From NCBI GenBank assembly GCA_028554795.2, contig CM068824.1:159042289-159106288 (forward strand): a DNA stretch of 64,000 nucleotides. The letters are read 5' to 3'. The translations under genes were made by a program, and so were the position numbers. Within the stretch, counting starts at the first letter, position 1. Each line of letters starts with the position of its first letter. Of this stretch, positions 1 to 64,000 are shown piece by piece. The notes under the pieces are model-generated. The model ran no database searches. It was not told where the DNA came from and saw only the letters and a list, made by a program, of their open reading frames with translations. The DNA comes from Sinohyriopsis cumingii (lineage: Eukaryota; Mollusca; Bivalvia; Unionida; Unionidae).

Positions 1-3000
1 TACCAGTGAAACGTTCTTGATCACGAGCACATTAATTAATTTGATAGCACGTTGTATTCATCTATATGGCAGACAGGATTTTCAAATGCATATCAATATA
101 GTCCACACCATCCTTTACCATTTTACACATTTTTAATTAATCAAAACAACCCGTCATGTTTATTTCTAGTTATCATTCGAAAAGGAACATCTTTCCTCTC
201 CCATTACAATGCATGGAAAAAATGAGGAACTTGTCTTTTACAACAGCTACCACTTTATGAGGTGAGCACGTGCCACTAACCTTAATGCTCATTACGAGGT
301 AACATTCCAGCGGCATCACTGACGCGCTAGAAGATTATTTAAGATTGCAACAATGAAACTAATACTTCCTTTTTAGACACTGGGTTGGTAGTGTGAAGCA
401 ATAATGTATGGAGAAATATTGCACAATTCTGACAATGTTAAGTTAATAAAGGAAACAATGATTATATCACAGACTAATTTACTACAATTATTTCAATTAA
501 CAGATAGTGGGCAACGTTTGGCAAAATCGATCATCTGGTCTGTATAGACGACAACAGCTTGATGCAGAATATCTTACTGGTATTTAACAACTCAAAAGTG
601 TTCAAGAGTTCAAACATTTAGGTTTCATGTTTACTTTCAGATCAGATACTTGTAGGAATGTTCCATGTATTTTATTATGTTACGAGTATATGCTCCTAAA
701 ATAAGTAAAAGAAAAGAGTGAAGACAATAAACTTTGGACAATTTAACAAATAATTTATTTCCCTAGAATACAAAGTGAAACATGAGACAAAATAACTTAT
801 GTTATTTCGAATTAAATACAAGATAAATGCAAAACTTAAATACACATGAATAATAATTATGTTAATGAGCTCATACATATAAAGAATAATGAAGCTATTA
901 TTAGTTGTTCACATAATTGAAATAAAAAATAAAAAGTCAGTCAGGTTAAGCAGAAATGAACTCAGTTGTATACCAGGTCAAGTCCAGCAAACAATGTTAC
1001 ATTACAATAATATGTGATAAAAAAATTAAAACTGTTCTTTATATCTGATGTAATTTATATTTAATTTAGTTTTTTTTGTTTCTTTGTGAGCTTTAGTTTT
1101 TTACTATATTACTTACTATTATAATATAATCTTGTTTACGTAATTTAGAAATTTTTTCCAGAAAATAGTTAGACCTTGACTGTTCATTTGTAATCACAAA
1201 AACTGACCTAGTTCCCGACCTTAATTCAAAATTAGTAACAGCCACGTGAACAAGTTCTTTTTTAATTTATTTTTAGTGTGGGAGTAATAAGGCTGAGATC
1301 GAGGTTGTATTGGATACGTGATCCTAAACTTGTAAATAGTCTTTTTTTGTAAGTGAACAACTTTTTTATTGTATTCTTTGAGCAAAATGATTGGATTTTG
1401 TCAGGGCCATGTTGAGATTACGTTATATAATCATGATCACGTGACCCTCATCCGGGCATCTTTTTTGCTCAGTATTCAGGTTTTATACCATTGTTTTAGA
1501 GAAATATCAGTCTGGGCTTAAAACACTTGATGTCAAGTCGCTTTCATCTGTTGGATTCAGTTTTCGAGTTAGATGTTAATTTTTCTTCATATTATTTGGA
1601 TAATAAAATATTAATTCGTTTCTCTGGAAATAGTTTTGCGTGCTCATACAGAATTCTTGAACAAGACATTTCTTAAAAATTTTATTCCGATTCCCAACAC
1701 CGGAGTAACATTTCTTGTGTTTCTACAAGGAATGTAGACAACAGTACTTACAGGATGCACATCATACGTCATCGCCTTCCATCTTGGATTCTTCGTCGGG
1801 ACTCGAACTTGAATTCATTAGAAAACTTCATTATTAGGACTTCTAACATTATTTTTGGATTAGATTCTTAAAACCATAAGTTCTAATTTTTTTCATTTTT
1901 TACAGAGTATTTCCAGGGAAACAAATTATATGTTAAATTTTTCAAAGCTTGCTGTTTTCACCCTTTCTTGTGTTACTGTTTATTCAAGCCTAAACACGTA
2001 ACAAAACTAAAAATACAAACAATTAAATTAAATATATTATAATAATTGTCTGTTGATCAAGCTTTTAATCCAAGAAATTATTACCTGGGTTTTGAACAAT
2101 TTGACATCATCTTTAATAACCATAATATTCTACCAAATTATTACTGACGATATAAACATGGAATTGGAAATGGCCCTAAAGAATATAATATTATATAAAG
2201 GTTTTGTAAATTTTACCATTAGCTGTTGTGAAAGATGCCTACAAACGACACTATAAATTCAGAGCTGGTACAGTTGAGTATTTGAGAAAAAGACATAAAT
2301 TCATTGATGACAGCCGATGATAAACAAATGATGAACTTTTTCTGCAAGATAGCAACAAGTTGATAGAAGAAAATATTTCGTGATTAGGATACAATATCAG
2401 ATATGATATGCGGTTTAAATGCACAATAGAACATATAGTACACAGTCTGTTTCCACGTCTGAAGTCATTGTAAAACATTTGTTTAAAAATTAAATTAGGG
2501 TGAACAAAGCGATGACTCTGATGAAAGCATTGCAATACGACTTTGAAATTTTTCAAATTATTTTTGTATGTCGCAGCCAAAAAAGTGATATAGTGCCAAA
2601 AAAGATGGGTGATTTAGATATACATTTGATTCACGATTGAAGACATAAGAATGAGACACATCTGAAGTACAGCTTCTTTTTGTTGTTGTTATCCTGCCGG
2701 TGTAGGAGTCCAAAAATGAATGGTAATGTCACCGTACTGCTCGGCCATTGACGGCACAGTAAACATTCAATCCAGTTATACTTGGTCCTATATAATCCAT
2801 ACCTATGCCAGCTCATGAAGCAGAAGTTTTGCTATTTTACACTTCCTTTTCTAAATAAAGTTCTTTATTTGAATTCCTATTCAAACAATTCTGTCATTTA
2901 TTCATTCTAACAAAGTGATAAGTTGTACTTTAGTGTGCCTCACTTTGGCTACACATATCCAACTGAAATCGGCAGAAGATTAGATTAACATTCACTTTTT

Positions 3001-3540
3001 GAATAGAACCTAAAACATTAATGCAGGAATAGACATTGAATTCATGTATTTGTGTTCATACAATGCAGGTCTTAATTCCATTTCTCCGCTATATACACAG
3101 ATGTTCTGCGTGCGGATTGATGATTAGGCCTTACATTGCAATTCTTCAGTGCTTCAGTGATTACTATAATTTTTAAACTTATTGCTATCTAAAAATTCAA
3201 TTGTCCAAATATGGTTTTGAGACTATCTTTAGTATCGGTTCATTTTAACACAACATTTAGGTGTTTCTCCATCTTGTTTTTGACGTCATCTTATACATTG
3301 TTTCCAGTGTGGTCGCCGTATGATGGGTAACTGTCAATTGTTTTTAGATATTTATTCAGTTATTGTAAGGTCACGTTCCTGTTTACAACAAGAAGTCAAG
3401 GCAATGATCTTACACGCAGGTCAAGGCAATGTCCCTTGTTTTTTTTTTTACATGTGATAGTATCAAGTTTTGATTGTTTGCCACGCCAAATATAACAGGA
3501 CTTGTATTGATACAACGTAACATAAGGATATCATATACAC
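1..3540. other. Host DNA without recognisable genes
   Basis: AT-rich sequence with only short open frames that resemble nothing I recognise and lack coding character. No RNA gene, transposon protein or long repeat was seen on either strand. Introns or regulatory DNA of a host gene cannot be excluded. Confidence 0.5.
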
Positions 3541-3735
3541 GGGCCCCAGGTGGTCAATGACTCCTAGTGGCTGATTGGTCTAAGGTGCTTGCCTTTAGGG
3601 AATACTTTTATCTCTGCGTTGGTTCGAATCTCGGCTCGGTCAAAGATCGTTCCTGGGGTTTTCTTGGGTTCTTCAAAATCCAAATATACTGGCCATCAAG
3701 TATAGCCTGTTATCATTAAATTATCCCTTTATATT
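3541..3735 (+). mobile_element. tRNA-derived SINE, diverged copy
   Basis: The head looks like a pol III promoter: an A-box-like stretch (TGGTCTAAGGTGC, about 3575-3588) and a B box GGTTCGAATC at 3621-3630. The body (TTCCTGGGGTTTTCTTGGG, then TATACTGGCCATCA) matches the body of the SINE at 62.4 kb, so both belong to one family. No clear target duplication was found, and the exact ends are approximate. Confidence 0.7.
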
Positions 3736-4005
3736 ACACTTGATCGTTTTCCCTGCTAAAGTAGTCGTAGTTTACATCATGTTTGTCGCCGGAAGCAGTT
3801 GATATATTTTTAGATTATTCCAAGAGAAGTGCGTTTAGTAGAAAGGCTATCTTTGACAACCAGAAATTCTGACTCCTTGAGGAACATGATATATCCAAGT
3901 AAGAGTGCATGATTAATCATTACGGTCAATAAATGAATAAATAAATACCTACTTTTTGAAAGTTAAGCTTGAAAGTTAAGCCTAAAGAAACCACACACAC
4001 AACAC

Positions 4006-4093
<88 letters not shown>
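4006..4093. repeat. (TA)n microsatellite
   Basis: Uninterrupted TA dinucleotide run of nearly 90 bp. Open frames across it encode only Ile-Tyr repeats and are artefacts. Confidence 0.97.
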
Positions 4094-4096
<3 letters not shown>

Positions 4097-4189
4097 GGCC
4101 AAATAAACTTGCAAGTGGGTTCATTGGTATACCAGTAAAACATAAGCTTGTTATTAAGATTATGTGGTACCAGGGCAACCTATAATATA

Positions 4190-4720
4190 CGAAGGATCAT
4201 GGGATTACTTGGGCAAAATATACTGGTACGTTGGATTATGTATAATAAGGCAACACATACTGGTACGCTGGATTATGTTTATAATAAGGCAAAATATCCT
4301 GGTAGGTAGGATTATGTGTATAGTAATTCAAAATATACTGGTAGGTAGGATTATGTGTATAGTAAGGCAAAATATACTGGTAGGTAGGATTATGTGTATA
4401 GTAATTCAAAATATACTGGTACGTAGGATTATGTGTAAAGTAAGGCAAAATATACTGGTACGTAGGAGCATGTGTATACTAGGTTAACATATGCTAGCAA
4501 TTAGGATTATGTGGACACTACCTTGAAAATGATCGTAAGTTGGATTATACAATGAATATCCTTACAGGTAAGATCATGTCTATGCTGGAATGAATGTACT
4601 GGTAAGTAGTGTTATGTTCATGTTAGAATACATATGCCGGTAAGTAGGATTATGTGGATACAATATAAAACATGATGGTAAGTAGGATTATGTGGATAAT
4701 ATGGTCAGAACATAATCATG
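4190..4720. repeat. Minisatellite, about 40-bp unit
   Basis: Tandem copies of a unit containing GGTAGGTAGGATTATGTG and AAAATATACT. Copies become more divergent towards 4.7 kb, where they read GGTAAGTAGGATTATGTGGA and approach the 38-bp unit of the array at 6-10 kb. The two arrays therefore look related by descent. Confidence 0.9.
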
Positions 4721-5704
4721 TGATCAGACCCAATTGCGTTTATTTCTGTATAAAATGTACGAAAAACTACTTCTATACAAAGAACCACGTGCAAAGTAAC
4801 TAACATAAACACTGAACTGCAAGACACGCACTGCATGCCTTTAAGACGAAATAAAATGTGGGTTTATATTGGATATAGAAAATTTAATAAATTGATTTGA
4901 CAGAATCAAATAACACATCGTTGCTGTTTTTCTGAATATAAATAATTCTTTCTTTGACTAGATTTGAAAGAAAGAAAAGCTGAGAAACTATAGAATTTAA
5001 AACTATAGGTAAATGGATATATGGATTGAGAGGAGGTCGGATCTAAGACTAACATTATAACAACTGGATTCATAGTCTTACAATGTAAGTCGCCGACCTT
5101 GGTAGTTACGAAATGGGGTGGGAGGACGATTCGCAACACGCACATCGTTACTGTCATTGTCGTTGTCTTGCACTGACTATTGGACCCCCATCACTATAAA
5201 CACGAAAATAGATTTAATGACTTGAAAATTGGTTACTCACGTGTCTGGACAATAACGATTCGGCCAAGTTCCAAAGAACTCATGATAGCATCAAATTCAA
5301 GTGTCATTCGTATTTCAAACAAAACAACACCTCCTTTGCTTTGAATATTGAACTTCTACTCAGATCACATATGCCTATTTAGATAAAAGATTCCAACCAT
5401 GCTGTGGACTGCCTACCATTTGTTGAATTTTTTGTTTGATGTTGACGTAGCTATTACGTTGCAGATGGAGAATTCCCTGTTCTATAAATAGCTACGTAGC
5501 AGACGCCTCAACAAGAATTAATACGCTTAAACAAGCGCTAAAACTGATAGTAAATATCGTTTTGTTTAAAGCCATAGAAAACAACAATAAAAAATAAATA
5601 AAAATATAAATAATTGCAATTATGAGAGTTTAACGAAGTTTTGTTTTTATAGGTTTTTGTGGTATAAACTGTCATTTGCCGACTCACACAGCTTACATAA
5701 CGCC
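4721..5704. other. Host DNA without recognisable genes
   Basis: AT-rich sequence. Short open frames only, no motif recognised. Confidence 0.5.
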
Positions 5705-5885
5705 CTGTGTGTTGAGCCCATTTCCACTCATGAAAGCCCTTCATTCAGGTCGTTAGGGACGGCTAAATTAGCAATGCTTCTTGAGCATAAACGCCTGTGG
5801 GATGTGCCACTAATTCCTTCCCCCAGGAACATTTAGCATAACCGCTGTGTAGGAATAAACCCGTCGCACATAAATTCAAGTGATC
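5705..5885. repeat. Dispersed repeat, copy 1
   Basis: About 180 bp that is clearly homologous to 46,387-46,575. Shared blocks include TTCCACTCATG, CATTCAGGTCGTTAG, a segment with ATTCCTTCCCCCAGGAACA, and similar spacing between them. It is probably a SINE or other short interspersed element; no pol III boxes were identified. Confidence 0.7.
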
Positions 5886-6005
5886 AATCAATCGAAAACG
5901 CCCTTCGGGAGTTTTTTTGCTGTTGATTCGGCAACTGCAAGTTTATATACAAGAAACTCAGAAATAAACGTTAAACTTTTAAATATTCTGCATAGTAATA
6001 TTACG

Positions 6006-9000
6006 TCCACACTACAGTGAATATGTTGTAAAGTAGGATTTTGTGAATATTATAATGAATATGCTGGTGAATATGATTATGTGGATATTATAATGAATAT
6101 GCTGGTGAATATGATTATGTGGATATTACAATGAGTATGCTGGTGAATATAATTATGTAGATATTATAATGACTATGCTGGTGAATATGGTTATGTGGAT
6201 ATTATAATGACTATGCTGGTGAACAGGATTATATGGATATTATAATGACTATGCTGGTGAATATAATTATGTAGATATTATAATGACTCTGCTGGTGAAT
6301 ATGGTTATGTGGATATTATAATGACTATGCTGGTGAACAGGATTATATGGATATTATAATGACTATGCTGGTGAATATAATTATGTAGATATTATAATGA
6401 CTATGCTGGTGAATATGGTTATGTGGATATTATAATGAATATGCTGGTGAATATAATTATGTGGATATTATAATGAATATGCAGGTGAATATGATTATGT
6501 GGATATTATAATGACTATGCTGGTGAATATAATTATGTGGATATTATAATGAATATGCTGGTGAATATAATTATGTGGATATTATAATGACTATGCTGGT
6601 GAATAGGATTATATGGATATTATAATGACTATGCTGGTGAATATAATTATGTGGATATTATAATGAATATGCTGGTGAATATAATTATGTGGATATTATA
6701 ATGACTATGCTGGTGAATAGGATTATATGGATATTATAATGACTATGCTGGTGAATATAATTATGTAGATATTATAATGACTATGCCGGTGAATATGGTT
6801 ATGTGGATATTATAATGAATATGCTGGTGAATATAATTATGTGGATATTATAATGAATATGCAGGTGAATATGATTATGTGGATATTATAATGACTATGC
6901 TGGTGAATATAATTATGTGGATATTATAATGAATATGCTGGTGAATATGATTATGTGGATATTATAATGACTATGCTGGTGAATAGGATTATATGGATAT
7001 TATAATGACTATGCTGGTGAATATAATTATGTAGATATTATAATGACTATGCTGGTGAATATGGTTATGTGGATATTATAATGAATATGCTGGTGAATAT
7101 AATTATGTGGATATTATAATGACTATGCTGGTGAATAGGATTATGTGGATATTATAATGAATATGCTGGTGAATATGGTTATGTGGATATTATAATGAAT
7201 ATGCTGGTGAATAGGATTATGTGGATATTATAATGAATATGCTGGTGAATATAATTATGTGGATATTATAATGAATATGCAGGTGAATATGATTATGTGG
7301 ATATTATAATGAATATGCTGGTGAATATAATTATGTGGATATTATAATGACTATGCTGGTGAATAGGATTATATGGATATTATAATGACTATGCTGGTGA
7401 ATATAATTATGTAGATATTATAATGACTATGCTGGTGAATATGGTTATGTGGATATTATAATGAATATGCTGGTGAATATAATTATGTGGATATTATAAT
7501 GACTATGCTGGTGAATAGGATTATGTGGATATTATAATGAATATGCTGGTGAATAGGATTATGTGGATATTATAATGAATATGCTGGTGAATATAATTAT
7601 GTGGATATTATAATGACTATGCTGGTGAATAGGATTATGTGGATATTATAATGAATATGCAGGTGAATATGATTATGTGGATATTATAATGACTATGCTG
7701 GTGAATATAATTATGTGGATATTATAATGAATATGCTGGTGAATATAATTATGTGGATAGTATAATGACTATGCTGGTGAATAGGATTATATGGATATTA
7801 TAATGACTATGCTGGTGAATATAATTATGTAGATATTATAATGACTATGGTGGTGAATATGGTTATGTGGATATTATAATGAATATGCTGGTGAATATAA
7901 TTATGTGGATATTATAATGAATATGCAGGTGAATATGATTATGTGGATATTATAATGAATATGCAGGTGAATATGATTATGTGGATATTATAATGACTAT
8001 GCTGGTGAATATAATTATGTGGATATTATAATTAATATGCTGGTGAATATAATTATGTGGATATTATAATGACTATGCTGGTGAATAGGATTATGTGGAT
8101 ATTATAATGAATATGCTGGTGAATATGGTTATGTGGATATTATAATGAATATGCTGGTGAATATGATTATGTGGATATTATAATGAATATGCTGGTGAAT
8201 ATAATTATGTGGATATTATAATGAATATGCTGGTGAATATAATTATGTGGATATTATAATGAATATGCAGGTGAATATGATTATGTGGATATTATAATGA
8301 CTATGCTGGTGAATATAATTATGTGGATATTATAATGAATATGCTGGTGAATACGATTATGTGGATATTATAATGAATATGCAGGTGAATATGATTATGT
8401 GGATATTATAATGAATATGCTGGTGAATATAATTATGTGGATATTATAATGACTATGCTGGTGAATAGGATTATATGGATATTATAATGACTATGCTGGT
8501 GAATATAATTATGTAGATATTATAATGACTATGCTGGTGAATAGGATTATGTGGATATTATAATGAATATGCTGGTGAATATAATTATGTGGATATTATA
8601 ATGACTATGCTGGTGAATAGGATTATATGGATATTATAATGACTATGCTGGTGAATAGGATTATATGGATATTATAATGACTATGCTGGTGAATATAATT
8701 ATGTAGATATTATAATGACTATGCTGGTGAATATGGTTATGTGGATATTATAATGAATATGCTGGTGAATATAATTATGTGGATATTATAATGACTATGC
8801 TGGTGAATAGGATTATATGGATATTATAATGACTATGCTGGTGAATATAATTATGTAGATATTATAATGACTATGCTGGTGAATATGGTTATGTGGATAT
8901 TATAATGAATATGCTGGTGAATATAATTATGTGGATATTATAATGACTATGCTGGTGAATAGGATTATGTGGATATTATAATGAATATGCTGGTGAATAT

Positions 9001-10120
9001 GGTTATGTGGATATTATAATGAATATGCTGGTGAATAGGATTATGTGGATATTATAATGAATATGCTGGTGAATATGGTTATGTGGATATTATAATGAAT
9101 ATGCTGGTGAATAGGATTATGTGGATATTCAAATGAATATGCTGGTGAATATGGTTATGTGGATATTATAATGAATATGCAGGTGAATTTGATTATGTGG
9201 ATATTATAATGAATATGCTGGTGAATATAATTATGTGGATATTATAATGACTATGCTGGTGAATAGGATTATATGGATATTATAATGACTATGCTGGTGA
9301 ATATTAATTATGTAGATATTATAATGACTGTGCTGGTGAATATGGTTATGTGGATATTATAATGAATATGCTGGTGAATATAATTATGTGGATATTATAA
9401 TGACTATGCTGGTGAATAGGATTATGTGGATATTATAATGAATATGCTGGTGAATATGGTTATGTGGATATTATAATGAATATGCTGGTGAATAGGATTA
9501 TGTGGATATTATAATGAATATGCTGGTGAATATGGTTATGTGGATATTATAATGAATATGCAGGTGAATATGATTATGTGGATATTATAATGACTATGCT
9601 GGTGAATAGGATTATGTGGATATTATAATGAATATGCTGGTGAATATGGTTATGTGGATATTATAATGAATATGCTGGTGAATAGGATTATGTGGATATT
9701 CAAATGAATATGCTGGTGAATATGGTTATGTGGATATTATAATGAATATGCAGGTGAATATGATTATGTGGATGTTATAATGAATATGCAGTTGAATAGG
9801 ATTATGTGGATATTCAAATGAATATGCTGGTGAATAGGATTATGTGGATGTTATAATGAATATGCTGGTGAATATGATTATGTAGATATTTAAGTGAATA
9901 TGCTGGTGAATAGGATTATGTGGATATTCAAATGAATATGCAGGTGAATATAATTATGTGGATATTCAAATGAATATGATGGTGAATATGATTATGTGGA
10001 TATTAAAATAAATATGCAGGTGAATATGATTATGTGGATATTATAATGAATATGCAGGTGAATATAATTATGTGGATATTATAATGAATATGCTGGTAAA
10101 TAGGATTAGTTGGATGTTAT
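6006..10120. repeat. Large minisatellite, 38-bp unit, roughly one hundred copies
   Basis: Tandem copies of a 38-bp unit: ATGCTGGTGAAT, a variable triplet region, ATTATGTGGATATT, then ATAATGA(A/C)T. Variants (ATAGGATT, ATATGGTT, ATATAATT, GTAGATATT) recur in the same order, giving higher-order periods of several units. The last copies near 9.7-10.1 kb are more divergent. Little or no coding potential. Confidence 0.97.
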
Positions 10121-13100
10121 AATCAAATTCAAAGAATGGTTAATCCATATATTGTATAGGCAATATCCTAAAATTTACTGTTTCGATACTTTAGTGCTTA
10201 ATGACAAGACCGAAATGTTGTACTTTGACAATGTATAGATTCGGTTGATATATAGGATTTTATTTACATTAAACGTATATTGAATATGTAATTCCGCAAA
10301 TAAGATTCATAAACTGTTCATTTTTGTATATGGCAGTCAAAGCATGCCCGCTCTTTGAAACGTGCTTACACCGTAGTAAACCAGGACATAAATTGTGAAT
10401 TTGTTCATATCCGGTCCAAGTTATCAAGAACACATCGATGACCTTTCATCCTTCGCGAAGCAAGTGTACCTGAAATAGTTTACCTGCACCTAATGTCCTT
10501 TTCATTGCTTCTAAGAAACGAAAGAAAAATATTTAAATGCACAAAATGGTTTCTTTTTTATCATAAATAGAAAATTCTCAGAACCTACTGCACTCTTTTA
10601 TTCACTTATCAATTAGACTGATGTCGGCCATACCGATACTCAGATCCTAATAGAGTGTATTCATTTATCAATTAAACTGATGTTAACCATGCGAATCAAT
10701 ATTTCTGAACTTATGCGCTGAAGATTCATCATGCTTTCTACTGATTACACAACAATGCAGAATCTAATGCGTCCGTCAATCCCTCTTATTTATTTTTCGC
10801 CGTATAATATAAATAATGATAACTATTTTAAAATGAAAACGTTTTTCCTCACATGCATGCTTTATGTGTGAATGTATGCTTCTGGAACTATTGCATAATA
10901 TATTTCTTGGCATTCAGCTTTGTTGAAAATGTTGCAAATGTTTTGTGATACATTTAGTTTTTTAAAAATATTACATTTCAAACAATACATTAATAGCATT
11001 TCATTGAAACATGCATTCAAAGAGAACGTCAATCCATTGAGTCTGTAATGTGCAAACTTCAGCATTATCTTTCTGTTAACCTAACATGTTGGTTCCTGGA
11101 AGAGATGTTCGCGACAATCTTACTCGTGTGCTCTTTGCGTCTTGGTACTTTTACACAAGCAAATACGTGTTCTTTGGTATGCCTGTTTTATCTTAATCCT
11201 TTTACAAGTGTAAAGACATGCTGTTTAAAACAATAACACATGCATGGGATGAGGCTCGCTGAATTACATGTAAATACAGGACGTTTCAAAGAGAATGCAA
11301 AAACTCCACTAGTGCAGACGACATCGTAAACATATCTAGCAATTTATCATTTGTGCGGAAATTCGAAGGTCAGCTAGTGCAATCTTTATTCCAAATACCA
11401 TTCATTCAGGATCAGCTATTTAAAATGCAGGTAAATTGAAAATAAGTTTAATATTTTTAAATAAAACTGTCAACAAACCGTCTTAATTATGTTCTAGCCG
11501 TGTTTTTCAATACTTTTATCCCCCACCCACCCAACAAAAAAAAACAATATGGTACAAGAAGCCTCTTAAACAAAATGATTTGCACAAAGTAACAACAACA
11601 AATAAAATAAGTAAATAAACTAATAAAGAAATGATCGTATGAACTTCATCAAATATTGCGTCTGTTAGAATTCTAAGAGTAAAAAACCCCCATGTGATAT
11701 TGGTTTTGTAACACTCCCTATTTGTCAGGGTATTTCATAAAATTAATTGCTTCCGCCTTTTTAAATATAAAATGGACATGCTATTATACTCTGAATATTT
11801 CCTTGCCAAAGATAAAGTGGTATATTAACTGTCTAATGAAATTACTTTGCTGACATCAGCCTGATGAATTTTACATCGTTGTTTCCTTGATTCACCTTTA
11901 ACACTGCGATGCAGACGTGAAACAGCAGTCATGGCGGAAATATCAACCGTTGGTGACTAGAGCCCGGATGTTCATTTTGGTTAATTTTCTCAACAAATGA
12001 GTTCTGTTTATCAGTTTGAATGACCAAGATGTTATTTTATCTTATAAGATGTACATATAAAGGTGCAGATGATTAAATAAAGCGACATCAGCTATTCCAA
12101 CATTTTCATTTCATCTTTATCGCCATTAACTAGTGCTTTCGTCAAACGTCAGTGTCCATTGTTTGATAAGTCTCGGACAATCAGATCATCTGGACATGTT
12201 GTCGGCATAAAAGAGTTTGCCTCTTCAAACAAGAATTGAATTCCTCCGTGTTATACGCGAGCCGCTTTTCTTGTACGAAATAGCAGTTAGTTAGTATATT
12301 ATGTGAACATACTGGTAATAATAATAATATATATATATATATAGTGGGTAAATATGAACTAGTTATTTCTGAGTAACACTGCACGACCTTGGGAGTGTGG
12401 TATTGGTCGGTAAAAAGAGTTCATATTTTCCCATGCAAATGCAGTCACCATTCTCTAATATGCTCTTTTTTTCTACCTAATGCTTAATAATACAAAGAAT
12501 TCTCTATAATAAACAAAAATATTGAATATATGCTGTATTCCAAAATAAATACATAACCGTGTATTCATCAATACACAGCAACAATAGTAATGCATAAATA
12601 GCACCGCCCAGCGACCTTTGAACTTCGTCGACATTAGATTTGTAAAAATCTTGTTTCGCTACTCAAAATTGAAAGTTTAAGTCATATTGTGAATGAATAT
12701 GCGTTGAAATAACTATTACAGTTGGTCTGGAATGGATGAACTTGGTTTTCTGTTGATCCAACTCAATTTTGCTTTCCTGCTTGTAACCGACTTGGTTTTC
12801 TTTTAAAGCTGAGTGAATTCCGTAAGATGTACATCTGATTTGAGCTGTGGACTGGCATTGAATCCGTTTCTGTTTTGTCCTTGATTGTTTGGAATCATAA
12901 TGTGCGAAACATATTAAACCTTTTAATTGAAATTATAAAAAATACGCTATGGAATATCACTCTCATTTTGTTTCCAGTCCAGTAAGGAGAATATGATTTT
13001 TGTTATAAATGTAGTCGATATTACATTAAGTTCCTGCGGTGTGTATCAAGCCTTGGAGCCTTAGACATGGAGCATATTAATCAGAATTGCATAACTAATG

Positions 13101-13485
13101 AAGAACATTTTGAGGAAATACAAAATGTAAAAATGTATTTATGTTTATCGACATCCCTGTTACCAGCTTAAGAAGACAAATGTGTATGCCCTGTTACTTG
13201 CATGCTCTCTGTTGGAAGGACCCCAGCTACGTACATTAACAATATGGCTTCTATCCTTAGCCTACATCCAACACATTGTATCAGTAAATTGAAACGGGGA
13301 AATTTGCAATGCAGCTACTGTGTGACAGATAGTAAAAATAAGACTGCTTTGTTGTCTTGGCGTATTGGCTTTGAGGTACTTGTTTTTATACCAAACTTCA
13401 GTTTCATTTTTTTTCTTCTCGAATTTAGTATTTTGACTTACGTGTAAAGTGATGCGTATCTACAAAAAATACCATAGCCCTTGGC
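10121..13485. other. Host DNA without recognisable genes
   Basis: AT-rich. It contains a short TA run near 12,330 and two copies of TTATCAATTA(G/A)ACTGATGT about 60 bp apart near 10.60 and 10.66 kb. No supported gene. Confidence 0.5.
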
Positions 13486-14376
13486 CATGCGGTATGAAAA
13501 GGAATATAAATATTCAAAAACATCACACATAAGTAATGTAAATATGCAAATATATCACACATAAGTAATATAAATATGCAAACACATCACACGTAAGGAA
13601 TATAAATATGCGAACACATCACACGTAAGGAATATAAATATGCAAACACATCACACATAAAACATATAGTTATGCAGACACATTACACATAAAACATAAA
13701 TATGCAAACACATCACACATAAGGAATATAAATAAAGAATATAAATATGCGAACACATCACACGTAAGGAATATAAATAAAGAATATAAATATGCGAACA
13801 CATCACACATAAAACATATAGTTATGCAAACACATCACACATAAAACATAAATATGCAAACACATCACACATAAGGAATATAAATAAAGAATATAAATAT
13901 GCAAACACATCACACATAAAACATATAGTTATGCAAACACATCACACGTAAGGAATATAAATACGCAAATAAATCACACATAAAGCATATAAATATGCAA
14001 ATAAATCACACATAAAGCATATAGATATGCATAAATAAAAATATAGATGTGCAAACACATCACACGTAAGGAATATAAATACGCAAATAAATCACACATA
14101 AAGCATATAAATACGCAAATAAATCACACATAAAGCATATAGATATGCATAAATAAAAATATAGATGTGCAAACACATCACACATAAAGAATATAAATTC
14201 GCATAAATAAAACTATAGATGTACAAACACATGACACATAACGAAATATTATATACGCATAAATAAAACTATAGACGAGCAAACACATTACACATAGGCA
14301 TATATACATAAAAACACATCATACATAAAACATATAGACATGGATACACATCATACATAATGTATATATAGACATG
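13486..14376. repeat. Degenerate minisatellite
   Basis: Irregular tandem copies built from AATATGCAAACACATCACAC and ATAAGGAATATAAAT blocks, period roughly 30-60 bp. It passes into the regular 62-bp array that follows. Confidence 0.85.
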
Positions 14377-14947
14377 CACACACATCACACATCAAAATAT
14401 AAACATGCAAACACTTACATAAATCATATGAACACATACATACACATCACACATCAAAATATAAACATGCAAACACTTACATAAATCATATGAACACATG
14501 CATGCGCATCACACATCAAAATATAAACATGCAAACACTTACATAAATCATATGAACACATGCATACACATGCATACACATCACACATCAAAATATAAAC
14601 ATGCAAACACTTACACAAATCATATGAACACATGCATACACATCACATATCAAAATATAAACATGCAAACACTTACATAAATCATATGAACACATGCATA
14701 CACATCACACATCAAAATATAAACATGCAAACACTTACATAAATCATATGAACACATGCATACACATCACACATCAAAATATAAACATGCAATCACTTAC
14801 ATAAATCATATGAACACATGCATACACATCACACATCAAAATATAAACATGCGAACACTTACATAAATCATATGAACACATGCATACACATCACACATCA
14901 AAATATAAACATGCAAACACTTACATAAATCATATGAACACATGCAT
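14377..14947. repeat. 62-bp minisatellite, left part
   Basis: About nine near-identical copies of a 62-bp unit (CATACACATCACACATC ... ATAAACATGCAAACACTT ... ATGAACACATG). The array resumes directly after the LINE at 17,153, so it was a single array before that insertion. Confidence 0.95.
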
Positions 14948-17152
14948 TTCTTGGCATCCGTCCGTCTACGGGAGACGATGGCATAGCTCCAAAGTACGCT
15001 TTTGCTTATCCTTCTTTTTAGCTCTCTTTTCAGCTTGCTTTATTCTTCTCTTTTCCTCTGCGTTTTGAACTCCCTGCCTGACAGCTAGACGCCAGCTGGA
15101 ATGGTTGTTTGCACAGCTCTCCCAGTCGTTGACATTGATGTTTGCTGTCTTCATACCCTTCTTGCAAACATCTTTGTAGCGCAGATGTGGTCGTCCAGTT
15201 GGTCGTGCACCTTCTGCTAACTCCCCATATAACAGATCCTTGGGAATGCGACCTGGGTCCATTCTCTTGACATGGCCGAGCCAGCGAAGGCGCCTCTCGC
15301 TGAGTATGGAGAACATGCTGCTCATGTTGGCGCGTTCTAGAACCTCTGTGTTGGGTACTTTGTTCTGCCACTGGATGTGCAGATTGCGCCGCAGACATCT
15401 CAGGTGGAAGCTGTTGAGTTTCCTCTCGTGTCTTGCATAGGTGGTCCATGTTTCAGTGCTGTAGAGAAGTGAGCTGAGCACGCAGGCTTGGTAGACACGC
15501 AGTTTGGTCTTCTCTGTGAGGTTGATGTTGTTCCAGACCCTCTGGTTAAGTCTGGCCATCACTGCTGCTGCCTTGGCAAACCTGCCGCCCACCTCAGAAT
15601 CAATGGAGAGTGAGCTGGAGATGTTAGACCCGAGGTGTGTGAAGTTCTCGACAACTTCCAAATTGTACCCATCGATGGAGACAGAGGGAGGGGAGTCTGT
15701 GTCCTGTGCCATGACATTAGTTCTCTTCAAACTGATGGTCAGTCCAAATTCCTTACATGCATGGGAGAGGCGGCATACCAGCTGCTGAAGTCCATCTTCC
15801 GTGTGTGATGTCAAGGCTGCATCGTCGGCAAAGAGCAATTCACGGATGAGTACCTCTGTGACTTTAGTCTTAGCACGGAGACGGGCGATGTTGAACAGCT
15901 TGCCGTCAGCCCTGGTATGGATGTACACTCCCTCGCTGCAGTCCTTGAATGCATACTGGAGAAGCATGGAGAAGAAGATGGCAAAGAGCGTCGGTGCAAG
16001 GACACAGCCTTGTTTGACTCCGCTAATGACTGGGAATGCTTCAGATGTTGCGCCATTGAAGCACACTGTGGTGTGCATGTTCTCGTGGAACGACATAATA
16101 ACAGCAAGCAGACGTGGGGGGCAGCCGATCTTCTGCAGGAGTCTGAAGAATCCACTCCCACTATGTCAAACGCCTTCGTCAGGTCTATGAAGGCAATGTA
16201 GAGGGGCATCCGCTGCTCGCGACACTTCTCCTGCAGCTGACGTAGTGAGAAGATCATGTCTACAGTTGACCTGCCGGCTCGAAATCCACACTGGGACTCT
16301 GGGTAGACGCGGGAGGCTAGGATCTGCAAGCGCGCCAAGGCAACACGGGCGAAGGCCTTTCCGACGATGCTGAGGAGGGAGATGCCCCGATAGTTGTTGC
16401 AGTCGCTACGGTCTCCTTTGTTTTTGTACAAAGTGACGATGTTGGCGTCACGCATGTCCTGTGGGATGTATCCCTGTTCCCAGCAAAGGCAGAGGAGTGT
16501 GTGTAGGGGCTGGAGCAGTGCTGGTTTTCCGCTCTTGAGGACTTCAGGCGGAATGCCGTCGCTTCCAGGAGCCTTCCCACAGGCAAGGTAATCGATGGCT
16601 TTTCCGAGCTATTCCAGGGTGGGCTGTGTGTCTAGCTCCTCCATGACAGGCAGGTCTGGAATGGCGTCCAGGGCAGTTCCAGTGACATTGTTTTGGGTTG
16701 CATATAGCTCGAGATAGTGCTCAACCCATCGCTACAGTTGTTTCCCCTGGTCTGTGATGACTTCGCCCGTCTTGGACTTGAGGGGGGCGGTCTTGTAGCG
16801 GGGTGGGGGGGGCCTATCGCCTTTTTGATACCCTCATGCATTCCTCTTGTATCCCCGGTGTCAGCAGCTGTCTGTATACTGTTGCAAAGGTTCATCCAGT
16901 AGGTGTTGGCACAGCGGCGGGCGGTCTTCTGGGCGTTATTCCTTGCAATCCTGAGGGCTTGTAGTGTTCTGGGGCTAGGTGCAGCCTTGTATGCCAGGAG
17001 GGCTTTCCTCTTTGCCTCAGTCACGGGCTCCATCTCCTCCCAGTTTGCCTCATACCAGTCGACATTCTTTCGCTCCCTCTTCCCGTAAGCTGTGATGGCT
17101 GAATTGTACACAGAGTCACGGATATGGGACCATTTGGAATCAATGGTGTCAC
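14948..17152 (-). mobile_element. Non-LTR retrotransposon (LINE), 5'-truncated and decayed
   Basis: A LINE reverse-transcriptase region read on the minus strand, inserted in the 62-bp minisatellite. The minisatellite sequence AACACATGCAT lies on both sides (14,937-14,947 and 17,153-17,163). This is compatible with an 11-bp target duplication, although the tandem repeat could supply it by chance. There is no poly(A) tail and no endonuclease domain, so the copy is 5' truncated. I do not assign it to a clade. Confidence 0.9.
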
Positions 17153-17157
17153 AACAC
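14966..17157 (-). pseudogene. LINE reverse transcriptase, frameshifted
   Basis: This encoded the enzyme that copies LINE RNA into DNA at the target site. Visible in order on the minus strand are a linker region (17,157-16,800), an RT segment with NNYRGISLL and GFRAGRSTVD (16,455-16,160), and the catalytic FADDAA block with a C-terminal LRWLGHVKRM region (16,096-14,966). The pieces lie in different frames, with breaks near 16.8 and 16.16 kb and an internal stop near 16.6 kb. No full product is possible. The FADD box is intact, so decay is moderate. Confidence 0.9.
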
Positions 17158-17621
17158 ATGCATACACATCACACATCAAAATATAAACATGCAAACACTT
17201 ACATAAATCATATGAACACATGCATACACATCACACATCAAAATATAAACATGCAAACACTTACATAAATCATATGAACACATGCATACACATCATGCAT
17301 AAGCATACAGATATGCAAGCACATGTAACATAGTGCATAGAGACAAATAAACACATCATACATAAAAATAAAGATATACAAATGCATTATTAGAATGCAT
17401 ATAGACGTGGATGGACATCATACATAAAGAAATACATATGTACGCATATGCATAGAGAATATAGAAATACATACACATCATATATCAACATATAAACATA
17501 GATGCAGATAATACATAAGCATATAGACATGCAAACACATCACCCTTGAAGCATACACACATATAAACACATAATAAAGAAAGCATATTGACATGCCTAT
17601 ACAATCTAAATAAAACATACA
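17153..17621. repeat. 62-bp minisatellite, right part
   Basis: Two further regular 62-bp copies follow the LINE, then increasingly degenerate copies with CATACACATCA blocks up to the Polinton 1 insertion site. Confidence 0.85.
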
Positions 17622-17627
17622 GACATG
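17622..17627. repeat. Target site duplication, left (GACATG)
   Basis: GACATG immediately before the left terminus, repeated exactly after the right terminus at 34,858-34,863. Confidence 0.95.
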
Positions 17628-17649
17628 AGTAGTAAATGGGGATACCCTA

Positions 17650-17900
17650 GCGACAATGGGAATTAGCATTACAAACACCCCTGGGACAATCTGGCGACAA
17701 GGGAAAATTAACATGGAGAAAAATCGTGGGACAATCTGGCGACAAGGGAAATTAACATGGGAATAAATCGTGGGTCACTCTAGCGACAAAGGGAATTTAA
17801 CATGGAACTATAGTGTGGGTCTGTCTAGCGACAAGGGGAAATTAACATGGGAATAGAGTTTGGGTTTGTCTAGGGACAAGGGGAATTAAATATGGGATTT
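17650..17900. repeat. Roughly 46-bp tandem repeats inside the inverted repeat
   Basis: Six imperfect units, each with a (C)T(A/G)GCGACAAGGG core followed by TTAACATGG. Candidate binding sites for a terminal protein, replication factor or integrase. The mirror copy is in the right repeat. Confidence 0.85.
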
Positions 17901-17980
17901 TTTTTAAAATTTAAATTTAAATTTAAATTTAAAAACGGGGTAGGCAATGGAAAGGCTATCTCTTTTCGAGAAATATGGCT

Positions 17981-17996
17981 GGCCCTGAAAAGGGCC
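17981..17996 (-). terminator. Histone-type 3' stem-loop of gene A (in left inverted repeat)
   Basis: On the minus strand: GGCCCTTTTCAGGGCC, a 6-bp stem with a TTTC loop, preceded by CCCAAA and followed by AGCCA. This matches the conserved metazoan histone mRNA stem-loop (GGYYCTTHTHARRRCC) and its flanks. The stop codon of gene A lies 25 nt upstream. A purine-rich element, CTCGAAAAGAGATAG, follows at 17,970-17,956 and resembles the histone downstream element that pairs with U7 snRNA. Confidence 0.85.
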
Positions 17997-18021
17997 TTTG
18001 GGTTTTCTTCTTCTTCTGCTT

Positions 18022-18411
18022 CTAATTTCTTCTTTTTCTCCACCAAGTTCTTATTTTATCTCCAACACTCTTTCTCTTCTTCTCTTTCTTTTTCTCCTGC
18101 TCTTCTTTCTTCTTCTTCTCTTCCTCCTCTTCTTTCTTCCTCTTCTCATTTTCTTCTTCTTTTTCAATCTTTTCGTTCCATTTGCTTATTCTTATTCTTT
18201 CCTCTTCATCCTCCTTCTCCTCCTTTATCTCTTTCATGACACCACTAATCTTGTCCTTTACCTTTTTTAAGTTATTAATTTCCATCTTTACACGATGAGG
18301 ACTATAGGAATAATGGTCTTCAACCAGTCTTATTAACATCTGCTCCATCATTCCTAAGTTGTCTAAAACGTCGTGTAATGTTTGTATTTTGTCCATTTGG
18401 TTAGAAGCCAT
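18022..18411 (-). CDS. Terminal gene A: small charged coiled-coil protein
   Basis: 129 residues, ATG start at 18,411. Residues 1-50 are mixed helical. Residues 51-115 are a dense Glu/Lys/Arg tract typical of a long charged helix, and the C-terminus is basic with two adjacent Trp. No family recognised. Upstream are a TATA-like TATAAG near 18,463 and two copies of the promoter motif shared with genes B and C. The histone-type stem-loop lies 25 nt after the stop. Such a signal predicts a short, non-polyadenylated, S-phase mRNA, so an early or host-cell-cycle role is possible (inference). Confidence 0.7.
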   Translation of the reverse strand: MASNQMDKIQTLHDVLDNLGMMEQMLIRLVEDHYSYSPHRVKMEINNLKKVKDKISGVMKEIKEEKEDEEERIRISKWNEKIEKEEENEKRKKEEEEEKKKKEEQEKKKEKKRKSVGDKIRTWWRKRRN

Positions 18412-18474
18412 CTTCTTTTTTTATTCTTTGCAGAATGGTTTGAACGACGAATATTGTGGGTTCTTATACTTAAA

Positions 18475-18570
18475 GCGCGTACGTGAAGGAAAACATCCCC
18501 CTAAAACGTAAAATTGATCTTACCTAGATCATGACCAAACAACGCGCGAACGTGAAGGAAAACATCCCCC
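18475..18570 (-). promoter_or_regulatory. Promoter motif of gene A, two copies
   Basis: The core ACGTGAAGGAAAACATC, preceded by GCGCG and followed by CCCC (+ strand sense), occurs at 18,475-18,501 and again at 18,544-18,570. The same motif lies upstream of genes B and C at a similar distance from their starts. The factor that binds it is unknown. Confidence 0.7.
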
Positions 18571-18594
18571 TACTTTTTCATTTCATATAATAAA

Positions 18595-19085
18595 ACCCAA
18601 ACTATACTTTCTCATTTCATATAATAAAAACCCAAACTATACTCTCCACATACGCTAAGAAACAATAAACAAAATCCATAATCTACTATCCACACAATCT
18701 TACGTGAGCGCTTACAAAACCCAAACTATACTCTTCACATACGCTAAGAACAATAAACAAATCCATAATCTACTATTCACACAATCGTACGTGAGCGGGT
18801 ACAAACACAAACACAAACACACAAACACAAACACACAAACACATACGCTAAGAAACAATAAACAAATCCATAATCTACTATCCACACAATCGTACGTGAG
18901 CGATTACAAAACCCAAACTATACTCTCCACATACGCTAAGAACAATAAACTAATCCATAATCTACTATCCACACAATCGTACGTGAGCGCTTACAGAACC
19001 CTAACTATACTCTTCACCTACGCTAAGAAACAATAAAGAAACCCATAATCTACTATTCCCACAAACATACCTTAGCTCTTACAAG
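18595..19085. repeat. Tandem repeats of about 90 bp between genes A and B
   Basis: Four to five copies with the blocks ACATACGCTAAGAA, AATAAACAAATCCATAATC, CTATCCACACAATC and TACGTGAGCG. They lie upstream of gene A's promoter motif. Possible enhancer or replication repeats; no function shown. Confidence 0.85.
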
Positions 19086-19205
19086 CACCAACACACAAAC
19101 ACATACCCTCACACTATCTTAAAAAAGAGTTAGTGTTTATAATCACACTACTCTACCTACACACATTGGCAAATCGATCGTTATTTCTTTTCTAGAGTAT
19201 TGGGT

Positions 19206-19221
19206 AGCCCTGAAAAGGGCT
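19206..19221 (-). terminator. Histone-type 3' stem-loop of gene B
   Basis: Minus strand AGCCCTTTTCAGGGCT, a 6-bp stem with a TTTC loop, followed by ACCCA, the usual 3' flank of histone stem-loops. It lies 29 nt after the stop of gene B. The purine-rich CTAGAAAAGAAATAA at 19,196-19,182 is in the position of the histone downstream element. Confidence 0.85.
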
Positions 19222-19250
19222 GTTTTTTTTGGAACTTCATGGACACCTGG

Positions 19251-19628
19251 TTAATGGTGGCACCTTCCAGGCCTGGCGCCACATACACATCTTGTCCCCC
19301 AGTTACTTTTTACCTTTTTGGGGGAGAGAGCAGAGGCAGGATATGTCGCTTCAGAATCCCAATTTTCGCTCTCTGGGATTCTGAAATTTCTTCTTCTTCT
19401 CTCCTTTTCCTCCTCCTCCTCTTCTTTGTATCTTCTCTCCTCCTCTTTGTATCTTCTTTCCTCTTCTTCTTTATATCTTCTCTCCTCCTCTTCTTTGTTT
19501 CTTCTTTCCTCCTCCTCTCTTATCCTTCCCTCCTCCACAACGGCTTCCGCGGCCAGTTCATTTAATATGCGCCTGGCATATTCCAGATGCACATGAAGTT
19601 CCAACAGTTTCTCCAGTCTCGTGTTCAT
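19251..19628 (-). CDS. Terminal gene B: small charged coiled-coil protein
   Basis: 125 residues, ATG at 19,628. An N-terminal leucine-rich helix (1-35) leads into Glu/Arg repeats of the EEERRYKEE type (36-80), then a tail with three Cys and two His. No family recognised. It looks like a relative of gene A in layout, though not clearly alignable. A TATAAAT box lies at 19,686-19,680 and the shared promoter motif at 19,693-19,718. The 128 bp downstream (to 19,095) is nearly duplicated downstream of gene C, so the transcription unit seems to have been copied as a cassette. Confidence 0.65.
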   Translation of the reverse strand: MNTRLEKLLELHVHLEYARRILNELAAEAVVEEGRIREEEERRNKEEEERRYKEEEERRYKEEERRYKEEEEEEKERRRRNFRIPESENWDSEATYPASALSPKKVKSNWGTRCVCGARPGRCHH

Positions 19629-19679
19629 TTTTGGTGTTGATCAATCAACAAGGGTAGCTGGACTGCCGAACGAGTTTCA

Positions 19680-19718
19680 ATTTATAGTGAAAGCGCGGAC
19701 GTGAAGGAAAACATCCCC
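19680..19718 (-). promoter_or_regulatory. Promoter of gene B: TATA box plus shared motif
   Basis: TATAAAT on the minus strand at 19,686-19,680, with the shared ACGTGAAGG...ACATCCCC motif just upstream at 19,693-19,718. Its position about 55 nt before the ATG fits a pol II core promoter. Confidence 0.7.
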
Positions 19719-20079
19719 TAAAAACATAAAATTGATCTTACCTACATCATGACCAAAAAACAACAACGCGCGGACCTAAAAGAAACACTCACTCACTTTT
19801 TATGCTACCCATCACTATTTTAAAATTTTTTATAAATCACTTCAATAGACTATCCACATACGCAAAGCAATCCAATCTAACCCCAAATTTACACCTCAAA
19901 CACCAAAAAAAGACATCATTTTAATCTACTATCCATACCAACTTACTTAACCACTTACAAACACAAACACACAAACACATACACTCTCACTATCAATAAA
20001 GAGTTAGTGTTTATTTTCACACTACTCTACCTACACACATTGGCAAATGGATTGTTATTTCTTTTCTAGAGTATTGGGT

Positions 20080-20095
20080 AGCCCTGAAAAGGGCT
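20080..20095 (-). terminator. Histone-type 3' stem-loop of gene C
   Basis: Minus strand AGCCCTTTTCAGGGCT followed by ACCCA, 29 nt after the stop of gene C, with purine-rich TCTAGAAAAGAAATAA at 20,070-20,055. Confidence 0.85.
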
Positions 20096-20124
20096 GTTTG
20101 TTTTTGTTTGCTATGGCATTCTTT

Positions 20125-20382
20125 TTAGTTTCTAAGAATGCGATGTCCTCTGAGGATAGACTTTCTGGCGATAGGTCTGCTTCTTCGGAAAGAGAAGAAG
20201 AACTCTTTGGTGTCGATACGACAATCGACAAAGCCTCTGTCAGGTTCAGGTTGCTGCTGCTGCTCTTGTTGTTGTTGTTGCTGCTGTCTCTGAAGTCTGT
20301 ACTTCTCTGTCCATTCTTCTTTTTCCCTGTTCATTTCTTCTCTGAAGAGCTCTTCTATCAGGTCTTCAGTGATTTTTAACAT
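20125..20382 (-). CDS. Terminal gene C: small polyglutamine protein
   Basis: 85 residues from the first ATG at 20,382; an upstream in-frame GTG is less likely. An acidic helix (1-30) is followed by a Gln tract (about 33-47) and a basic, Arg-rich C-terminus. No family recognised. It carries the shared promoter motif at 20,547-20,573 and the histone-type stem-loop, like A and B, and so belongs to the same expression class. Confidence 0.6.
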   Translation of the reverse strand: MLKITEDLIEELFREEMNREKEEWTEKYRLQRQQQQQQQEQQQQPEPDRGFVDCRIDTKEFFFSFRRSRPIARKSILRGHRILRN

Positions 20383-20546
20383 TCTCACATTCTCTATTTA
20401 TTCTGGCTTCGGTATCAGACTGTGTCTGACCCTATGCAAATTCACGTAGGCTTCGTTGAGTTTAGCTAGTTTGGAGCACATCTTCTTAGGAGGATGAGTC
20501 GACAATGGATAGTTAGACTGGAAACAACCTGGTTCTTAAAGTCAAA

Positions 20547-20573
20547 GCGCGGACGTGAAGGAAAACATCCCCC
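20547..20573 (-). promoter_or_regulatory. Promoter motif of gene C
   Basis: Third occurrence of the ACGTGAAGGAAAACATC core, flanked by GCGCG and CCCCC. It is followed towards the gene by a degenerate TATA-like TTTAAGAA. Confidence 0.65.
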
Positions 20574-20675
20574 ACACGGTTTTTGAGTCGCAACGTTTAG
20601 TGAGTGTCATGAGAGGGATAGTAAGAAATGAAAGAGCATCAATCCAACATTCTTATAGCTAAACAAAAGACAAAG

Positions 20676-20862
20676 GCATTTTTTTCAAAACACAACATTT
20701 TTTATTCAAAAATCACTTAACACTAAACAACAACTCTAACATTTTTAACAATAATCCAACAATATAACATCAAACAATTTTTTCAAAACACAACATTTTT
20801 TATTCAAAAATCACTTAACACTAAACAACAACAACTCTAACATTTTTTAACAATAATCCAAC
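20676..20862. repeat. Tandem duplication of about 95 bp
   Basis: Two copies containing TTTTTTCAAAACACAACATT and CACTTAACACTAAACAACAA, between gene C and the capsid gene. No coding potential. Confidence 0.85.
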
Positions 20863-20912
20863 ACTAAAAGTTTCTCCACTAGGTAAAGAGGGATAACAGT
20901 CTTCCATGGTTT

Positions 20913-22225
20913 CTAGTAATCTAGGATGACTTCTCTCAAACTGTTGATTTCTATGGTATTATCGAATTCTGCATACAGGATGACGTTCACCGTTTCATCA
21001 GGGTCTCGGTCTTTAAACTGAATTTCCACACGAATCTGGCCGGATTTTATAGGGTGGAAATGTCCCTCGTCGCTGCCTTGGTCTGGAGTGAAATCGAAAG
21101 CCCACAAAGCGTAGCCTCCTGCATAATCCTCGTACGTAATACCGTGACTGGTATTGGTTCCTAACTGTCCGGTGGCTTCGTACAGGGACAAGTACGATCC
21201 CAAGTAATTCTTCTCGGTAAAGTCAGGTTCGAAAGGTCGGGTACACAAGGTCTTGCCATCGCGACTGACTTCGATTTTGGACACGCCAAAGTGTTGAAAG
21301 TAGAAAGGATTTTTTTCGGCAGCTCCGTTGAAGGCTGTATTCTCGACGATACCAACGATCAAACGTTTGGGTAACTGTCCTTGGAACAGATGATCTTCGA
21401 TCATGGATCGCTGTCCCTTGGGAATGGTGAAGGTTTTCACTTCCACGCGTCGTATGGGATACTTGGCAGTCGTTCTGCTCAACGTCTGACTGATGTCGTT
21501 TCCACTTTAGGTAACACTTCCACACGGCGTACGTAGAGTCTGGCTTCTAGGATTTTGGTTTTGTAACCTTCACTATCAGCCATCAAATGGAAAGCGGCAC
21601 TGCTACGATTCAGTCTCAGGCGGACATCCACCCCGTTCAGCAAATACATTTCTTGCAACCACATGTCCAAATGCAAACGATCCATCAGTTCTAAACTTGT
21701 GTCGGCTCCCGTGATTCTCTTTCTTCGTTCTACAAATCCATCATTGTTGTCTTTCTTTTCATCAGTTTCCAATATTTCAAACTTGGTAGGTTCGTCAGCT
21801 TCCCATACCACACAGGCATTGAGATGAGTGTTCTTGGCATCTATTCCGTACGTCAAGAGATTTTCCAGGTAGGCACGATAAAGGTTAGTATCCATGCTGC
21901 TACTGACCAGTTTGTTATTCAAATACAAGTCCACTCCACTGAACAAGGAATGTATGAAATTGTTGACGGGAGCTACTGCTTCATCGTCTATAGCACCTCC
22001 AGTCTTATCTAGAATTTTGACTTTCAGGTACAAGTAACTGCTATTCAGATCGATGTAATCTTCGGGCTGTCCTTTGATTTCAAACTCGATGGGAGCGGAA
22101 TCGGTCAGTGAGGAGACGGGGTGAAATTCCACCCACTGGGATTCTTGCATCGTCATCATCGTGGGGGGCATGGCAAACAGATCCAGTTCCGTCTTGGAAC
22201 AAGCGCAAGATTCTCGGTGCATCAT
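20913..22225 (-). pseudogene. Major capsid protein (double jelly-roll), broken by one frame change
   Basis: This would form the hexon-like capsomer of a Polinton particle. The N-terminal jelly-roll (22,225-21,500) starts with a region like QESQWVEFHP and includes GVDLYLNNKLV. The C-terminal jelly-roll (to 20,913) has KYPIRRVEVKTFTIPKG and the ending typical of the family. It resembles the proteins annotated as F54H12.2-like in animals. The two halves are in frames differing by one base, with the break near 21,500-21,510; the second half has no ATG. Expected length is about 435 residues. Start chosen at ATG 22,225, 18 nt after the previous gene. It could be a real mutation or an assembly error. 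Confidence 0.9.
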
Positions 22226-22242
22226 TTTTTTTGTCTCTTTTC

Positions 22243-22605
22243 TCAATAATCGAAAACGTCTAAGTCTCGAACGGTTCTTCTTTTCTTGGCCTTTCTCGCT
22301 TGAAGTCTGGTGAAAGGGTGTTTTCTTCGTCGTCTCTTTCTGCCTTGTCCTTGCTGAATGCCTGACTCGGTAGCGTGCAGGGCATTTATAGGTGTTTCTC
22401 GTTGGCCTAAAATGTCTTTGCCCGTTTGCAGCAAGACATTTTTGCCTGCCCTCATGAAGGCTTCTTTAGGGTTTTGTTTGTCGATGATGACATTTTGGAG
22501 AAATTCTTTGCCTTGCGTCAGTGCCGCATCTTTCAAGGCGTGCAATCCGCGTGTCACCATCAGTTTCAACACCGGGGCCACCGAACGAAAGGCCGATTTT
22601 AACAT
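22243..22605 (-). CDS. Basic minor capsid/core-like protein
   Basis: 120 residues, ATG at 22,605. An amphipathic N-terminal half (1-75) is followed by Gly/Gln-rich sequence, then GRKRRRRKH and a second KKRR cluster and a short acidic, aromatic C-terminus. Small basic proteins with this plan lie next to the capsid gene in many Polintons and are compared with adenovirus core or pVI proteins. The role in DNA condensation or membrane disruption is inference. It ends 18 nt before the capsid ATG. Confidence 0.7.
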   Translation of the reverse strand: MLKSAFRSVAPVLKLMVTRGLHALKDAALTQGKEFLQNVIIDKQNPKEAFMRAGKNVLLQTGKDILGQRETPINALHATESGIQQGQGRKRRRRKHPFTRLQARKAKKRRTVRDLDVFDY

Positions 22606-22662
22606 ATCTCCTTAGCCGTGTCCTCGCTGTCGAGCAACCCCTCGGTACACTGGATACATGAC

Positions 22663-23586
22663 TTAAGAGTCGTGAGAGAACCGTTTTCGAAAATGGAGTT
22701 TCACCGTGACTTTTCCTTTGGTGAATGGAATATTTTGTCCCAGATCTCCTTTCATAGCAATGTTGACCGTGTCCAAATACGACTTACTGACAGGCAAATA
22801 GTGAGGATGGACAAATTCGCGGTGGACGTGGTAAGTGTTTCCACCTTCCTCGTCAGTGTTCGTGGCAGAATCCACTTTGAAAGGAATGACACGCAGTAAC
22901 GGTACGGAGGTGTGTCCCACCACGTTGTACTCCACCACATCGGAATACACGAACATCAAATTCAGTCCTTGGTTCAGTTCTACCGGGGCACGAAATAACT
23001 TGCTAAAAGACTCGTTGTCGTAAACGATGGGCAATTCGTTTTTCTTGATCATGGTCTTTCTCATGTCCATGTCTCCTCCCAACATGTCAAACAATTCAGG
23101 ACAAAATAAAATGGACAGGATTTTACTCCGTTCAAATTTCATCAAGAAGCGACGAGCTGCTTTGTGGTACTCCATGGTGACATTTTTGCTGACATGCTCC
23201 AAAGCTTTCAGAAACACGACATTAAACCTGGAGGTTATGGTGCTGACCAAATGTTGACCACTAAAATAATAGCCTGGGGGAATGAACAAGTGATAGGTGG
23301 TGTACTTTTGTGTACGGGTTTTCTTGTCATATTTGACATTGCTATCCATCCACTGTTGCATTTCCTCGTCATGAACTTCCACATCAAAAAAATTTTGATT
23401 GGGAAGGACATTGAGGACTTGGGTCGGGTGAATCATTCCTACTAAAGCCACTTCCCAATGGGCTTCGTGATCTAACTGGATGGCTTGAGGTAATTTGGCC
23501 GTGTAACAGCACAACGTGTTCTTGGGAAACACCTCCATGGAACTGTCACTGGGTAAGGTTAAGTAAAATTGGTTTTGGTGACTCAT
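22663..23586 (-). CDS. Penton-like minor capsid protein (single jelly-roll)
   Basis: 307 residues, ATG at 23,586, overlapping the stop of the upstream membrane-protein gene (ATGA). The N-terminus FYLTLPSDSSMEVFPKN, then a WEVALVGMIHP block near residue 42, is the signature of Polinton penton proteins, which occupy the fivefold vertices. Length fits the family. Uninterrupted. The next gene follows after about 60 nt. Confidence 0.88.
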   Translation of the reverse strand: MSHQNQFYLTLPSDSSMEVFPKNTLCCYTAKLPQAIQLDHEAHWEVALVGMIHPTQVLNVLPNQNFFDVEVHDEEMQQWMDSNVKYDKKTRTQKYTTYHLFIPPGYYFSGQHLVSTITSRFNVVFLKALEHVSKNVTMEYHKAARRFLMKFERSKILSILFCPELFDMLGGDMDMRKTMIKKNELPIVYDNESFSKLFRAPVELNQGLNLMFVYSDVVEYNVVGHTSVPLLRVIPFKVDSATNTDEEGGNTYHVHREFVHPHYLPVSKSYLDTVNIAMKGDLGQNIPFTKGKVTVKLHFRKRFSHDS

Positions 23587-23999
23587 AATTCCAGAGTTCT
23601 GTGGCTGTCCGAGGGGTTAGTGGACGTCAGAGGCGTGTCTCCGTCTAAAATGGGGTTCTGGTTGTGATTGAAGTGGTGACTGGCACTGGCACTGGACACA
23701 AGGTTCCCGGGGTTCCCGTTCGAGGTGAATTTCAGGGAGGGATTAGGAAGCAGGTAACCGATGCAACTGCTCAATAAAATGGTCCACAATTGTTTGTCTC
23801 CTTGTTGCAAACTCAAATTGGCGATGGCTGCCCCGATGACACAATACACCACGAAGATTTGGCAGAAAAAGACGATTTGCGTTTTAGGCACACGTTCTCC
23901 ACACCACACCCACAAGGGTTGTTTTTGTAAATCTTGCACAGAAGAACTAGGTGAAGGAGGAGTGGTCGACGTAGCTGCGTCTGCTGTGTGAAAGGGCAT
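23583..23999 (-). CDS. Small membrane protein, two transmembrane segments
   Basis: 138 residues from ATG 23,999; a GTG three codons upstream is an unlikely start. A Ser/Thr/Pro-rich N-terminus is followed by a hydrophobic segment at about 40-62 and another at about 73-90 ending GYLLPNPSL, then a hydrophilic Ser/Asn-rich tail. Similar two-helix proteins with a G-Y-x-x-P-N-P ending occur beside the penton gene in other Polintons (family memory, not checked). It overlaps the penton start by 4 nt and begins 5 nt after the integrase stop. Confidence 0.65.
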   Translation of the reverse strand: MPFHTADAATSTTPPSPSSSVQDLQKQPLWVWCGERVPKTQIVFFCQIFVVYCVIGAAIANLSLQQGDKQLWTILLSSCIGYLLPNPSLKFTSNGNPGNLVSSASASHHFNHNQNPILDGDTPLTSTNPSDSHRTLEL

Positions 24000-24004
24000 G
24001 ATGG

Positions 24005-25114
24005 TCACTTCTTTTTATAGTCGATGACTTGCGAAGCGTCGATCCAAGAATCAAAACTGGGTGGATATCCTTTCCAACGTACTTTGACTTCTTTGACACG
24101 TCGTTTGCCCACTTTACGGGTTCTGCGTTCGAGAATGCTTTCGATGTCGTACACGTCGTCTTCTTTTTTGGTGACACGTTGTAACTCGGGCAAATAAAAC
24201 GTTCCTTTGAGCACTTCACCGTTCATGTCTTCCAATTTATAGACGGCAGGATGACGGCCATGCACTCGTCCAGTGACGCGAAACAATTCGATCGTCCAGT
24301 TAGGTAAGTAACCTTTGTCGAAAGTGCGTTTGGTTTTGCCAATGCGCACCCAATCTCCTACGGCCAACTCTCCACTTTTCTTGGGGACAGCCCTCGTCGG
24401 GGACGTACCAAACAGGCGCTCAAACACCAACACTTCGTTCTCGGGAGTCACGTCTTGCGGGGCACGTCCGATGCTTCGATGGTAAGATTGGTTGTACGCT
24501 TGCACCAGGTGCGGTAAGATGTCGATGTACTTCAGAGTGTGGTGATGCGTAAAATATTTCCACATGCGTTCTTTCAAAGTGCGTTGAAAACGTTCCACGA
24601 TGCTGGCTTTGGTTTCGGGATTCTCGGTGGTAAAAAAATGAATGTCACGTTTCTTTAATTCTTTTTGGAAAGTTTGGTTCAGAAATTCGGTGCCTTTGTC
24701 CGTTTGCCATCGAAGAGGGTGACGACCGCTTTGTTTCAACACCCGTTGCAGGGCTCGCACTAACTCGCTGCTCGATTGGGAAGTCAAGGGTAGGACCCAA
24801 GCAAATTTGGAAAAGACGTCGATGACACAAAACAAATATTTGTAGCCACGATTGTAGCTGGCCAAATGAGAGACATCGGCTAAATAGGCTTGCCATTGAT
24901 GATCGATGTCTTCCACTCGGGTGCGACTTCTGGCAAACTTGCGTCGAATGGGTTTGTGTAAAGTGTAGGTAGCTTGTTCTTGTAACCATCGTTGCACTTG
25001 AGGTAAACGGAGACTTTTCAGTCGCGTTTTGGCAACACGATACAATTTTTGAACTCCTGCGTAACCTGCAGGATGGGAGGGATCGTAGTAAATGCTGGCT
25101 AAGACTTTTTTCAT
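24005..25114 (-). CDS. DDE integrase with C-terminal chromodomain
   Basis: 369 residues, ATG at 25,114. It joins element ends to host DNA. The retroviral-type catalytic core has D80 (YLADVSH), D139 (QTDKGTEF) and E174 (SIVERF), giving the canonical D-35-E spacing. After a basic SH3-like region (250-312), residues 321-367 form a chromodomain (YDIESILERR ... VRWKGYPPSFDSW). Chromodomains bind methylated histone tails, so insertion could be steered to particular chromatin (inference). Polinton integrases with chromodomains are known. The gene is intact. Confidence 0.95.
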   Translation of the reverse strand: MKKVLASIYYDPSHPAGYAGVQKLYRVAKTRLKSLRLPQVQRWLQEQATYTLHKPIRRKFARSRTRVEDIDHQWQAYLADVSHLASYNRGYKYLFCVIDVFSKFAWVLPLTSQSSSELVRALQRVLKQSGRHPLRWQTDKGTEFLNQTFQKELKKRDIHFFTTENPETKASIVERFQRTLKERMWKYFTHHHTLKYIDILPHLVQAYNQSYHRSIGRAPQDVTPENEVLVFERLFGTSPTRAVPKKSGELAVGDWVRIGKTKRTFDKGYLPNWTIELFRVTGRVHGRHPAVYKLEDMNGEVLKGTFYLPELQRVTKKEDDVYDIESILERRTRKVGKRRVKEVKVRWKGYPPSFDSWIDASQVIDYKKK

Positions 25115-25147
25115 TTTTTTGTGTTGGTTGGTGTGTTAATAAGACAC

Positions 25148-25777
25148 CTACTCTTGGAGGATGCTACTCTTTTTCTCTTGGGGTACTTTCTTGGATTGCA
25201 ATGCTTTGCGTGTGCGGCCGGCAATAGGTGTCGAAGAGGAGAAGGATGTCTGAGCGGGGGATATCGGTTCTTGTTTCACTTCTGTCTTCACTTCTGTCTT
25301 CACTTTCTTTTTCTCTTGTGATGAAGAAGGGGTGGCCATCATCTTTTTAATCCATCCAATTCTGGAGGTAGGTGGTGTTGTTAACTTGCGTACTTTTTCT
25401 GGTGGAGTTTGAAACCCTTCCTCTTCTTCTTCTCCTTTTTCTGTCTTGGTCACTGGTACTGGTGGTACTGGTACTGGTACTGGTGATGGTGCTGGACTTT
25501 TCATCAAGGTCTTAAAATCTTTCAGAGTGGGTAGAGCTGTTTCGTCTAAAGCTTTCTGGTGAAAGAGTTGCAGTCGTTGCAAGAGTTGACCGTACTTTTG
25601 CGATTTTTCTGTTTCGGACAAATCTTGGCGATCCATCAAGGACTGCAATTCGTGTTGTAACTGGGACATCTCGCTCAAATGGGGATTGGGAGGTAAATGC
25701 GGGGTGCATTGTTTTTGCCACCGATGGTATTCCATCCATCGTTTGTAAGGCACTAAAGCTAGTTTTCGTCCTTCCAT
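25148..25777 (-). CDS. Conserved Polinton protein of unknown function
   Basis: 209 residues, ATG at 25,777. The N-terminus KLALVPYKRW and a helical region with DLSETEKSQKYGQLLQR (residues 52-68) resemble a protein found in many animal Polintons, where a KLxLVP start and a DLSxxEKxxxYxxxLxR helix recur. Pro/Val and acidic tracts follow (95-120) and then a Ser/Lys-rich tail. No enzymatic motif. An ATAAAAAGG box at 25,831-25,822 lies about 45 nt upstream, over the end of the preceding gene. Confidence 0.6.
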   Translation of the reverse strand: MEGRKLALVPYKRWMEYHRWQKQCTPHLPPNPHLSEMSQLQHELQSLMDRQDLSETEKSQKYGQLLQRLQLFHQKALDETALPTLKDFKTLMKSPAPSPVPVPVPPVPVTKTEKGEEEEEGFQTPPEKVRKLTTPPTSRIGWIKKMMATPSSSQEKKKVKTEVKTEVKQEPISPAQTSFSSSTPIAGRTRKALQSKKVPQEKKSSILQE

Positions 25778-25826
25778 GGGGTCGTCAGGGGTCGATTCTG
25801 AGATCTTGGGACTTCCGAGGGCCTTT

Positions 25827-26210
25827 TTATCTTGCTCCCACCAGTCCTCCCAACATGGTTCCCAAGACTCCTTTCAGTATGGGGCCTAACAAGAGAGGTA
25901 AAATACCTCTACGTTGCACTAACATCTTTTTTTGACGAATGGGAATTTTCTTTTGAACCATTTGGCGAAGAACGTGACGATGTTTGCCTAAGCATTGTTT
26001 CTGGTGTTTGGACAAAGGGATCGTGCCTTTCAAAACGTTCAAACAACATTCGTACACGGTATCGATGACCTCTTTGGAGGCTGTTTGAATGAGTTTTTTT
26101 CGTAGGGGTGGAGAAGCTTTGGACAGGACAGATAACATGTCCCCATGTTTGGCTAAACGTGGTGGCAGTCCTTTCCTTTTCTTTCCTTGGGGTTTTCTGG
26201 AGGGTGACAT
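25827..26210 (-). CDS. Polinton core-like protein P2
   Basis: 127 residues from ATG 26,210; a longer frame would need a GTG start. A basic N-terminus precedes a helical domain with the pattern VLKGTIPLSKHQK ... LRQMVQKKIPIRQKKML and a hydrophobic Gly-rich end (LGPILKGVLGTMLGG). Small proteins with this plan are common in animal Polintons; their exact virion role is not known to me. It is a paralogue of the next gene upstream (P1). A TATAAAAAA box lies at 26,273-26,265. Confidence 0.65.
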   Translation of the reverse strand: MSPSRKPQGKKRKGLPPRLAKHGDMLSVLSKASPPLRKKLIQTASKEVIDTVYECCLNVLKGTIPLSKHQKQCLGKHRHVLRQMVQKKIPIRQKKMLVQRRGILPLLLGPILKGVLGTMLGGLVGAR

Positions 26211-26264
26211 CTTTGAGTCTTCAGGAGCACCAAAAAACACTGATACCCGACTTGGTCACAGGCC

Positions 26265-26273
26265 TTTTTTATA
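26265..26273 (-). promoter_or_regulatory. TATA box of P2
   Basis: TATAAAAAA followed by GGCC on the minus strand, 55 nt before the P2 ATG. One of several TATAAAAAGG-like boxes in this element. Confidence 0.6.
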
Positions 26274-26361
26274 CTGGAACGCGTCGCCACTGATTGTCTT
26301 TACGTCGTATTAGTTTGAGGACAGGCATGACACGTCGTGCAGGGGTACGTAACGGACTAAA

Positions 26362-27188
26362 TCAAGCCAGTTCTTGCTTGGACAAATCCAGCAAACTTTG
26401 TAACATGCCCGATCTTTCTTGAACTTTGATTTTGGGAGAAGGTACTTTGTGAGCAGCAGTCACTGCCACTAAATTGGAAGGTCCTTCCACTGGGGAAGTT
26501 CTTTTTGGGGTCATCAACGGAGAAGTTCTTGGTGTGATCAACGTCTCCAAGTACTTTTCAGTTCTGGGTGTCATTAACGGAGAAGTGGACAAACGTGAAG
26601 CTGCCGGAGACGCAGTCACCGCCGTGGCAGGTCGTGGTTTGCGAGTGTAAGGTTGCGTCCTGGCCGAAGTGCCTCTCTTGCGACTAGTTTTCTGTGGACT
26701 TTTCTTTTTCTGGGGGCTTCTTTTCTTTTTCGGGGTGGTGGTGGTGTCTGGTCAGAGAAGGGTCCTGCCACTGGAGAAGTTCTCCTTGGGGACCTGGTCT
26801 TTTTCTTCTTGGGGCTTCGTTGGACTTTTGTCTTGGGGATAACTTTGGGGGCATTAGGATCCCATCTTAAGAGTGAGCGAATGATGACCCCTCCTAGAGT
26901 ACCGCTCCCTCCAGGTTTCAAAATGATTTGTTTTTTGGTTTGAGTGTCGATGCGGGGATCGGCCAGTTGGACCAAAGCGACTTTGTTTCGATCAAAAAAG
27001 CGTTTGGTTTGATGAGGAATCTGAATGATTCCTTGGAGTAATTGACGTGCCGTCACCGTGAACCATCGTAAGACTTCTTTGAGACTAGCTTCTAAGACAC
27101 GAGCTCGTGTTTGTGGATCTTTTTCTCGACTGATGCCATACAAGGCACGAATCAATTTGACGGGAAGATGCGACTGAAGGGACGTCAT
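26362..27188 (-). pseudogene. Polinton core-like protein P1, frameshifted
   Basis: ATG at 27,188. Residues 35-110 match P2 in pattern: LLQGIIQIPHQTKR, LVQLADPRIDTQTKKQII, then a Gly-rich hydrophobic stretch. A Lys/Arg/Pro-rich region follows and, after a one-base frame change near 26,700 in an A-rich stretch, a Thr/Ser/Pro tail with repeated TSPLMTP motifs. The second frame has no ATG of its own and its composition continues the first. Both TSPVAGP and TSPVEGP occur, one on each side of the break, supporting one original gene of about 275 residues. Confidence 0.7.
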
Positions 27189-27228
27189 GTTCGCACTGAG
27201 AGTGAGACAGACGAAAAAGGGTCTGAGG

Positions 27229-27236
27229 TTTTTATA
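27229..27236 (-). promoter_or_regulatory. TATA box of P1
   Basis: TATAAAAA on the minus strand, 41 nt before the P1 ATG, in the short gap after the ATPase gene. Confidence 0.6.
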
Positions 27237-27243
27237 GATTTTT

Positions 27244-27987
27244 TTATGGGGAGTGAAATGAAGTCGAGGACGGAGACGTGTACAGGACAGGCCCTCCGTC
27301 TTGGCACCAGTGGTGAAACAAGTGGGTACGAAATCGCAAATCCTCGGGAGTCGTAGGTTTCAAATCGACGAGTAAATAGGCGTGTGGAGTTTGAGTGGCA
27401 TCGTCGTACGCCTGAGTCAACCAAGGCGTTCCTAACTGTTTGGCTAAGACTTGCACTTGCGATTTATCTCGAGGGCTTTTAAACAAGACCACGTAATGCG
27501 CATTGAGACTGATGGTGCGATGGGCTTTACTTTGTTGAAACAAATTTTGGGTGATGTAAACGACACTGGCATTACGGTGATGCCCTTTGCGCGTGAACCA
27601 CAGTTTAATTTCTTCTTCGTCTTCTCCTAACATGTCGTCGAAAATGACCAAATGGGTTAGACGGGAGTCAGAGACGATGCCATCGTCTTCTTTAGGAATG
27701 CCTTCCACAAACACGATGGAATCGCCTTGACTTTCTCGCAAGAGGCTGTACGCCGATTGCCACTCTTTGTAACACCACACGATTCGTTGAGGGGGTCGAT
27801 CGATCAAATGATGTTTATGTTCGATCAAACGTTTGACGAATTCGGTTTTGCCTGAACCGCTAGGTCCAGCAATGAGCATGTTAAAGGGATGGCGAAGATA
27901 CAAAGCCTCCCAACTGGCACGATCTAAGTGTTCGTCGATGACTTTGACAGTAGAGGAAGAGGGAGCAGAGACAGCACAGGTAGCCAT
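27244..27987 (-). CDS. Packaging ATPase (FtsK/HerA, A32-like)
   Basis: 247 residues from ATG 27,987 (the longer frame begins at TTG). It pumps DNA into capsids in related viruses. Walker A is GPSGSGKT at 41-48 and Walker B is HLVIFDD at 112-118, followed by a YITQN sensor-like motif near residue 145. Length and motif spacing fit Polinton ATPases. Uninterrupted. A TATATAAA box lies about 50 nt upstream. Confidence 0.93.
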   Translation of the reverse strand: MATCAVSAPSSSTVKVIDEHLDRASWEALYLRHPFNMLIAGPSGSGKTEFVKRLIEHKHHLIDRPPQRIVWCYKEWQSAYSLLRESQGDSIVFVEGIPKEDDGIVSDSRLTHLVIFDDMLGEDEEEIKLWFTRKGHHRNASVVYITQNLFQQSKAHRTISLNAHYVVLFKSPRDKSQVQVLAKQLGTPWLTQAYDDATQTPHAYLLVDLKPTTPEDLRFRTHLFHHWCQDGGPVLYTSPSSTSFHSP

Positions 27988-28034
27988 GGTGTGAGAAATG
28001 TCACTTGTGACACGAAAAACAAACAAGACAAGAG

Positions 28035-28042
28035 TTTATATA
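28035..28042 (-). promoter_or_regulatory. TATA box of the packaging ATPase
   Basis: TATATAAA on the minus strand 48-55 nt before the ATG, well placed for a pol II start near 28,010. Confidence 0.7.
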
Positions 28043-28057
28043 CTTTTTCAGAACACG

Positions 28058-28063
28058 TTTATT
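28058..28063 (-). terminator. Polyadenylation signal downstream of the 28.2-kb ORF
   Basis: AATAAA on the minus strand about 150 nt after the stop of the small ORF ending at 28,212. It contrasts with the histone-type ends of the terminal genes. Confidence 0.45.
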
Positions 28064-28211
28064 GAATGTTTTTTTCAAACATGAATACGAAAGACAAAAA
28101 TACATAAAAGCCAAAGGCTTAAGTACAAGAATAAAAGGCACATGATAGCCATGAACGTGGAATAAACACAAGTGTCTGTACAACATGTTTTGGGTAAAGT
28201 TCTAACCAGTT

Positions 28212-28481
28212 CTATAGTAGGGGTAAGGTCACACAAGTGTCCTCCCGAAAGGGTCTTTCAGGCCTGTCCACGACAGTCCTGTCCTGGATGACGGGTTCTT
28301 CTGGCACCGTCACTAACACAGGTTGAAAAGTAACTTTTTTCCTTGAATAACTCTCGTGCATACTGGGCCACCTCTTGTGTCCAAGCCTCAAAACCCTGGT
28401 CTCGGTGATGTCCAACATTTGACTCCTAACCAATCTGGTTTCTTCTTCGTCAACGACATGGTAAGTTACTTCAATGAACAA
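28212..28481 (-). CDS. Small ORF downstream of PolB, start uncertain
   Basis: The open frame reaches from 28,481 to 28,212 but begins with TTG; the first in-frame ATG is at about 28,418, leaving 68 residues. An ATG in another frame at about 28,459 precedes it. Composition is mixed, with a VPEEPVIQDRTVV segment and no recognisable domain. A TATATAAAAAGG box at 28,518-28,507 suggests the region is transcribed. It may be a real gene that lost its start, or a non-coding leader. Confidence 0.35.
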   Translation of the reverse strand: MFIEVTYHVVDEEETRLVRSQMLDITETRVLRLGHKRWPSMHESYSRKKVTFQPVLVTVPEEPVIQDRTVVDRPERPFREDTCVTLPLL

Positions 28482-28485
28482 TGAA

Positions 28486-31400
28486 CTATCGATCTTGCCT
28501 AGGGTTCCTTTTTATATACAGACCAATACCGACGTGACCGTACGGTAAGGTGAAGTGATTGGGAAGTCGCACTCGCTTCTGGTATACAATTTGATAGACT
28601 TTTTTCAAGGGTCGACTGACGATGTGGTGAGTGGGTAAACGTACAATCTTGTTCGGTTGATAGGTGGTCACTTTAAAGTTTCCATCCTCTCCCGATTGCA
28701 AGGCTTCTTTCAATACCCCAAAGTTGACCACTCAACTGGTACGATGATTCAGAATCAGTCCTTTCACTTTGCACGTCGTGTGCACTTCTCCTTGTTTGTC
28801 CCGGTATTCGTAGCCGTAATTTTTGGGACCACCACTGACGAAACTTAGAATCTTGTCGTCGGGATGCTCGTCTGTCCAGGCTCCTAAACGGTCTCCTTCG
28901 ATGTCAGGGTGCTGTTGAATCGGGTGATGGATGTAAATGCAACTGTCCGTGTCAAAGTACAGGACGCGTTCTTCTAACAGTTCTAAAGCTTCGTACAATT
29001 TTAAGCGAGCATGAGCTGTCACGTAAGCCGCAATGATGACATTTCCAAAAGGGTCGTCTTGTACAAAGTCCAGATGTTCTTCGTAATTGACCAAGATCAA
29101 ATCCTCTCGAACGACGTCCACGTGTTTCATGTATTTGGTTTTGTCGTGAATCATCTGGAAGTAGCGGGAAGGTTCTGTCAAGTATTCCGTCTTGGGTAAA
29201 CACGGTCTTTGTGCCATTTTACCCCACAAGCAATTTAACATCACTTTGGCAAACGATCGCCTGCCTTCGTTTTTTTCGATGTGGTCTAAAGAGATGTCTT
29301 CTTGTGCGTAGTATTTCTCTTTGAATTGTATTTGGTCTTCGGGAGTGTGACACCAGGAAGGATAGCCGCTGGCTTCTTGTTTCAGTTTCAAAAAGGCATC
29401 CACGTAGTCGGCGAAAATGCCTTTCTGAGTAGGGTCACCCTTGTGGTACTGTTGTGTCTTGGGAAAGTGGCAAATTTCGTACACTTCTAACAGTTGGTAT
29501 CCCATGTCCAGAGCTTTGAACAATTCCACGCTGACCCAGGTTCCCGTCAAGGCCCGTTCTTCCTGGCTGTGATGGCAAGGTTGGTCCTGGTTGCACGTTT
29601 CGGCACAAGTACGGCACAAGGGAAACATCAGTTTGCCTTGACAATGGTGAGGTAAGACGGGATGGTATAGGTTCGTGGGAGGCAAAACTTTACACTTGAT
29701 CAAGCCTTCGTATTGTCGAATGTTTTTCAGGTCGATGTGTTCCGTGAACAATTGCGGGTGCCCTACAGGAAAGCGACAATATTTGCACACGTAGGGATAC
29801 AGCGAACACACGTCCAAGTTTTTGATTTCTTCTCCTTTCTCTTCGTCGGCTTGGTACAGCAAACAGGTGGCATTGGTCCTTCCTCCGTACAAACTATCCC
29901 TCGGGTTCAGCGGGTCCATGAACTGGTAACTTTCCACGAGGCGTTTAAACTCGGGATCGGTTTTCAAACGGTGATCGTACTCGTGTTCCCACATTTCCAC
30001 CACTTGGTATCCTTGCTGTTCTAACTTTAGGCGTCGCTGACAAGTGTCCTGGTACAAGTCTTCCATGGTTCGTTGCAAAAACTGATTTTTAGTGTCACGG
30101 TCAGGGTAACAGATGGGACATCCGTGAAATAAGCAACCGTTAAACTCGTACACGATCTTGGGGTTTTCTAAGTCCCAACCATCGACCGAATACGTTCCGA
30201 TGGTCTTTTCGCCTCCTCCGTTGCGGGCATGCTGAATCCATTTGTCTTCCTTGTCGCACAAGTAATGTAACCAACGTAGGGCTTTGACCCAGTATTGACG
30301 CTTGACGTAGTGGGTCGTTTGAGGACTGATGACAGCCACGGTGTTTTCAGGCATGAATCGTTGGCGGTACACTAAGGAACACGCTTTGGCAATGGTGCAA
30401 GCTTCTTTCAAAGGATCGACCCCTCCGTGTTCCATGAACAGTTCTCGAAATTTTCCACAGCAACGTCGTAAAATGTCCACGTCGGAACGACAATACTTTA
30501 ACATTTCTTCCTGAAAGTCGAAGGGGTCAGAGGCATGAACCTGGTACCAAGCGTAGAAAGCTTCTCGTTGTTCGGTACGCATGTTGTCGGGGTCGTAATA
30601 GTGAGCCTCAGGTAAATGGGGTAGAACGGCATGTTGATTGGCTTCCGTATTGAAAAAGTGTGGAAAGTACCCTTTAGCCATTTCTGTCATTCCAAACGTT
30701 TTAGGCATTCGACTCAAAGGCATGGCCAAGTAACTCATCGAATCTTTAAACTGTACTTGTCCCACTTGCATGAAAATGATTTTGGCTCCGTTCAAAGTGA
30801 CTTTAGGACGTTCGGTGCCTTGTTCCGTATAGTATCTGAGAAGAAACTGTCCATCGTATCCGGAGAAATTATGAGCCATCACCGTGGCATGACGATGACA
30901 ATCTCCGTAACGTTCGATGTCCTCTTGGCTCCACGTCTTGTCGATGGGGTCTAAGACCCATTGGGCAAAATCGGCTAACGTGTTTGGTCCTCAAAAGATT
31001 TTTTCACGTCCTCCAGGAATCTTGCTGCAGTGAGGGCAATGACTAAAGATAGGTTCTTGAATGCACTTCTCGCACGCTCGATGAGCCACGCAGAAATTAG
31101 GAATGTGAATGCCAGTCTCTTGCATGCATTCGAAATCGAAAAAGATGAAATTGCCTTTCTTCTTGTGACCGTCCTCTTCCTCTGGTGGGGGTTGGTATTT
31201 TTGCACGTAACATTCGTGTTCCAAGTCCACGATGTGGTGACAAATGTGACATTTTTTCTTTCCTCGACATACGTGTGCCTTGGTACTATTGGTACGTATG
31301 CCTTGTCCACACGTAGGTCACAATCTCAGGAGTTGACAAGCACATTTCTTCTGTGAACCTTGTGTTTTCAAATGTTGCTGGTAACAGGTAGGGCTGACAA

Positions 31401-32550
31401 ACGTGCGCAGACAAGTTGAACAAGGCACTGGTTCTTCGCTCAGACAGGGTGGAGAGGCCAAACATCCTGGGCATTTCCATCCACAAGACTTGTGTTGCTC
31501 TCGATTGTTATAACCATAATCACATTTCTCACAATAATAACCGTATCCCAGGAATCCAGTGATACTGGTAATGGTATCGAAATGTTCATCGTGATAATAG
31601 ACATGAATGTATTTTCCGTCCTTAAAATCTTGGCCTCGAAACAACAGAGTTCCACGCATTTCTTGAGGGTGCACTTTCAAGGTGTAGCGTGGAGCTAGGG
31701 CATCTTGCAATTCTTGCATCTCAGGAATGCTACAGGGTGTGTCTTTGGACAGTCCGGCTTGTTGTAACAGGAGTTCTGCTTCGTTTCGTTGTTTGGCTCG
31801 GTCGGATCGTTGAATAGTTTTCCAGGTTCTTTTCCATTCTACCGTGTCGTTCTTGTTGGCATAGGTTCGTCCCACCACGATGGCACGGGCTAAACACATC
31901 TGGTCTTGAGGGTTGTGAATTCGGACGAGACTTGTTTTGGTGTTGCGAAGGTTGTCCACCAATAACATCTTTTTGCGTCCTGTCCCTTGAGGAAGAGAGA
32001 CGTGGGCCATTTTCAGTGTGGCTTTACCATCGGTGATGTCAAACTGGTCATTAGATTGTTGTACGTGTTGAATCTTGTCCATGATTTTTGAATGGGTTAG
32101 TTCTGCGGGTCTGCTAAACTCGATCCAAACAGGGGATTTCAAACCGTCGTGATCTATGGATAGTGTCAAGCGATCGTCTTCTTTGGGTTGACATTGTCGC
32201 TTGAGTGCGGTGAGCAAAGAATCCCACATCTCGGTGATAAACCCTTCTGCTTTCTCCAAGGGTACGTCGGCCTTGAAATCTTTAAACTTCACCGTGTAGG
32301 TGTAAGCCGTGGTTCTAAATTTTCTAGAGGAGCGCTTTTCCGTCTCTCGAATGGAATAGTACTTTTCAGGGTTGACTAAGGGTGGTGAACTTGGTTTAGA
32401 GGGTTCGGATTCTGGTTCACTCATGTGCTCTTCAAAATCACTGGCATGAATTTGTGCCAAGATTTCAGCCCTGGTACGAGGCGATAGATCACGTTTCTGC
32501 CTCTTACTTTCTTCTTCTTCTTTCTTCTCGAATGAATAGGATCGTTTCAT
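28486..32550 (-). pseudogene. polB: Protein-primed family B DNA polymerase with three in-frame TGA codons
   Basis: It would replicate the element from protein-primed ends. One frame of about 1,354 codons from ATG 32,550 holds, in order: a Cys-rich zinc region (345-450), Exo I FFDFE (D472, E474), Exo II AHNFSGYD (559-566), Exo III YCRSD (686-690), an EFNGCLFHGC insertion typical of Polinton polymerases (about 802-811), motif A DVCSLYP (D913), motif B KVMLNCLWG (1102-1110) and motif C DTD (1200-1202). All catalytic residues are present. TGA stops interrupt it at codons 411 (31,320), 520 (30,993) and 1273 (28,734), with no frameshift and no TAA or TAG. Probably decay, but see findings. Confidence 0.95.
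28507..28518 (-). promoter_or_regulatory. TATATAAAAAGG box inside the 3' end of PolB
   Basis: The box is encoded by the last codons of the polymerase reading frame (Leu-Tyr-Ile-Lys-Arg) and lies about 30 nt before the next open frame. Confidence 0.6.
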
Positions 32551-32597
32551 CTTGAGTGCAAAACGTCAAATGACTCAAGTTCAAACACCATAGACTA

Positions 32598-32633
32598 ATT
32601 TATAGTCATGGCAAACCAGCGTATATAAAAAGG
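32598..32633. promoter_or_regulatory. Divergent TATA boxes: PolB (-) and zinc-knuckle gene (+)
   Basis: TATAAAT on the minus strand at 32,604-32,598 faces PolB. TATATAAAAAGG on the plus strand at 32,622-32,633 faces the zinc-knuckle gene. The boxes are less than 20 bp apart, forming a compact bidirectional promoter. Confidence 0.7.
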
Positions 32634-32683
32634 GTGTGTCTTGTCCTTTCACTATTCATTTCACTCTCAAACCGAGGAGAACG

Positions 32684-33152
32684 ATGGAAGAGACTAGCCA
32701 AATCGAACGTTTCGTCAGAGCTTTGCGAGGGGTCATTAGAAAATTCTCTTCAGACCAGCCGACAGACTACTCTCCTTCCTTTCGAGATAAGAGTCAGGAT
32801 ACTTGCTATATCTGTCAGAAGAAAGGGCATTGGTCTTCAGAGTGTCCAGACCGTCAAAAAAGAAAAAAACAGGGGCTAAAAAAGACAAAACTCAAGATAC
32901 CTGTTATTATTGTAAAGAAAAAGGACATTGGTCTCCAGATTGCCCAAAAAAGAAACAAGAGGAGTCAGAAGAAAAGGATTCTTCAGAAGAAGAGAGGGAT
33001 TCTTCGAAGAAGAGAGGGATTCTTCGAAAGAAGAGAGGGATTCTTCAGAGGAAGAAAGAAGACAATTCTATTTAAAAGAAGCAAAGAAACAGGAGAAGAA
33101 AAGAAGAAGGGAAGAAAATGAGGAAAAAACGGTGAAGAAATTCAAAAAATAG
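32684..33152 (+). pseudogene. CCHC zinc-knuckle protein, split over frames
   Basis: ATG 32,684 lies about 50 nt after the TATATAAAAAGG box and is preferred to the upstream ATG at 32,636. The first CCHC knuckle (CYICQKKGHWSSECP) is in this frame; the second (CYYCKEKGHWSPDCP) is in the -1 frame after a GA7C stretch at 32,862-32,870. A third frame carries the acidic/basic tail (EEERDSS repeats, ending at 33,152). CCHC knuckles bind single-stranded nucleic acid. Two frame changes in repetitive sequence point to slippage decay, though a recoding site at the A-run is possible. Confidence 0.7.
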
Positions 33153-33404
33153 AGAGACTAAACAAGGAGAAAGAAGAAGTCAATGAACTTTTAATTAAAG
33201 TGTTGTGCTGTGAATTGGATTGTAAAAAATGGATAAAAGAATACATGAATGATATAAGGTAAGTGTCTTTGAGTTTTGATTTTAAAATAAGAAGCTACAC
33301 TCACGCACTCATACACAGACACGTACTATAAGGGTAAAATGGGTGGGGTTTGTTTTTGAGTTATTGGCAAATTGAAATTGTATTTCTTTTCGAGATATGT
33401 GGGT
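33153..33404. other. Spacer between the zinc-knuckle gene and gene D
   Basis: About 250 bp without a supported gene. The part next to gene D holds ATTGGCAAATT and a purine-rich element (minus strand) shared with the 3' flanks of genes B and C. Confidence 0.6.
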
Positions 33405-33420
33405 GGCCCTGAAAAGGGCC
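33405..33420 (-). terminator. Histone-type 3' stem-loop of gene D
   Basis: Minus strand GGCCCTTTTCAGGGCC, preceded by an A-run and followed by ACCCA, 25 nt after the stop of gene D. Purine-rich TCTCGAAAAGAAATA follows at 33,395-33,381. This is the closest of the five to the animal histone consensus. Confidence 0.88.
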
Positions 33421-33445
33421 TTTTTATTTTGGTGTAGGGGTGAGT

Positions 33446-34006
33446 TTAACCAATCAACTTTAACTGCCTTAAGCCTTTGCCACGGCCAAGGCCTACTTCT
33501 GATGATTGGGTTGAAATCACTAAGGGTGGTACGACAGGCTTAGTCACAGGGTTGGCGTGTTTAGCTCGGGAAGGTCGTATTCTCTTCGGTCGTGATAAAG
33601 AAGTCTGATACATTTGTTTCAGACTTCTTAACTCCGCTAAAATGTCCAACAGTACCGTAGCCGTTTGATTTTCACCCTCTCGTTTCTTTGCTGCTACTTC
33701 TTCTTGCTGTTGTTGCTGTTGTTTTTTTCTTACCTCTTCTTGTTGCTGTTGCTGTTGCTGTAGGAGAAAAGCTTGTTCCGCTTCCTTTTGTCGTTGCATA
33801 AATTTCTCCAATTCTTCTTTCTGTCTCTGTCTAAAATTCTCCACTTGCGGTAATGAAGAAGGTAACGAAGGTTCCGGAACAAATTCTTGCGAGGTAAGAA
33901 AATCCACAAAATCCCAATGTACCTCTTCTGAAAGTAAGTCCGGGTTCCCTTGGGCAGTCTCCCCTGCTGGTGCACCCCAATGGATCGTTTTCTGAGTTTC
34001 CGTCAT
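33446..34006 (-). CDS. Terminal gene D: polyglutamine coiled-coil protein
   Basis: 186 residues, ATG at 34,006. An acidic N-terminus (1-50) is followed by a Gln/Glu/Lys coiled coil with two Gln tracts (about 83-105), a leucine-rich helix (about 118-132) and a basic Arg/Lys/Pro C-terminal part. No family recognised. It shares Gln tracts with gene C and the histone-type 3' end with A, B, C and F. A TATATAG box lies at 34,061-34,055 and CCAAT boxes further upstream. Confidence 0.7.
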   Translation of the reverse strand: MTETQKTIHWGAPAGETAQGNPDLLSEEVHWDFVDFLTSQEFVPEPSLPSSLPQVENFRQRQKEELEKFMQRQKEAEQAFLLQQQQQQQEEVRKKQQQQQQEEVAAKKREGENQTATVLLDILAELRSLKQMYQTSLSRPKRIRPSRAKHANPVTKPVVPPLVISTQSSEVGLGRGKGLRQLKLIG

Positions 34007-34054
34007 GTTGAATCACTGTCGCATAGATTGACTGCACACAAGCGCTAACGAATC

Positions 34055-34181
34055 TATATAGACCACGTGACGTCACAGACTGCTCTCTTCGGATTGGATG
34101 CGAGCTGACTGAATTTTGTAACGCGTGTTCGGATTGGTGAATGAATTCAATCCGTTTCAATCCTTCCTGTACCTATAAATA
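34055..34181. promoter_or_regulatory. Divergent promoter of genes D (-) and F (+)
   Basis: TATATAG (minus, 34,061-34,055) serves gene D and TATAAATA (plus, 34,174-34,181) serves gene F. Between them CGGATTGG occurs twice, giving CCAAT boxes on the minus strand, plus a CACGTGACGTCA stretch with E-box and CRE-like cores. TATA plus CCAAT is also the usual make-up of histone promoters. Confidence 0.65.
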
Positions 34182-34225
34182 AGCGCAGTTCACTGCATTG
34201 ATTCAACTATTCTCGTCGCTTCAAG

Positions 34226-34462
34226 ATGTGGACCACAGTTGAGTCATCCACCCTTGTGCCTTCCATGATGTTTAGGACGGACATGCTCATGTATGTCAGG
34301 TCCAAGTGGACTGTTGTTGATAGGACAGATACTAGTCAATGGATGAGGAGAGTTTACATAGAAAGACAAGGATGTCTCAAGAGGGTACTTGTGTATGGAC
34401 CGGCAGTTAGAAGGAGTTTAAGAAGAAGAAGAAGAAGATGTGACAGATGCCATCTATGTTAA
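34226..34462 (+). CDS. Terminal gene F: small basic protein
   Basis: 78 residues, ATG at 34,226, about 50 nt after TATAAATA. The central segment SQWMRRVYIERQGCLKR is followed by VLVYGPAV, then a run of Arg and a CxxC-containing C-terminus. No known family. A decayed homologue outside the element at 36.5 kb preserves QGCLKRxLVYGxAV, so this is a real protein. A histone-like stem-loop lies 24 nt after the stop. Confidence 0.75.
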   Translation: MWTTVESSTLVPSMMFRTDMLMYVRSKWTVVDRTDTSQWMRRVYIERQGCLKRVLVYGPAVRRSLRRRRRRCDRCHLC

Positions 34463-34477
34463 TATTAATATTAACAT

Positions 34478-34857
34478 AAACCCAAAGACCCTTTTCAGGG
34501 CCAGCCATATTTCTCGAAAAGAGATAGCCTTTCCATTGCCTACCCCTTTTTTTAAATTTAAATTTAAATTTAAATTAAAAAAAAAAATCCCATATTCAAT
34601 TCCCCTTGTCCCTAGACAAACCCAAACTCTATTCCCATGTTAATTTCCCCTTGTCGCTAGACAGACCCACACTATAGTTCCATGTTAAATTCCCCTTGTC
34701 GCTAGAGTGACCCACGATTTATTCCCATGTTAATTTCCCTTGTCGCCAGATTGTCCCACGATTTTTCTCCATGTTAATTTTCCCTTGTCGCCAGATTGTC
34801 CCAGGGGTGTTTGTAATGCTAATTCCCATTGTCGCTAGGGTATCCCCATTTACTACT
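34478..34857. repeat. Polinton 1 right terminal inverted repeat
   Basis: About 380 bp, inverted match to 17,628-18,005, including the AAATTT block and the 46-bp repeats. It ends ...CCATTTACTACT and is followed by the GACATG duplication. Confidence 0.95.
34487..34502 (+). terminator. Histone-type 3' stem-loop of gene F (in right inverted repeat)
   Basis: GACCCTTTTCAGGGCC after CCCAAA and before AGCCA, followed by CTCGAAAAGAGATAG at 34,513-34,527. It is the mirror of the left-repeat signal except for one base, which puts an A-C mismatch in the second stem pair. Confidence 0.8.
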
Positions 34858-34863
34858 GACATG
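34858..34863. repeat. Target site duplication, right (GACATG)
   Basis: Exact copy of 17,622-17,627, abutting the terminal ACTACT. Confidence 0.95.
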
Positions 34864-34869
34864 CCAACA

Positions 34870-34923
34870 CATGCATGCATGCATACATACATACATACAT
34901 ACATACATACATACATACATACA

Positions 34924-34951
<28 letters not shown>
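34870..34951. repeat. (CATA)n microsatellite
   Basis: CATG then CATA tetranucleotide run beside the insertion site. It continues the CATACACA-rich array on the other side of Polinton 1. Confidence 0.95.
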
Positions 34952-34954
<3 letters not shown>

Positions 34955-35490
34955 CGTTTTAATTGACAAGTCTAAATTCAAGAAAAGCACGTTAAGGTGA
35001 AAATAGTAAGAAAGATACAGGCATTTTATACAGAAAAAGTTGGTCATTGCAGATCTAAAAGTTTAAAGACAAAATCTACATAAAAAAAACTATATATGGA
35101 CTACGAGTTCAATTAAGGATAGCTGAAAACAAAACGAATGAAACTAAAACCTAAGTTAAAAACTAGGCTGTAAGTACTGTTAAGAGTTAATATAATTCCC
35201 AATTACAAAAAGATCCCTAAAGATGAGAAAACTGAACAATTGAAAAAACGCTTAATAAAGACAAGAAAACCCTGTCTGATGTAAAACTGCAAAGAGCACC
35301 ATAACAGTTCACGCATAGAATCTCGTTGGGCAGGTTGTTTCTAACAGTTTTAGAGACGAAGGACGAAACTGTATTATATATGATAGAAATATATAAAAAA
35401 ATGTTTATATATTTATATAATTAATATAAAAATATATAATATATATATAATTAGTATTATTATTAAAATTATCAAAATTATCATTATTAT

Positions 35491-35588
<98 letters not shown>

Positions 35589-36300
35589 TATGCTCCATTC
35601 AATTTAAGGCATAGTAGCAGCCAAGAATCTCACTGGAGTATTTTTTCTCGTCTTTTTCAGGAGTATTATTTTACAGTAGCATACATTTAAGCAGTGGTGG
35701 GAGATATTTCAAATGAACGACACTATAAATCTTTTGGCACAAGGGTGAATAAATAAATGAGTGCACTGAGAAATTTCAGTTCGAACACTCGCTAAACCTA
35801 CACCATCCCAAACAATTACTAGACCAGACAGCTTGAATATTTCACTAATTATCAAACTTATTGGACCAGTTAGAAAATTCAGGCAACTAGCAAGACTGCT
35901 TTGTCTTTAGAAGAGCAAAGAGAATATAATTTTGAAATATTTACTGTATCATTAAATAATTGCAGAAAAGCTAAATTACGATGCAGTAAACAATGTTTGG
36001 TGGGCTGATAAAACTTATACAAGTGTTTAACAAGAAAACAACATTATTGGCATCATGAGATAATGCCCGATTGTTTACAAGTTTGGACATAATAAACGTA
36101 TGCCAATAATAATATTCAAGAAAATTAATGTCCTACTTTTTTAATTTCTTTTATTTAAAGCATCAATAAAGGAATATGTCAATGTTCAGAAAAATGCAGG
36201 TTTACAAATTGCATTTGGGAATGAGTAGAGTCGTGTTTGATTAACATGGGAACAACACTGGAGTGTTCCAAGGATAAGAAGTATCCGACACAACATCTTC
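34952..36300. other. Host DNA with a (TA)n run
   Basis: AT-rich DNA containing an uninterrupted TA run at about 35,494-35,584. No gene recognised. Confidence 0.6.
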
Positions 36301-36544
36301 ATTTCAGCCATGTTATATTACACTCACACTGTTCCGCGCTTGTAAATTGTAGAAACGCTCTTGGGTGCTAATATCGAAAGTGGCGTGACTCGGCCGCTGT
36401 ATTCTGACTGGAAGATTGAAAACACGACCTGACTGGATCATTTCACCCGAATTCTGATTGAAGAACCCTCCAATCAATTTCAATCCGTTCTTAGACTATA
36501 TATGGTGGCGCGTTTCTCCCTTGTGACGTCTAAGACAAATCAAG

Positions 36545-36753
36545 ATGAGAACCGACGTGGAAACATCAATTATAATTTCAAATATTCTATGTTTTTCCCT
36601 TAATAACTTATTTATGTGAAGTCATCATGGACCATCACCAAGCTCATCATATAAAATGGTATCTGGAAGAGATGAGTGTGCATTGTAAAGCAAGGGTGCC
36701 TCAAGCGAGCATTGGTCTATGGAAATGCTGTTCAGAAAGAAAGAAATGTTTGA
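36545..36753 (+). pseudogene. Decayed homologue of Polinton 1 gene F
   Basis: The ATG at 36,545 sits in the same CAAGATG context as gene F. Its first codons (M-R-T-D-V-E-T-S) parallel gene F (M-W-T-T-V-E-S-S). Further on, in another frame, 36,676-36,735 encodes CIVKQGCLKRALVYGNAV, which aligns with gene F without gaps. A TGA at 36,673 falls where gene F has Arg. Upstream are CCAATCA, AATTTCAATCCG and an ACTATATATGG TATA-like box at about 36,493-36,503, all paralleling gene F's promoter region. No inverted repeat or other Polinton gene was found around it. Confidence 0.7.
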
Positions 36754-37092
36754 GAAGAAATGGTGAAAGTTGTGCCAGCAGTACGAATACTTTTTGGTTA
36801 ACAAATCCAAATGGACAATTTAGGGGTACCAAGGTCTCTCATAGAGATATGCTACTTAAGCATTGCCAATATTTGTTTTAGCATGTTTTGTATGTCTATC
36901 ATAGTTTAAATTTAAACTCACTCACATGTTTGAGTGCATAGTTTGTAAACACTCCAAGCTTAGCGTGACATAATATACATGTGTTTTTATTTTCTCTCCT
37001 TAAACTTCCTTCCCTTGAATGTGATGGTTTATAAGTGTGTTTGTGTGCGTAGTATGTGTATATTCATACCTTTTGTTGATTACTATTACTAG

Positions 37093-37300
37093 ATTGAAAA
37101 CACCGCTCCTATGCCTAAGTGGTTAGAGTGTACGTCTATGATGCGGGAGGTCGAGGGGGCGAACCCCAGTCGAGTCATACCAAAGACTTATAAAAATGGT
37201 ACTAGCAGCTGCCTTGCTTGGCGCTCAGTATTAAGAAATTAGTGCATGACTGGTCGGACTGGCATCAAGATAATGCGACCGGTGGGACATGATGCAATAT
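37093..37300 (+). mobile_element. tRNA-derived SINE, second type
   Basis: tRNA-like head with A box ATGCCTAAGTGGTTAGAGTG (37,111-37,130) and a B-box-like GGGGGCGAACCCC (37,153-37,167). The body has GCCTTGCTTGGCGCTCAGTA and GACTGGTCGGACTGGCATCA. Different in body from the SINEs at 3.5 and 62.4 kb. The 3' end is approximate. Confidence 0.65.
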
Positions 37301-37726
37301 GTCTGCGACATGATGCACCAGTGCTAGACATAATTATAACCTACCACACAGCAGACATCGTAGTCATATCACTGAAAAATTGTTAAAGCTACGCTAAAAT
37401 CGAAATCACCACTTTGTTAGATTGAATATTATTCAGTAGATGAGTGTGTATTGGTCGTTCAAATGTCTTTGGTTTTGTTTTGTAAATTTAGGTATTGATA
37501 AATCAAACGAAGTTTTGGTTAGTAAGTGTAGGTGTATTGGTCAGTAATGGTGGGGTGTGGCGAAGTACAAATAATACTTGTTTTTTGTACATTATCTATT
37601 GCCCATGACCCCATATTTTCTTGATCTCACTAAGTCTAAAAATGACATTTTGGGGTCATAGTGTTAATGTCCCGTTGACACCAAGTACCATCTAATGTTA
37701 CACCTTGACATGATGTTCCCTTTAAT

Positions 37727-37757
<31 letters not shown>

Positions 37758-38283
37758 GCGCGCGCGCGCACAAACACACGTGTGTGTGTGTGCGTGTGTG
37801 TGTGTGAACTAAAGCTACCTTCCCAACAGCTCTTAAGTATCATTTGGACCCCATATTGTCATTATATGCTACCGCCGCTACTTTAAAACGGAAACTAAAG
37901 CAGATCCTGCTAAGATAATATCGATATAATGTATTACTTGTTCATGTCATGCAAATATTGTATTTGACGTTTCTATATTACCGTGTGTCATTTTAATGCC
38001 GACAGAAGTGACAATATGTCAATTATTAATAATATGTATTAGCTACATAAATTATACTCACTTTGTCATTTTTTGGGGTGCCTTTTTTGGTAATCTACAG
38101 TTCTTTGAGGTCTTGTCACAGATTGTTTAGCACTCACTGGAATATAATTCTTTTTCTCTACCTTCACTAATAGTATGGTTCAATTCAAGTTTAAGCGAGT
38201 CTTTTGATTTGTGTCCGCTGTCGTTGTATCCATTTATACTACCCATTATTATCACATCGCCACTCGGCACAACCAAGATCAGT

Positions 38284-38317
<34 letters not shown>

Positions 38318-38740
38318 TAATAATGAGGACTTTGTATAGCGCCTAATCTTTAGAAGCTCTAAGCGCTTTACAACATTAGACAACACCTATAATTAATCCA
38401 CACGTGTATAAATTTTGCCAGAATGTTTTTATACGTGTCGTAACCTTTCTCTCCAAACATGAATAACTCATTTATCTTTTTAATAGTATCTAATACTGTG
38501 GATTTAAACCGATATAGATGTTCTATTTTGTACCTTTCCAACTAAGATGCATATTGCAAAATATAAATAAACTTAATCTTGCAATACCTTGGTAATCAGT
38601 TACAGTATTGCAGAAAAAGTCCATTCTTTTGATTCTTCGGTCAGTCTGCATATATATCCCGATCTTCTCGCAATGGCGTAGGTATCGAGGTCAAGCATTG
38701 TAGTAAAGAGCTGCAGTGCTGCTATCCTGCATCCACGCTT
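37301..38740. other. Host DNA with simple repeats
   Basis: Contains a (CA)n/(CG)n/(GT)n run at about 37,728-37,803 and an (AAT)n run at about 38,285-38,325. No gene recognised. Confidence 0.6.
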
Positions 38741-38861
38741 GATCTCCTCATTTATTGATAGTAATTACATTGTAGACATATCGTTATTTCTCTCGTTATT
38801 TTTTTCTTTAGATCTTTTTATTATTCAGGAAATATACGCTTCTCTTTGCCAACTTATTGGT

Positions 38862-38987
38862 ATGAATTATTCCATTCGTGTCATTCTGTGTGTCTGCGTG
38901 TATGCTCTTTCTTGCCCGATTCCACCCACCACTGAAGAAGACCTCGCATTAGATACGTATACACGCAAAACTGTGACCCAGTTGTGA
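38862..38987 (+). CDS. Possible signal-peptide exon, 41 codons
   Basis: The ATG at 38,862 opens a short frame whose first 18 residues look like a secretion signal: an Arg, then a hydrophobic VILCVCVYALSC core. A Pro/Thr/Glu/Asp stretch follows, as in a propeptide. A polypyrimidine tract and TTATTCAG lie just upstream (acceptor-like, ending 38,828), and ACGTATAC inside could be a donor site. It may be the first coding exon of a secreted host protein, or chance. Confidence 0.25.
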   Translation: MNYSIRVILCVCVYALSCPIPPTTEEDLALDTYTRKTVTQL

Positions 38988-39329
38988 CGATACTAGACAA
39001 CACGGAATGCATCGCTGCAGACGTTCTTTCGACCTACATGAAGAAGAAAAAACCGACAGAAGGTCACAGTGAATACTTGGTGGGCCTTCCTCCGTAAATA
39101 AGTGTTGGTGTCTCGAATGTGGGGCTATCATTTATCCAATTGCTTGTTAGCCTGTATCAGCTGCCTTGGAGGTGCCGTGTGATGATTGATGTCTCGCCAA
39201 TTATTTTGGGTGGCCTATGCAGGAGCGAATGGCAGCCCCAAGATTTTTAAATGTGCATACACTTAGCCAGTATCTTGCTCCCTAGGTTGAAACAAGACCT
39301 CCACTGTACTGCCCACTCCACCCAAATTC

Positions 39330-39720
39330 TTGTGCAGACCATAGCGTGCTAGCCAAGGCGTCGTGCTGACCGATATTGATGCTAGTCGCCCAGAGTTTTT
39401 TACGACTAGGATCGAAGTTTACTACCAAGTGTTATCTATGACTATGATCGACGCTGGTTACCAAAATGATTCTACCTTTGTGATCGAAATTCGTCACTAA
39501 AAGCTTTCTAACTATGAGTTATCTACGACTAGGATCGACTCTAGTTACCAAAGTTTGCTGCAACTAAGATCGAAGCTAGTGAACAAAATGTTTCTACTCT
39601 TAGGATCGAAGCTAGCCACTAACAGTTTTGCACAGCTAGTGACCAGGAGTTATCAACGACTGGGATCGAACCAATTTACGAACGTTTAATACGACTAGCA
39701 CAGATGCTGGTCAGGGAACA
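39330..39720. repeat. Degenerate tandem repeat, about 40-bp period
   Basis: Copies of a motif like ACTAGGATCGAAGCTAGT followed by ACCAAAAGTTTCTA, strongly diverged. Confidence 0.7.
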
Positions 39721-41500
39721 TTGTTTATGGGTGATGTCAAATGTCCATTTCGCCACTAATCAGATTATTTTATCATGTTTATTTGCCTGTTAGCAAATCA
39801 AAGGAACCAGACGCAATTTCGGACGACTTAGTGTTTGTCCTGATCTACAAGCAACACTGGATTGAAACATAATACGTGAAATGTATAATTTTTATCACTA
39901 TGAATCATCAAACGTGTATACAATTTAAAATAAAACGTGGGAAAAGGAGAAACAGTAACGCAAATGAAAATTAAATAAGACATAAAACTTTGAATTAAGT
40001 CATAATAAAGAAAATATTCTCACATACATAAAAGCAAGTTTTGAGCCGTATGGTAAAATTATGGATAAGAAATATAAGAACGATTGGTATGATGTCGGTA
40101 GCTTAATTATATTCCTCATTAAATAAACACTTTTTCTCGTGTATGTGCCGTCATTGTGGATACAGGTAAAACTATAATACACTGCAAGTAAGGTGACCAG
40201 TGGTGTAACTATTGTGATAGCAGGTACAGCCGTGCTGTGGGGTCCGGCAATGTTTTGGGCCCAGCCCTACCAGGAATGAAATAAAACAATTAAAATGATA
40301 GTAAGGGGTGGGGAGCGGTACAAAAAGAAAACTGTGGGACCCATGGTGAGATAGTTATGCCTCTAAAGGTAACAATCAGGGAAATCAAAGTAACAAAATA
40401 CTTTCTGCGGCAGAAGACGTTGGTCATAATTTACGATAATGTCCATACGAACAATGTGACCATAAGCAACGTAGATATTTTTTTGATCCCTTACTCCCAC
40501 TCACTATTTGCTCTAAGGTACTGTGTCGATTGGCAATCAAATCGTCCAAAAGCTGCATAGTCAAGGGCAGAGTTTTTGTTTTATTGTCAATAACTCATTA
40601 CTAACGGCGGAGAAGAAATACATTAAAATGGTTAGTATCAGTCAATAATAATAATAACTGTATCGTCTCTAGAAAGCATACCTCACTTACCACACAAGTG
40701 GGTTTTCTTTTTTTAACATCGTGCGATTCACTGCAATCAAGCCGCGTGGACTGTAGGAGATAGAACATAATATTTCGCTAGTAAGTGTCTCTGTACTGTA
40801 ACATTGTTGTATGATTTGTCATTATTTGGCCTTTAGGACCAATTGAACGACTTTTATTAGTCATTTTATAGTCTTATTGCTTTCTCATCATCACATAGTC
40901 GTCCTTGTTCTTTTCGTCGTCAGTAGTATCTTCGTCGTCTGCGGCAATATTCTATTTTATATCTTTACTCTCTCACCTGATCAGAGAGAGATCTCGACTT
41001 TCAATTTCATTAGATTACAAGTTTAAGACAAATCTGATATGTATTGCATACGTTGTCCTCTAAAATTGTACAACAATTCACACTCTGTGGTAACGAAAAC
41101 AAATAACATGTATTGACAAATAACGTCCATTCTAAGATATATTCACTCAAAGACAACATCAAAGCGTCAAAGTAGCCCAAAAATGTTAAACAAAACTAGA
41201 AAACTAAATTTTTCTAGAATTTATCTATAATCGGTCAATTGCAAATCCCATCGGGTCATCAGGTCATCTCAATTAAGGTCTTTTGGACCAAAAAAGAAAA
41301 CTCTAATTTCTCGAAAATGTTATGGCAAATGTCCATTCCATACTCAGTTGAAACAAAATGAAGGAAAGGAAAATCTGGACAACCAAAAAGTAGAAACGCT
41401 TTCATCCTTGCACATTTAAAAATAAAGTCTTTATTATCATGTAAACCAATTCACACGTCTTCTACTTTCTGCCGTCCATCACATCTGTCTGACTTATAAA
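39721..41500. other. Host DNA without recognisable genes
   Basis: Short open frames only. No transposon protein or RNA gene recognised. Confidence 0.5.
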
Positions 41501-41504
41501 GGAT

Positions 41505-42060
41505 GCATTATTAAGCAATGCTATGATTAACAAAACACGTTATTTAGCAATGCTTAAATTAACAGCATGCATTTTTTATATGCTTTAATCAGCAACACGT
41601 ATTATTTAGCAAGGTTTTATTAATAACACGCGTTATTTAGCAAGGTTTTATTAACAACACGTGTTATTTAACAAGGTTTTATTAATAACGCGTTATTTAG
41701 CGATGTTTTATTAATAACGAGTTATTTAGCAAGGTTTTATCAATAACACGCTTTATTTAGCAAGGTTTTATTAATAACACGGGTTATTTAGCAAGGTTTA
41801 ATTAATAACACGGGTTATTTAGCAAGGTTTTATTAATAACACGTTATTTAGCGATGTTTTATTAATAACGCGTTATTTAGCAAGGTTGTATTAATAGCAC
41901 GCTTTATTTAGCAAGGTTTTATTAATAACACGCGTTATTTAGCGATGCTGCAACTAACAACTTGCATTATTCAGCAATAATACAATTAAGAACACGCATT
42001 ACTTAGCAATGCTACAGTTAGCAATGCGCATTATTAAACAATGATACAATTAATATCAAG
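41505..42060. repeat. Minisatellite, about 33-bp unit
   Basis: About fifteen copies of TTATTTAGCAAGGTTTTATTA plus AATAACACGC; outer copies are degenerate. Confidence 0.9.
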
Positions 42061-45000
42061 CAGTAATTTGGGGGATGACAGTTCATTTTGTCTTATTCTA
42101 ATTTTGATATAGCATAAATTGAAAAGACGGCGCTGCATGGAGTCCTAGGGAAGATAACTGTGTTTTGGTACTTGAAAACCTCCAGGCGCGAACTTAGAAA
42201 TACATGAAAACAAAAACAAGGAAATAAAAATTGGTAGTGGGTGGGTTATATTTGATAGGAATTACTGTAATTGAATATGCAATATTGACATTATCATATT
42301 TTTATGTCTATATATAAACGCCTACATTGTTCAATCAGGAAACCGCCGCTTCAATCGAAAAGCTTTGATGTTTACAAAATTATGACCTTTCTTGTCACAA
42401 TTAATTGCAGTGGAAGCGTCTGCTGTAAGTTACGCTTGAATAATGTCTCAAAACGCAACAGAAACAGAAATAAACATCTAAACCCAGATGACAATTGTTA
42501 CATATTCGCATAATTAGTACATAAATTTTAATTTGGAAATATCATCTGTACTTGAGTCTCTTTCTTCATTCCATACTTGCTTAAGTTTTGTATTAAAACC
42601 TTTCGGAACATTGCTGTTGTTTAAATATATGTACGTTTTGTTAGCATCGGAAAAAAGCTGTTAAGAAAGTGTGAATCTTATTTCAATAAAGATGCATCTA
42701 GTATAGAAGTTAGTTTTAATCTACGAGCAGCAACACATTAATAATAAGTACGTATTTTGTTGGCTATTGTGTTGAATTTCATATTTAGATGGAGTTTCAT
42801 TTTTAATTATTGCATACATATACTAAATATATACTATTTTACATGGACATATAATTTCTAATAAAATTTAGAAAGATCATAAATGAATAAAAATACGCAA
42901 AATATCGAATGCGAATTATCAGACAGTATCTTACAACGTTGCAACTTAAGTCACGTTCGCCTTTATTTTTTATCTGTGAATATTTTATATATACAATCTG
43001 TGTTTCCTTTTCAATAGTAACCTATTTAGCTTTTCTTGAACTAGAGAAAATACGAACATTTTTTTTCTATTCGTCGATTTTTCATGTACTCGTTATATTC
43101 TTATATTTCTGATAGATACCATGTACTGGAGGAAATATTTTCCCCCCATAATGCATTTTGACTCCGAAGCATTGACATGTTTAATTTATTGGTTGTCCTA
43201 TCGATTCCCCAAGAATCTAGATTATATGGTATGGAGAATGGTTGTCTCTCAGCCTTCAGCATGTTAATTTAGTTCAATAGACAAGAACCGTTATTTTTGA
43301 CAATATGCGACACACTGCGTCATTGATGTCATTGACATATTTTAAATAATGATGCCCACCGCCACCTACACAAAGTAGTGGAGAATATCGTACGTGACAT
43401 GGTAAGTTTCTATTACACACGCCATGGCTGACATTCTGGCAATGATTTATTCCCTAAGTTGAATCTAGGATGAAATATCGTATAGGCATTACTTAATGAC
43501 AGGTTGTGCGAGTATGATGGTTCTTGTAGAATGGTTCACGCAAGGTTAATATTATGCGTCTAAGTAAAACCATCGTAAATAAGATTTACAATATGCATGT
43601 GAAATTAGTAGGTGCTGTTGTTACCATAGCAGCGACACGTTCTAGATATAACCGTTGTCAAATTTATGACACTGTTCAGATTTGTACAGATGGGGCATAA
43701 TTAAAGCAGGTGCGATATAAGCCATCTAAAATTAGAATGGTCCACACGAAAGACTCAATGAATACCATATGAGTATACCTGAATTAATTTTACAGATAGT
43801 TTAATACCAAAAATATTAAAGATGGCGAGTACCTTTCAATACAAAAATCAGGAAAAATATTGTAAACGTTTGGACACAACAACAGAGCAGGACTCATCAT
43901 CAACCATTAATTCCAGCTGCATTTCTTCCTCTTCTACTCTTACTTTTCCTCTTGTTATTACCACTTAATTATTATGAGTGGTACTGATAAAAAATAAATT
44001 GGAAGGGGGTATCGCCAGAGGAGGTTTAAATGTTTGAATAATATCTCATAGAACGTATTCAAGAAGTAATATTTGATTTGTTAGTCAAAAAAAGGAATAA
44101 AGAAAAGGGAAGAAAACAAAGGAAAGAGAGCAGTTGAAGGTAACCAGACACATTTCCCTTGGTTACTGCAATTTATTTATAACGAGGTAAAATCAGTTGG
44201 CATTTCAAATACTTGTCAGTTGAAAGAATAGGTCCTGTTATAAAAGAAATCATCTTTCTTGTCATTCAGGTCTGCCCAGTTTATATTAATTTAGCAACTA
44301 TGAACTTATTATAGAAAGTAAATGGAAGCTATAAAATGTGACAATCGCAGTAGCAAGAAAGGCTTGAAAAATACTGAAGAACGTGGAATAAAGTGCGAAA
44401 GGTAAAAGAAGTGCTAATACAAATTGAAACATTTTTGTTGATATTCGATGGATCGCTATCACTTAGCATTCTTCATTGATAATGAACGTTTCACACATAT
44501 CGCTTAATAAAAATTGTAAAGGAAAAGGAAATTGAGCATTACAAAAATGAATATATGAGACGCAGATATAAAAATGCTAACGAAGAACGATTAAAGAGCA
44601 AAAACAAAAAAGTAACAGACAAACAAAGAGTGTGTGTGTTACATTTTATGATCTAATTGATAATTGGAATGTTATTACATTGGACTTTAAGGTAGTATTT
44701 CTAACGTGCATTACGATTTAACCTTGTCCTCGGCTTAACGCTACGGTTGCCTGAGACATTGCACAAATATTTAAAGAGATGAAAATCAAAAACATTTTGA
44801 CGTTGAAGCAATTAAACGTTTTTGATATCTACACTGGAGAATTTGACAAGGTTGACTCTGTCAAGAGAACAAAAATCACTGTGCAACATTATATACAAGC
44901 AAAATGAATTTAACATGAACAATGTGGATCGCACCAGCTGGATGCAATATGTTTTAATTCTATATAATGCATCAAAGAGTTAGCAAAATCGGTATAGATG

Positions 45001-46386
45001 TTTCAAGTTTCACTTTACTCTCAGAACTGAATACTGTAGCTTGAATATGTTATATACCTTTGCTAGTTTAGCATGTATTTATGTAAGTGGAGTAACATAT
45101 TTAAAGCAATTTATTATCATTAGTAATAGATGGAACGTTCATCAAGTAGTGAGATAATGAGACATTTAGACCAAATTTACCGATCTGGGTCAACGCCTTT
45201 TATACGTCACGACCTTTGTTCATAATCATGTGTTTCACTGAGTCAAGTTCCGTAATATATCGCGTAAATGGGTTTTATTCCGTTGACAACACGAAAGGAC
45301 CTCAAACATACTGTCACTGAATTAGACAAGAAATAATCTGGTTTCGCCTTAAAACGATTTAGTCATTTTCGTTGTACCTGCACACAACGTTAGCTAGAGT
45401 AGATAATTGTTTTTCTAGGTATGCAACTGAACTAGCATGTATCTCGTCGTAGATAGCTTGCGGCTATAGACACTAAAAGCACGGGATTCACGGGTATTCT
45501 ACCCTTACCAATACTCACTCTCCTGTAGATTCAATGCAAGTTTGTTTTTTTAACTGACACACTGGTCTTTGGATCTAGTCAAGGAGTGAACGTTGTCCAT
45601 TTTTGTTCTTCAGCCATAGGGGTAAGTGTTACATTTTATTTGATATGTGAAGCATATTCAGTTTTTAATGTCGTATCGTGAAATGATGACTTTACTACTA
45701 CGCGGATTTAAAACGTTGTGAACTTTTGAATTGTAACAAATTACTATTAGGGGTTTAATTAAGTAGAAAGTATCAATATATTTTAATCTTATCTAAATAG
45801 ACTTTACCTGAAAATAAAATAACCCTACATCAATAACTTTGACCATAAACGATAGGAAAATAATCGTAATAAAGTAGGAGGCAATCTAACCAAATAAAAT
45901 TAAAATTAGGAAACGTATAAGATTAGCGACCCGAGTATTCGTCCGGGGTATCTGTCTTAACAAAATAAATTAGCCTGGAAATAAAAACAAATTAAAAACA
46001 CCCAATTAATAAGGCAACTAGGTACATAAAATGGGGAGGGTGAATTTGTTAAATATATATTCTCTACTTGCATGCTCCATACTAACCATAAAAACATTCA
46101 GAATATTTTTTTTTAAAAATCCAAACTTCAGACACTTTCGGAAACCAATATATTTAACCAAAATTCATAATTCCTGCATAACGGCACCTTAGGCCGACAA
46201 CACAGACACTTCTACGTTGGACAGCCGTCTGCCTTCCCGCACTTTTCCTCCCTTGCCTCGACCGGATACCAATTATCAGCGCGCAATGCGCGCATTCATG
46301 TTTTCAAACAATTAGCAACCACATGAGTGAGTGCAATTCCCACTCATCCCATCAAGTGAAACAGATTTTACTTTTCGAAACATGAG
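42061..46386. other. Host DNA without recognisable genes
   Basis: 4.3 kb of AT-rich DNA. No convincing exon, RNA gene or transposon was seen. Part of a host intron or intergenic region. Confidence 0.5.
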
Positions 46387-46575
46387 AGTGTGTTGGGTCC
46401 ATTCCCACTCATGTCAACCCTCCATTCAGGCCGTTAGAGACCTTATAAGGACCCACTACCTGAGGCTAAGTTAACAGTGCCCTTTGGGCACATAAATGCC
46501 TGGGGGATGAGGCACTGATTCCTTCTCCCAGGAACAATTAACAGGCCGCAGTGCGGTCGTAAATTCGAAGTACGT
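46387..46575. repeat. Dispersed repeat, copy 2
   Basis: Homologue of 5,705-5,885 (TCCCACTCATG, CCATTCAGGCCGTTAG, ATTCCTTCTCCCAGGAACA). Confidence 0.7.
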
Positions 46576-46704
46576 GTACTTAATGAGTGCACACCTCGTT
46601 AATTCAATAATTCATTCATTTATAGATTTTAACTCCGTACCTGTTATTATGACCAGTTTGGTTTTAATGTAGCTGTGTGTACCTGTCTGTACGTTTGTCT
46701 ATAC

Positions 46705-46957
46705 GTATGTATGTGTGCATGGTGGATCCCTGAAGGGTGGGCGTGGCCAATACAAGTGGTCAACCCAATTTAGGAGAACTGTGTGCTATCTGTGCTTATG
46801 TGTGTGCGGGTATATCATGGAAGATTATGTAACCATCAAGGCCATACAAAGACGAAACAGCTAATGTGTAACCTTGTGCGCATGGTGGATACATGAAGGG
46901 TGTGTGCGGCCTATACAAGTGTGGGCCAACCCAAGAATTTGGGAGCACTGTGGTTTG
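46705..46957. repeat. Tandem duplication of about 165 bp next to Polinton 2
   Basis: GCATGGTGGAT...TGAAGGGTG...GG(C)C(A/T)ATACAAGTG...CCAACCCAA...GGGAG(A)...CTGTG occurs near 46,718 and again near 46,880, ending at the Polinton 2 insertion point. Confidence 0.75.
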
Positions 46958-46963
46958 TCAGTG
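46957..46963. repeat. Flanking duplication, left (GTCAGTG)
   Basis: GTCAGTG immediately before the left end and exactly repeated at 61,504-61,510 after the right end. Polintons usually duplicate 6 bp; one of the seven bases may belong to the element. Confidence 0.88.
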
Positions 46964-47210
46964 AGCAGCAGGGAAGTTCTACAGACCAGACCGTTCCAAC
47001 AAAAAAAATCCTCCTACGAGAACTTTCTCCGTAGAAGCCTCAGATTTCAAAAATAAACCTTCCCAGGAAAAACAATTTGCGTAAATTCGATACAGAGTGC
47101 AATTTTTGTGTGCGAATTATGTCATTCTGGACAAGGAAAAAATACGATTTTTTAGGGGGGGGGGTGGGAAAACGATCGGGTGTCGATGAAGTTTGCAAGA
47201 AAAAAGCTGC
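46964..47210. repeat. Polinton 2 left terminal inverted repeat
   Basis: About 247 bp, matching 61,254-61,503 inverted, differing mainly in a G-run near 47,155-47,168. It has an internal short inverted motif (CTACGAGAACTTTCTCCGTAG). Confidence 0.95.
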
Positions 47211-47256
47211 GGATATTAATTTTATCTCACAATAAAACAATATAGTTGAAAATAAG

Positions 47257-48615
47257 ATGAGTCGAAAAACTAGCACAGTTGGAGAGCCTCATTCTGCAAG
47301 ATTAACACGAGAAGAATTAGCGGCAGTAAGGAAACTCATTCCGACAAAAAAATTATTTAAGAAAAAAGTTCGTGAGTACGATGATGCTCAATATCATATT
47401 GGTGAGGTATCGTCAAAATGGTTGAGTCCAGTCACCGAAGTTATCGAACAAGTCGCATATGGCAAACAAAAGAAAGATAAGGAACTTAGGGATATCGGGG
47501 TTATTCCTATGACAAGAGATATTGAGCAACATACCCGAGTGGTTCCGGGTCAACTTGAGCAAATTCGACACGAACAAGAACAAACACGAATACAAGCGCA
47601 AGCGCAAGCACAAGCACAAGCGCAAGCACAAGCACAAGCACAAGCGCAAGCACAAGCGCAAGCACAAGCACAAGCGCAAGCACAAGCACAAGCACAATTG
47701 CCGCAAAAACAACCTCAAAGTGGAAAAATAAAAATTTTGGGCTCCGATAAATTTACCGATGAGACTATCGCAAGAATAAAATCAATGAATCAGAAAGAGG
47801 TTGTAATATTTATTGTGGAAAATTTTGAGAAAAACAGACGAAAAAAACTGATGAAACCGGGTCAATCCGAGAAAGTAACATTCGTAAATTGGACAAGGTG
47901 GGTATATTATGCATACAAGGATGTCAAAATAGTTAAATATAAAGATCCAGAATATAATAAATTTACTCTTTTGGTAAATAATTATGAAAAGATATACAAA
48001 TCTAAACCATTATCGCTATCTTTGTCTTCATCTCACGAAGTTGAAACTGAACCAGAAGAATTTGAAACCGAATTTCCAAAAATTAAACAAAAAAGACTTA
48101 TGTCATCAAGATATTTTACCAGTGATACTCTTGAAAAAATTAGAGACCAAGATGAATTAATTCGAATCGCAAGGTTTGGTTTTACAGAACCAGAAAAATA
48201 TTTGAAAACAAAATATCATGATTTAAATATGACAAAGGGACAATGGATACCTACTGTGTATTTTGCTTCTGTGGAAAAACCTGTTGATATCGAAGATCCC
48301 GATTACAAAAATTTTACAGAAAAAATAAACCGATTAAATCAGGAAGAAGAAATATTAAAATTGCTTGATGAACCTGAAGATGAACCTGAAGATGAACCTG
48401 AAGATGAACCCAAAACAGGAAGTGGATATACCATCTGTCCTGACAGTGTTGTCAACGACGTATCTCGCCTCGAAGTATTAATCGGAGGAAAACGAGCTGG
48501 AAATAACTCTCGTGAAATAATCAACGAAGCCTCAGATATTTGTCAGCGATTATTTCGTGGTGGTATCATTGATTCTCACATTTACAAGGAACTCGTCGAT
48601 GAGCTTATCGATTAA
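47257..48615 (+). CDS. Large protein with (Gln-Ala)n tract and duplicated domain, function unknown
   Basis: 452 residues, ATG at 47,257. A helical N-terminus (1-110) leads into a Gln-Ala dipeptide tract of about 18 repeats (112-147). Two homologous segments of about 85 residues follow: 162-245 (TDETIARIKS ... VNWTRWVYYAYK ... KDPEYNKF) and 288-370 (TSDTLEKIRD ... GQWIPTVYFASV ... EDPDYKNF). Then comes an EDEP repeat and a C-terminal domain with RLEVLIGGKRAGNNS, a pattern I associate with other Polinton proteins. First gene of the left-to-right structural block; structural or DNA-binding role unproven. Confidence 0.7.
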   Translation: MSRKTSTVGEPHSARLTREELAAVRKLIPTKKLFKKKVREYDDAQYHIGEVSSKWLSPVTEVIEQVAYGKQKKDKELRDIGVIPMTRDIEQHTRVVPGQLEQIRHEQEQTRIQAQAQAQAQAQAQAQAQAQAQAQAQAQAQAQAQAQLPQKQPQSGKIKILGSDKFTDETIARIKSMNQKEVVIFIVENFEKNRRKKLMKPGQSEKVTFVNWTRWVYYAYKDVKIVKYKDPEYNKFTLLVNNYEKIYKSKPLSLSLSSSHEVETEPEEFETEFPKIKQKRLMSSRYFTSDTLEKIRDQDELIRIARFGFTEPEKYLKTKYHDLNMTKGQWIPTVYFASVEKPVDIEDPDYKNFTEKINRLNQEEEILKLLDEPEDEPEDEPEDEPKTGSGYTICPDSVVNDVSRLEVLIGGKRAGNNSREIINEASDICQRLFRGGIIDSHIYKELVDELID

Positions 48616-48635
48616 AATAACACAATTGAAATAAC

Positions 48636-49133
48636 ATGATTGTTCACAAACATCAGCGCAGACCAAGACAGGTCCGCGTAGTTAACTCTCGATTGCCCGT
48701 GTACAAATATATCCACGGCAACGGATTCGGCGATATTGTTGGAAGTCTCGTTACGCGAGTAATACCTAAAATTGGACCAATGGTAAAACAACTAGGATTG
48801 AAAGCGATAGGAAAGATAGGTGAGACTGCTGTTTCTGGTATCGGTAATTTGGCTAGTAAAGGCTTCAATGCCATCAAAAATAAAATATTAAGTTTAGTAC
48901 GTAAAAAACAACCCGTCAAATTACCCATTACCAGCGAAATGCCACCTGAAGTCAGTAAGGCCATAAATGATGCGGCAAATAAAAAAATAAATGATCTAGC
49001 ACAGGAAGCTGCTATAACAAATCTAGCGCAGGAGGTTGCTAAGACAAATATTGCAAATGAAGTTGCTAATACAAATCTAGCAAATACAAGTTTCATTTCA
49101 GGCGATGGTCTTCGTTTTAGACGATATTATTAA
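48636..49133 (+). CDS. Minor capsid protein, pVI-like membrane-active candidate
   Basis: 165 residues, ATG at 48,636, just before the capsid gene. A basic N-terminus, then a Gly-rich amphipathic region (28-90) with alternating Ile/Val/Leu and Lys, typical of membrane-lytic minor capsid proteins. Residues 115-150 hold repeats of the NLAQEVAKT type. The end GDGLRFRRYY is basic and aromatic. Assignment rests on composition and position, not on a clear homologue. Confidence 0.55.
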   Translation: MIVHKHQRRPRQVRVVNSRLPVYKYIHGNGFGDIVGSLVTRVIPKIGPMVKQLGLKAIGKIGETAVSGIGNLASKGFNAIKNKILSLVRKKQPVKLPITSEMPPEVSKAINDAANKKINDLAQEAAITNLAQEVAKTNIANEVANTNLANTSFISGDGLRFRRYY

Positions 49134-49139
49134 TAATAA

Positions 49140-50519
49140 ATGTTCGCACAAGTGTCAAATGAAGTATTTGACATGGATGAACCAGTAGGTAGGGATACAT
49201 CAGTGCGAGATTTCCAGTATTTCTCGTACGATACAGTTGAACCCAATTCAAGAAATCGGAAGGAAATACAAGTCCACGATACAACAAGATATTTTCTTCC
49301 ATCTGAGGCGTATATTGAATTTGTTGGAAGGCTTGTTAGGACCGATGATACTGACTTTGGAGCGGATTTTAAAGTTGGGTTTGTTAATAATGGAATTATG
49401 GCACTATTCAATAGCGCCACTTACATGATCGATGGAAAGGAGATTGAATCAATTACGAATAACGTTGATGTAGCAACGACGATTATAGGATTAGCAAGAT
49501 ACTCGGATGATTTTACCAGATCAGCCGGTCCTAGTATGATGTTTGTGAAGGATAATACTAATGACCCCGATCATTTTCCGTATGTCGTCAGACAACCTAA
49601 TGATCGCGCCGCTGCTCCCGCTCCTGTTGAAGATATGATAATTAGCGTTAATGACCGTTATAACCTTGGATTTCATGTGCGAAAAAAAATGTTACTGGGA
49701 AATAGTCGAAGATTCTCTTGTGCAATTCCATTATCTCATATTTTTGGATTTTGTAGACATTTTAGAAAAGTTATTTACGGAGCAAAACATACGATAACTT
49801 TCGTTCGGGATGCCAATGATAATAGAGCCATCTGGCGAGTAGGTGGCGTAGCAGCTGATGTCGGTAAAGTTGTCCTTGAAAAATTTACTTTGTGGATGCC
49901 AGCGATAACACCATCGATGATCATAGAAGAAAAATTATTATCATTTATGAATCAGGGGGGAAAATCCGTTATGTCTTGGTTGACAACAATGACTGATTCT
50001 ATCGAAAATGTTAATATTAACGGAATATTTACTTGGCGAATTGCGTCACAACAGGGCTCATCCGCACCAAGACACATCTTTGTTGTTATACAAAATATGG
50101 CTAGATACGATCAAGAACACAGTCACATGATATTCGATAGATTTGTGGCAACAAACGTATCATTGAGAATAAATGGCCAACAGGAGCCAACCGAAGAAAT
50201 AGCTATCAATTTTGAAAATTACTCCACGGCACGCGCATATCATCGATTACTAAGTTTTATGGGCCGTGATCAAAATATTGATACGGGATTGCAAATATCA
50301 CAATTGGATTTTAATACTCTCTATCCCATCTATTACTTTTCCCTGGAACATCTCGATTTGGTAAAACAGTCGGTTGTCGATATTCACTTCAAGGCCAGAA
50401 TTAACACACTTGGACAAAACGCAAAAGCCATTGCGGTTATTCTCAGCGATAGAACAATGTTTCTGGAAGGCATCAGCGGTAGAATGAGAGTCATCGACGC
50501 GCCCGTAGAAAACATGTAA
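49140..50519 (+). CDS. Major capsid protein (double jelly-roll)
   Basis: 459 residues, ATG at 49,140 in the short gap after the previous gene. The N-terminal half begins with an acidic arm, then strand-rich sequence. PLSHIFGFCRHFRKVIYGAKH (near 198-218) is the inter-barrel motif characteristic of this branch of Polinton and adintovirus-type hexons. Length fits two jelly-rolls. Intact. It is only distantly related to the capsid gene of element 1, so the two elements are different lineages. Confidence 0.88.
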   Translation: MFAQVSNEVFDMDEPVGRDTSVRDFQYFSYDTVEPNSRNRKEIQVHDTTRYFLPSEAYIEFVGRLVRTDDTDFGADFKVGFVNNGIMALFNSATYMIDGKEIESITNNVDVATTIIGLARYSDDFTRSAGPSMMFVKDNTNDPDHFPYVVRQPNDRAAAPAPVEDMIISVNDRYNLGFHVRKKMLLGNSRRFSCAIPLSHIFGFCRHFRKVIYGAKHTITFVRDANDNRAIWRVGGVAADVGKVVLEKFTLWMPAITPSMIIEEKLLSFMNQGGKSVMSWLTTMTDSIENVNINGIFTWRIASQQGSSAPRHIFVVIQNMARYDQEHSHMIFDRFVATNVSLRINGQQEPTEEIAINFENYSTARAYHRLLSFMGRDQNIDTGLQISQLDFNTLYPIYYFSLEHLDLVKQSVVDIHFKARINTLGQNAKAIAVILSDRTMFLEGISGRMRVIDAPVENM

Positions 50520-50552
50520 CAAATTCCAAATTTAGATTAAGTGATTATTAAT

Positions 50553-51086
50553 ATGCCATACGATCACGTCAGCGTAACTCTGACTCCCGGTCAGGTGAAA
50601 AAGCTTCAATCGGCAACAACAGCGCGGCGAGGTTTAAGTTTAACCTTAAAAAGCAATCAGCTTCACGGTGGACCTAACAAACTATCGTTAACTAAAAATC
50701 AACATGGACATTTCACCAGAGCCAGATCAGCAAATACTGGTATTCGCCTGAATCTCTCAATAGGAGCAATCAGAGATATGATCAAAGTAGGTGGTATTTT
50801 CCCTCTATTGGCCGCTATTCCAGGATTGATAGCTGCGGCGGCTCCCGCGATTGCAAAGGCAGTAGGATTAGGTGCACTTGGTGGGATGGGTACTGTATTA
50901 GGAAAAAAGATCGTCGGAGGAAGATATCGTAAAAAAAAGGGAGGGTTTCTCCCTCCGCTCCTAGCCATGGGATTGTTAGGAAGGGCATTACAGAGACGGC
51001 AACAGCAAACACAAGGATCCGGCCTTTATCTAAGACGACCCCCGTACGGATCCGGGTTAAGTCGAGCCTACCAGCCTCAAATTTAG
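50553..51086 (+). CDS. Minor capsid/core protein (pX- or pVI-like)
   Basis: 177 residues from ATG 50,553; a GTG four codons earlier is unlikely. The N-terminus SVTLTPGQVKKLQSATT resembles the start of a protein found beside hexon in many animal Polintons. A hydrophobic Gly/Ala stretch (about 82-118) is followed by a basic patch (GGRYRKKKGG), a second hydrophobic segment and a Gly/Arg/Tyr tail. A packing or membrane-penetrating role is inferred. Confidence 0.65.
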   Translation: MPYDHVSVTLTPGQVKKLQSATTARRGLSLTLKSNQLHGGPNKLSLTKNQHGHFTRARSANTGIRLNLSIGAIRDMIKVGGIFPLLAAIPGLIAAAAPAIAKAVGLGALGGMGTVLGKKIVGGRYRKKKGGFLPPLLAMGLLGRALQRRQQQTQGSGLYLRRPPYGSGLSRAYQPQI

Positions 51087-51139
51087 ATTTAATCAGTGAA
51101 GCAAAAAAAAAGAAAATAAAATTTTTCAGAGGCGTATTT

Positions 51140-51478
51140 ATGCGAGATCAACTACCAGACAAACCGAACCCTACCGAGACAGGAATAATAAATCTCGATG
51201 ATAATACCGGCCCTGGCACACACTGGGTTGCTTACGCGATTAATCCTCGCGAAGTTATTTATTTTGACTCATACGGATTAACGCCGCCAAATGAATTTAT
51301 TAGGTATGTGTCAAAACTAAAACTTCCGGTTTGGTATTCAACTCTTCCAACACAAACATTAGCAGATCCACCAATATGCGGCCCGGAGTCAATTAACGTC
51401 CTTGATGCAATTTCAAAATCATCCAACCCTTATCGCAAAATTTTATTTGAATATACCTTAGATAAATATCATGGTTGA
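51140..51478 (+). CDS. Adenain-like cysteine protease
   Basis: 112 residues from ATG 51,140. Maturation protease of the Ulp1/adenain fold. The catalytic set is visible: H28 in GTHWVAY, D43 in YFDSYG, Q72, and C80 in PPICGPESINVL. It is short compared with adenain (about 200). In the same frame upstream of the ATG, to about 51,077, the sequence continues family-like (L-I-S-E-A-K... FFRGVF) but has no start codon, so the real N-terminus may be longer. The stop overlaps the start of the fibre gene. Confidence 0.85.
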   Translation: MRDQLPDKPNPTETGIINLDDNTGPGTHWVAYAINPREVIYFDSYGLTPPNEFIRYVSKLKLPVWYSTLPTQTLADPPICGPESINVLDAISKSSNPYRKILFEYTLDKYHG

Positions 51479-52760
51479 CATTTACGGTAGATCTCTCTTC
51501 AGAAAAGAAAAAAGAGAAGCAGTCGACATTGATACATCAAAGTTTGCAACCAAGAGCGATATTAACAATCTTCTATCGCTGTCAGAAGTGAATCCTAGCG
51601 AAGTTGCTATTTTTCAAAATGCAGAAGGGCGATTACAAACTAGTAATGTCAAAATAGCTGATATAATTAAGCGAGAAGAATATAATGATCATATCAGTCA
51701 ATTTACTCGTCAATCGGATACGGTATTAAAATCTATTGCTGATATTACCGATATCATTGCAAAGTTTCCACCAAAGGACGATCTCGTGAATATAAAACAA
51801 AAAAATAATGAATTATCAGCGGCGTTAGCATCACACGATGACGCGCAAGACAAAATAAATAAGCGACTCAACAAATTATTTAGCGATATTAGAAAATTCG
51901 ACGATGCATCAAGTAAACTTGGAAAAAAACTTGACGAGGATATAAAAAAATTCATCGATACCTCCTCAACTACACACAGCGATCTCATCGAGAGAGTAAA
52001 ATCCATCAATGAGGAAATTACCAAGATAAATATCTCGATGGGTGAGAAACCATCAATCGACGATCTCAGCAAAAAAATCAACGAGGAAATTATTAAACTC
52101 GGCGATGTTGTTGTTCCTGAATTTACCAAGGGGGTTAACGTGATGCAAGGACAAATAGATGAGAAAATAAAATCCATCAACGATAAAATTAACACGGTAC
52201 ATGAATTGACGCGTCAAAAGTTAGATACATCAACGTACGACGTAGAATTTCGAGATTTAAACACGAAACTTCTTGCTGCAACAGCAAAGATTGACCAATC
52301 CGTCGATAAAACTGGTCACGCCACTGACGTAAAACAATTAGGTAGGGAAATTATCGAAACAACCACAAAAATTAACAATATCAACACAAAAATATCGTCA
52401 TTGAATATCCCAAGATTGGCGAAACTTTATGTGCCAGATCATTTGATAGATAGAATTATACGATGCAATCTAACATTTGTGTTAACCATAAATAATCTTA
52501 CCTGGATACCCCAGAATAACACATTTAGCTTTACCGCGCCAATTGCTGGCGTATATCGAGCACATATTATCTCCGATATAAAATTTAAGGTACAACCGGA
52601 TCAGAATAATAAAATTTATGAATTTTGCCCTGGATTTTTTATTATTTCGTTAAGTGAATATAGCAATGCAACATTCACGCTAGAACCGCCAGACAGAACC
52701 ACCATGGGACCGGTGAATTATTTTGCAATTTTCGAATTTTTATCCGAATATACGCAATAA
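51471..52760 (+). CDS. Fibre-like protein: long coiled coil with C1q/TNF-like head
   Basis: 429 residues, ATG at 51,471 inside the last codons of the protease. Residues 70-315 are heptad-rich and charged, predicted as a long parallel coiled coil. Residues 318-429 are strand-rich, with FSFTAPIAGVYRAHI and a final YFAIFEF strand, resembling a trimeric C1q/TNF-type sandwich. The architecture is that of a spike or receptor-binding fibre anchored at the penton. No such gene is seen in element 1. The fold assignment is by eye. Confidence 0.65.
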   Translation: MVDIYGRSLFRKEKREAVDIDTSKFATKSDINNLLSLSEVNPSEVAIFQNAEGRLQTSNVKIADIIKREEYNDHISQFTRQSDTVLKSIADITDIIAKFPPKDDLVNIKQKNNELSAALASHDDAQDKINKRLNKLFSDIRKFDDASSKLGKKLDEDIKKFIDTSSTTHSDLIERVKSINEEITKINISMGEKPSIDDLSKKINEEIIKLGDVVVPEFTKGVNVMQGQIDEKIKSINDKINTVHELTRQKLDTSTYDVEFRDLNTKLLAATAKIDQSVDKTGHATDVKQLGREIIETTTKINNINTKISSLNIPRLAKLYVPDHLIDRIIRCNLTFVLTINNLTWIPQNNTFSFTAPIAGVYRAHIISDIKFKVQPDQNNKIYEFCPGFFIISLSEYSNATFTLEPPDRTTMGPVNYFAIFEFLSEYTQ

Positions 52761-52787
52761 TCCGTAATTGATATCGTAGATTAATAA

Positions 52788-53318
52788 ATGACCGCATCGG
52801 ATTACCGATACAATCAGGCGCGATCATGGCAGGATTCGTTAAAAAAACTTCTCGATGATTATCAGACAAAAATAAAGAAGTATCAACGTAGATTAGTTAC
52901 CATTGATGTTGCTGTGTACGCGGTATCTGCTGTGGTCGCTGGTGCAGGAATAATTCTATCCGCGGTAACAATGATAGCGCCAATCGTAGCAACAATAATA
53001 ATCTCGTCAACAACAACAATCGCTGGTGTTCTAAATATCATCGCAAAAAAGATATCCTCGTGCACAAGTGAAAAGTTATCTTCGTACAAGAACAAACTAA
53101 CTAAGATCAATGACGCATACTCGAAATTATCATCGCTACTTTCTGAGAGTCTTAACGACGGTATTATATCCGATCTAGAATTTTCTTCGATTATCAGTAT
53201 CTACTCGGAGATTGAACAAATGAATATTAATAATGTCCGAGCTAGCCCAGATCGTGACAAACACGACACCGCCGACAACAACGTTAATATCGCTAAGTTC
53301 AACGAAACCAGAATTTAG
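52788..53318 (+). CDS. Two-helix membrane protein with C-terminal coiled coil
   Basis: 176 residues, ATG at 52,788. An N-terminal helix precedes two adjacent hydrophobic segments (about 38-60 and 63-88) and a Cys-containing helical region (KISSCTSEKLSSYKNKL ... SLNDGIISDLEFSSI). The latter pattern (K-Lx-x-I ... SKAL-DxxISDEEF) recurs in Polinton-encoded proteins of many invertebrates. Function unknown; a virion or host membrane role is possible. The end overlaps the penton gene by 86 nt in another frame. Confidence 0.65.
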   Translation: MTASDYRYNQARSWQDSLKKLLDDYQTKIKKYQRRLVTIDVAVYAVSAVVAGAGIILSAVTMIAPIVATIIISSTTTIAGVLNIIAKKISSCTSEKLSSYKNKLTKINDAYSKLSSLLSESLNDGIISDLEFSSIISIYSEIEQMNINNVRASPDRDKHDTADNNVNIAKFNETRI

Positions 53319-54783
53319 CATTAATTTCTCAACACCAATCAGCGTCAACGAAATTGCATTAACACAGTTGCGCGTCTACAATAGCTGGCCTAATGTTAGA
53401 TCAAAATCATTCGGTAATTTGATGCCAAATAATTCACTTGTTTTTGCAAATAAAAATAAACCCGATGGAACACCTGATTGGATCGTCGTTGGTATACCAA
53501 CGGGCAGTTATGAAATTGATCAGCTGAATAATGAGTTTACTACCAGAATATCAAATTTAACCGGCGATGCTACTCCGGGAATAAAGATATCTTCACATGA
53601 TCCAACACTATCGTCAATGATAGAAGTGAAATCACCGTACGTGGTAGATATTTACCAATCATCGATTAGAAATATATTAGGTTGGCCCGAGGTCGCACCT
53701 CTAGCAGAACCAGAAAAACCAGATGTTATTATTCCAGGTTGGTATGATGAAACCCTTCCAGAACTACCGGAACCAAAAAAATCGGATTTTACCACCGACG
53801 AAGGATGGTACGGAGATAACAAACACAAACCTTTGATCTACAGCGCCATCAATCTCATGAATAACCACAAAATTAACCTAGTAATGTTCGCTTTCACTTT
53901 TATTAACGAAAGAATTCTCTCATGGCTGCCTCTTCCTAAAATCCCCCCGGATGTGAAAATCTTCGACGCTACCCACATTAACAGGATAATAGCCCCCATA
54001 GACGGTATCTTGGTAAGAAGAACACTAGACGAGTTTATTCAAGAACACGAATTACAATTAAATTTATTGCGCGGATCATTTCATGAATGCATCCTAAATA
54101 AATCTGGTTCATGTAGCGAAATTATCAGACACGTGAAGATTTTAAATCAGCTTGCGAATGATATTGAATATTATCATGATATGTTCATTCAGGCGATAGT
54201 CGACGATATATCAATTGCCGACTATGTTCTCCCTATCAGCAAATTTGAGTTGATCAAAAACTCAGGAGAAAAACAAAAATTCATGAGAGTATTTGAATTA
54301 ACCGAGGAAAAGCTACCAAATTTCAAATTTCCCAATTCTGATTTTGATGCGATGAGAAAATCTGTCACTGATACCACCGATGATTTATTTCCGAAATTAC
54401 ATGCCGCGTGGACTAAAAAAGTATATTCAGAATTAATTCTCAAACACAATAACGATCCTGACAAAGGTGGACGACATATATCTCCTCGCATTGTTAATAT
54501 AACGGATGTTATCGCGATTTATCTTCACGCGGATGTTGTCGAGGGTAGCTATAATGTTGATTCGTCAGTGTCAAATCAAGCGCATCAAGGTTTTATTTTG
54601 TATTCGTTTTCTCCTAGCGCCTCTCCTGGTTATTTGATAATAAAGGAGCCAGTTAATCCGTTTTACCTGCGATGTCATAATCGATTATTGTCGAGAATAA
54701 ATTTCAAAATAACGGATCAAAAAGGAAATTTACTTGATATACGAGGAGAGACTGTAAGTATCAATTTGCTAGTAAGATCGTAA
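53233..54783 (+). CDS. Penton-like protein with large central insertion
   Basis: 516 residues, ATG at 53,233. The N-terminal part (FSINFSTPISVNEIALTQLR, then PTGSYEIDQLNNEF) and the C-terminal part (about 430-516, strand-rich with HQGFILYSFSP) look like one jelly-roll of a Polinton penton. About 270 mainly helical residues (155-425) are inserted between them. Element 1's penton has 307 residues and no such insert. The insert could hold the fibre or be surface exposed. Intact. Confidence 0.7.
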   Translation: MSELAQIVTNTTPPTTTLISLSSTKPEFSINFSTPISVNEIALTQLRVYNSWPNVRSKSFGNLMPNNSLVFANKNKPDGTPDWIVVGIPTGSYEIDQLNNEFTTRISNLTGDATPGIKISSHDPTLSSMIEVKSPYVVDIYQSSIRNILGWPEVAPLAEPEKPDVIIPGWYDETLPELPEPKKSDFTTDEGWYGDNKHKPLIYSAINLMNNHKINLVMFAFTFINERILSWLPLPKIPPDVKIFDATHINRIIAPIDGILVRRTLDEFIQEHELQLNLLRGSFHECILNKSGSCSEIIRHVKILNQLANDIEYYHDMFIQAIVDDISIADYVLPISKFELIKNSGEKQKFMRVFELTEEKLPNFKFPNSDFDAMRKSVTDTTDDLFPKLHAAWTKKVYSELILKHNNDPDKGGRHISPRIVNITDVIAIYLHADVVEGSYNVDSSVSNQAHQGFILYSFSPSASPGYLIIKEPVNPFYLRCHNRLLSRINFKITDQKGNLLDIRGETVSINLLVRS

Positions 54784-54811
54784 ATCTGTCCACGGGAAAA
54801 AATGGGCGAAA

Positions 54812-54822
54812 AAAATAAATAA
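54812..54822 (+). terminator. Polyadenylation signal after the penton gene
   Basis: AATAAATAAAA about 30 nt after the penton stop, at the junction where plus- and minus-strand genes converge. Confidence 0.5.
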
Positions 54823-54870
54823 AATCCAGGGAAATTTTCAAAATTAATCTTTTTTTTTTGTTTTGTGGAA

Positions 54871-55245
54871 TTAGGAATCGGAAGATTCCCTAATTTTGTT
54901 TTCATCGACAAGTTTTTTCAACTGTCTGACACGCGAACTTGTAATTTTTCGTGATTCATATGCGTCAGATAAAATCAATCTAGCATTCTCCACCAACATC
55001 GATAATTTAACGAAATCCTCAATGCGATCATCGTTGACTGTAGCTAGTGATTGATACATCGCAATTTGGATTTTCTTTATTAATTTGTATTCGGACGGTA
55101 GTGTGTATTTGTATTCGAGTTTTCCTAGAATGATTGTTTCGAATTCAGACCGGATTTTATTTGTATCTAGATCCGATGAAAGATTTATCTTTTTCTTCAG
55201 ATCATCAATCGCTACAATGATATTGCTTATGATTTGTTCGTTCAT
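54871..55245 (-). CDS. Small helical protein, unknown function
   Basis: 124 residues, ATG at 55,245. Mostly helical, charged, no Cys cluster, no membrane segment. No family recognised. First of three short minus-strand genes transcribed away from the replication gene. Confidence 0.6.
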   Translation of the reverse strand: MNEQIISNIIVAIDDLKKKINLSSDLDTNKIRSEFETIILGKLEYKYTLPSEYKLIKKIQIAMYQSLATVNDDRIEDFVKLSMLVENARLILSDAYESRKITSSRVRQLKKLVDENKIRESSDS

Positions 55246-55268
55246 TATATTAATTTTGTAATATTCAA

Positions 55269-55835
55269 TTATTCTTCAAAATCTTCGTTATCCGAGTCTG
55301 GTATTATTTGGATGTAGGTGAATCTGATCCATGCGTCGGAATTATATGAAAATGTAGCGTGAATTTTTCCTTCTGCTACTCGCCACACTGTGGCGGAATT
55401 AATTTCATAATGTTTTGCAGCAGCATTCATTGTTTCGAATGCAAGTTCTTCACCTGTTTCTTGATTTATCGATTTGACAGATTTAGCGAATCGCGAACCA
55501 CCTGTATTACCAAAGGCGCAATTTTGACTCTGAGTTATCGCTCGAAGGTTATTTAGTTTGTTATTGAGTTTATTTCCATCGATATGATCAATAACAAGTC
55601 CAATTTCTATTGGTCCTCGAAAACACTCGTAAATGAACCTGTGATTGTAATAACCCGTCTCTCCTCCTTTTTTGTTTTTGCGGATGGAGAACAATAAATA
55701 ACCGGAATTATTAACCCTACCGACATTTTTCTTCGTTCTGTCATTTCTGACAATACCATCTTCAGATGCCTCATATCCACCGATTGTTGGATGTGATCTA
55801 TACTCGTATGTAGGAATCGTTGATTTTGAATCCAT
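55269..55835 (-). CDS. HNH endonuclease with NUMOD-type DNA-binding parts
   Basis: 188 residues, ATG at 55,835. The N-terminal region (YEYRSHPTIGGYEASEDG) resembles NUMOD4. An HNH domain at about 60-105 includes NHRFIYECF and VIDHIDGNKLNNKLNNLR with its His and Asn residues. A NUMOD1-like region (AKHYEINSATVWRVAEGK) follows. This is the layout of homing-type endonucleases from phages and large DNA viruses. It could be a selfish passenger or cut DNA during replication or integration. Intact. Confidence 0.85.
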   Translation of the reverse strand: MDSKSTIPTYEYRSHPTIGGYEASEDGIVRNDRTKKNVGRVNNSGYLLFSIRKNKKGGETGYYNHRFIYECFRGPIEIGLVIDHIDGNKLNNKLNNLRAITQSQNCAFGNTGGSRFAKSVKSINQETGEELAFETMNAAAKHYEINSATVWRVAEGKIHATFSYNSDAWIRFTYIQIIPDSDNEDFEE

Positions 55836-55845
55836 TATATAATAT

Positions 55846-56136
55846 TTATATGTCTAAATCGAAATTTGCCTTGAATCTATTAATATAATCTTCTTCACAT
55901 TTTATCACTGACGAGGATTTTTTTTCATAATATCTCCGTAATTCACGATATTTTTTTCCTCCACAAGAGAAACATAAGCGTGTCTTTCCTCGGGTGCCAA
56001 CTTGACAAACTAAACATCGCTGTGGTCCTTTGCTGCCTCGTCGAATTGCATATATATGAGCGCCGCAATATTCACCTCTGCAGGATTTGTCGCATGATTT
56101 TGTTGATCCGACTGTTATCCATGAACATTTATTCAT
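55846..56136 (-). CDS. Cys-rich zinc-binding protein
   Basis: 96 residues from ATG 56,136; a longer frame would run into the divergent replication gene. Several Cys pairs are visible (CDKSCRGEYCGAH, CLVC, CFSCGG) followed by a basic helix YRELRRYYEKK. A nucleic-acid-binding zinc protein is likely; similar small proteins occur in other Polintons. It diverges from the replication gene with only 30 nt between the two ATGs. Confidence 0.65.
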   Translation of the reverse strand: MNKCSWITVGSTKSCDKSCRGEYCGAHIYAIRRGSKGPQRCLVCQVGTRGKTRLCFSCGGKKYRELRRYYEKKSSSVIKCEEDYINRFKANFDLDI

Positions 56137-56166
56137 TATATTTAAACATTTGTCTAAAATATAATA

Positions 56167-59154
56167 ATGGATATATTTGATCTTGATGAGGCAGAATTTA
56201 TCATTCCTGAAGTTGATCGTGCTAAGAAAGAATTTTTCGATGATGGAGCGATTCATACCTGGTCAACGTGGAAAACTAACTTCGTTAATGCTACGATGAA
56301 TCTAGAGCGAGCGAAGAAGATAATCGATCATATAAAAAACTCACATGAAGAAGAACGATTTATCTTTGGAATAAAATTTATCGCACAAATGCCTGATGAC
56401 ACTTGGATCATTCGCGATAAACGAGATCCAGTACGCGGCGGTAAGAAAAATGTTGTTCTTGATAAAAATTCGAAGCCGGGATTATTATTAGGGATTGATG
56501 GTCCTTATTATGCTAGAGCTTATCCTTCTAGTGCTGTTGTTTATGGAATTTACCGGCTGAATAATAATCCTGATGTAAAAAATCTACCTGCGATGAAGGA
56601 ATCTCCGAAAATAAATTGCGTTGCTGAGCGCGTTATCGAGCACATGAAAAACGCTCGTCGTGGATCTGGCTTGACTCAATTGAGATTGGATAAAATTAAC
56701 TCATGGGCGAAGACGGTTGTTAATGGTGCATCGATTGACGATGTTGCTGTGTTGAGCAAGAAACTTAAATTTCCTATCACGGTTAAAACACTATCGGGTG
56801 AAATATTATATTCATCACCGTATAATTCTCGAGGAACACCAATCGAAATTGTTGATCATAATTCGCACGCGTGGTCGCAGTCGGTAATGATATTCCCGAG
56901 GGATCGTTCTGTTAAATTTTATCCCACAGATAGTAAATCTGCGGACGCTGCAAAAGACAATTCCGATGCCATGTTCAGATATATCAAAATATTAGCAGCG
57001 TCTGATCCAATATCGGTTTGGTTATTTTCGAGTGAAGAAAAATATGATCAGTTTATTTTGCCGCGAGGAGATATTTACCGTGATGAAATATTACACGAAT
57101 CGATGAAAAATATCGCAGTGAAGTATTCATCAAATCCCGATCAGTTACTGACAAATTGTTTTACTATTCCATCTGTTACTGCTCACGCTGCCAGAGAGAG
57201 AAACTCGTGGAAACCTACGAGGAATGAATATCTCGCTGATATTCAACTTAGCTGTATCGAATACGGCCATGGAGGATTATGGAATACCAAATATTATTTC
57301 GAAGATATGATATCCGTTGACATGAGCGCATGCTATCCTGGAAGTTTTCTCGGATATGGCGATTGTGCTGATTATTTTGCTAAATTTGGTCATCCAACCA
57401 GCGATATGACAAGGGTATCGATTAACGGACCGTTACCCGATTTTGTCATGACAGGATTCGCTTATGTTACTTCATTCGAGTTTGCTGAAAACTTACATAA
57501 AATCTGCTATATTTGGTTTGGTCGACATTTATCTCAACGCAGATGGGTCCCTACGGTATTGTTGAGATATATGCTGGATTCGTCGATGTTAATATCGTTG
57601 ACGGTGAGCGAGGCGATTATATCGTACAGGAAACAGACCGAGGTGTGGTTGCCCACGGACTGTGAAAATGCGAAAGATATCGGAAGAAAAATAATTGGCA
57701 AATTTACTCAAGGAGGATCCGTTGATCATAAACATCGGCACGCTAGGTTGTTTATCAATGATGCCGAGATGGATTTTATTATTGCTGATACAGTATCGAG
57801 AGGGATATTCTGCAACAGAGAGAATATTATCATTGATGGAACGAAGTTGGGTACCGTGATTAGTTATCTCGATGGAGAATCAGCGCAATATACTCATTTG
57901 AGATCGTCGATGCTCGCTTATGTGAGTATAAATTTGTTATCGATGATAAATAAATTTGCTGATATCGCGGTAAGGGTTGCAACGGACTCGTTTTATATCG
58001 ATAAGAAATATCAATGCAGGTTGGAGAATTTAATCACCAATGGTTCCTGGGGAACCTGGAGAATAAAAAACGAGGATATTCTAGATTATTGCGAAGACGC
58101 TGATGTGGAAGATTGCGATAAGTTTCATAAAGATAAATGCGATGAAGTATCAACGGCCGCATCTGCATTTGATCCGATTTCACGAAGTAAATTTGTCTAC
58201 ATGAACGGTCCTGGCGGTAGCGGTAAAACAACAAGAGCGATAAATTTATTTTCAAAATCTGATATGATCGTGCTGACTCCAACTCACAGATTAGCGCGAG
58301 AAATAAGACAACGCGGCGTTGATTCTTGTACGTATCATAGTTATTTCAAGTACAGCGGTGGATTGTGGGATTCGGCTCGCATGGGAAACAAATATATCAA
58401 CAAAATCATTATATTTGATGAAATTTGCACGGTAAATTTAATCACACTAAAATCATTCCTGGGTTGGTTAGAGGAGAAAAATACCGCTGTAATAATGTGC
58501 GGAGATCATGGTCAGCCAGATCCTATTGATGGCGAATCTCCTCATGAATGGCTCAGAAAATTCGTTGACTATTATGAAGAAATTGACGCTGATTATAGAT
58601 CCGATGATATTTTACTGACCGAATTTAAGAAAATAATTCGATTACAACCTAATAAGTTTCAATGTGATGTGATGAGAAAAATAATTGACGAGACTCCGAT
58701 GAATATTTTTCTAACTTTGTGGCGTCCAGATCATCTGATTGTTGCTAGCAGAAAGATTGTTCGCGATGCTATTCAGGAAATGTTATTCAAACTTCATTGT
58801 GAGAAATTTTCAATATTGCAGGTACCGTTGTGTTACAGGCCAGCTGATACCAGGAAACAAAATATTAATGTTACTTTGCCATGCGGAGAAGAAAAAATGA
58901 TGGTTTTGAATGATATTATTTTCGTTGATATTAATCTTGTCAATGATGCGATAAACGCGGAAAAATCTCCATGGAAACTCGGATACGCAACAACGATACA
59001 CTCATCGCAGGGATTAACAGTAGATGGCCAAATTTGGATCGTCGATGATAGAATTTCTTGGTCAAATTTAGTTTATCTAGCCGTGTCTCGAGTAAGAAAA
59101 TTATCTCAGTTAGGTAGAATTAAATTTCACATTAACGACGATAGCGGTAGTTGA
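56167..59154 (+). CDS. Putative PolB-like polymerase fused to SF1 helicase
   Basis: 995 residues, ATG at 56,167, intact. C-terminal SF1 helicase: Walker A GPGGSGKT (681-688), Walker B IIIFDE (D751, E752), motif III CGDHGQPDP, motif V TTIHSSQG (942-949), motif VI AVSRVR (972-977). N-terminal to it are blocks that read as the three PolB palm motifs: DMSACYP (D385, motif A), GRKIIGKFTQGG (506-517, motif B-like) and ATDSFYI (D607, motif C). No 3'-5' exonuclease motifs are visible in residues 1-380. This would replace the canonical Polinton polymerase. The helicase is certain; the polymerase call is moderate and based on motif order. Confidence 0.75.
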   Translation: MDIFDLDEAEFIIPEVDRAKKEFFDDGAIHTWSTWKTNFVNATMNLERAKKIIDHIKNSHEEERFIFGIKFIAQMPDDTWIIRDKRDPVRGGKKNVVLDKNSKPGLLLGIDGPYYARAYPSSAVVYGIYRLNNNPDVKNLPAMKESPKINCVAERVIEHMKNARRGSGLTQLRLDKINSWAKTVVNGASIDDVAVLSKKLKFPITVKTLSGEILYSSPYNSRGTPIEIVDHNSHAWSQSVMIFPRDRSVKFYPTDSKSADAAKDNSDAMFRYIKILAASDPISVWLFSSEEKYDQFILPRGDIYRDEILHESMKNIAVKYSSNPDQLLTNCFTIPSVTAHAARERNSWKPTRNEYLADIQLSCIEYGHGGLWNTKYYFEDMISVDMSACYPGSFLGYGDCADYFAKFGHPTSDMTRVSINGPLPDFVMTGFAYVTSFEFAENLHKICYIWFGRHLSQRRWVPTVLLRYMLDSSMLISLTVSEAIISYRKQTEVWLPTDCENAKDIGRKIIGKFTQGGSVDHKHRHARLFINDAEMDFIIADTVSRGIFCNRENIIIDGTKLGTVISYLDGESAQYTHLRSSMLAYVSINLLSMINKFADIAVRVATDSFYIDKKYQCRLENLITNGSWGTWRIKNEDILDYCEDADVEDCDKFHKDKCDEVSTAASAFDPISRSKFVYMNGPGGSGKTTRAINLFSKSDMIVLTPTHRLAREIRQRGVDSCTYHSYFKYSGGLWDSARMGNKYINKIIIFDEICTVNLITLKSFLGWLEEKNTAVIMCGDHGQPDPIDGESPHEWLRKFVDYYEEIDADYRSDDILLTEFKKIIRLQPNKFQCDVMRKIIDETPMNIFLTLWRPDHLIVASRKIVRDAIQEMLFKLHCEKFSILQVPLCYRPADTRKQNINVTLPCGEEKMMVLNDIIFVDINLVNDAINAEKSPWKLGYATTIHSSQGLTVDGQIWIVDDRISWSNLVYLAVSRVRKLSQLGRIKFHINDDSGS

Positions 59155-60077
59155 GTATCTTTCGGTATTATTTGTAATTCTTCTTTGGTAAATCCTCGTT
59201 GTGGTGCTAACGAATCTAGAAAATAAATTGCTGGTCTTCCTGACGATCTTGTTACGGCTGATATTTTATGTGTTGTGACGCTCCAGTTTGGATCGGTTGC
59301 TCTTTTTCTTCCTCCTTCGGCTTCTCCTTCCTTATATAAATACCTTACAATAACGTTACCTAGCACAGATGGAATTGTTGAATCTCGCTTTAGTGGTATA
59401 TTCGATTTTGTAATTGCAATTGCGGGCTTCATTGATATTGTTCGAGTCGTCTCATTATTCAGCGCGTTAATTACCTGAGGCAATCTTGATACCCAATCGT
59501 GAGATCGATTATCTTGAATAAATTCACGCGCGTACTGGTATCCGAATAATCGTTCTGCAAGCGTTTTGTTGAATCTTTCGACGATAGCTTGATTGTGATG
59601 AACACCTACAATACCGCGACGGATTTTAACATTATTCTTTTTCATCAATGAAGTAACCGCGCCAAGAAATTCTCGACCTGGATCAACCTGAAGAAGATTT
59701 GGCCATGTCAACGGGGATCGTGAATAAATTTTCTCAAATGCCTTTGCAATTTCCGTTGCTGTTTTATTCGATAGTGGTTCTGCTTCTTTGTATCTGCTAG
59801 CAATATCAACAACCGTTAGGACATATTTGTATGTAACTCCGTCAACGGTATCGTGAGGAAGAAACATTAAATCAGCCTGATGAACTTCATTAGGTACGTT
59901 CACAGAGAAACTCGCGTACGGTATTTTTTTAGGTGGAGGAAGATACAATTGCCAGACTGCCTGTTTCGATAACCATGACGCAGCAACGGACTGTTTTACT
60001 TTTGCTGCCTTGGCAAGTTTAGCAATTGCTGATTTTCCTCGCCAGAATCCTCGCGGAGAATAATATATTTGCTCCAT
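59127..60077 (-). CDS. DDE integrase
   Basis: 316 residues, ATG at 60,077. Catalytic D69 (HQADLMF), D132 (QVDPGREF) and E167 (AIVERFN), with D-35-E spacing as in retroviral integrases. The C-terminal region (about 255-305) is SH3-like, with no chromodomain, unlike element 1. It converges on the replication gene with a 28-nt tail-to-tail overlap, and its ATG overlaps the stop of the phospholipase gene (TAATG). Confidence 0.95.
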   Translation of the reverse strand: MEQIYYSPRGFWRGKSAIAKLAKAAKVKQSVAASWLSKQAVWQLYLPPPKKIPYASFSVNVPNEVHQADLMFLPHDTVDGVTYKYVLTVVDIASRYKEAEPLSNKTATEIAKAFEKIYSRSPLTWPNLLQVDPGREFLGAVTSLMKKNNVKIRRGIVGVHHNQAIVERFNKTLAERLFGYQYAREFIQDNRSHDWVSRLPQVINALNNETTRTISMKPAIAITKSNIPLKRDSTIPSVLGNVIVRYLYKEGEAEGGRKRATDPNWSVTTHKISAVTRSSGRPAIYFLDSLAPQRGFTKEELQIIPKDTQLPLSSLM

Positions 60078-60585
60078 TATAAATTACCAGCACCGAGAAC
60101 TAATTTACCTTTCATCGCACCCTTTACCAGCCAAGTTGCCAATTTCTCTTTAAAATTTTTGTTAGGAATTGCGTCTATTGCGTGAATTAGTCTAATATCA
60201 GCGAGATGTCTTTGTTGTAAATCCCCGCTGCGATATGCAAGATCGTGGTAGTAGCATGCGTTATCAATGGCGTTTATCGGATCCTCGCCAGGATTTGGTT
60301 GATTATTATTATTGAGTCTTATATCGAGCCTCGTACCAGGTCCACAGTAATTGTATCCTGGCAGATGTTTCTCTCCGGGATATTTCGCCCAAGGAGCTCC
60401 AGGTAGATTTGTTAAGGAGGCGGCGATGTCTCCTCCGGTTCTACTTTTTTTTTTACAAATCTAAATTTGATTGTCTTGCAAACTTCACATTCACCTTTGA
60501 TTGCATTTCTGTTGTTGCGTGTAACGACTTCGATTGGATTTATCGTAGCAGTTCGAGTGCGACACTTAACACAATATAGATCCAT
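60077..60585 (-). pseudogene. Zinc ribbon plus phospholipase A2-like protein, joined across a 10-A frame change
   Basis: ATG at 60,585 starts a DUF5679-like zinc ribbon (DLYCVKC ... GECEVCKT). In frame this stops soon after, at about 60,420. Read in the -1 frame after the run of ten A (60,454-60,445), the sequence continues with KHLPGYNYCGPGTRLD (Ca-binding loop) and AIDNACYYHDLAY (the His-Asp catalytic pair), the signature of the parvovirus VP1/Polinton phospholipase A2 domain. It is open to TAA at 60,077. Zinc ribbon plus PLA2 in one protein is known in related elements. The break is either a homopolymer indel or a recoding site. PLA2 domains help particles leave endosomes. Confidence 0.8.
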
Positions 60586-60598
60586 GTATTCTAGTAAC

Positions 60599-61249
60599 AT
60601 GAATGTAATTGATTTTTCGGCCACGAAGAAACGCGAGCAAATAAAACACACCGCGGCGTTACCAAATTCGATAAGAATGATAATCATTGGACCGTCAGGA
60701 TCTGGAAAAACGCAGTTGTTGTTGAATTTGATTATGCGATGGTTGAAATAGGATAAATTGTATTTGGTTGCGCCATCTGTTGATGATCAGCGATGTTATC
60801 AAGTACTAAAAGAATTTAGCGACAATACCGATGAGGGCACAATCGAATTCATCACAGATATTAATGAAGCTCCATCAGTGGAAAATTTAGATGGCGATGT
60901 TAATAATCTTGTTGTTTTCGATGATGTGATGCTGGATAAGCAGACCAACCCAGCTAGGATATTCTCGCGTGGCCGACACAAGAACACCGATGTGATTTAC
61001 GTGACGCAGCGATATACACAAATTCCAAAGGTAATTAGGGACAATTGTAATATTTTATCAGTATTCAATGGCGTTGATACTCACACGCTGAGAAACATTC
61101 ATCAGACTTGGAGCAACGGCGATATGGATATAAATAAATTTAAAAATTTCTTCAGTCACGCTCAAGCAACACCGCACGGATTTATCACGATTAATCTTCA
61201 TGATCCGCGTAGTAGGTATCGAATCGGTCTTGATCAAATTTACTCATGA
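60599..61249 (+). pseudogene. Packaging ATPase with one in-frame TAG
   Basis: Likely start ATG 60,599 (an earlier in-frame ATG is at 60,584). Walker A GPSGSGKT (about 60,692-60,715) and Walker B NLVVFDD (about 60,905-60,925), with a YVTQRY motif downstream: an FtsK/HerA-type packaging ATPase of about 216 codons. A single TAG at 60,749-60,751 interrupts the same frame between MRWLK and DKLYLVAP, conserved sequence on both sides. Nonsense mutation or sequencing error is most likely. The 3' end lies 4 nt from the right inverted repeat. Confidence 0.88.
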
Positions 61250-61253
61250 AATT

Positions 61254-61503
61254 GCAGCTTTTTTCTTGCAAACTTCATCGACACCCGATCGTTTTCCCAC
61301 CCCCCACCCCCCTAAAAAATCGTATTTTTTCCTTGTCCAGAATGACATAATTCGCACACAAAAATTGCACTCTGTATCGAATTTACGCAAATTGTTTTTC
61401 CTGGGAAGGTTTATTTTTGAAATCTGAGGCTTCTACGGAGAAAGTTCTCGTAGGAGGATTTTTTTTGTTGGAACGGTCTGGTCTGTAGAACTTCCCTGCT
61501 GCT
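61254..61503. repeat. Polinton 2 right terminal inverted repeat
   Basis: About 250 bp inverted match to 46,964-47,210; the difference lies mainly in a C-run. It ends CCCTGCTGCT. Confidence 0.95.
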
Positions 61504-61510
61504 GTCAGTG
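61504..61510. repeat. Flanking duplication, right (GTCAGTG)
   Basis: Exact copy of 46,957-46,963. Confidence 0.88.
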
Positions 61511-61589
61511 GACATATTTGTAAGTTTTTACAAATATTTATGAATCATACGGCTGTACAAATGCCAGAGTCATGTTTGTTTCAGTCGAT

Positions 61590-61745
61590 TGCTGTTTCAA
61601 TTGAGTACAATTGGGTCATTTTGATTACATGAGATTATTAGAATCTTATTTTCATTCCATGAGGTTATTTGAATCTCACTTTCATTACATGAGATTACAG
61701 GAGATTAGATGAGTCTCACTTCCATAAGGTGAGATTATGCGAATG
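61590..61745. repeat. Short minisatellite, about 33-bp unit
   Basis: Four to five imperfect copies of CATGAGATTA...GAATCTCACTTTCATT. Confidence 0.75.
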
Positions 61746-61872
61746 TTACCGTCATACATTTGAATATATGAATCGTGTTTTGTTTTTGTATTTGTGAATG
61801 TTTGGATAAAGTAATTGAATGAGACATATGTTTAGAGCTTGAAAGAATCACTTTATTTGTAATATATATATA

Positions 61873-61914
<42 letters not shown>
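61873..61914. repeat. (ATT)n microsatellite
   Basis: Uninterrupted trinucleotide run of about 40 bp after a short TA run. Confidence 0.95.
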
Positions 61915-61915
<1 letters not shown>

Positions 61916-62354
61916 TCATATCATAAACTCCCATCTTTCATCAAATTGTGTTGTGTTGTCATTTGGTCCAAGCGTCCATTCAGGTTTATCCCGTTACACG
62001 TACGATTCTCGTTTTATTTAATATCATAGGCCTACTGATCTCTGATCTATAGCTGAGCCAATTTGCGGACGTTTAACGCATACAAGTCCGGTGTTCCACG
62101 AGGTGAAAGCGAAATTGTCAGCCAAGTATTCATGGACGATAGACAGGCGTCACGGGAATAATCGACACTAGTTCACGCAGGAACGGATTCTAGGAAAACC
62201 TAAACAATATGCAACCCTGGCAACCTTGCATCGTCGAGGCTGGAACTCAGTAACTGCCACGGATGGCATCACTTGGTAGATATGGTATCCATACCCGACT
62301 GAGTAAACCAAAAGTGTCCTTCGAATAATCGCCATGTAAAATATGTGCCACGTT
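61915..62354. other. Host DNA without recognisable genes
   Basis: No gene or repeat recognised in this stretch. Confidence 0.5.
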
Positions 62355-62367
62355 CAAGTGTGAACGC

Positions 62368-62616
62368 GGGGCCCCGAGTGGCCGAGTGGTCTAAAGCGCT
62401 CACCGTTCCGGATCACTGCCATCTCACCTCTGTCTGCGTATGTTCGAGTCCAAGGCTCGGCTAGCGTGGGTACGTGGGAAAGCCTGCCAGTAACTTATCG
62501 TGGGTCGGTGGTTCTTTCCTGGGTTTTCCAGGGTTCTTCCTCCACCAGTTATACTGGCCGCCATATATGGCCTATCTTGTGCTGAAAAATGGCGTTAAAC
62601 CCTAGAACAACAACAA
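62368..62616 (+). mobile_element. tRNA-derived SINE with 13-bp target duplication
   Basis: The head is like a Leu/Ser-type tRNA: A box TGGCCGAGTGGTCTAAAGCG (62,379-62,398) and B box GTTCGAGTCC (62,452-62,461). The body shares the CTGGGTTTTCCAGGGTTCTT and TATACTGGCC blocks with the SINE at 3.5 kb. The 3' end is GTTAAACCCTAGAACAACAA. CAAGTGTGAACGC occurs at 62,355-62,367 and 62,617-62,629, a perfect 13-bp target duplication. Confidence 0.93.
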
Positions 62617-62629
62617 CAAGTGTGAACGC

Positions 62630-64000
62630 AGCAATATTCATTACACACGCATGAACATCAGGCACGCAATTAATTCATTTATAAGAAACATTGTATGAGG
62701 CCATTATTATATAATAACCACGTTCGCACATGAATGCGTTTCAAACTAGAAACATTCCACTGGATTAAAAAACACTCGAAAATTAGCTATCATTGCATGT
62801 ATATTGTAAGACATGTAAGACATGTTTTCAACTTGTCTTACGCTATAACAGTGTCTAACAGGAATAGACTATATAGTATATCAGATATCATGGCGTCGTT
62901 GGGACATATTTCTGACTTTATATAAACTTTAGAATAAGTTACGAGACATTCAGTATATAAAACAATTAGATCATACAGAACTGAGATAAAAAAATGAATA
63001 GGGTTTATGTTTGCATCTTCTTGACAGGTTTCATCTGTATTTGACTACACAGAGAGAAGTTGGGTTATACGTGTTCTAGGCGTGGTCAATCGAGTTAAAT
63101 AGGTTTCATGCTGCCGGATTTGTGTACAAGCAACAGTAAGAGAAAATAGTGTTTCTTTATCGCCAAGGTTAAATATAAACCACCCCTGTAGAAAAGAAAG
63201 TCTTATGATATTTACTATTCAAAAGTAGCATTAGAAGTAGATGGAAAATATAGTTCATTGACTTGGTGACATGTATTACTCTCAACCTCCTAACAGGGTT
63301 CTGCTCTTCAGTTATCCACTCCAAAGGGGCTGATGCCGACAAACCAGTTTTTTTTTTATCACAGTGCAATGTTTTTTAGACTTAAAAATGTCCATCATAA
63401 ATCACCAAGTTTTCACACACGAATGGAATACAAAGTCTAATATTTTTCTTTTTCTGCCGGAGGTTGTAGGCCAAGTTCTTTCTTCCAAATGATTAGGGCC
63501 ATGTTCCTTATTCAAAAGCCCATGACGGCCAAATCCTTACCTACACAGGAAGATCCTAGTATGGGTCAATCATTTTTCTCTTTTATTTCTTGGTTGCTTG
63601 GTGAAATTCTTCTGTTGTAGATTTGTTGGTCCACTAAATACAAGCCTATCTTCAGAACCAAACAATAAATATAACAGGACACCACAGTCCAGAATATGGG
63701 ACAAGCACCGAAAGGCAGTTGCGCCACACATTCTTCACGAAAATGCCTTCGAAAACATCCTCGTTCCCACATCTCCTATTTACACTACTTGGTGGGCAAC
63801 AAGGGGCTCACAAACATTCGTCCATTAGAGGGGCTTCCGGTATTTGTCAACGACATCTTTGGTTTTGGTTCCTTGTACTCGACAAACATGATACACATCA
63901 AAAAGCGCGTTTCTTGCAACTGCCTTTGAGGACTGTTTGAACAAATAGTTGGCAATATTTTTAATGTCTCCAATAACTTATCTACAAATGCTGTCTTTTC
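62630..64000. other. Host DNA without recognisable genes
   Basis: Several overlapping short frames near 63.6-63.95 kb read through on both strands, but none resembles a known protein. A fragment of a host gene or transposon is possible. Confidence 0.45.

Follow-up and report, generated by a model that had tools for sequence, protein, structure and literature searches.

Five terminal and accessory genes of a Polinton family carry histone-type signals past their stop codons and are, on the evidence of sequence, very probably expressed as histone-type mRNAs by the host SLBP/U7 machinery and tied to S phase. In animals, this type of 3' end is used by replication-dependent histone genes. In the proposed mechanism, host SLBP would bind a 16-nt stem-loop past the stop codon and host U7 snRNP would pair with a GAAAAGA element 13 nt past the stem; cleavage a few nucleotides past the stem would then yield a non-polyadenylated mRNA. 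At least genes A, B and C would be transcribed from a promoter box common to host H2B and H1, and the accessory genes would follow the host replication (S-phase) programme. Other genes in the element apparently rely on ordinary poly(A) signals.

The Polinton element and its genes

The window, i.e., the whole 64-kb stretch of DNA that was analysed, contains a Polinton flanked on both sides by the 6-bp TSD GACATG (17622-17627 and 34858-34863). Its terminal inverted repeats (TIRs) were detected as overlapping pieces that are 96% and 90% complementary. Pfam gave no match for the ORFs at 20913-21482 and 21479-22246, which may resemble the Polinton (double jelly-roll) capsid protein. Pfam scans of A, B and D likewise returned no family above its cut-off and no histone family among the matches; the idea, prompted by their lengths, that the Polinton genes are misread histone genes was ruled out by translation. 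Rfam matches to mir, sno and t44 families at 34784-34973, 37721-37809 and 35529-35597 were discarded as simple repeats scoring under their cut-offs.

Features of the Polinton element, with positions in the window
Feature	Position	Strand	Remarks
Polinton element	17628..34857		17,230 bp, ends AGTAGT...ACTACT; TSD, TIRs, core genes
Left terminal inverted repeat	17628..18005		Inner end holds gene A 3' signal
A 3' signal	17956..18001	-	Stem-loop 17981-17996; downstream element GAAAAGAGATA; Histone3 35.6 bits
Gene A	18022..18411	-	129 aa, Lys/Glu-rich; copies exist in host genome
H2B/H1-type promoter box, gene A	18474..18497	-	2 mismatches to host H2B box
Second H2B/H1-type box upstream of gene A	18543..18566	-	3 mismatches
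B 3' signal	19181..19226	-	Stem-loop 19206-19221, first pair A-U; element CTAGAAAAGA; Histone3 31.0 bits
Gene B	19251..19628	-	125 aa; copies exist in host genome
H2B/H1-type promoter box, gene B	19692..19715	-	1 mismatch
Host H4-type promoter box upstream of gene B	19762..19785	-	3 mismatches of 24
C 3' signal	20055..20100	-	Stem-loop 20080-20095, first pair A-U; element CTAGAAAAGA; Histone3 31.5 bits
Gene C	20125..20382	-	85 aa; copies exist in host genome
H2B/H1-type promoter box, gene C	20546..20569	-	1 mismatch
AATAAA with GT-rich downstream	20799..20804	-	3' of ORF 20913-21482; candidate ordinary poly(A) signal, by eye
Integrase (rve + chromodomain)	24005..25114	-	Pfam scan
A32-like packaging ATPase	27244..28026	-	Pfam scan
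DNA polymerase type B region (DNA_pol_B_2)	28732..30882	-	Pfam scan
ATTAAA with GT-rich downstream	33194..33199	+	3' of plus-strand ORF 32636-33121; candidate ordinary poly(A) signal, by eye
D 3' signal	33381..33425	-	Stem-loop 33405-33420; element CTCGAAAAGA; Histone3 41.2 bits
Gene D	33446..34006	-	186 aa, conserved protein family
D/F shared divergent promoter region	34007..34225		Two CCAAT boxes, TATAAA at 34174; few 9-mers common with host H3 promoter
Gene F	34226..34462	+	78 aa, basic C-terminus; divergent from D; homologues P0141, P0142
Right terminal inverted repeat	34478..34857		Inner end holds gene F 3' signal
F 3' signal	34482..34527	+	Second stem pair broken in window copy; Histone3 25.3 bits

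Histone-type 3' signals and their conservation

The first-pass annotation had claimed that five Polinton genes carry a histone-type stem-loop 24-29 nt past the stop codon on the gene strand, and both exact matches and a covariance model confirm this. The sequence CCCTTTTCAGGG occurs five times in the window without mismatch, at 17983-17994(-), 19208-19219(-), 20082-20093(-), 33407-33418(-) and 34489-34500(+), with stop-to-stem distances of 25, 29, 29, 25 and 24 nt for A, B, C, D and F, respectively. All five signals were detected by cmscan with the Histone3 model (Rfam RF00032), two of them (D and A) passing its gathering score of 34. The model gave no further match at E<=1 in 14000-36000 or 34500-64000, or at the gathering score across the whole window. 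The claim of a 6-bp stem in all five holds for A, B, C and D; in the window copy of F, the second position is unpaired and the stem folds to four pairs. The first pair is A-U in B and C compared to G-C in A and D; both sides have changed, and the stem is preserved.

As had been proposed, chance does not explain this arrangement. Strand positions 20-35 nt past the stop of an ATG ORF of at least 78 aa make up 0.7% of the total, and by position alone the probability that all five signals fall in this zone is about 1.6e-11, or 3.4e-7 if three are independent. The five signals form three semi-independent groups (A/F, B/C and D) rather than five, because those of A and F sit in the TIRs and B and C have a common 3' flank, with a similarity that starts at the stem and runs for about 100 nt; the flank of D in turn resembles that of A/F over 54 nt. 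That two of the five signals lie inside TIRs would suit a hairpin that acts as DNA, in replication, packaging or TIR function, and not as RNA. This is hardly credible, given that the other three are internal and that all five lie on the gene strand, 24-29 nt past a stop codon, with histone flanks and a downstream element.

The signals closely resemble those of the host histone genes. A single unit of the host histone repeat (L248) contains H1, H2A, H2B, H3 and H4, each followed by a stem-loop signal 27-38 nt past the stop. Within this unit, the stem GGCCCT/AGGGCC is the same as the Polinton stem in four of the five genes, and GAAAAG begins 13-14 nt past the stem in all five, compared to 13 nt in all five Polinton signals. 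The purine-rich element therefore lies where the first-pass annotation had placed it, i.e., at the position of the histone U7 element. The signals may have originated by capture from histone genes. Capture from H2A in particular was not accepted: among 25 flank comparisons between Polinton and host histones, two fell below p = 0.05, namely the gene D flank past the element against H2A (shuffle p = 0.028) and H4 (p = 0.032), and neither was significant after correction.

We used the host genome (2.9 Gb) as the key control. All 75 scored Histone3 matches in it were above the cut-off. By tblastn, 63 follow genes of the family (29 F, 23 D and 11 A); inspection by eye places another 11 after an A-like second gene, leaving a single match (L144) unassigned. 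AAAAGA occurs at 14 nt in 74 of the 75. This list is no census, since the host's own histone repeats are missing from it, and its 29 F copies, which have a full or one-change stem, were selected through Histone3 and hence chosen for the stem. Tails unselected for the stem-loop also retain the signal. At loci anchored by F, 18 of 20 D tails keep the stem-loop, 14 of them with six pairs, next to D proteins that are 69-96% identical to that of the window; one such D (L224), which extends to residue 180 of 186, lacks the cassette. B and C tails keep the signal in 14 of 16 A-side loci, where 28 tails match at 13 or more of 16 positions, 21 with six pairs and 19 exactly as AGCCCTTTTCAGGGCT. The signal is also present in 20 of 20 D copies from a protein search, which are 99% identical and hence recent; by this search the host genome contains gene D at 150 or more places, window copy included. 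Absence of the stem-loop from every related copy is thereby excluded, as it is kept in most copies read unselected.

Constraint in these diverged copies is concentrated on the signal. Mean pairwise identity among the 18 D tails is 0.95 for the stem-loop, 0.93 for the next 5 nt, 0.74 for +6..+10 and 0.99 for +11..+20, compared to 0.44 and 0.57 in the far flanks. B/C tails show less uniformity in the block with the downstream element (0.76, ungapped count), partly because some tails have one extra base ahead of the element. This pattern bears on the idea that the signals are a neutral relic, left by a single capture of one histone 3' flank that TIR copying and duplication then multiplied. The shared TIR of A and F, the shared flank of B and C, the 54-nt likeness of D to A/F and the nominal resemblance of the D flank to H2A and H4 would all fit such a history. 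Diverged D tails are nevertheless constrained at the stem, in the 5 nt that follow it and at the downstream element, and not in the far flanks, the A-U first pair is retained in most B/C tails, and the promoters match host histone genes too; we therefore regard a neutral relic as very unlikely.

Promoters and the predicted processing machinery

Shared promoter boxes are new beyond the first-pass annotation. A 24-bp box common to the host H2B and H1 promoters lies on the gene strand upstream of A (two boxes), B and C. Allowing up to five mismatches, these four matches are the only ones in the window, and none was found in 10 block shuffles of the element. Of 16 A-side loci in other copies, 15 have the box, and in seven of the 16 it matches the host H2B box exactly. 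The element and the host histone promoters have 92 9-mers in common, compared to a shuffle mean of 24, a count that none of 300 shuffles reached. Octamer and CCAAT motifs alone were dropped as evidence, being too common or too few. At least A, B and C resemble host histone genes at both ends, and the boxes shared with host H1, H2B and H4 add support for the predicted S-phase control.

The trans-acting factors were sought in the host genome. Pairing of human U7 with the downstream element was no better than with random element windows (fractions 0.16-0.56) and was discarded as support. An Rfam U7 search of the host gave no match and gave none in control genomes either, so absence is not implied; the same holds for a Pfam search for SLBP (PF15247), which matched neither the host nor any of 14 control genomes. 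A candidate host U7 (L269) pairs over 12 bp with B/C, 8 with A/F and 7 with D, through a core that the search pattern itself contained. This search returned two matches in the host compared to one in a control, and Rfam U7 gives no match to the candidate at E<=5. The candidate status of the host U7 leaves some room for a stem-loop that binds SLBP or an element-encoded protein, affecting stability or translation, or that titrates SLBP, without U7 cleavage. We consider this improbable, since the GAAAAG block, which has the host histone spacing and varies less than any other part of the D tails (0.99), would then have no role.

A further possibility is dual use, with histone machinery operating in cycling cells and ordinary cleavage and polyadenylation still providing much or even most of the mRNA. 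Genes C, D and F may use poly(A) sites, since potential signals are nearby: AATAAA lies 2 nt ahead of the D stem and another about 65 nt past the C stem, and ATTAAA lies about 70 nt past the F stem. There is also precedent in a human H2A gene, in which AAUAAA overlaps the downstream element and both kinds of mRNA are made (PMC9756948). Against this, neither AATAAA nor ATTAAA occurs within several hundred nucleotides past the A and B stems (gene strand, inside the element), and constraint is strongest on the stem, on the 5 nt that follow it and on the downstream element. We hold dual use to be a tentative alternative with less than an even chance; it overlaps with histone-type processing as the best explanation, and the odds of the two are not additive.

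More broadly, we lean towards a model in which the whole Polinton family took on the full regulatory dress of histone genes, i.e., promoter box and 3' end. Its accessory genes would then be expressed alongside histones in each S phase, as mRNAs that lack poly(A), perhaps at the histone locus body. Such control may time these genes to DNA replication and may explain the presence of D at 150 or more near-identical places in one genome. If true, this would be a novel means by which a virus-like element couples its expression to S phase, the early transcripts of the element would largely escape poly(A)-selected RNA-seq, and the genes would provide natural non-histone substrates for asking what SLBP, U7 and the histone promoter require.

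Relatives and known systems

Relatives from other sources were also surveyed. Gene D has 20 homologues at E<=0.01, of which 16 were aligned. Two of 22 D/F homologues (P0133 and P0142) run past the usual stop and encode the cassette in their tails. Five related integrase loci (34-47% identity, partial and contaminant-like) contain no Histone3 match. In viral contigs, the ATPase query, the integrase alignment and the D alignment recovered no relatives. The DNA pattern GCCCTTTTCAGGGC matched at least 120 stretches of these contigs and was set aside, as contexts with A-rich flanks look by eye like phage terminators; a stricter pattern matched three loci.

With its rve and chromodomain integrase, A32-like ATPase, DNA polymerase B, TIRs and 6-bp TSD, the element resembles Polinton/Maverick elements and adintoviruses. 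It differs from them in its histone-type 3' signals and histone promoter boxes, of which the portions of the literature searched contain no report in either group. Compared to the 3' end of replication-dependent histone mRNAs, the Polinton signals share the 6-bp stem, 4-nt loop, ACCCA-like flank, purine-rich element 13 nt past the stem and post-stop position; they differ in the A-U first pair of B and C and in that their processing is predicted. Similarities to the host histone tandem repeat extend to the stem (four of five genes), spacing, downstream element and promoter boxes, i.e., the 24-bp box of H2B/H1 and another of H4. In contrast to replication-dependent histone genes, the Polinton genes encode unrelated, non-histone proteins inside a mobile element.

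Viruses have other links to histones, bracovirus H4 being a viral histone-like gene. The 'Histoid' of adomaviruses comprises histone-like viral proteins (PMC11071296). What these systems share with the Polinton is a viral association with histone biology; in the former it is the protein that is histone-like, whereas in the Polinton it is the regulation.

The histone-type 3' signals of the Polinton

The first-pass annotation had placed a histone-type stem-loop, followed by a purine-rich downstream element, behind five terminal genes of a Polinton: A, B, C and D (minus strand) and F (plus strand). An exact sequence search of the window bore out the positions of all five stem-loops, and each stands 24-29 nt after its stop codon on the gene strand. 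The covariance-model check that the annotation proposed likewise agreed: the Rfam Histone3 model (RF00032) recovered all five signals (D, 41.2 bits; A, 35.6; C, 31.5; B, 31.0; F, 25.3), two of which, D and A, pass the curated cut-off of 34. No further Histone3 match was found at E ≤ 1 in 14000-64000 of the window, nor at the gathering score in 1-14000. The 6-bp stem and 4-nt loop described for every gene hold for four of them, which form six pairs around a TTTC loop, but F folds to only four pairs in the window copy.

The signals of A and F form the inner ends of the terminal inverted repeats (TIRs), D resembles A/F across 54 nt, and B and C are alike across about 100 nt counted from the stem onward. 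In pairwise comparisons among the five, the stem-loop is identical at 13-16 of 16 positions and the downstream element at 10-11 of 11, with only 24-39% of the upstream region (up to 9 nt before the stem) kept. The first stem pair is A-U in B and C versus G-C in A and D, a two-sided change.

The Polinton encodes an integrase (rve plus chromodomain), an A32-like ATPase and a B-type DNA polymerase. The integrase has 1951 relatives at E ≤ 0.001; among the 120 listed, the named organisms comprise oysters (Saccostrea, Ostrea) and amphioxus. Some core ORFs look interrupted by eye, so this is probably a partly decayed copy. The four-base overlaps between neighbouring ORFs may reflect chance or coupled reading.

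Behind two ORFs, a poly(A)-type hexamer with GT-rich sequence was seen by eye (see table), which suggests that two kinds of mRNA end coexist in one Polinton. A clean division between genes with histone-type and genes with ordinary poly(A) ends is countered by AATAAA just 5' of the D stem and about 65 nt 3' of the C stem, and by ATTAAA about 70 nt 3' of the F stem. Through such overlap of signals, one human H2A gene uses both 3'-end machineries, as described in an excerpt of PMC9756948.

Coordinates of the Polinton and of neighbouring features in the window
Feature	Position	Strand	Remarks
Polinton	17628-34857		GACATG flanking each side; TIRs of about 380 bp
Two overlapping frames	20913-22246		example of interrupted core ORFs (by eye)
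AATAAA	20804	minus	GT-rich sequence; 3' of ORF 20913-21482 (by eye)
ATTAAA	33194		GT-rich sequence; 3' of plus-strand ORF 32636-33121 (by eye)
Four-base ORF overlaps	21479-21482, 22243-22246, 23583-23586, 24005-24008	minus	within 21479-25114
LINE reverse-transcriptase-like ORFs	14966-16455	minus	adjoining the Polinton (by eye only)
Second virus-like element	46964-61503		also encodes AAA/helicase-like protein, HNH endonuclease and rve integrase
TIRs of second element	46964-47210 / 61254-61503		98-99% complementary
Double jelly-roll capsid-like protein of second element	49140-50519

Copies in the host genome and relatives outside it

The window maps to C1:159042289-159106288 of the 2.9-Gb host genome, probably that of an animal, judging by its histone genes and by the integrase relatives. 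A Histone3 search of this genome gave 75 scored matches, all over the cut-off; these come from 589,472 first-look candidates and are no census, and the host histone repeat is missing from the list despite scoring over the cut-off. Only one of 14 control genomes had a match, which fell under the cut-off. We retrieved the surroundings of all 75 matches and compared them with the five proteins of the window (tblastn), which placed 29 behind F, 23 behind D and 11 behind A. Among the 12 left without assignment, inspection by eye revealed an open frame with an A-like C-terminus (EKIRGW or alike) in seven, part of such a C-terminus in L185, and the same A-like protein sequence, but in a broken frame, in L155, L186 and L197. 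Given the tblastn result for 63 loci and this reading of the others, 74 of the 75 matches seem to mark genes from this Polinton family, 11 of them by eye, and L144 is the sole match without an assigned gene. At the left end, copies carry either A or a second gene whose C-terminus is similar, and the 3' signal stays the same (L140, L151, L153, L167, L168, L198 and L207), as if the terminal gene at this position were exchangeable.

Tails were also sampled without choosing for the stem-loop. We read the neighbouring D tail at 20 of the 29 loci anchored on F, and 18 carry the cassette of stem-loop and downstream element, with all six pairs in 14; in the other two, D stops at residue 144 (L217) or reaches residue 180 of 186 with other sequence beyond (L224). 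For B and C, we used 16 of 23 A-side loci (10 of the 11 assigned to A, 6 of the 12 unassigned) and set a minimum of 13 matching positions of 16 in the stem-loop. Both tails were found in 14 of these loci, and none within 2.8 kb in L240 and L246; the 28 tails include 21 with six pairs and 19 with the exact AGCCCTTTTCAGGGCT.

In diverged D tails (protein 69-96% identical to the window's D), mean pairwise identity was 0.95 for the stem-loop and 0.93 for the 5 nt that follow it; further on it was 0.74 at +6..+10, 0.99 at +11..+20 (the downstream element), 0.83 at +21..+31, 0.66 at +32..+40 and 0.57 past that point, and on the upstream side 0.44 at -30..-9. For the 28 B/C tails, counted ungapped and taken after the match threshold, the values were 0.95 in the stem-loop, 0.86 in the next 5 nt, 0.57 at +6..+10, 0.76 at +11..+22, then 0.58, 0.75 at +32..+40, 0.58 beyond and 0.29 upstream. 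Selection acting on a histone 3' end would produce such a profile. A D-protein search of the host genome yielded at least 150 places, the window's included (150 of 34,258 candidates scored), with 99-100% identity and without stops, which points to a recent, large-scale spread of the family. The cassette is present in all 20 of these that were checked, with the exact stem-loop in 18; because they are nearly identical, such recent copies carry little information on constraint.

Outside the host genome, 20 homologues were found for D (E ≤ 0.01) and two for F (E ≤ 0.1). P0133 (D) and P0142 (F) are the two of these 22 that continue beyond the usual stop, and the tail of each encodes the cassette in frame: best-case back-translation matches the D cassette at 40 and 38 of 45 positions, respectively, with at least one stem position differing in each. 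No Histone3 match was obtained in 52 kb covering five partial loci of related integrases from other sources (34-47% identity). In the D homologue P0140, the second half is swapped for sequence that by eye resembles the window ORF 31318-32550, an internal deletion. Polinton-like integrases also occur within bacterial MAG contigs (L124-L128), one in a deep-sea mussel symbiont assembly, and are probably host contamination.

Promoters and candidate processing factors

Upstream stretches of 220 nt were compared between the five Polinton genes and five host histone genes, counting both strands. They share 92 9-mers, whereas 300 shuffles in blocks of two averaged 24 and never attained 92. The observed count overstates independent matches since D and F have a common promoter region and A, B and C common boxes. 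The core promoter box, GATGTTTTCCATCACGTCCGCGCT, is that of host H2B; H1 has one mismatch, and a reverse-strand version with four mismatches lies upstream of H2A. It occurs four times in the window, upstream of A (twice), B and C on the gene strand, with 1-3 mismatches (up to five allowed), and was absent from 10 shuffles of the Polinton. The second virus-like element has neither this box nor a Histone3 match at E ≤ 1. With up to six mismatches, the box was found in 15 of 16 A-side loci, the exception being L246, and in seven (L232, L233, L235, L238, L240, L242 and L245, in the last before gene B) it is identical to host H2B at 24 of 24 positions. Gene B additionally has an H4-type box (3 mismatches of 24). 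A weaker likeness links D and F to the host H3 promoter, through short words such as ACGGATTGA and GCATCCAAT. These regulatory modules could have been captured from histone genes or have converged on them; because of the 24-of-24 matches, we favour capture or continuing exchange. Expression of histone genes is tied to S phase, and their behaviour, together with the promoter box, suggests that expression of the Polinton genes would be bound to it as well.

SLBP binds the stem and U7 pairs with the downstream element, cleavage falling between the two, according to an excerpt of PMC7026596. Human U7 paired with the Polinton downstream elements no better than with random windows of the Polinton, and Rfam U7 and Pfam SLBP searches found no match in the host or in the control genomes. 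A U7 pattern search of the host gave two sites versus one in the reversed control. One of the two, L269, reads GGCTCTTTTCTAGAGATTTGTCTAG and can pair with the histone elements over 14 bp (H3), 12 (H2B), 10 (H4 and H1) and 7 (H2A), and with those of the Polinton over 12 bp (B/C), 8 (A/F) and 7 (D), the core of these pairings being circular as the pattern contained it. No clear U7 3' hairpin was seen in L269, nor did Rfam U7 match it at E ≤ 5; we regard it as a candidate host U7 only.

Among the titles listed for open-licence literature on Polintons, Mavericks, adintoviruses and viral SLBP, none describes histone-type 3' signals in Polintons; the one title that combines the histone stem-loop, SLBP and viral mRNA concerns an artificial system. 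In the accessible portion of PMC11071296, "histone" appears twice, for histone-like proteins, and "stem-loop" and "polyadenyl" are absent.

Comparison with the host's histone genes

From 662 candidates, a PF00125 search of the host genome gave at least 150 places. Most follow one another at intervals of about 8.3 kb, on small contigs as well as at C14:13.10 Mb, which we read as a tandem histone repeat. In one repeat unit (L248), Histone3 matches all five genes (H3, H4, H2B, H2A and H1) at 39.4 to 35.0 bits, below the top Polinton match in the host genome (45.6 bits). The stems are GGCCCT/AGGGCC in four genes and GGTCCT/AGGACC in H1, and the loops TTTT (H3, H4), TTTC (H2B, H1) or TTTA (H2A). 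GAAAAG starts 13 nt after the stem in H3, H4, H2B and all five Polinton signals of the window, and 14 nt after it in H2A and H1; AAAAGA starts at 14 nt in 74 of the 75 host-genome matches.

A third short block, 33-36 nt after the stem, is common to most Polinton signals and to host H3, H4 and H2A. TTGCC or alike (TTGTC, TTGAC) first occurs at 33-34 nt in 61 of the 75 matches, and TGCCA or TGTCA at 35-36 nt in the three histone genes; it is absent from H2B, and H1 has GGCCA at 41 nt. We know of no role for this block.

Most simply, the mRNAs of the five Polinton genes would be processed by SLBP and U7 snRNP of the host, whose histone-promoter factors would drive at least A, B and C. We consider this account quite likely, because the signals resemble the host's own at both gene ends and are kept in diverged copies. 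The downstream element reads CTCGAAAAGA in Polinton A, D and F and CCCGAAAAGG in host H2A; that of Polinton B and C, CTAGAAAAGA, is identical to the element at the 3' ends of host H3, H4, H2B and H1.
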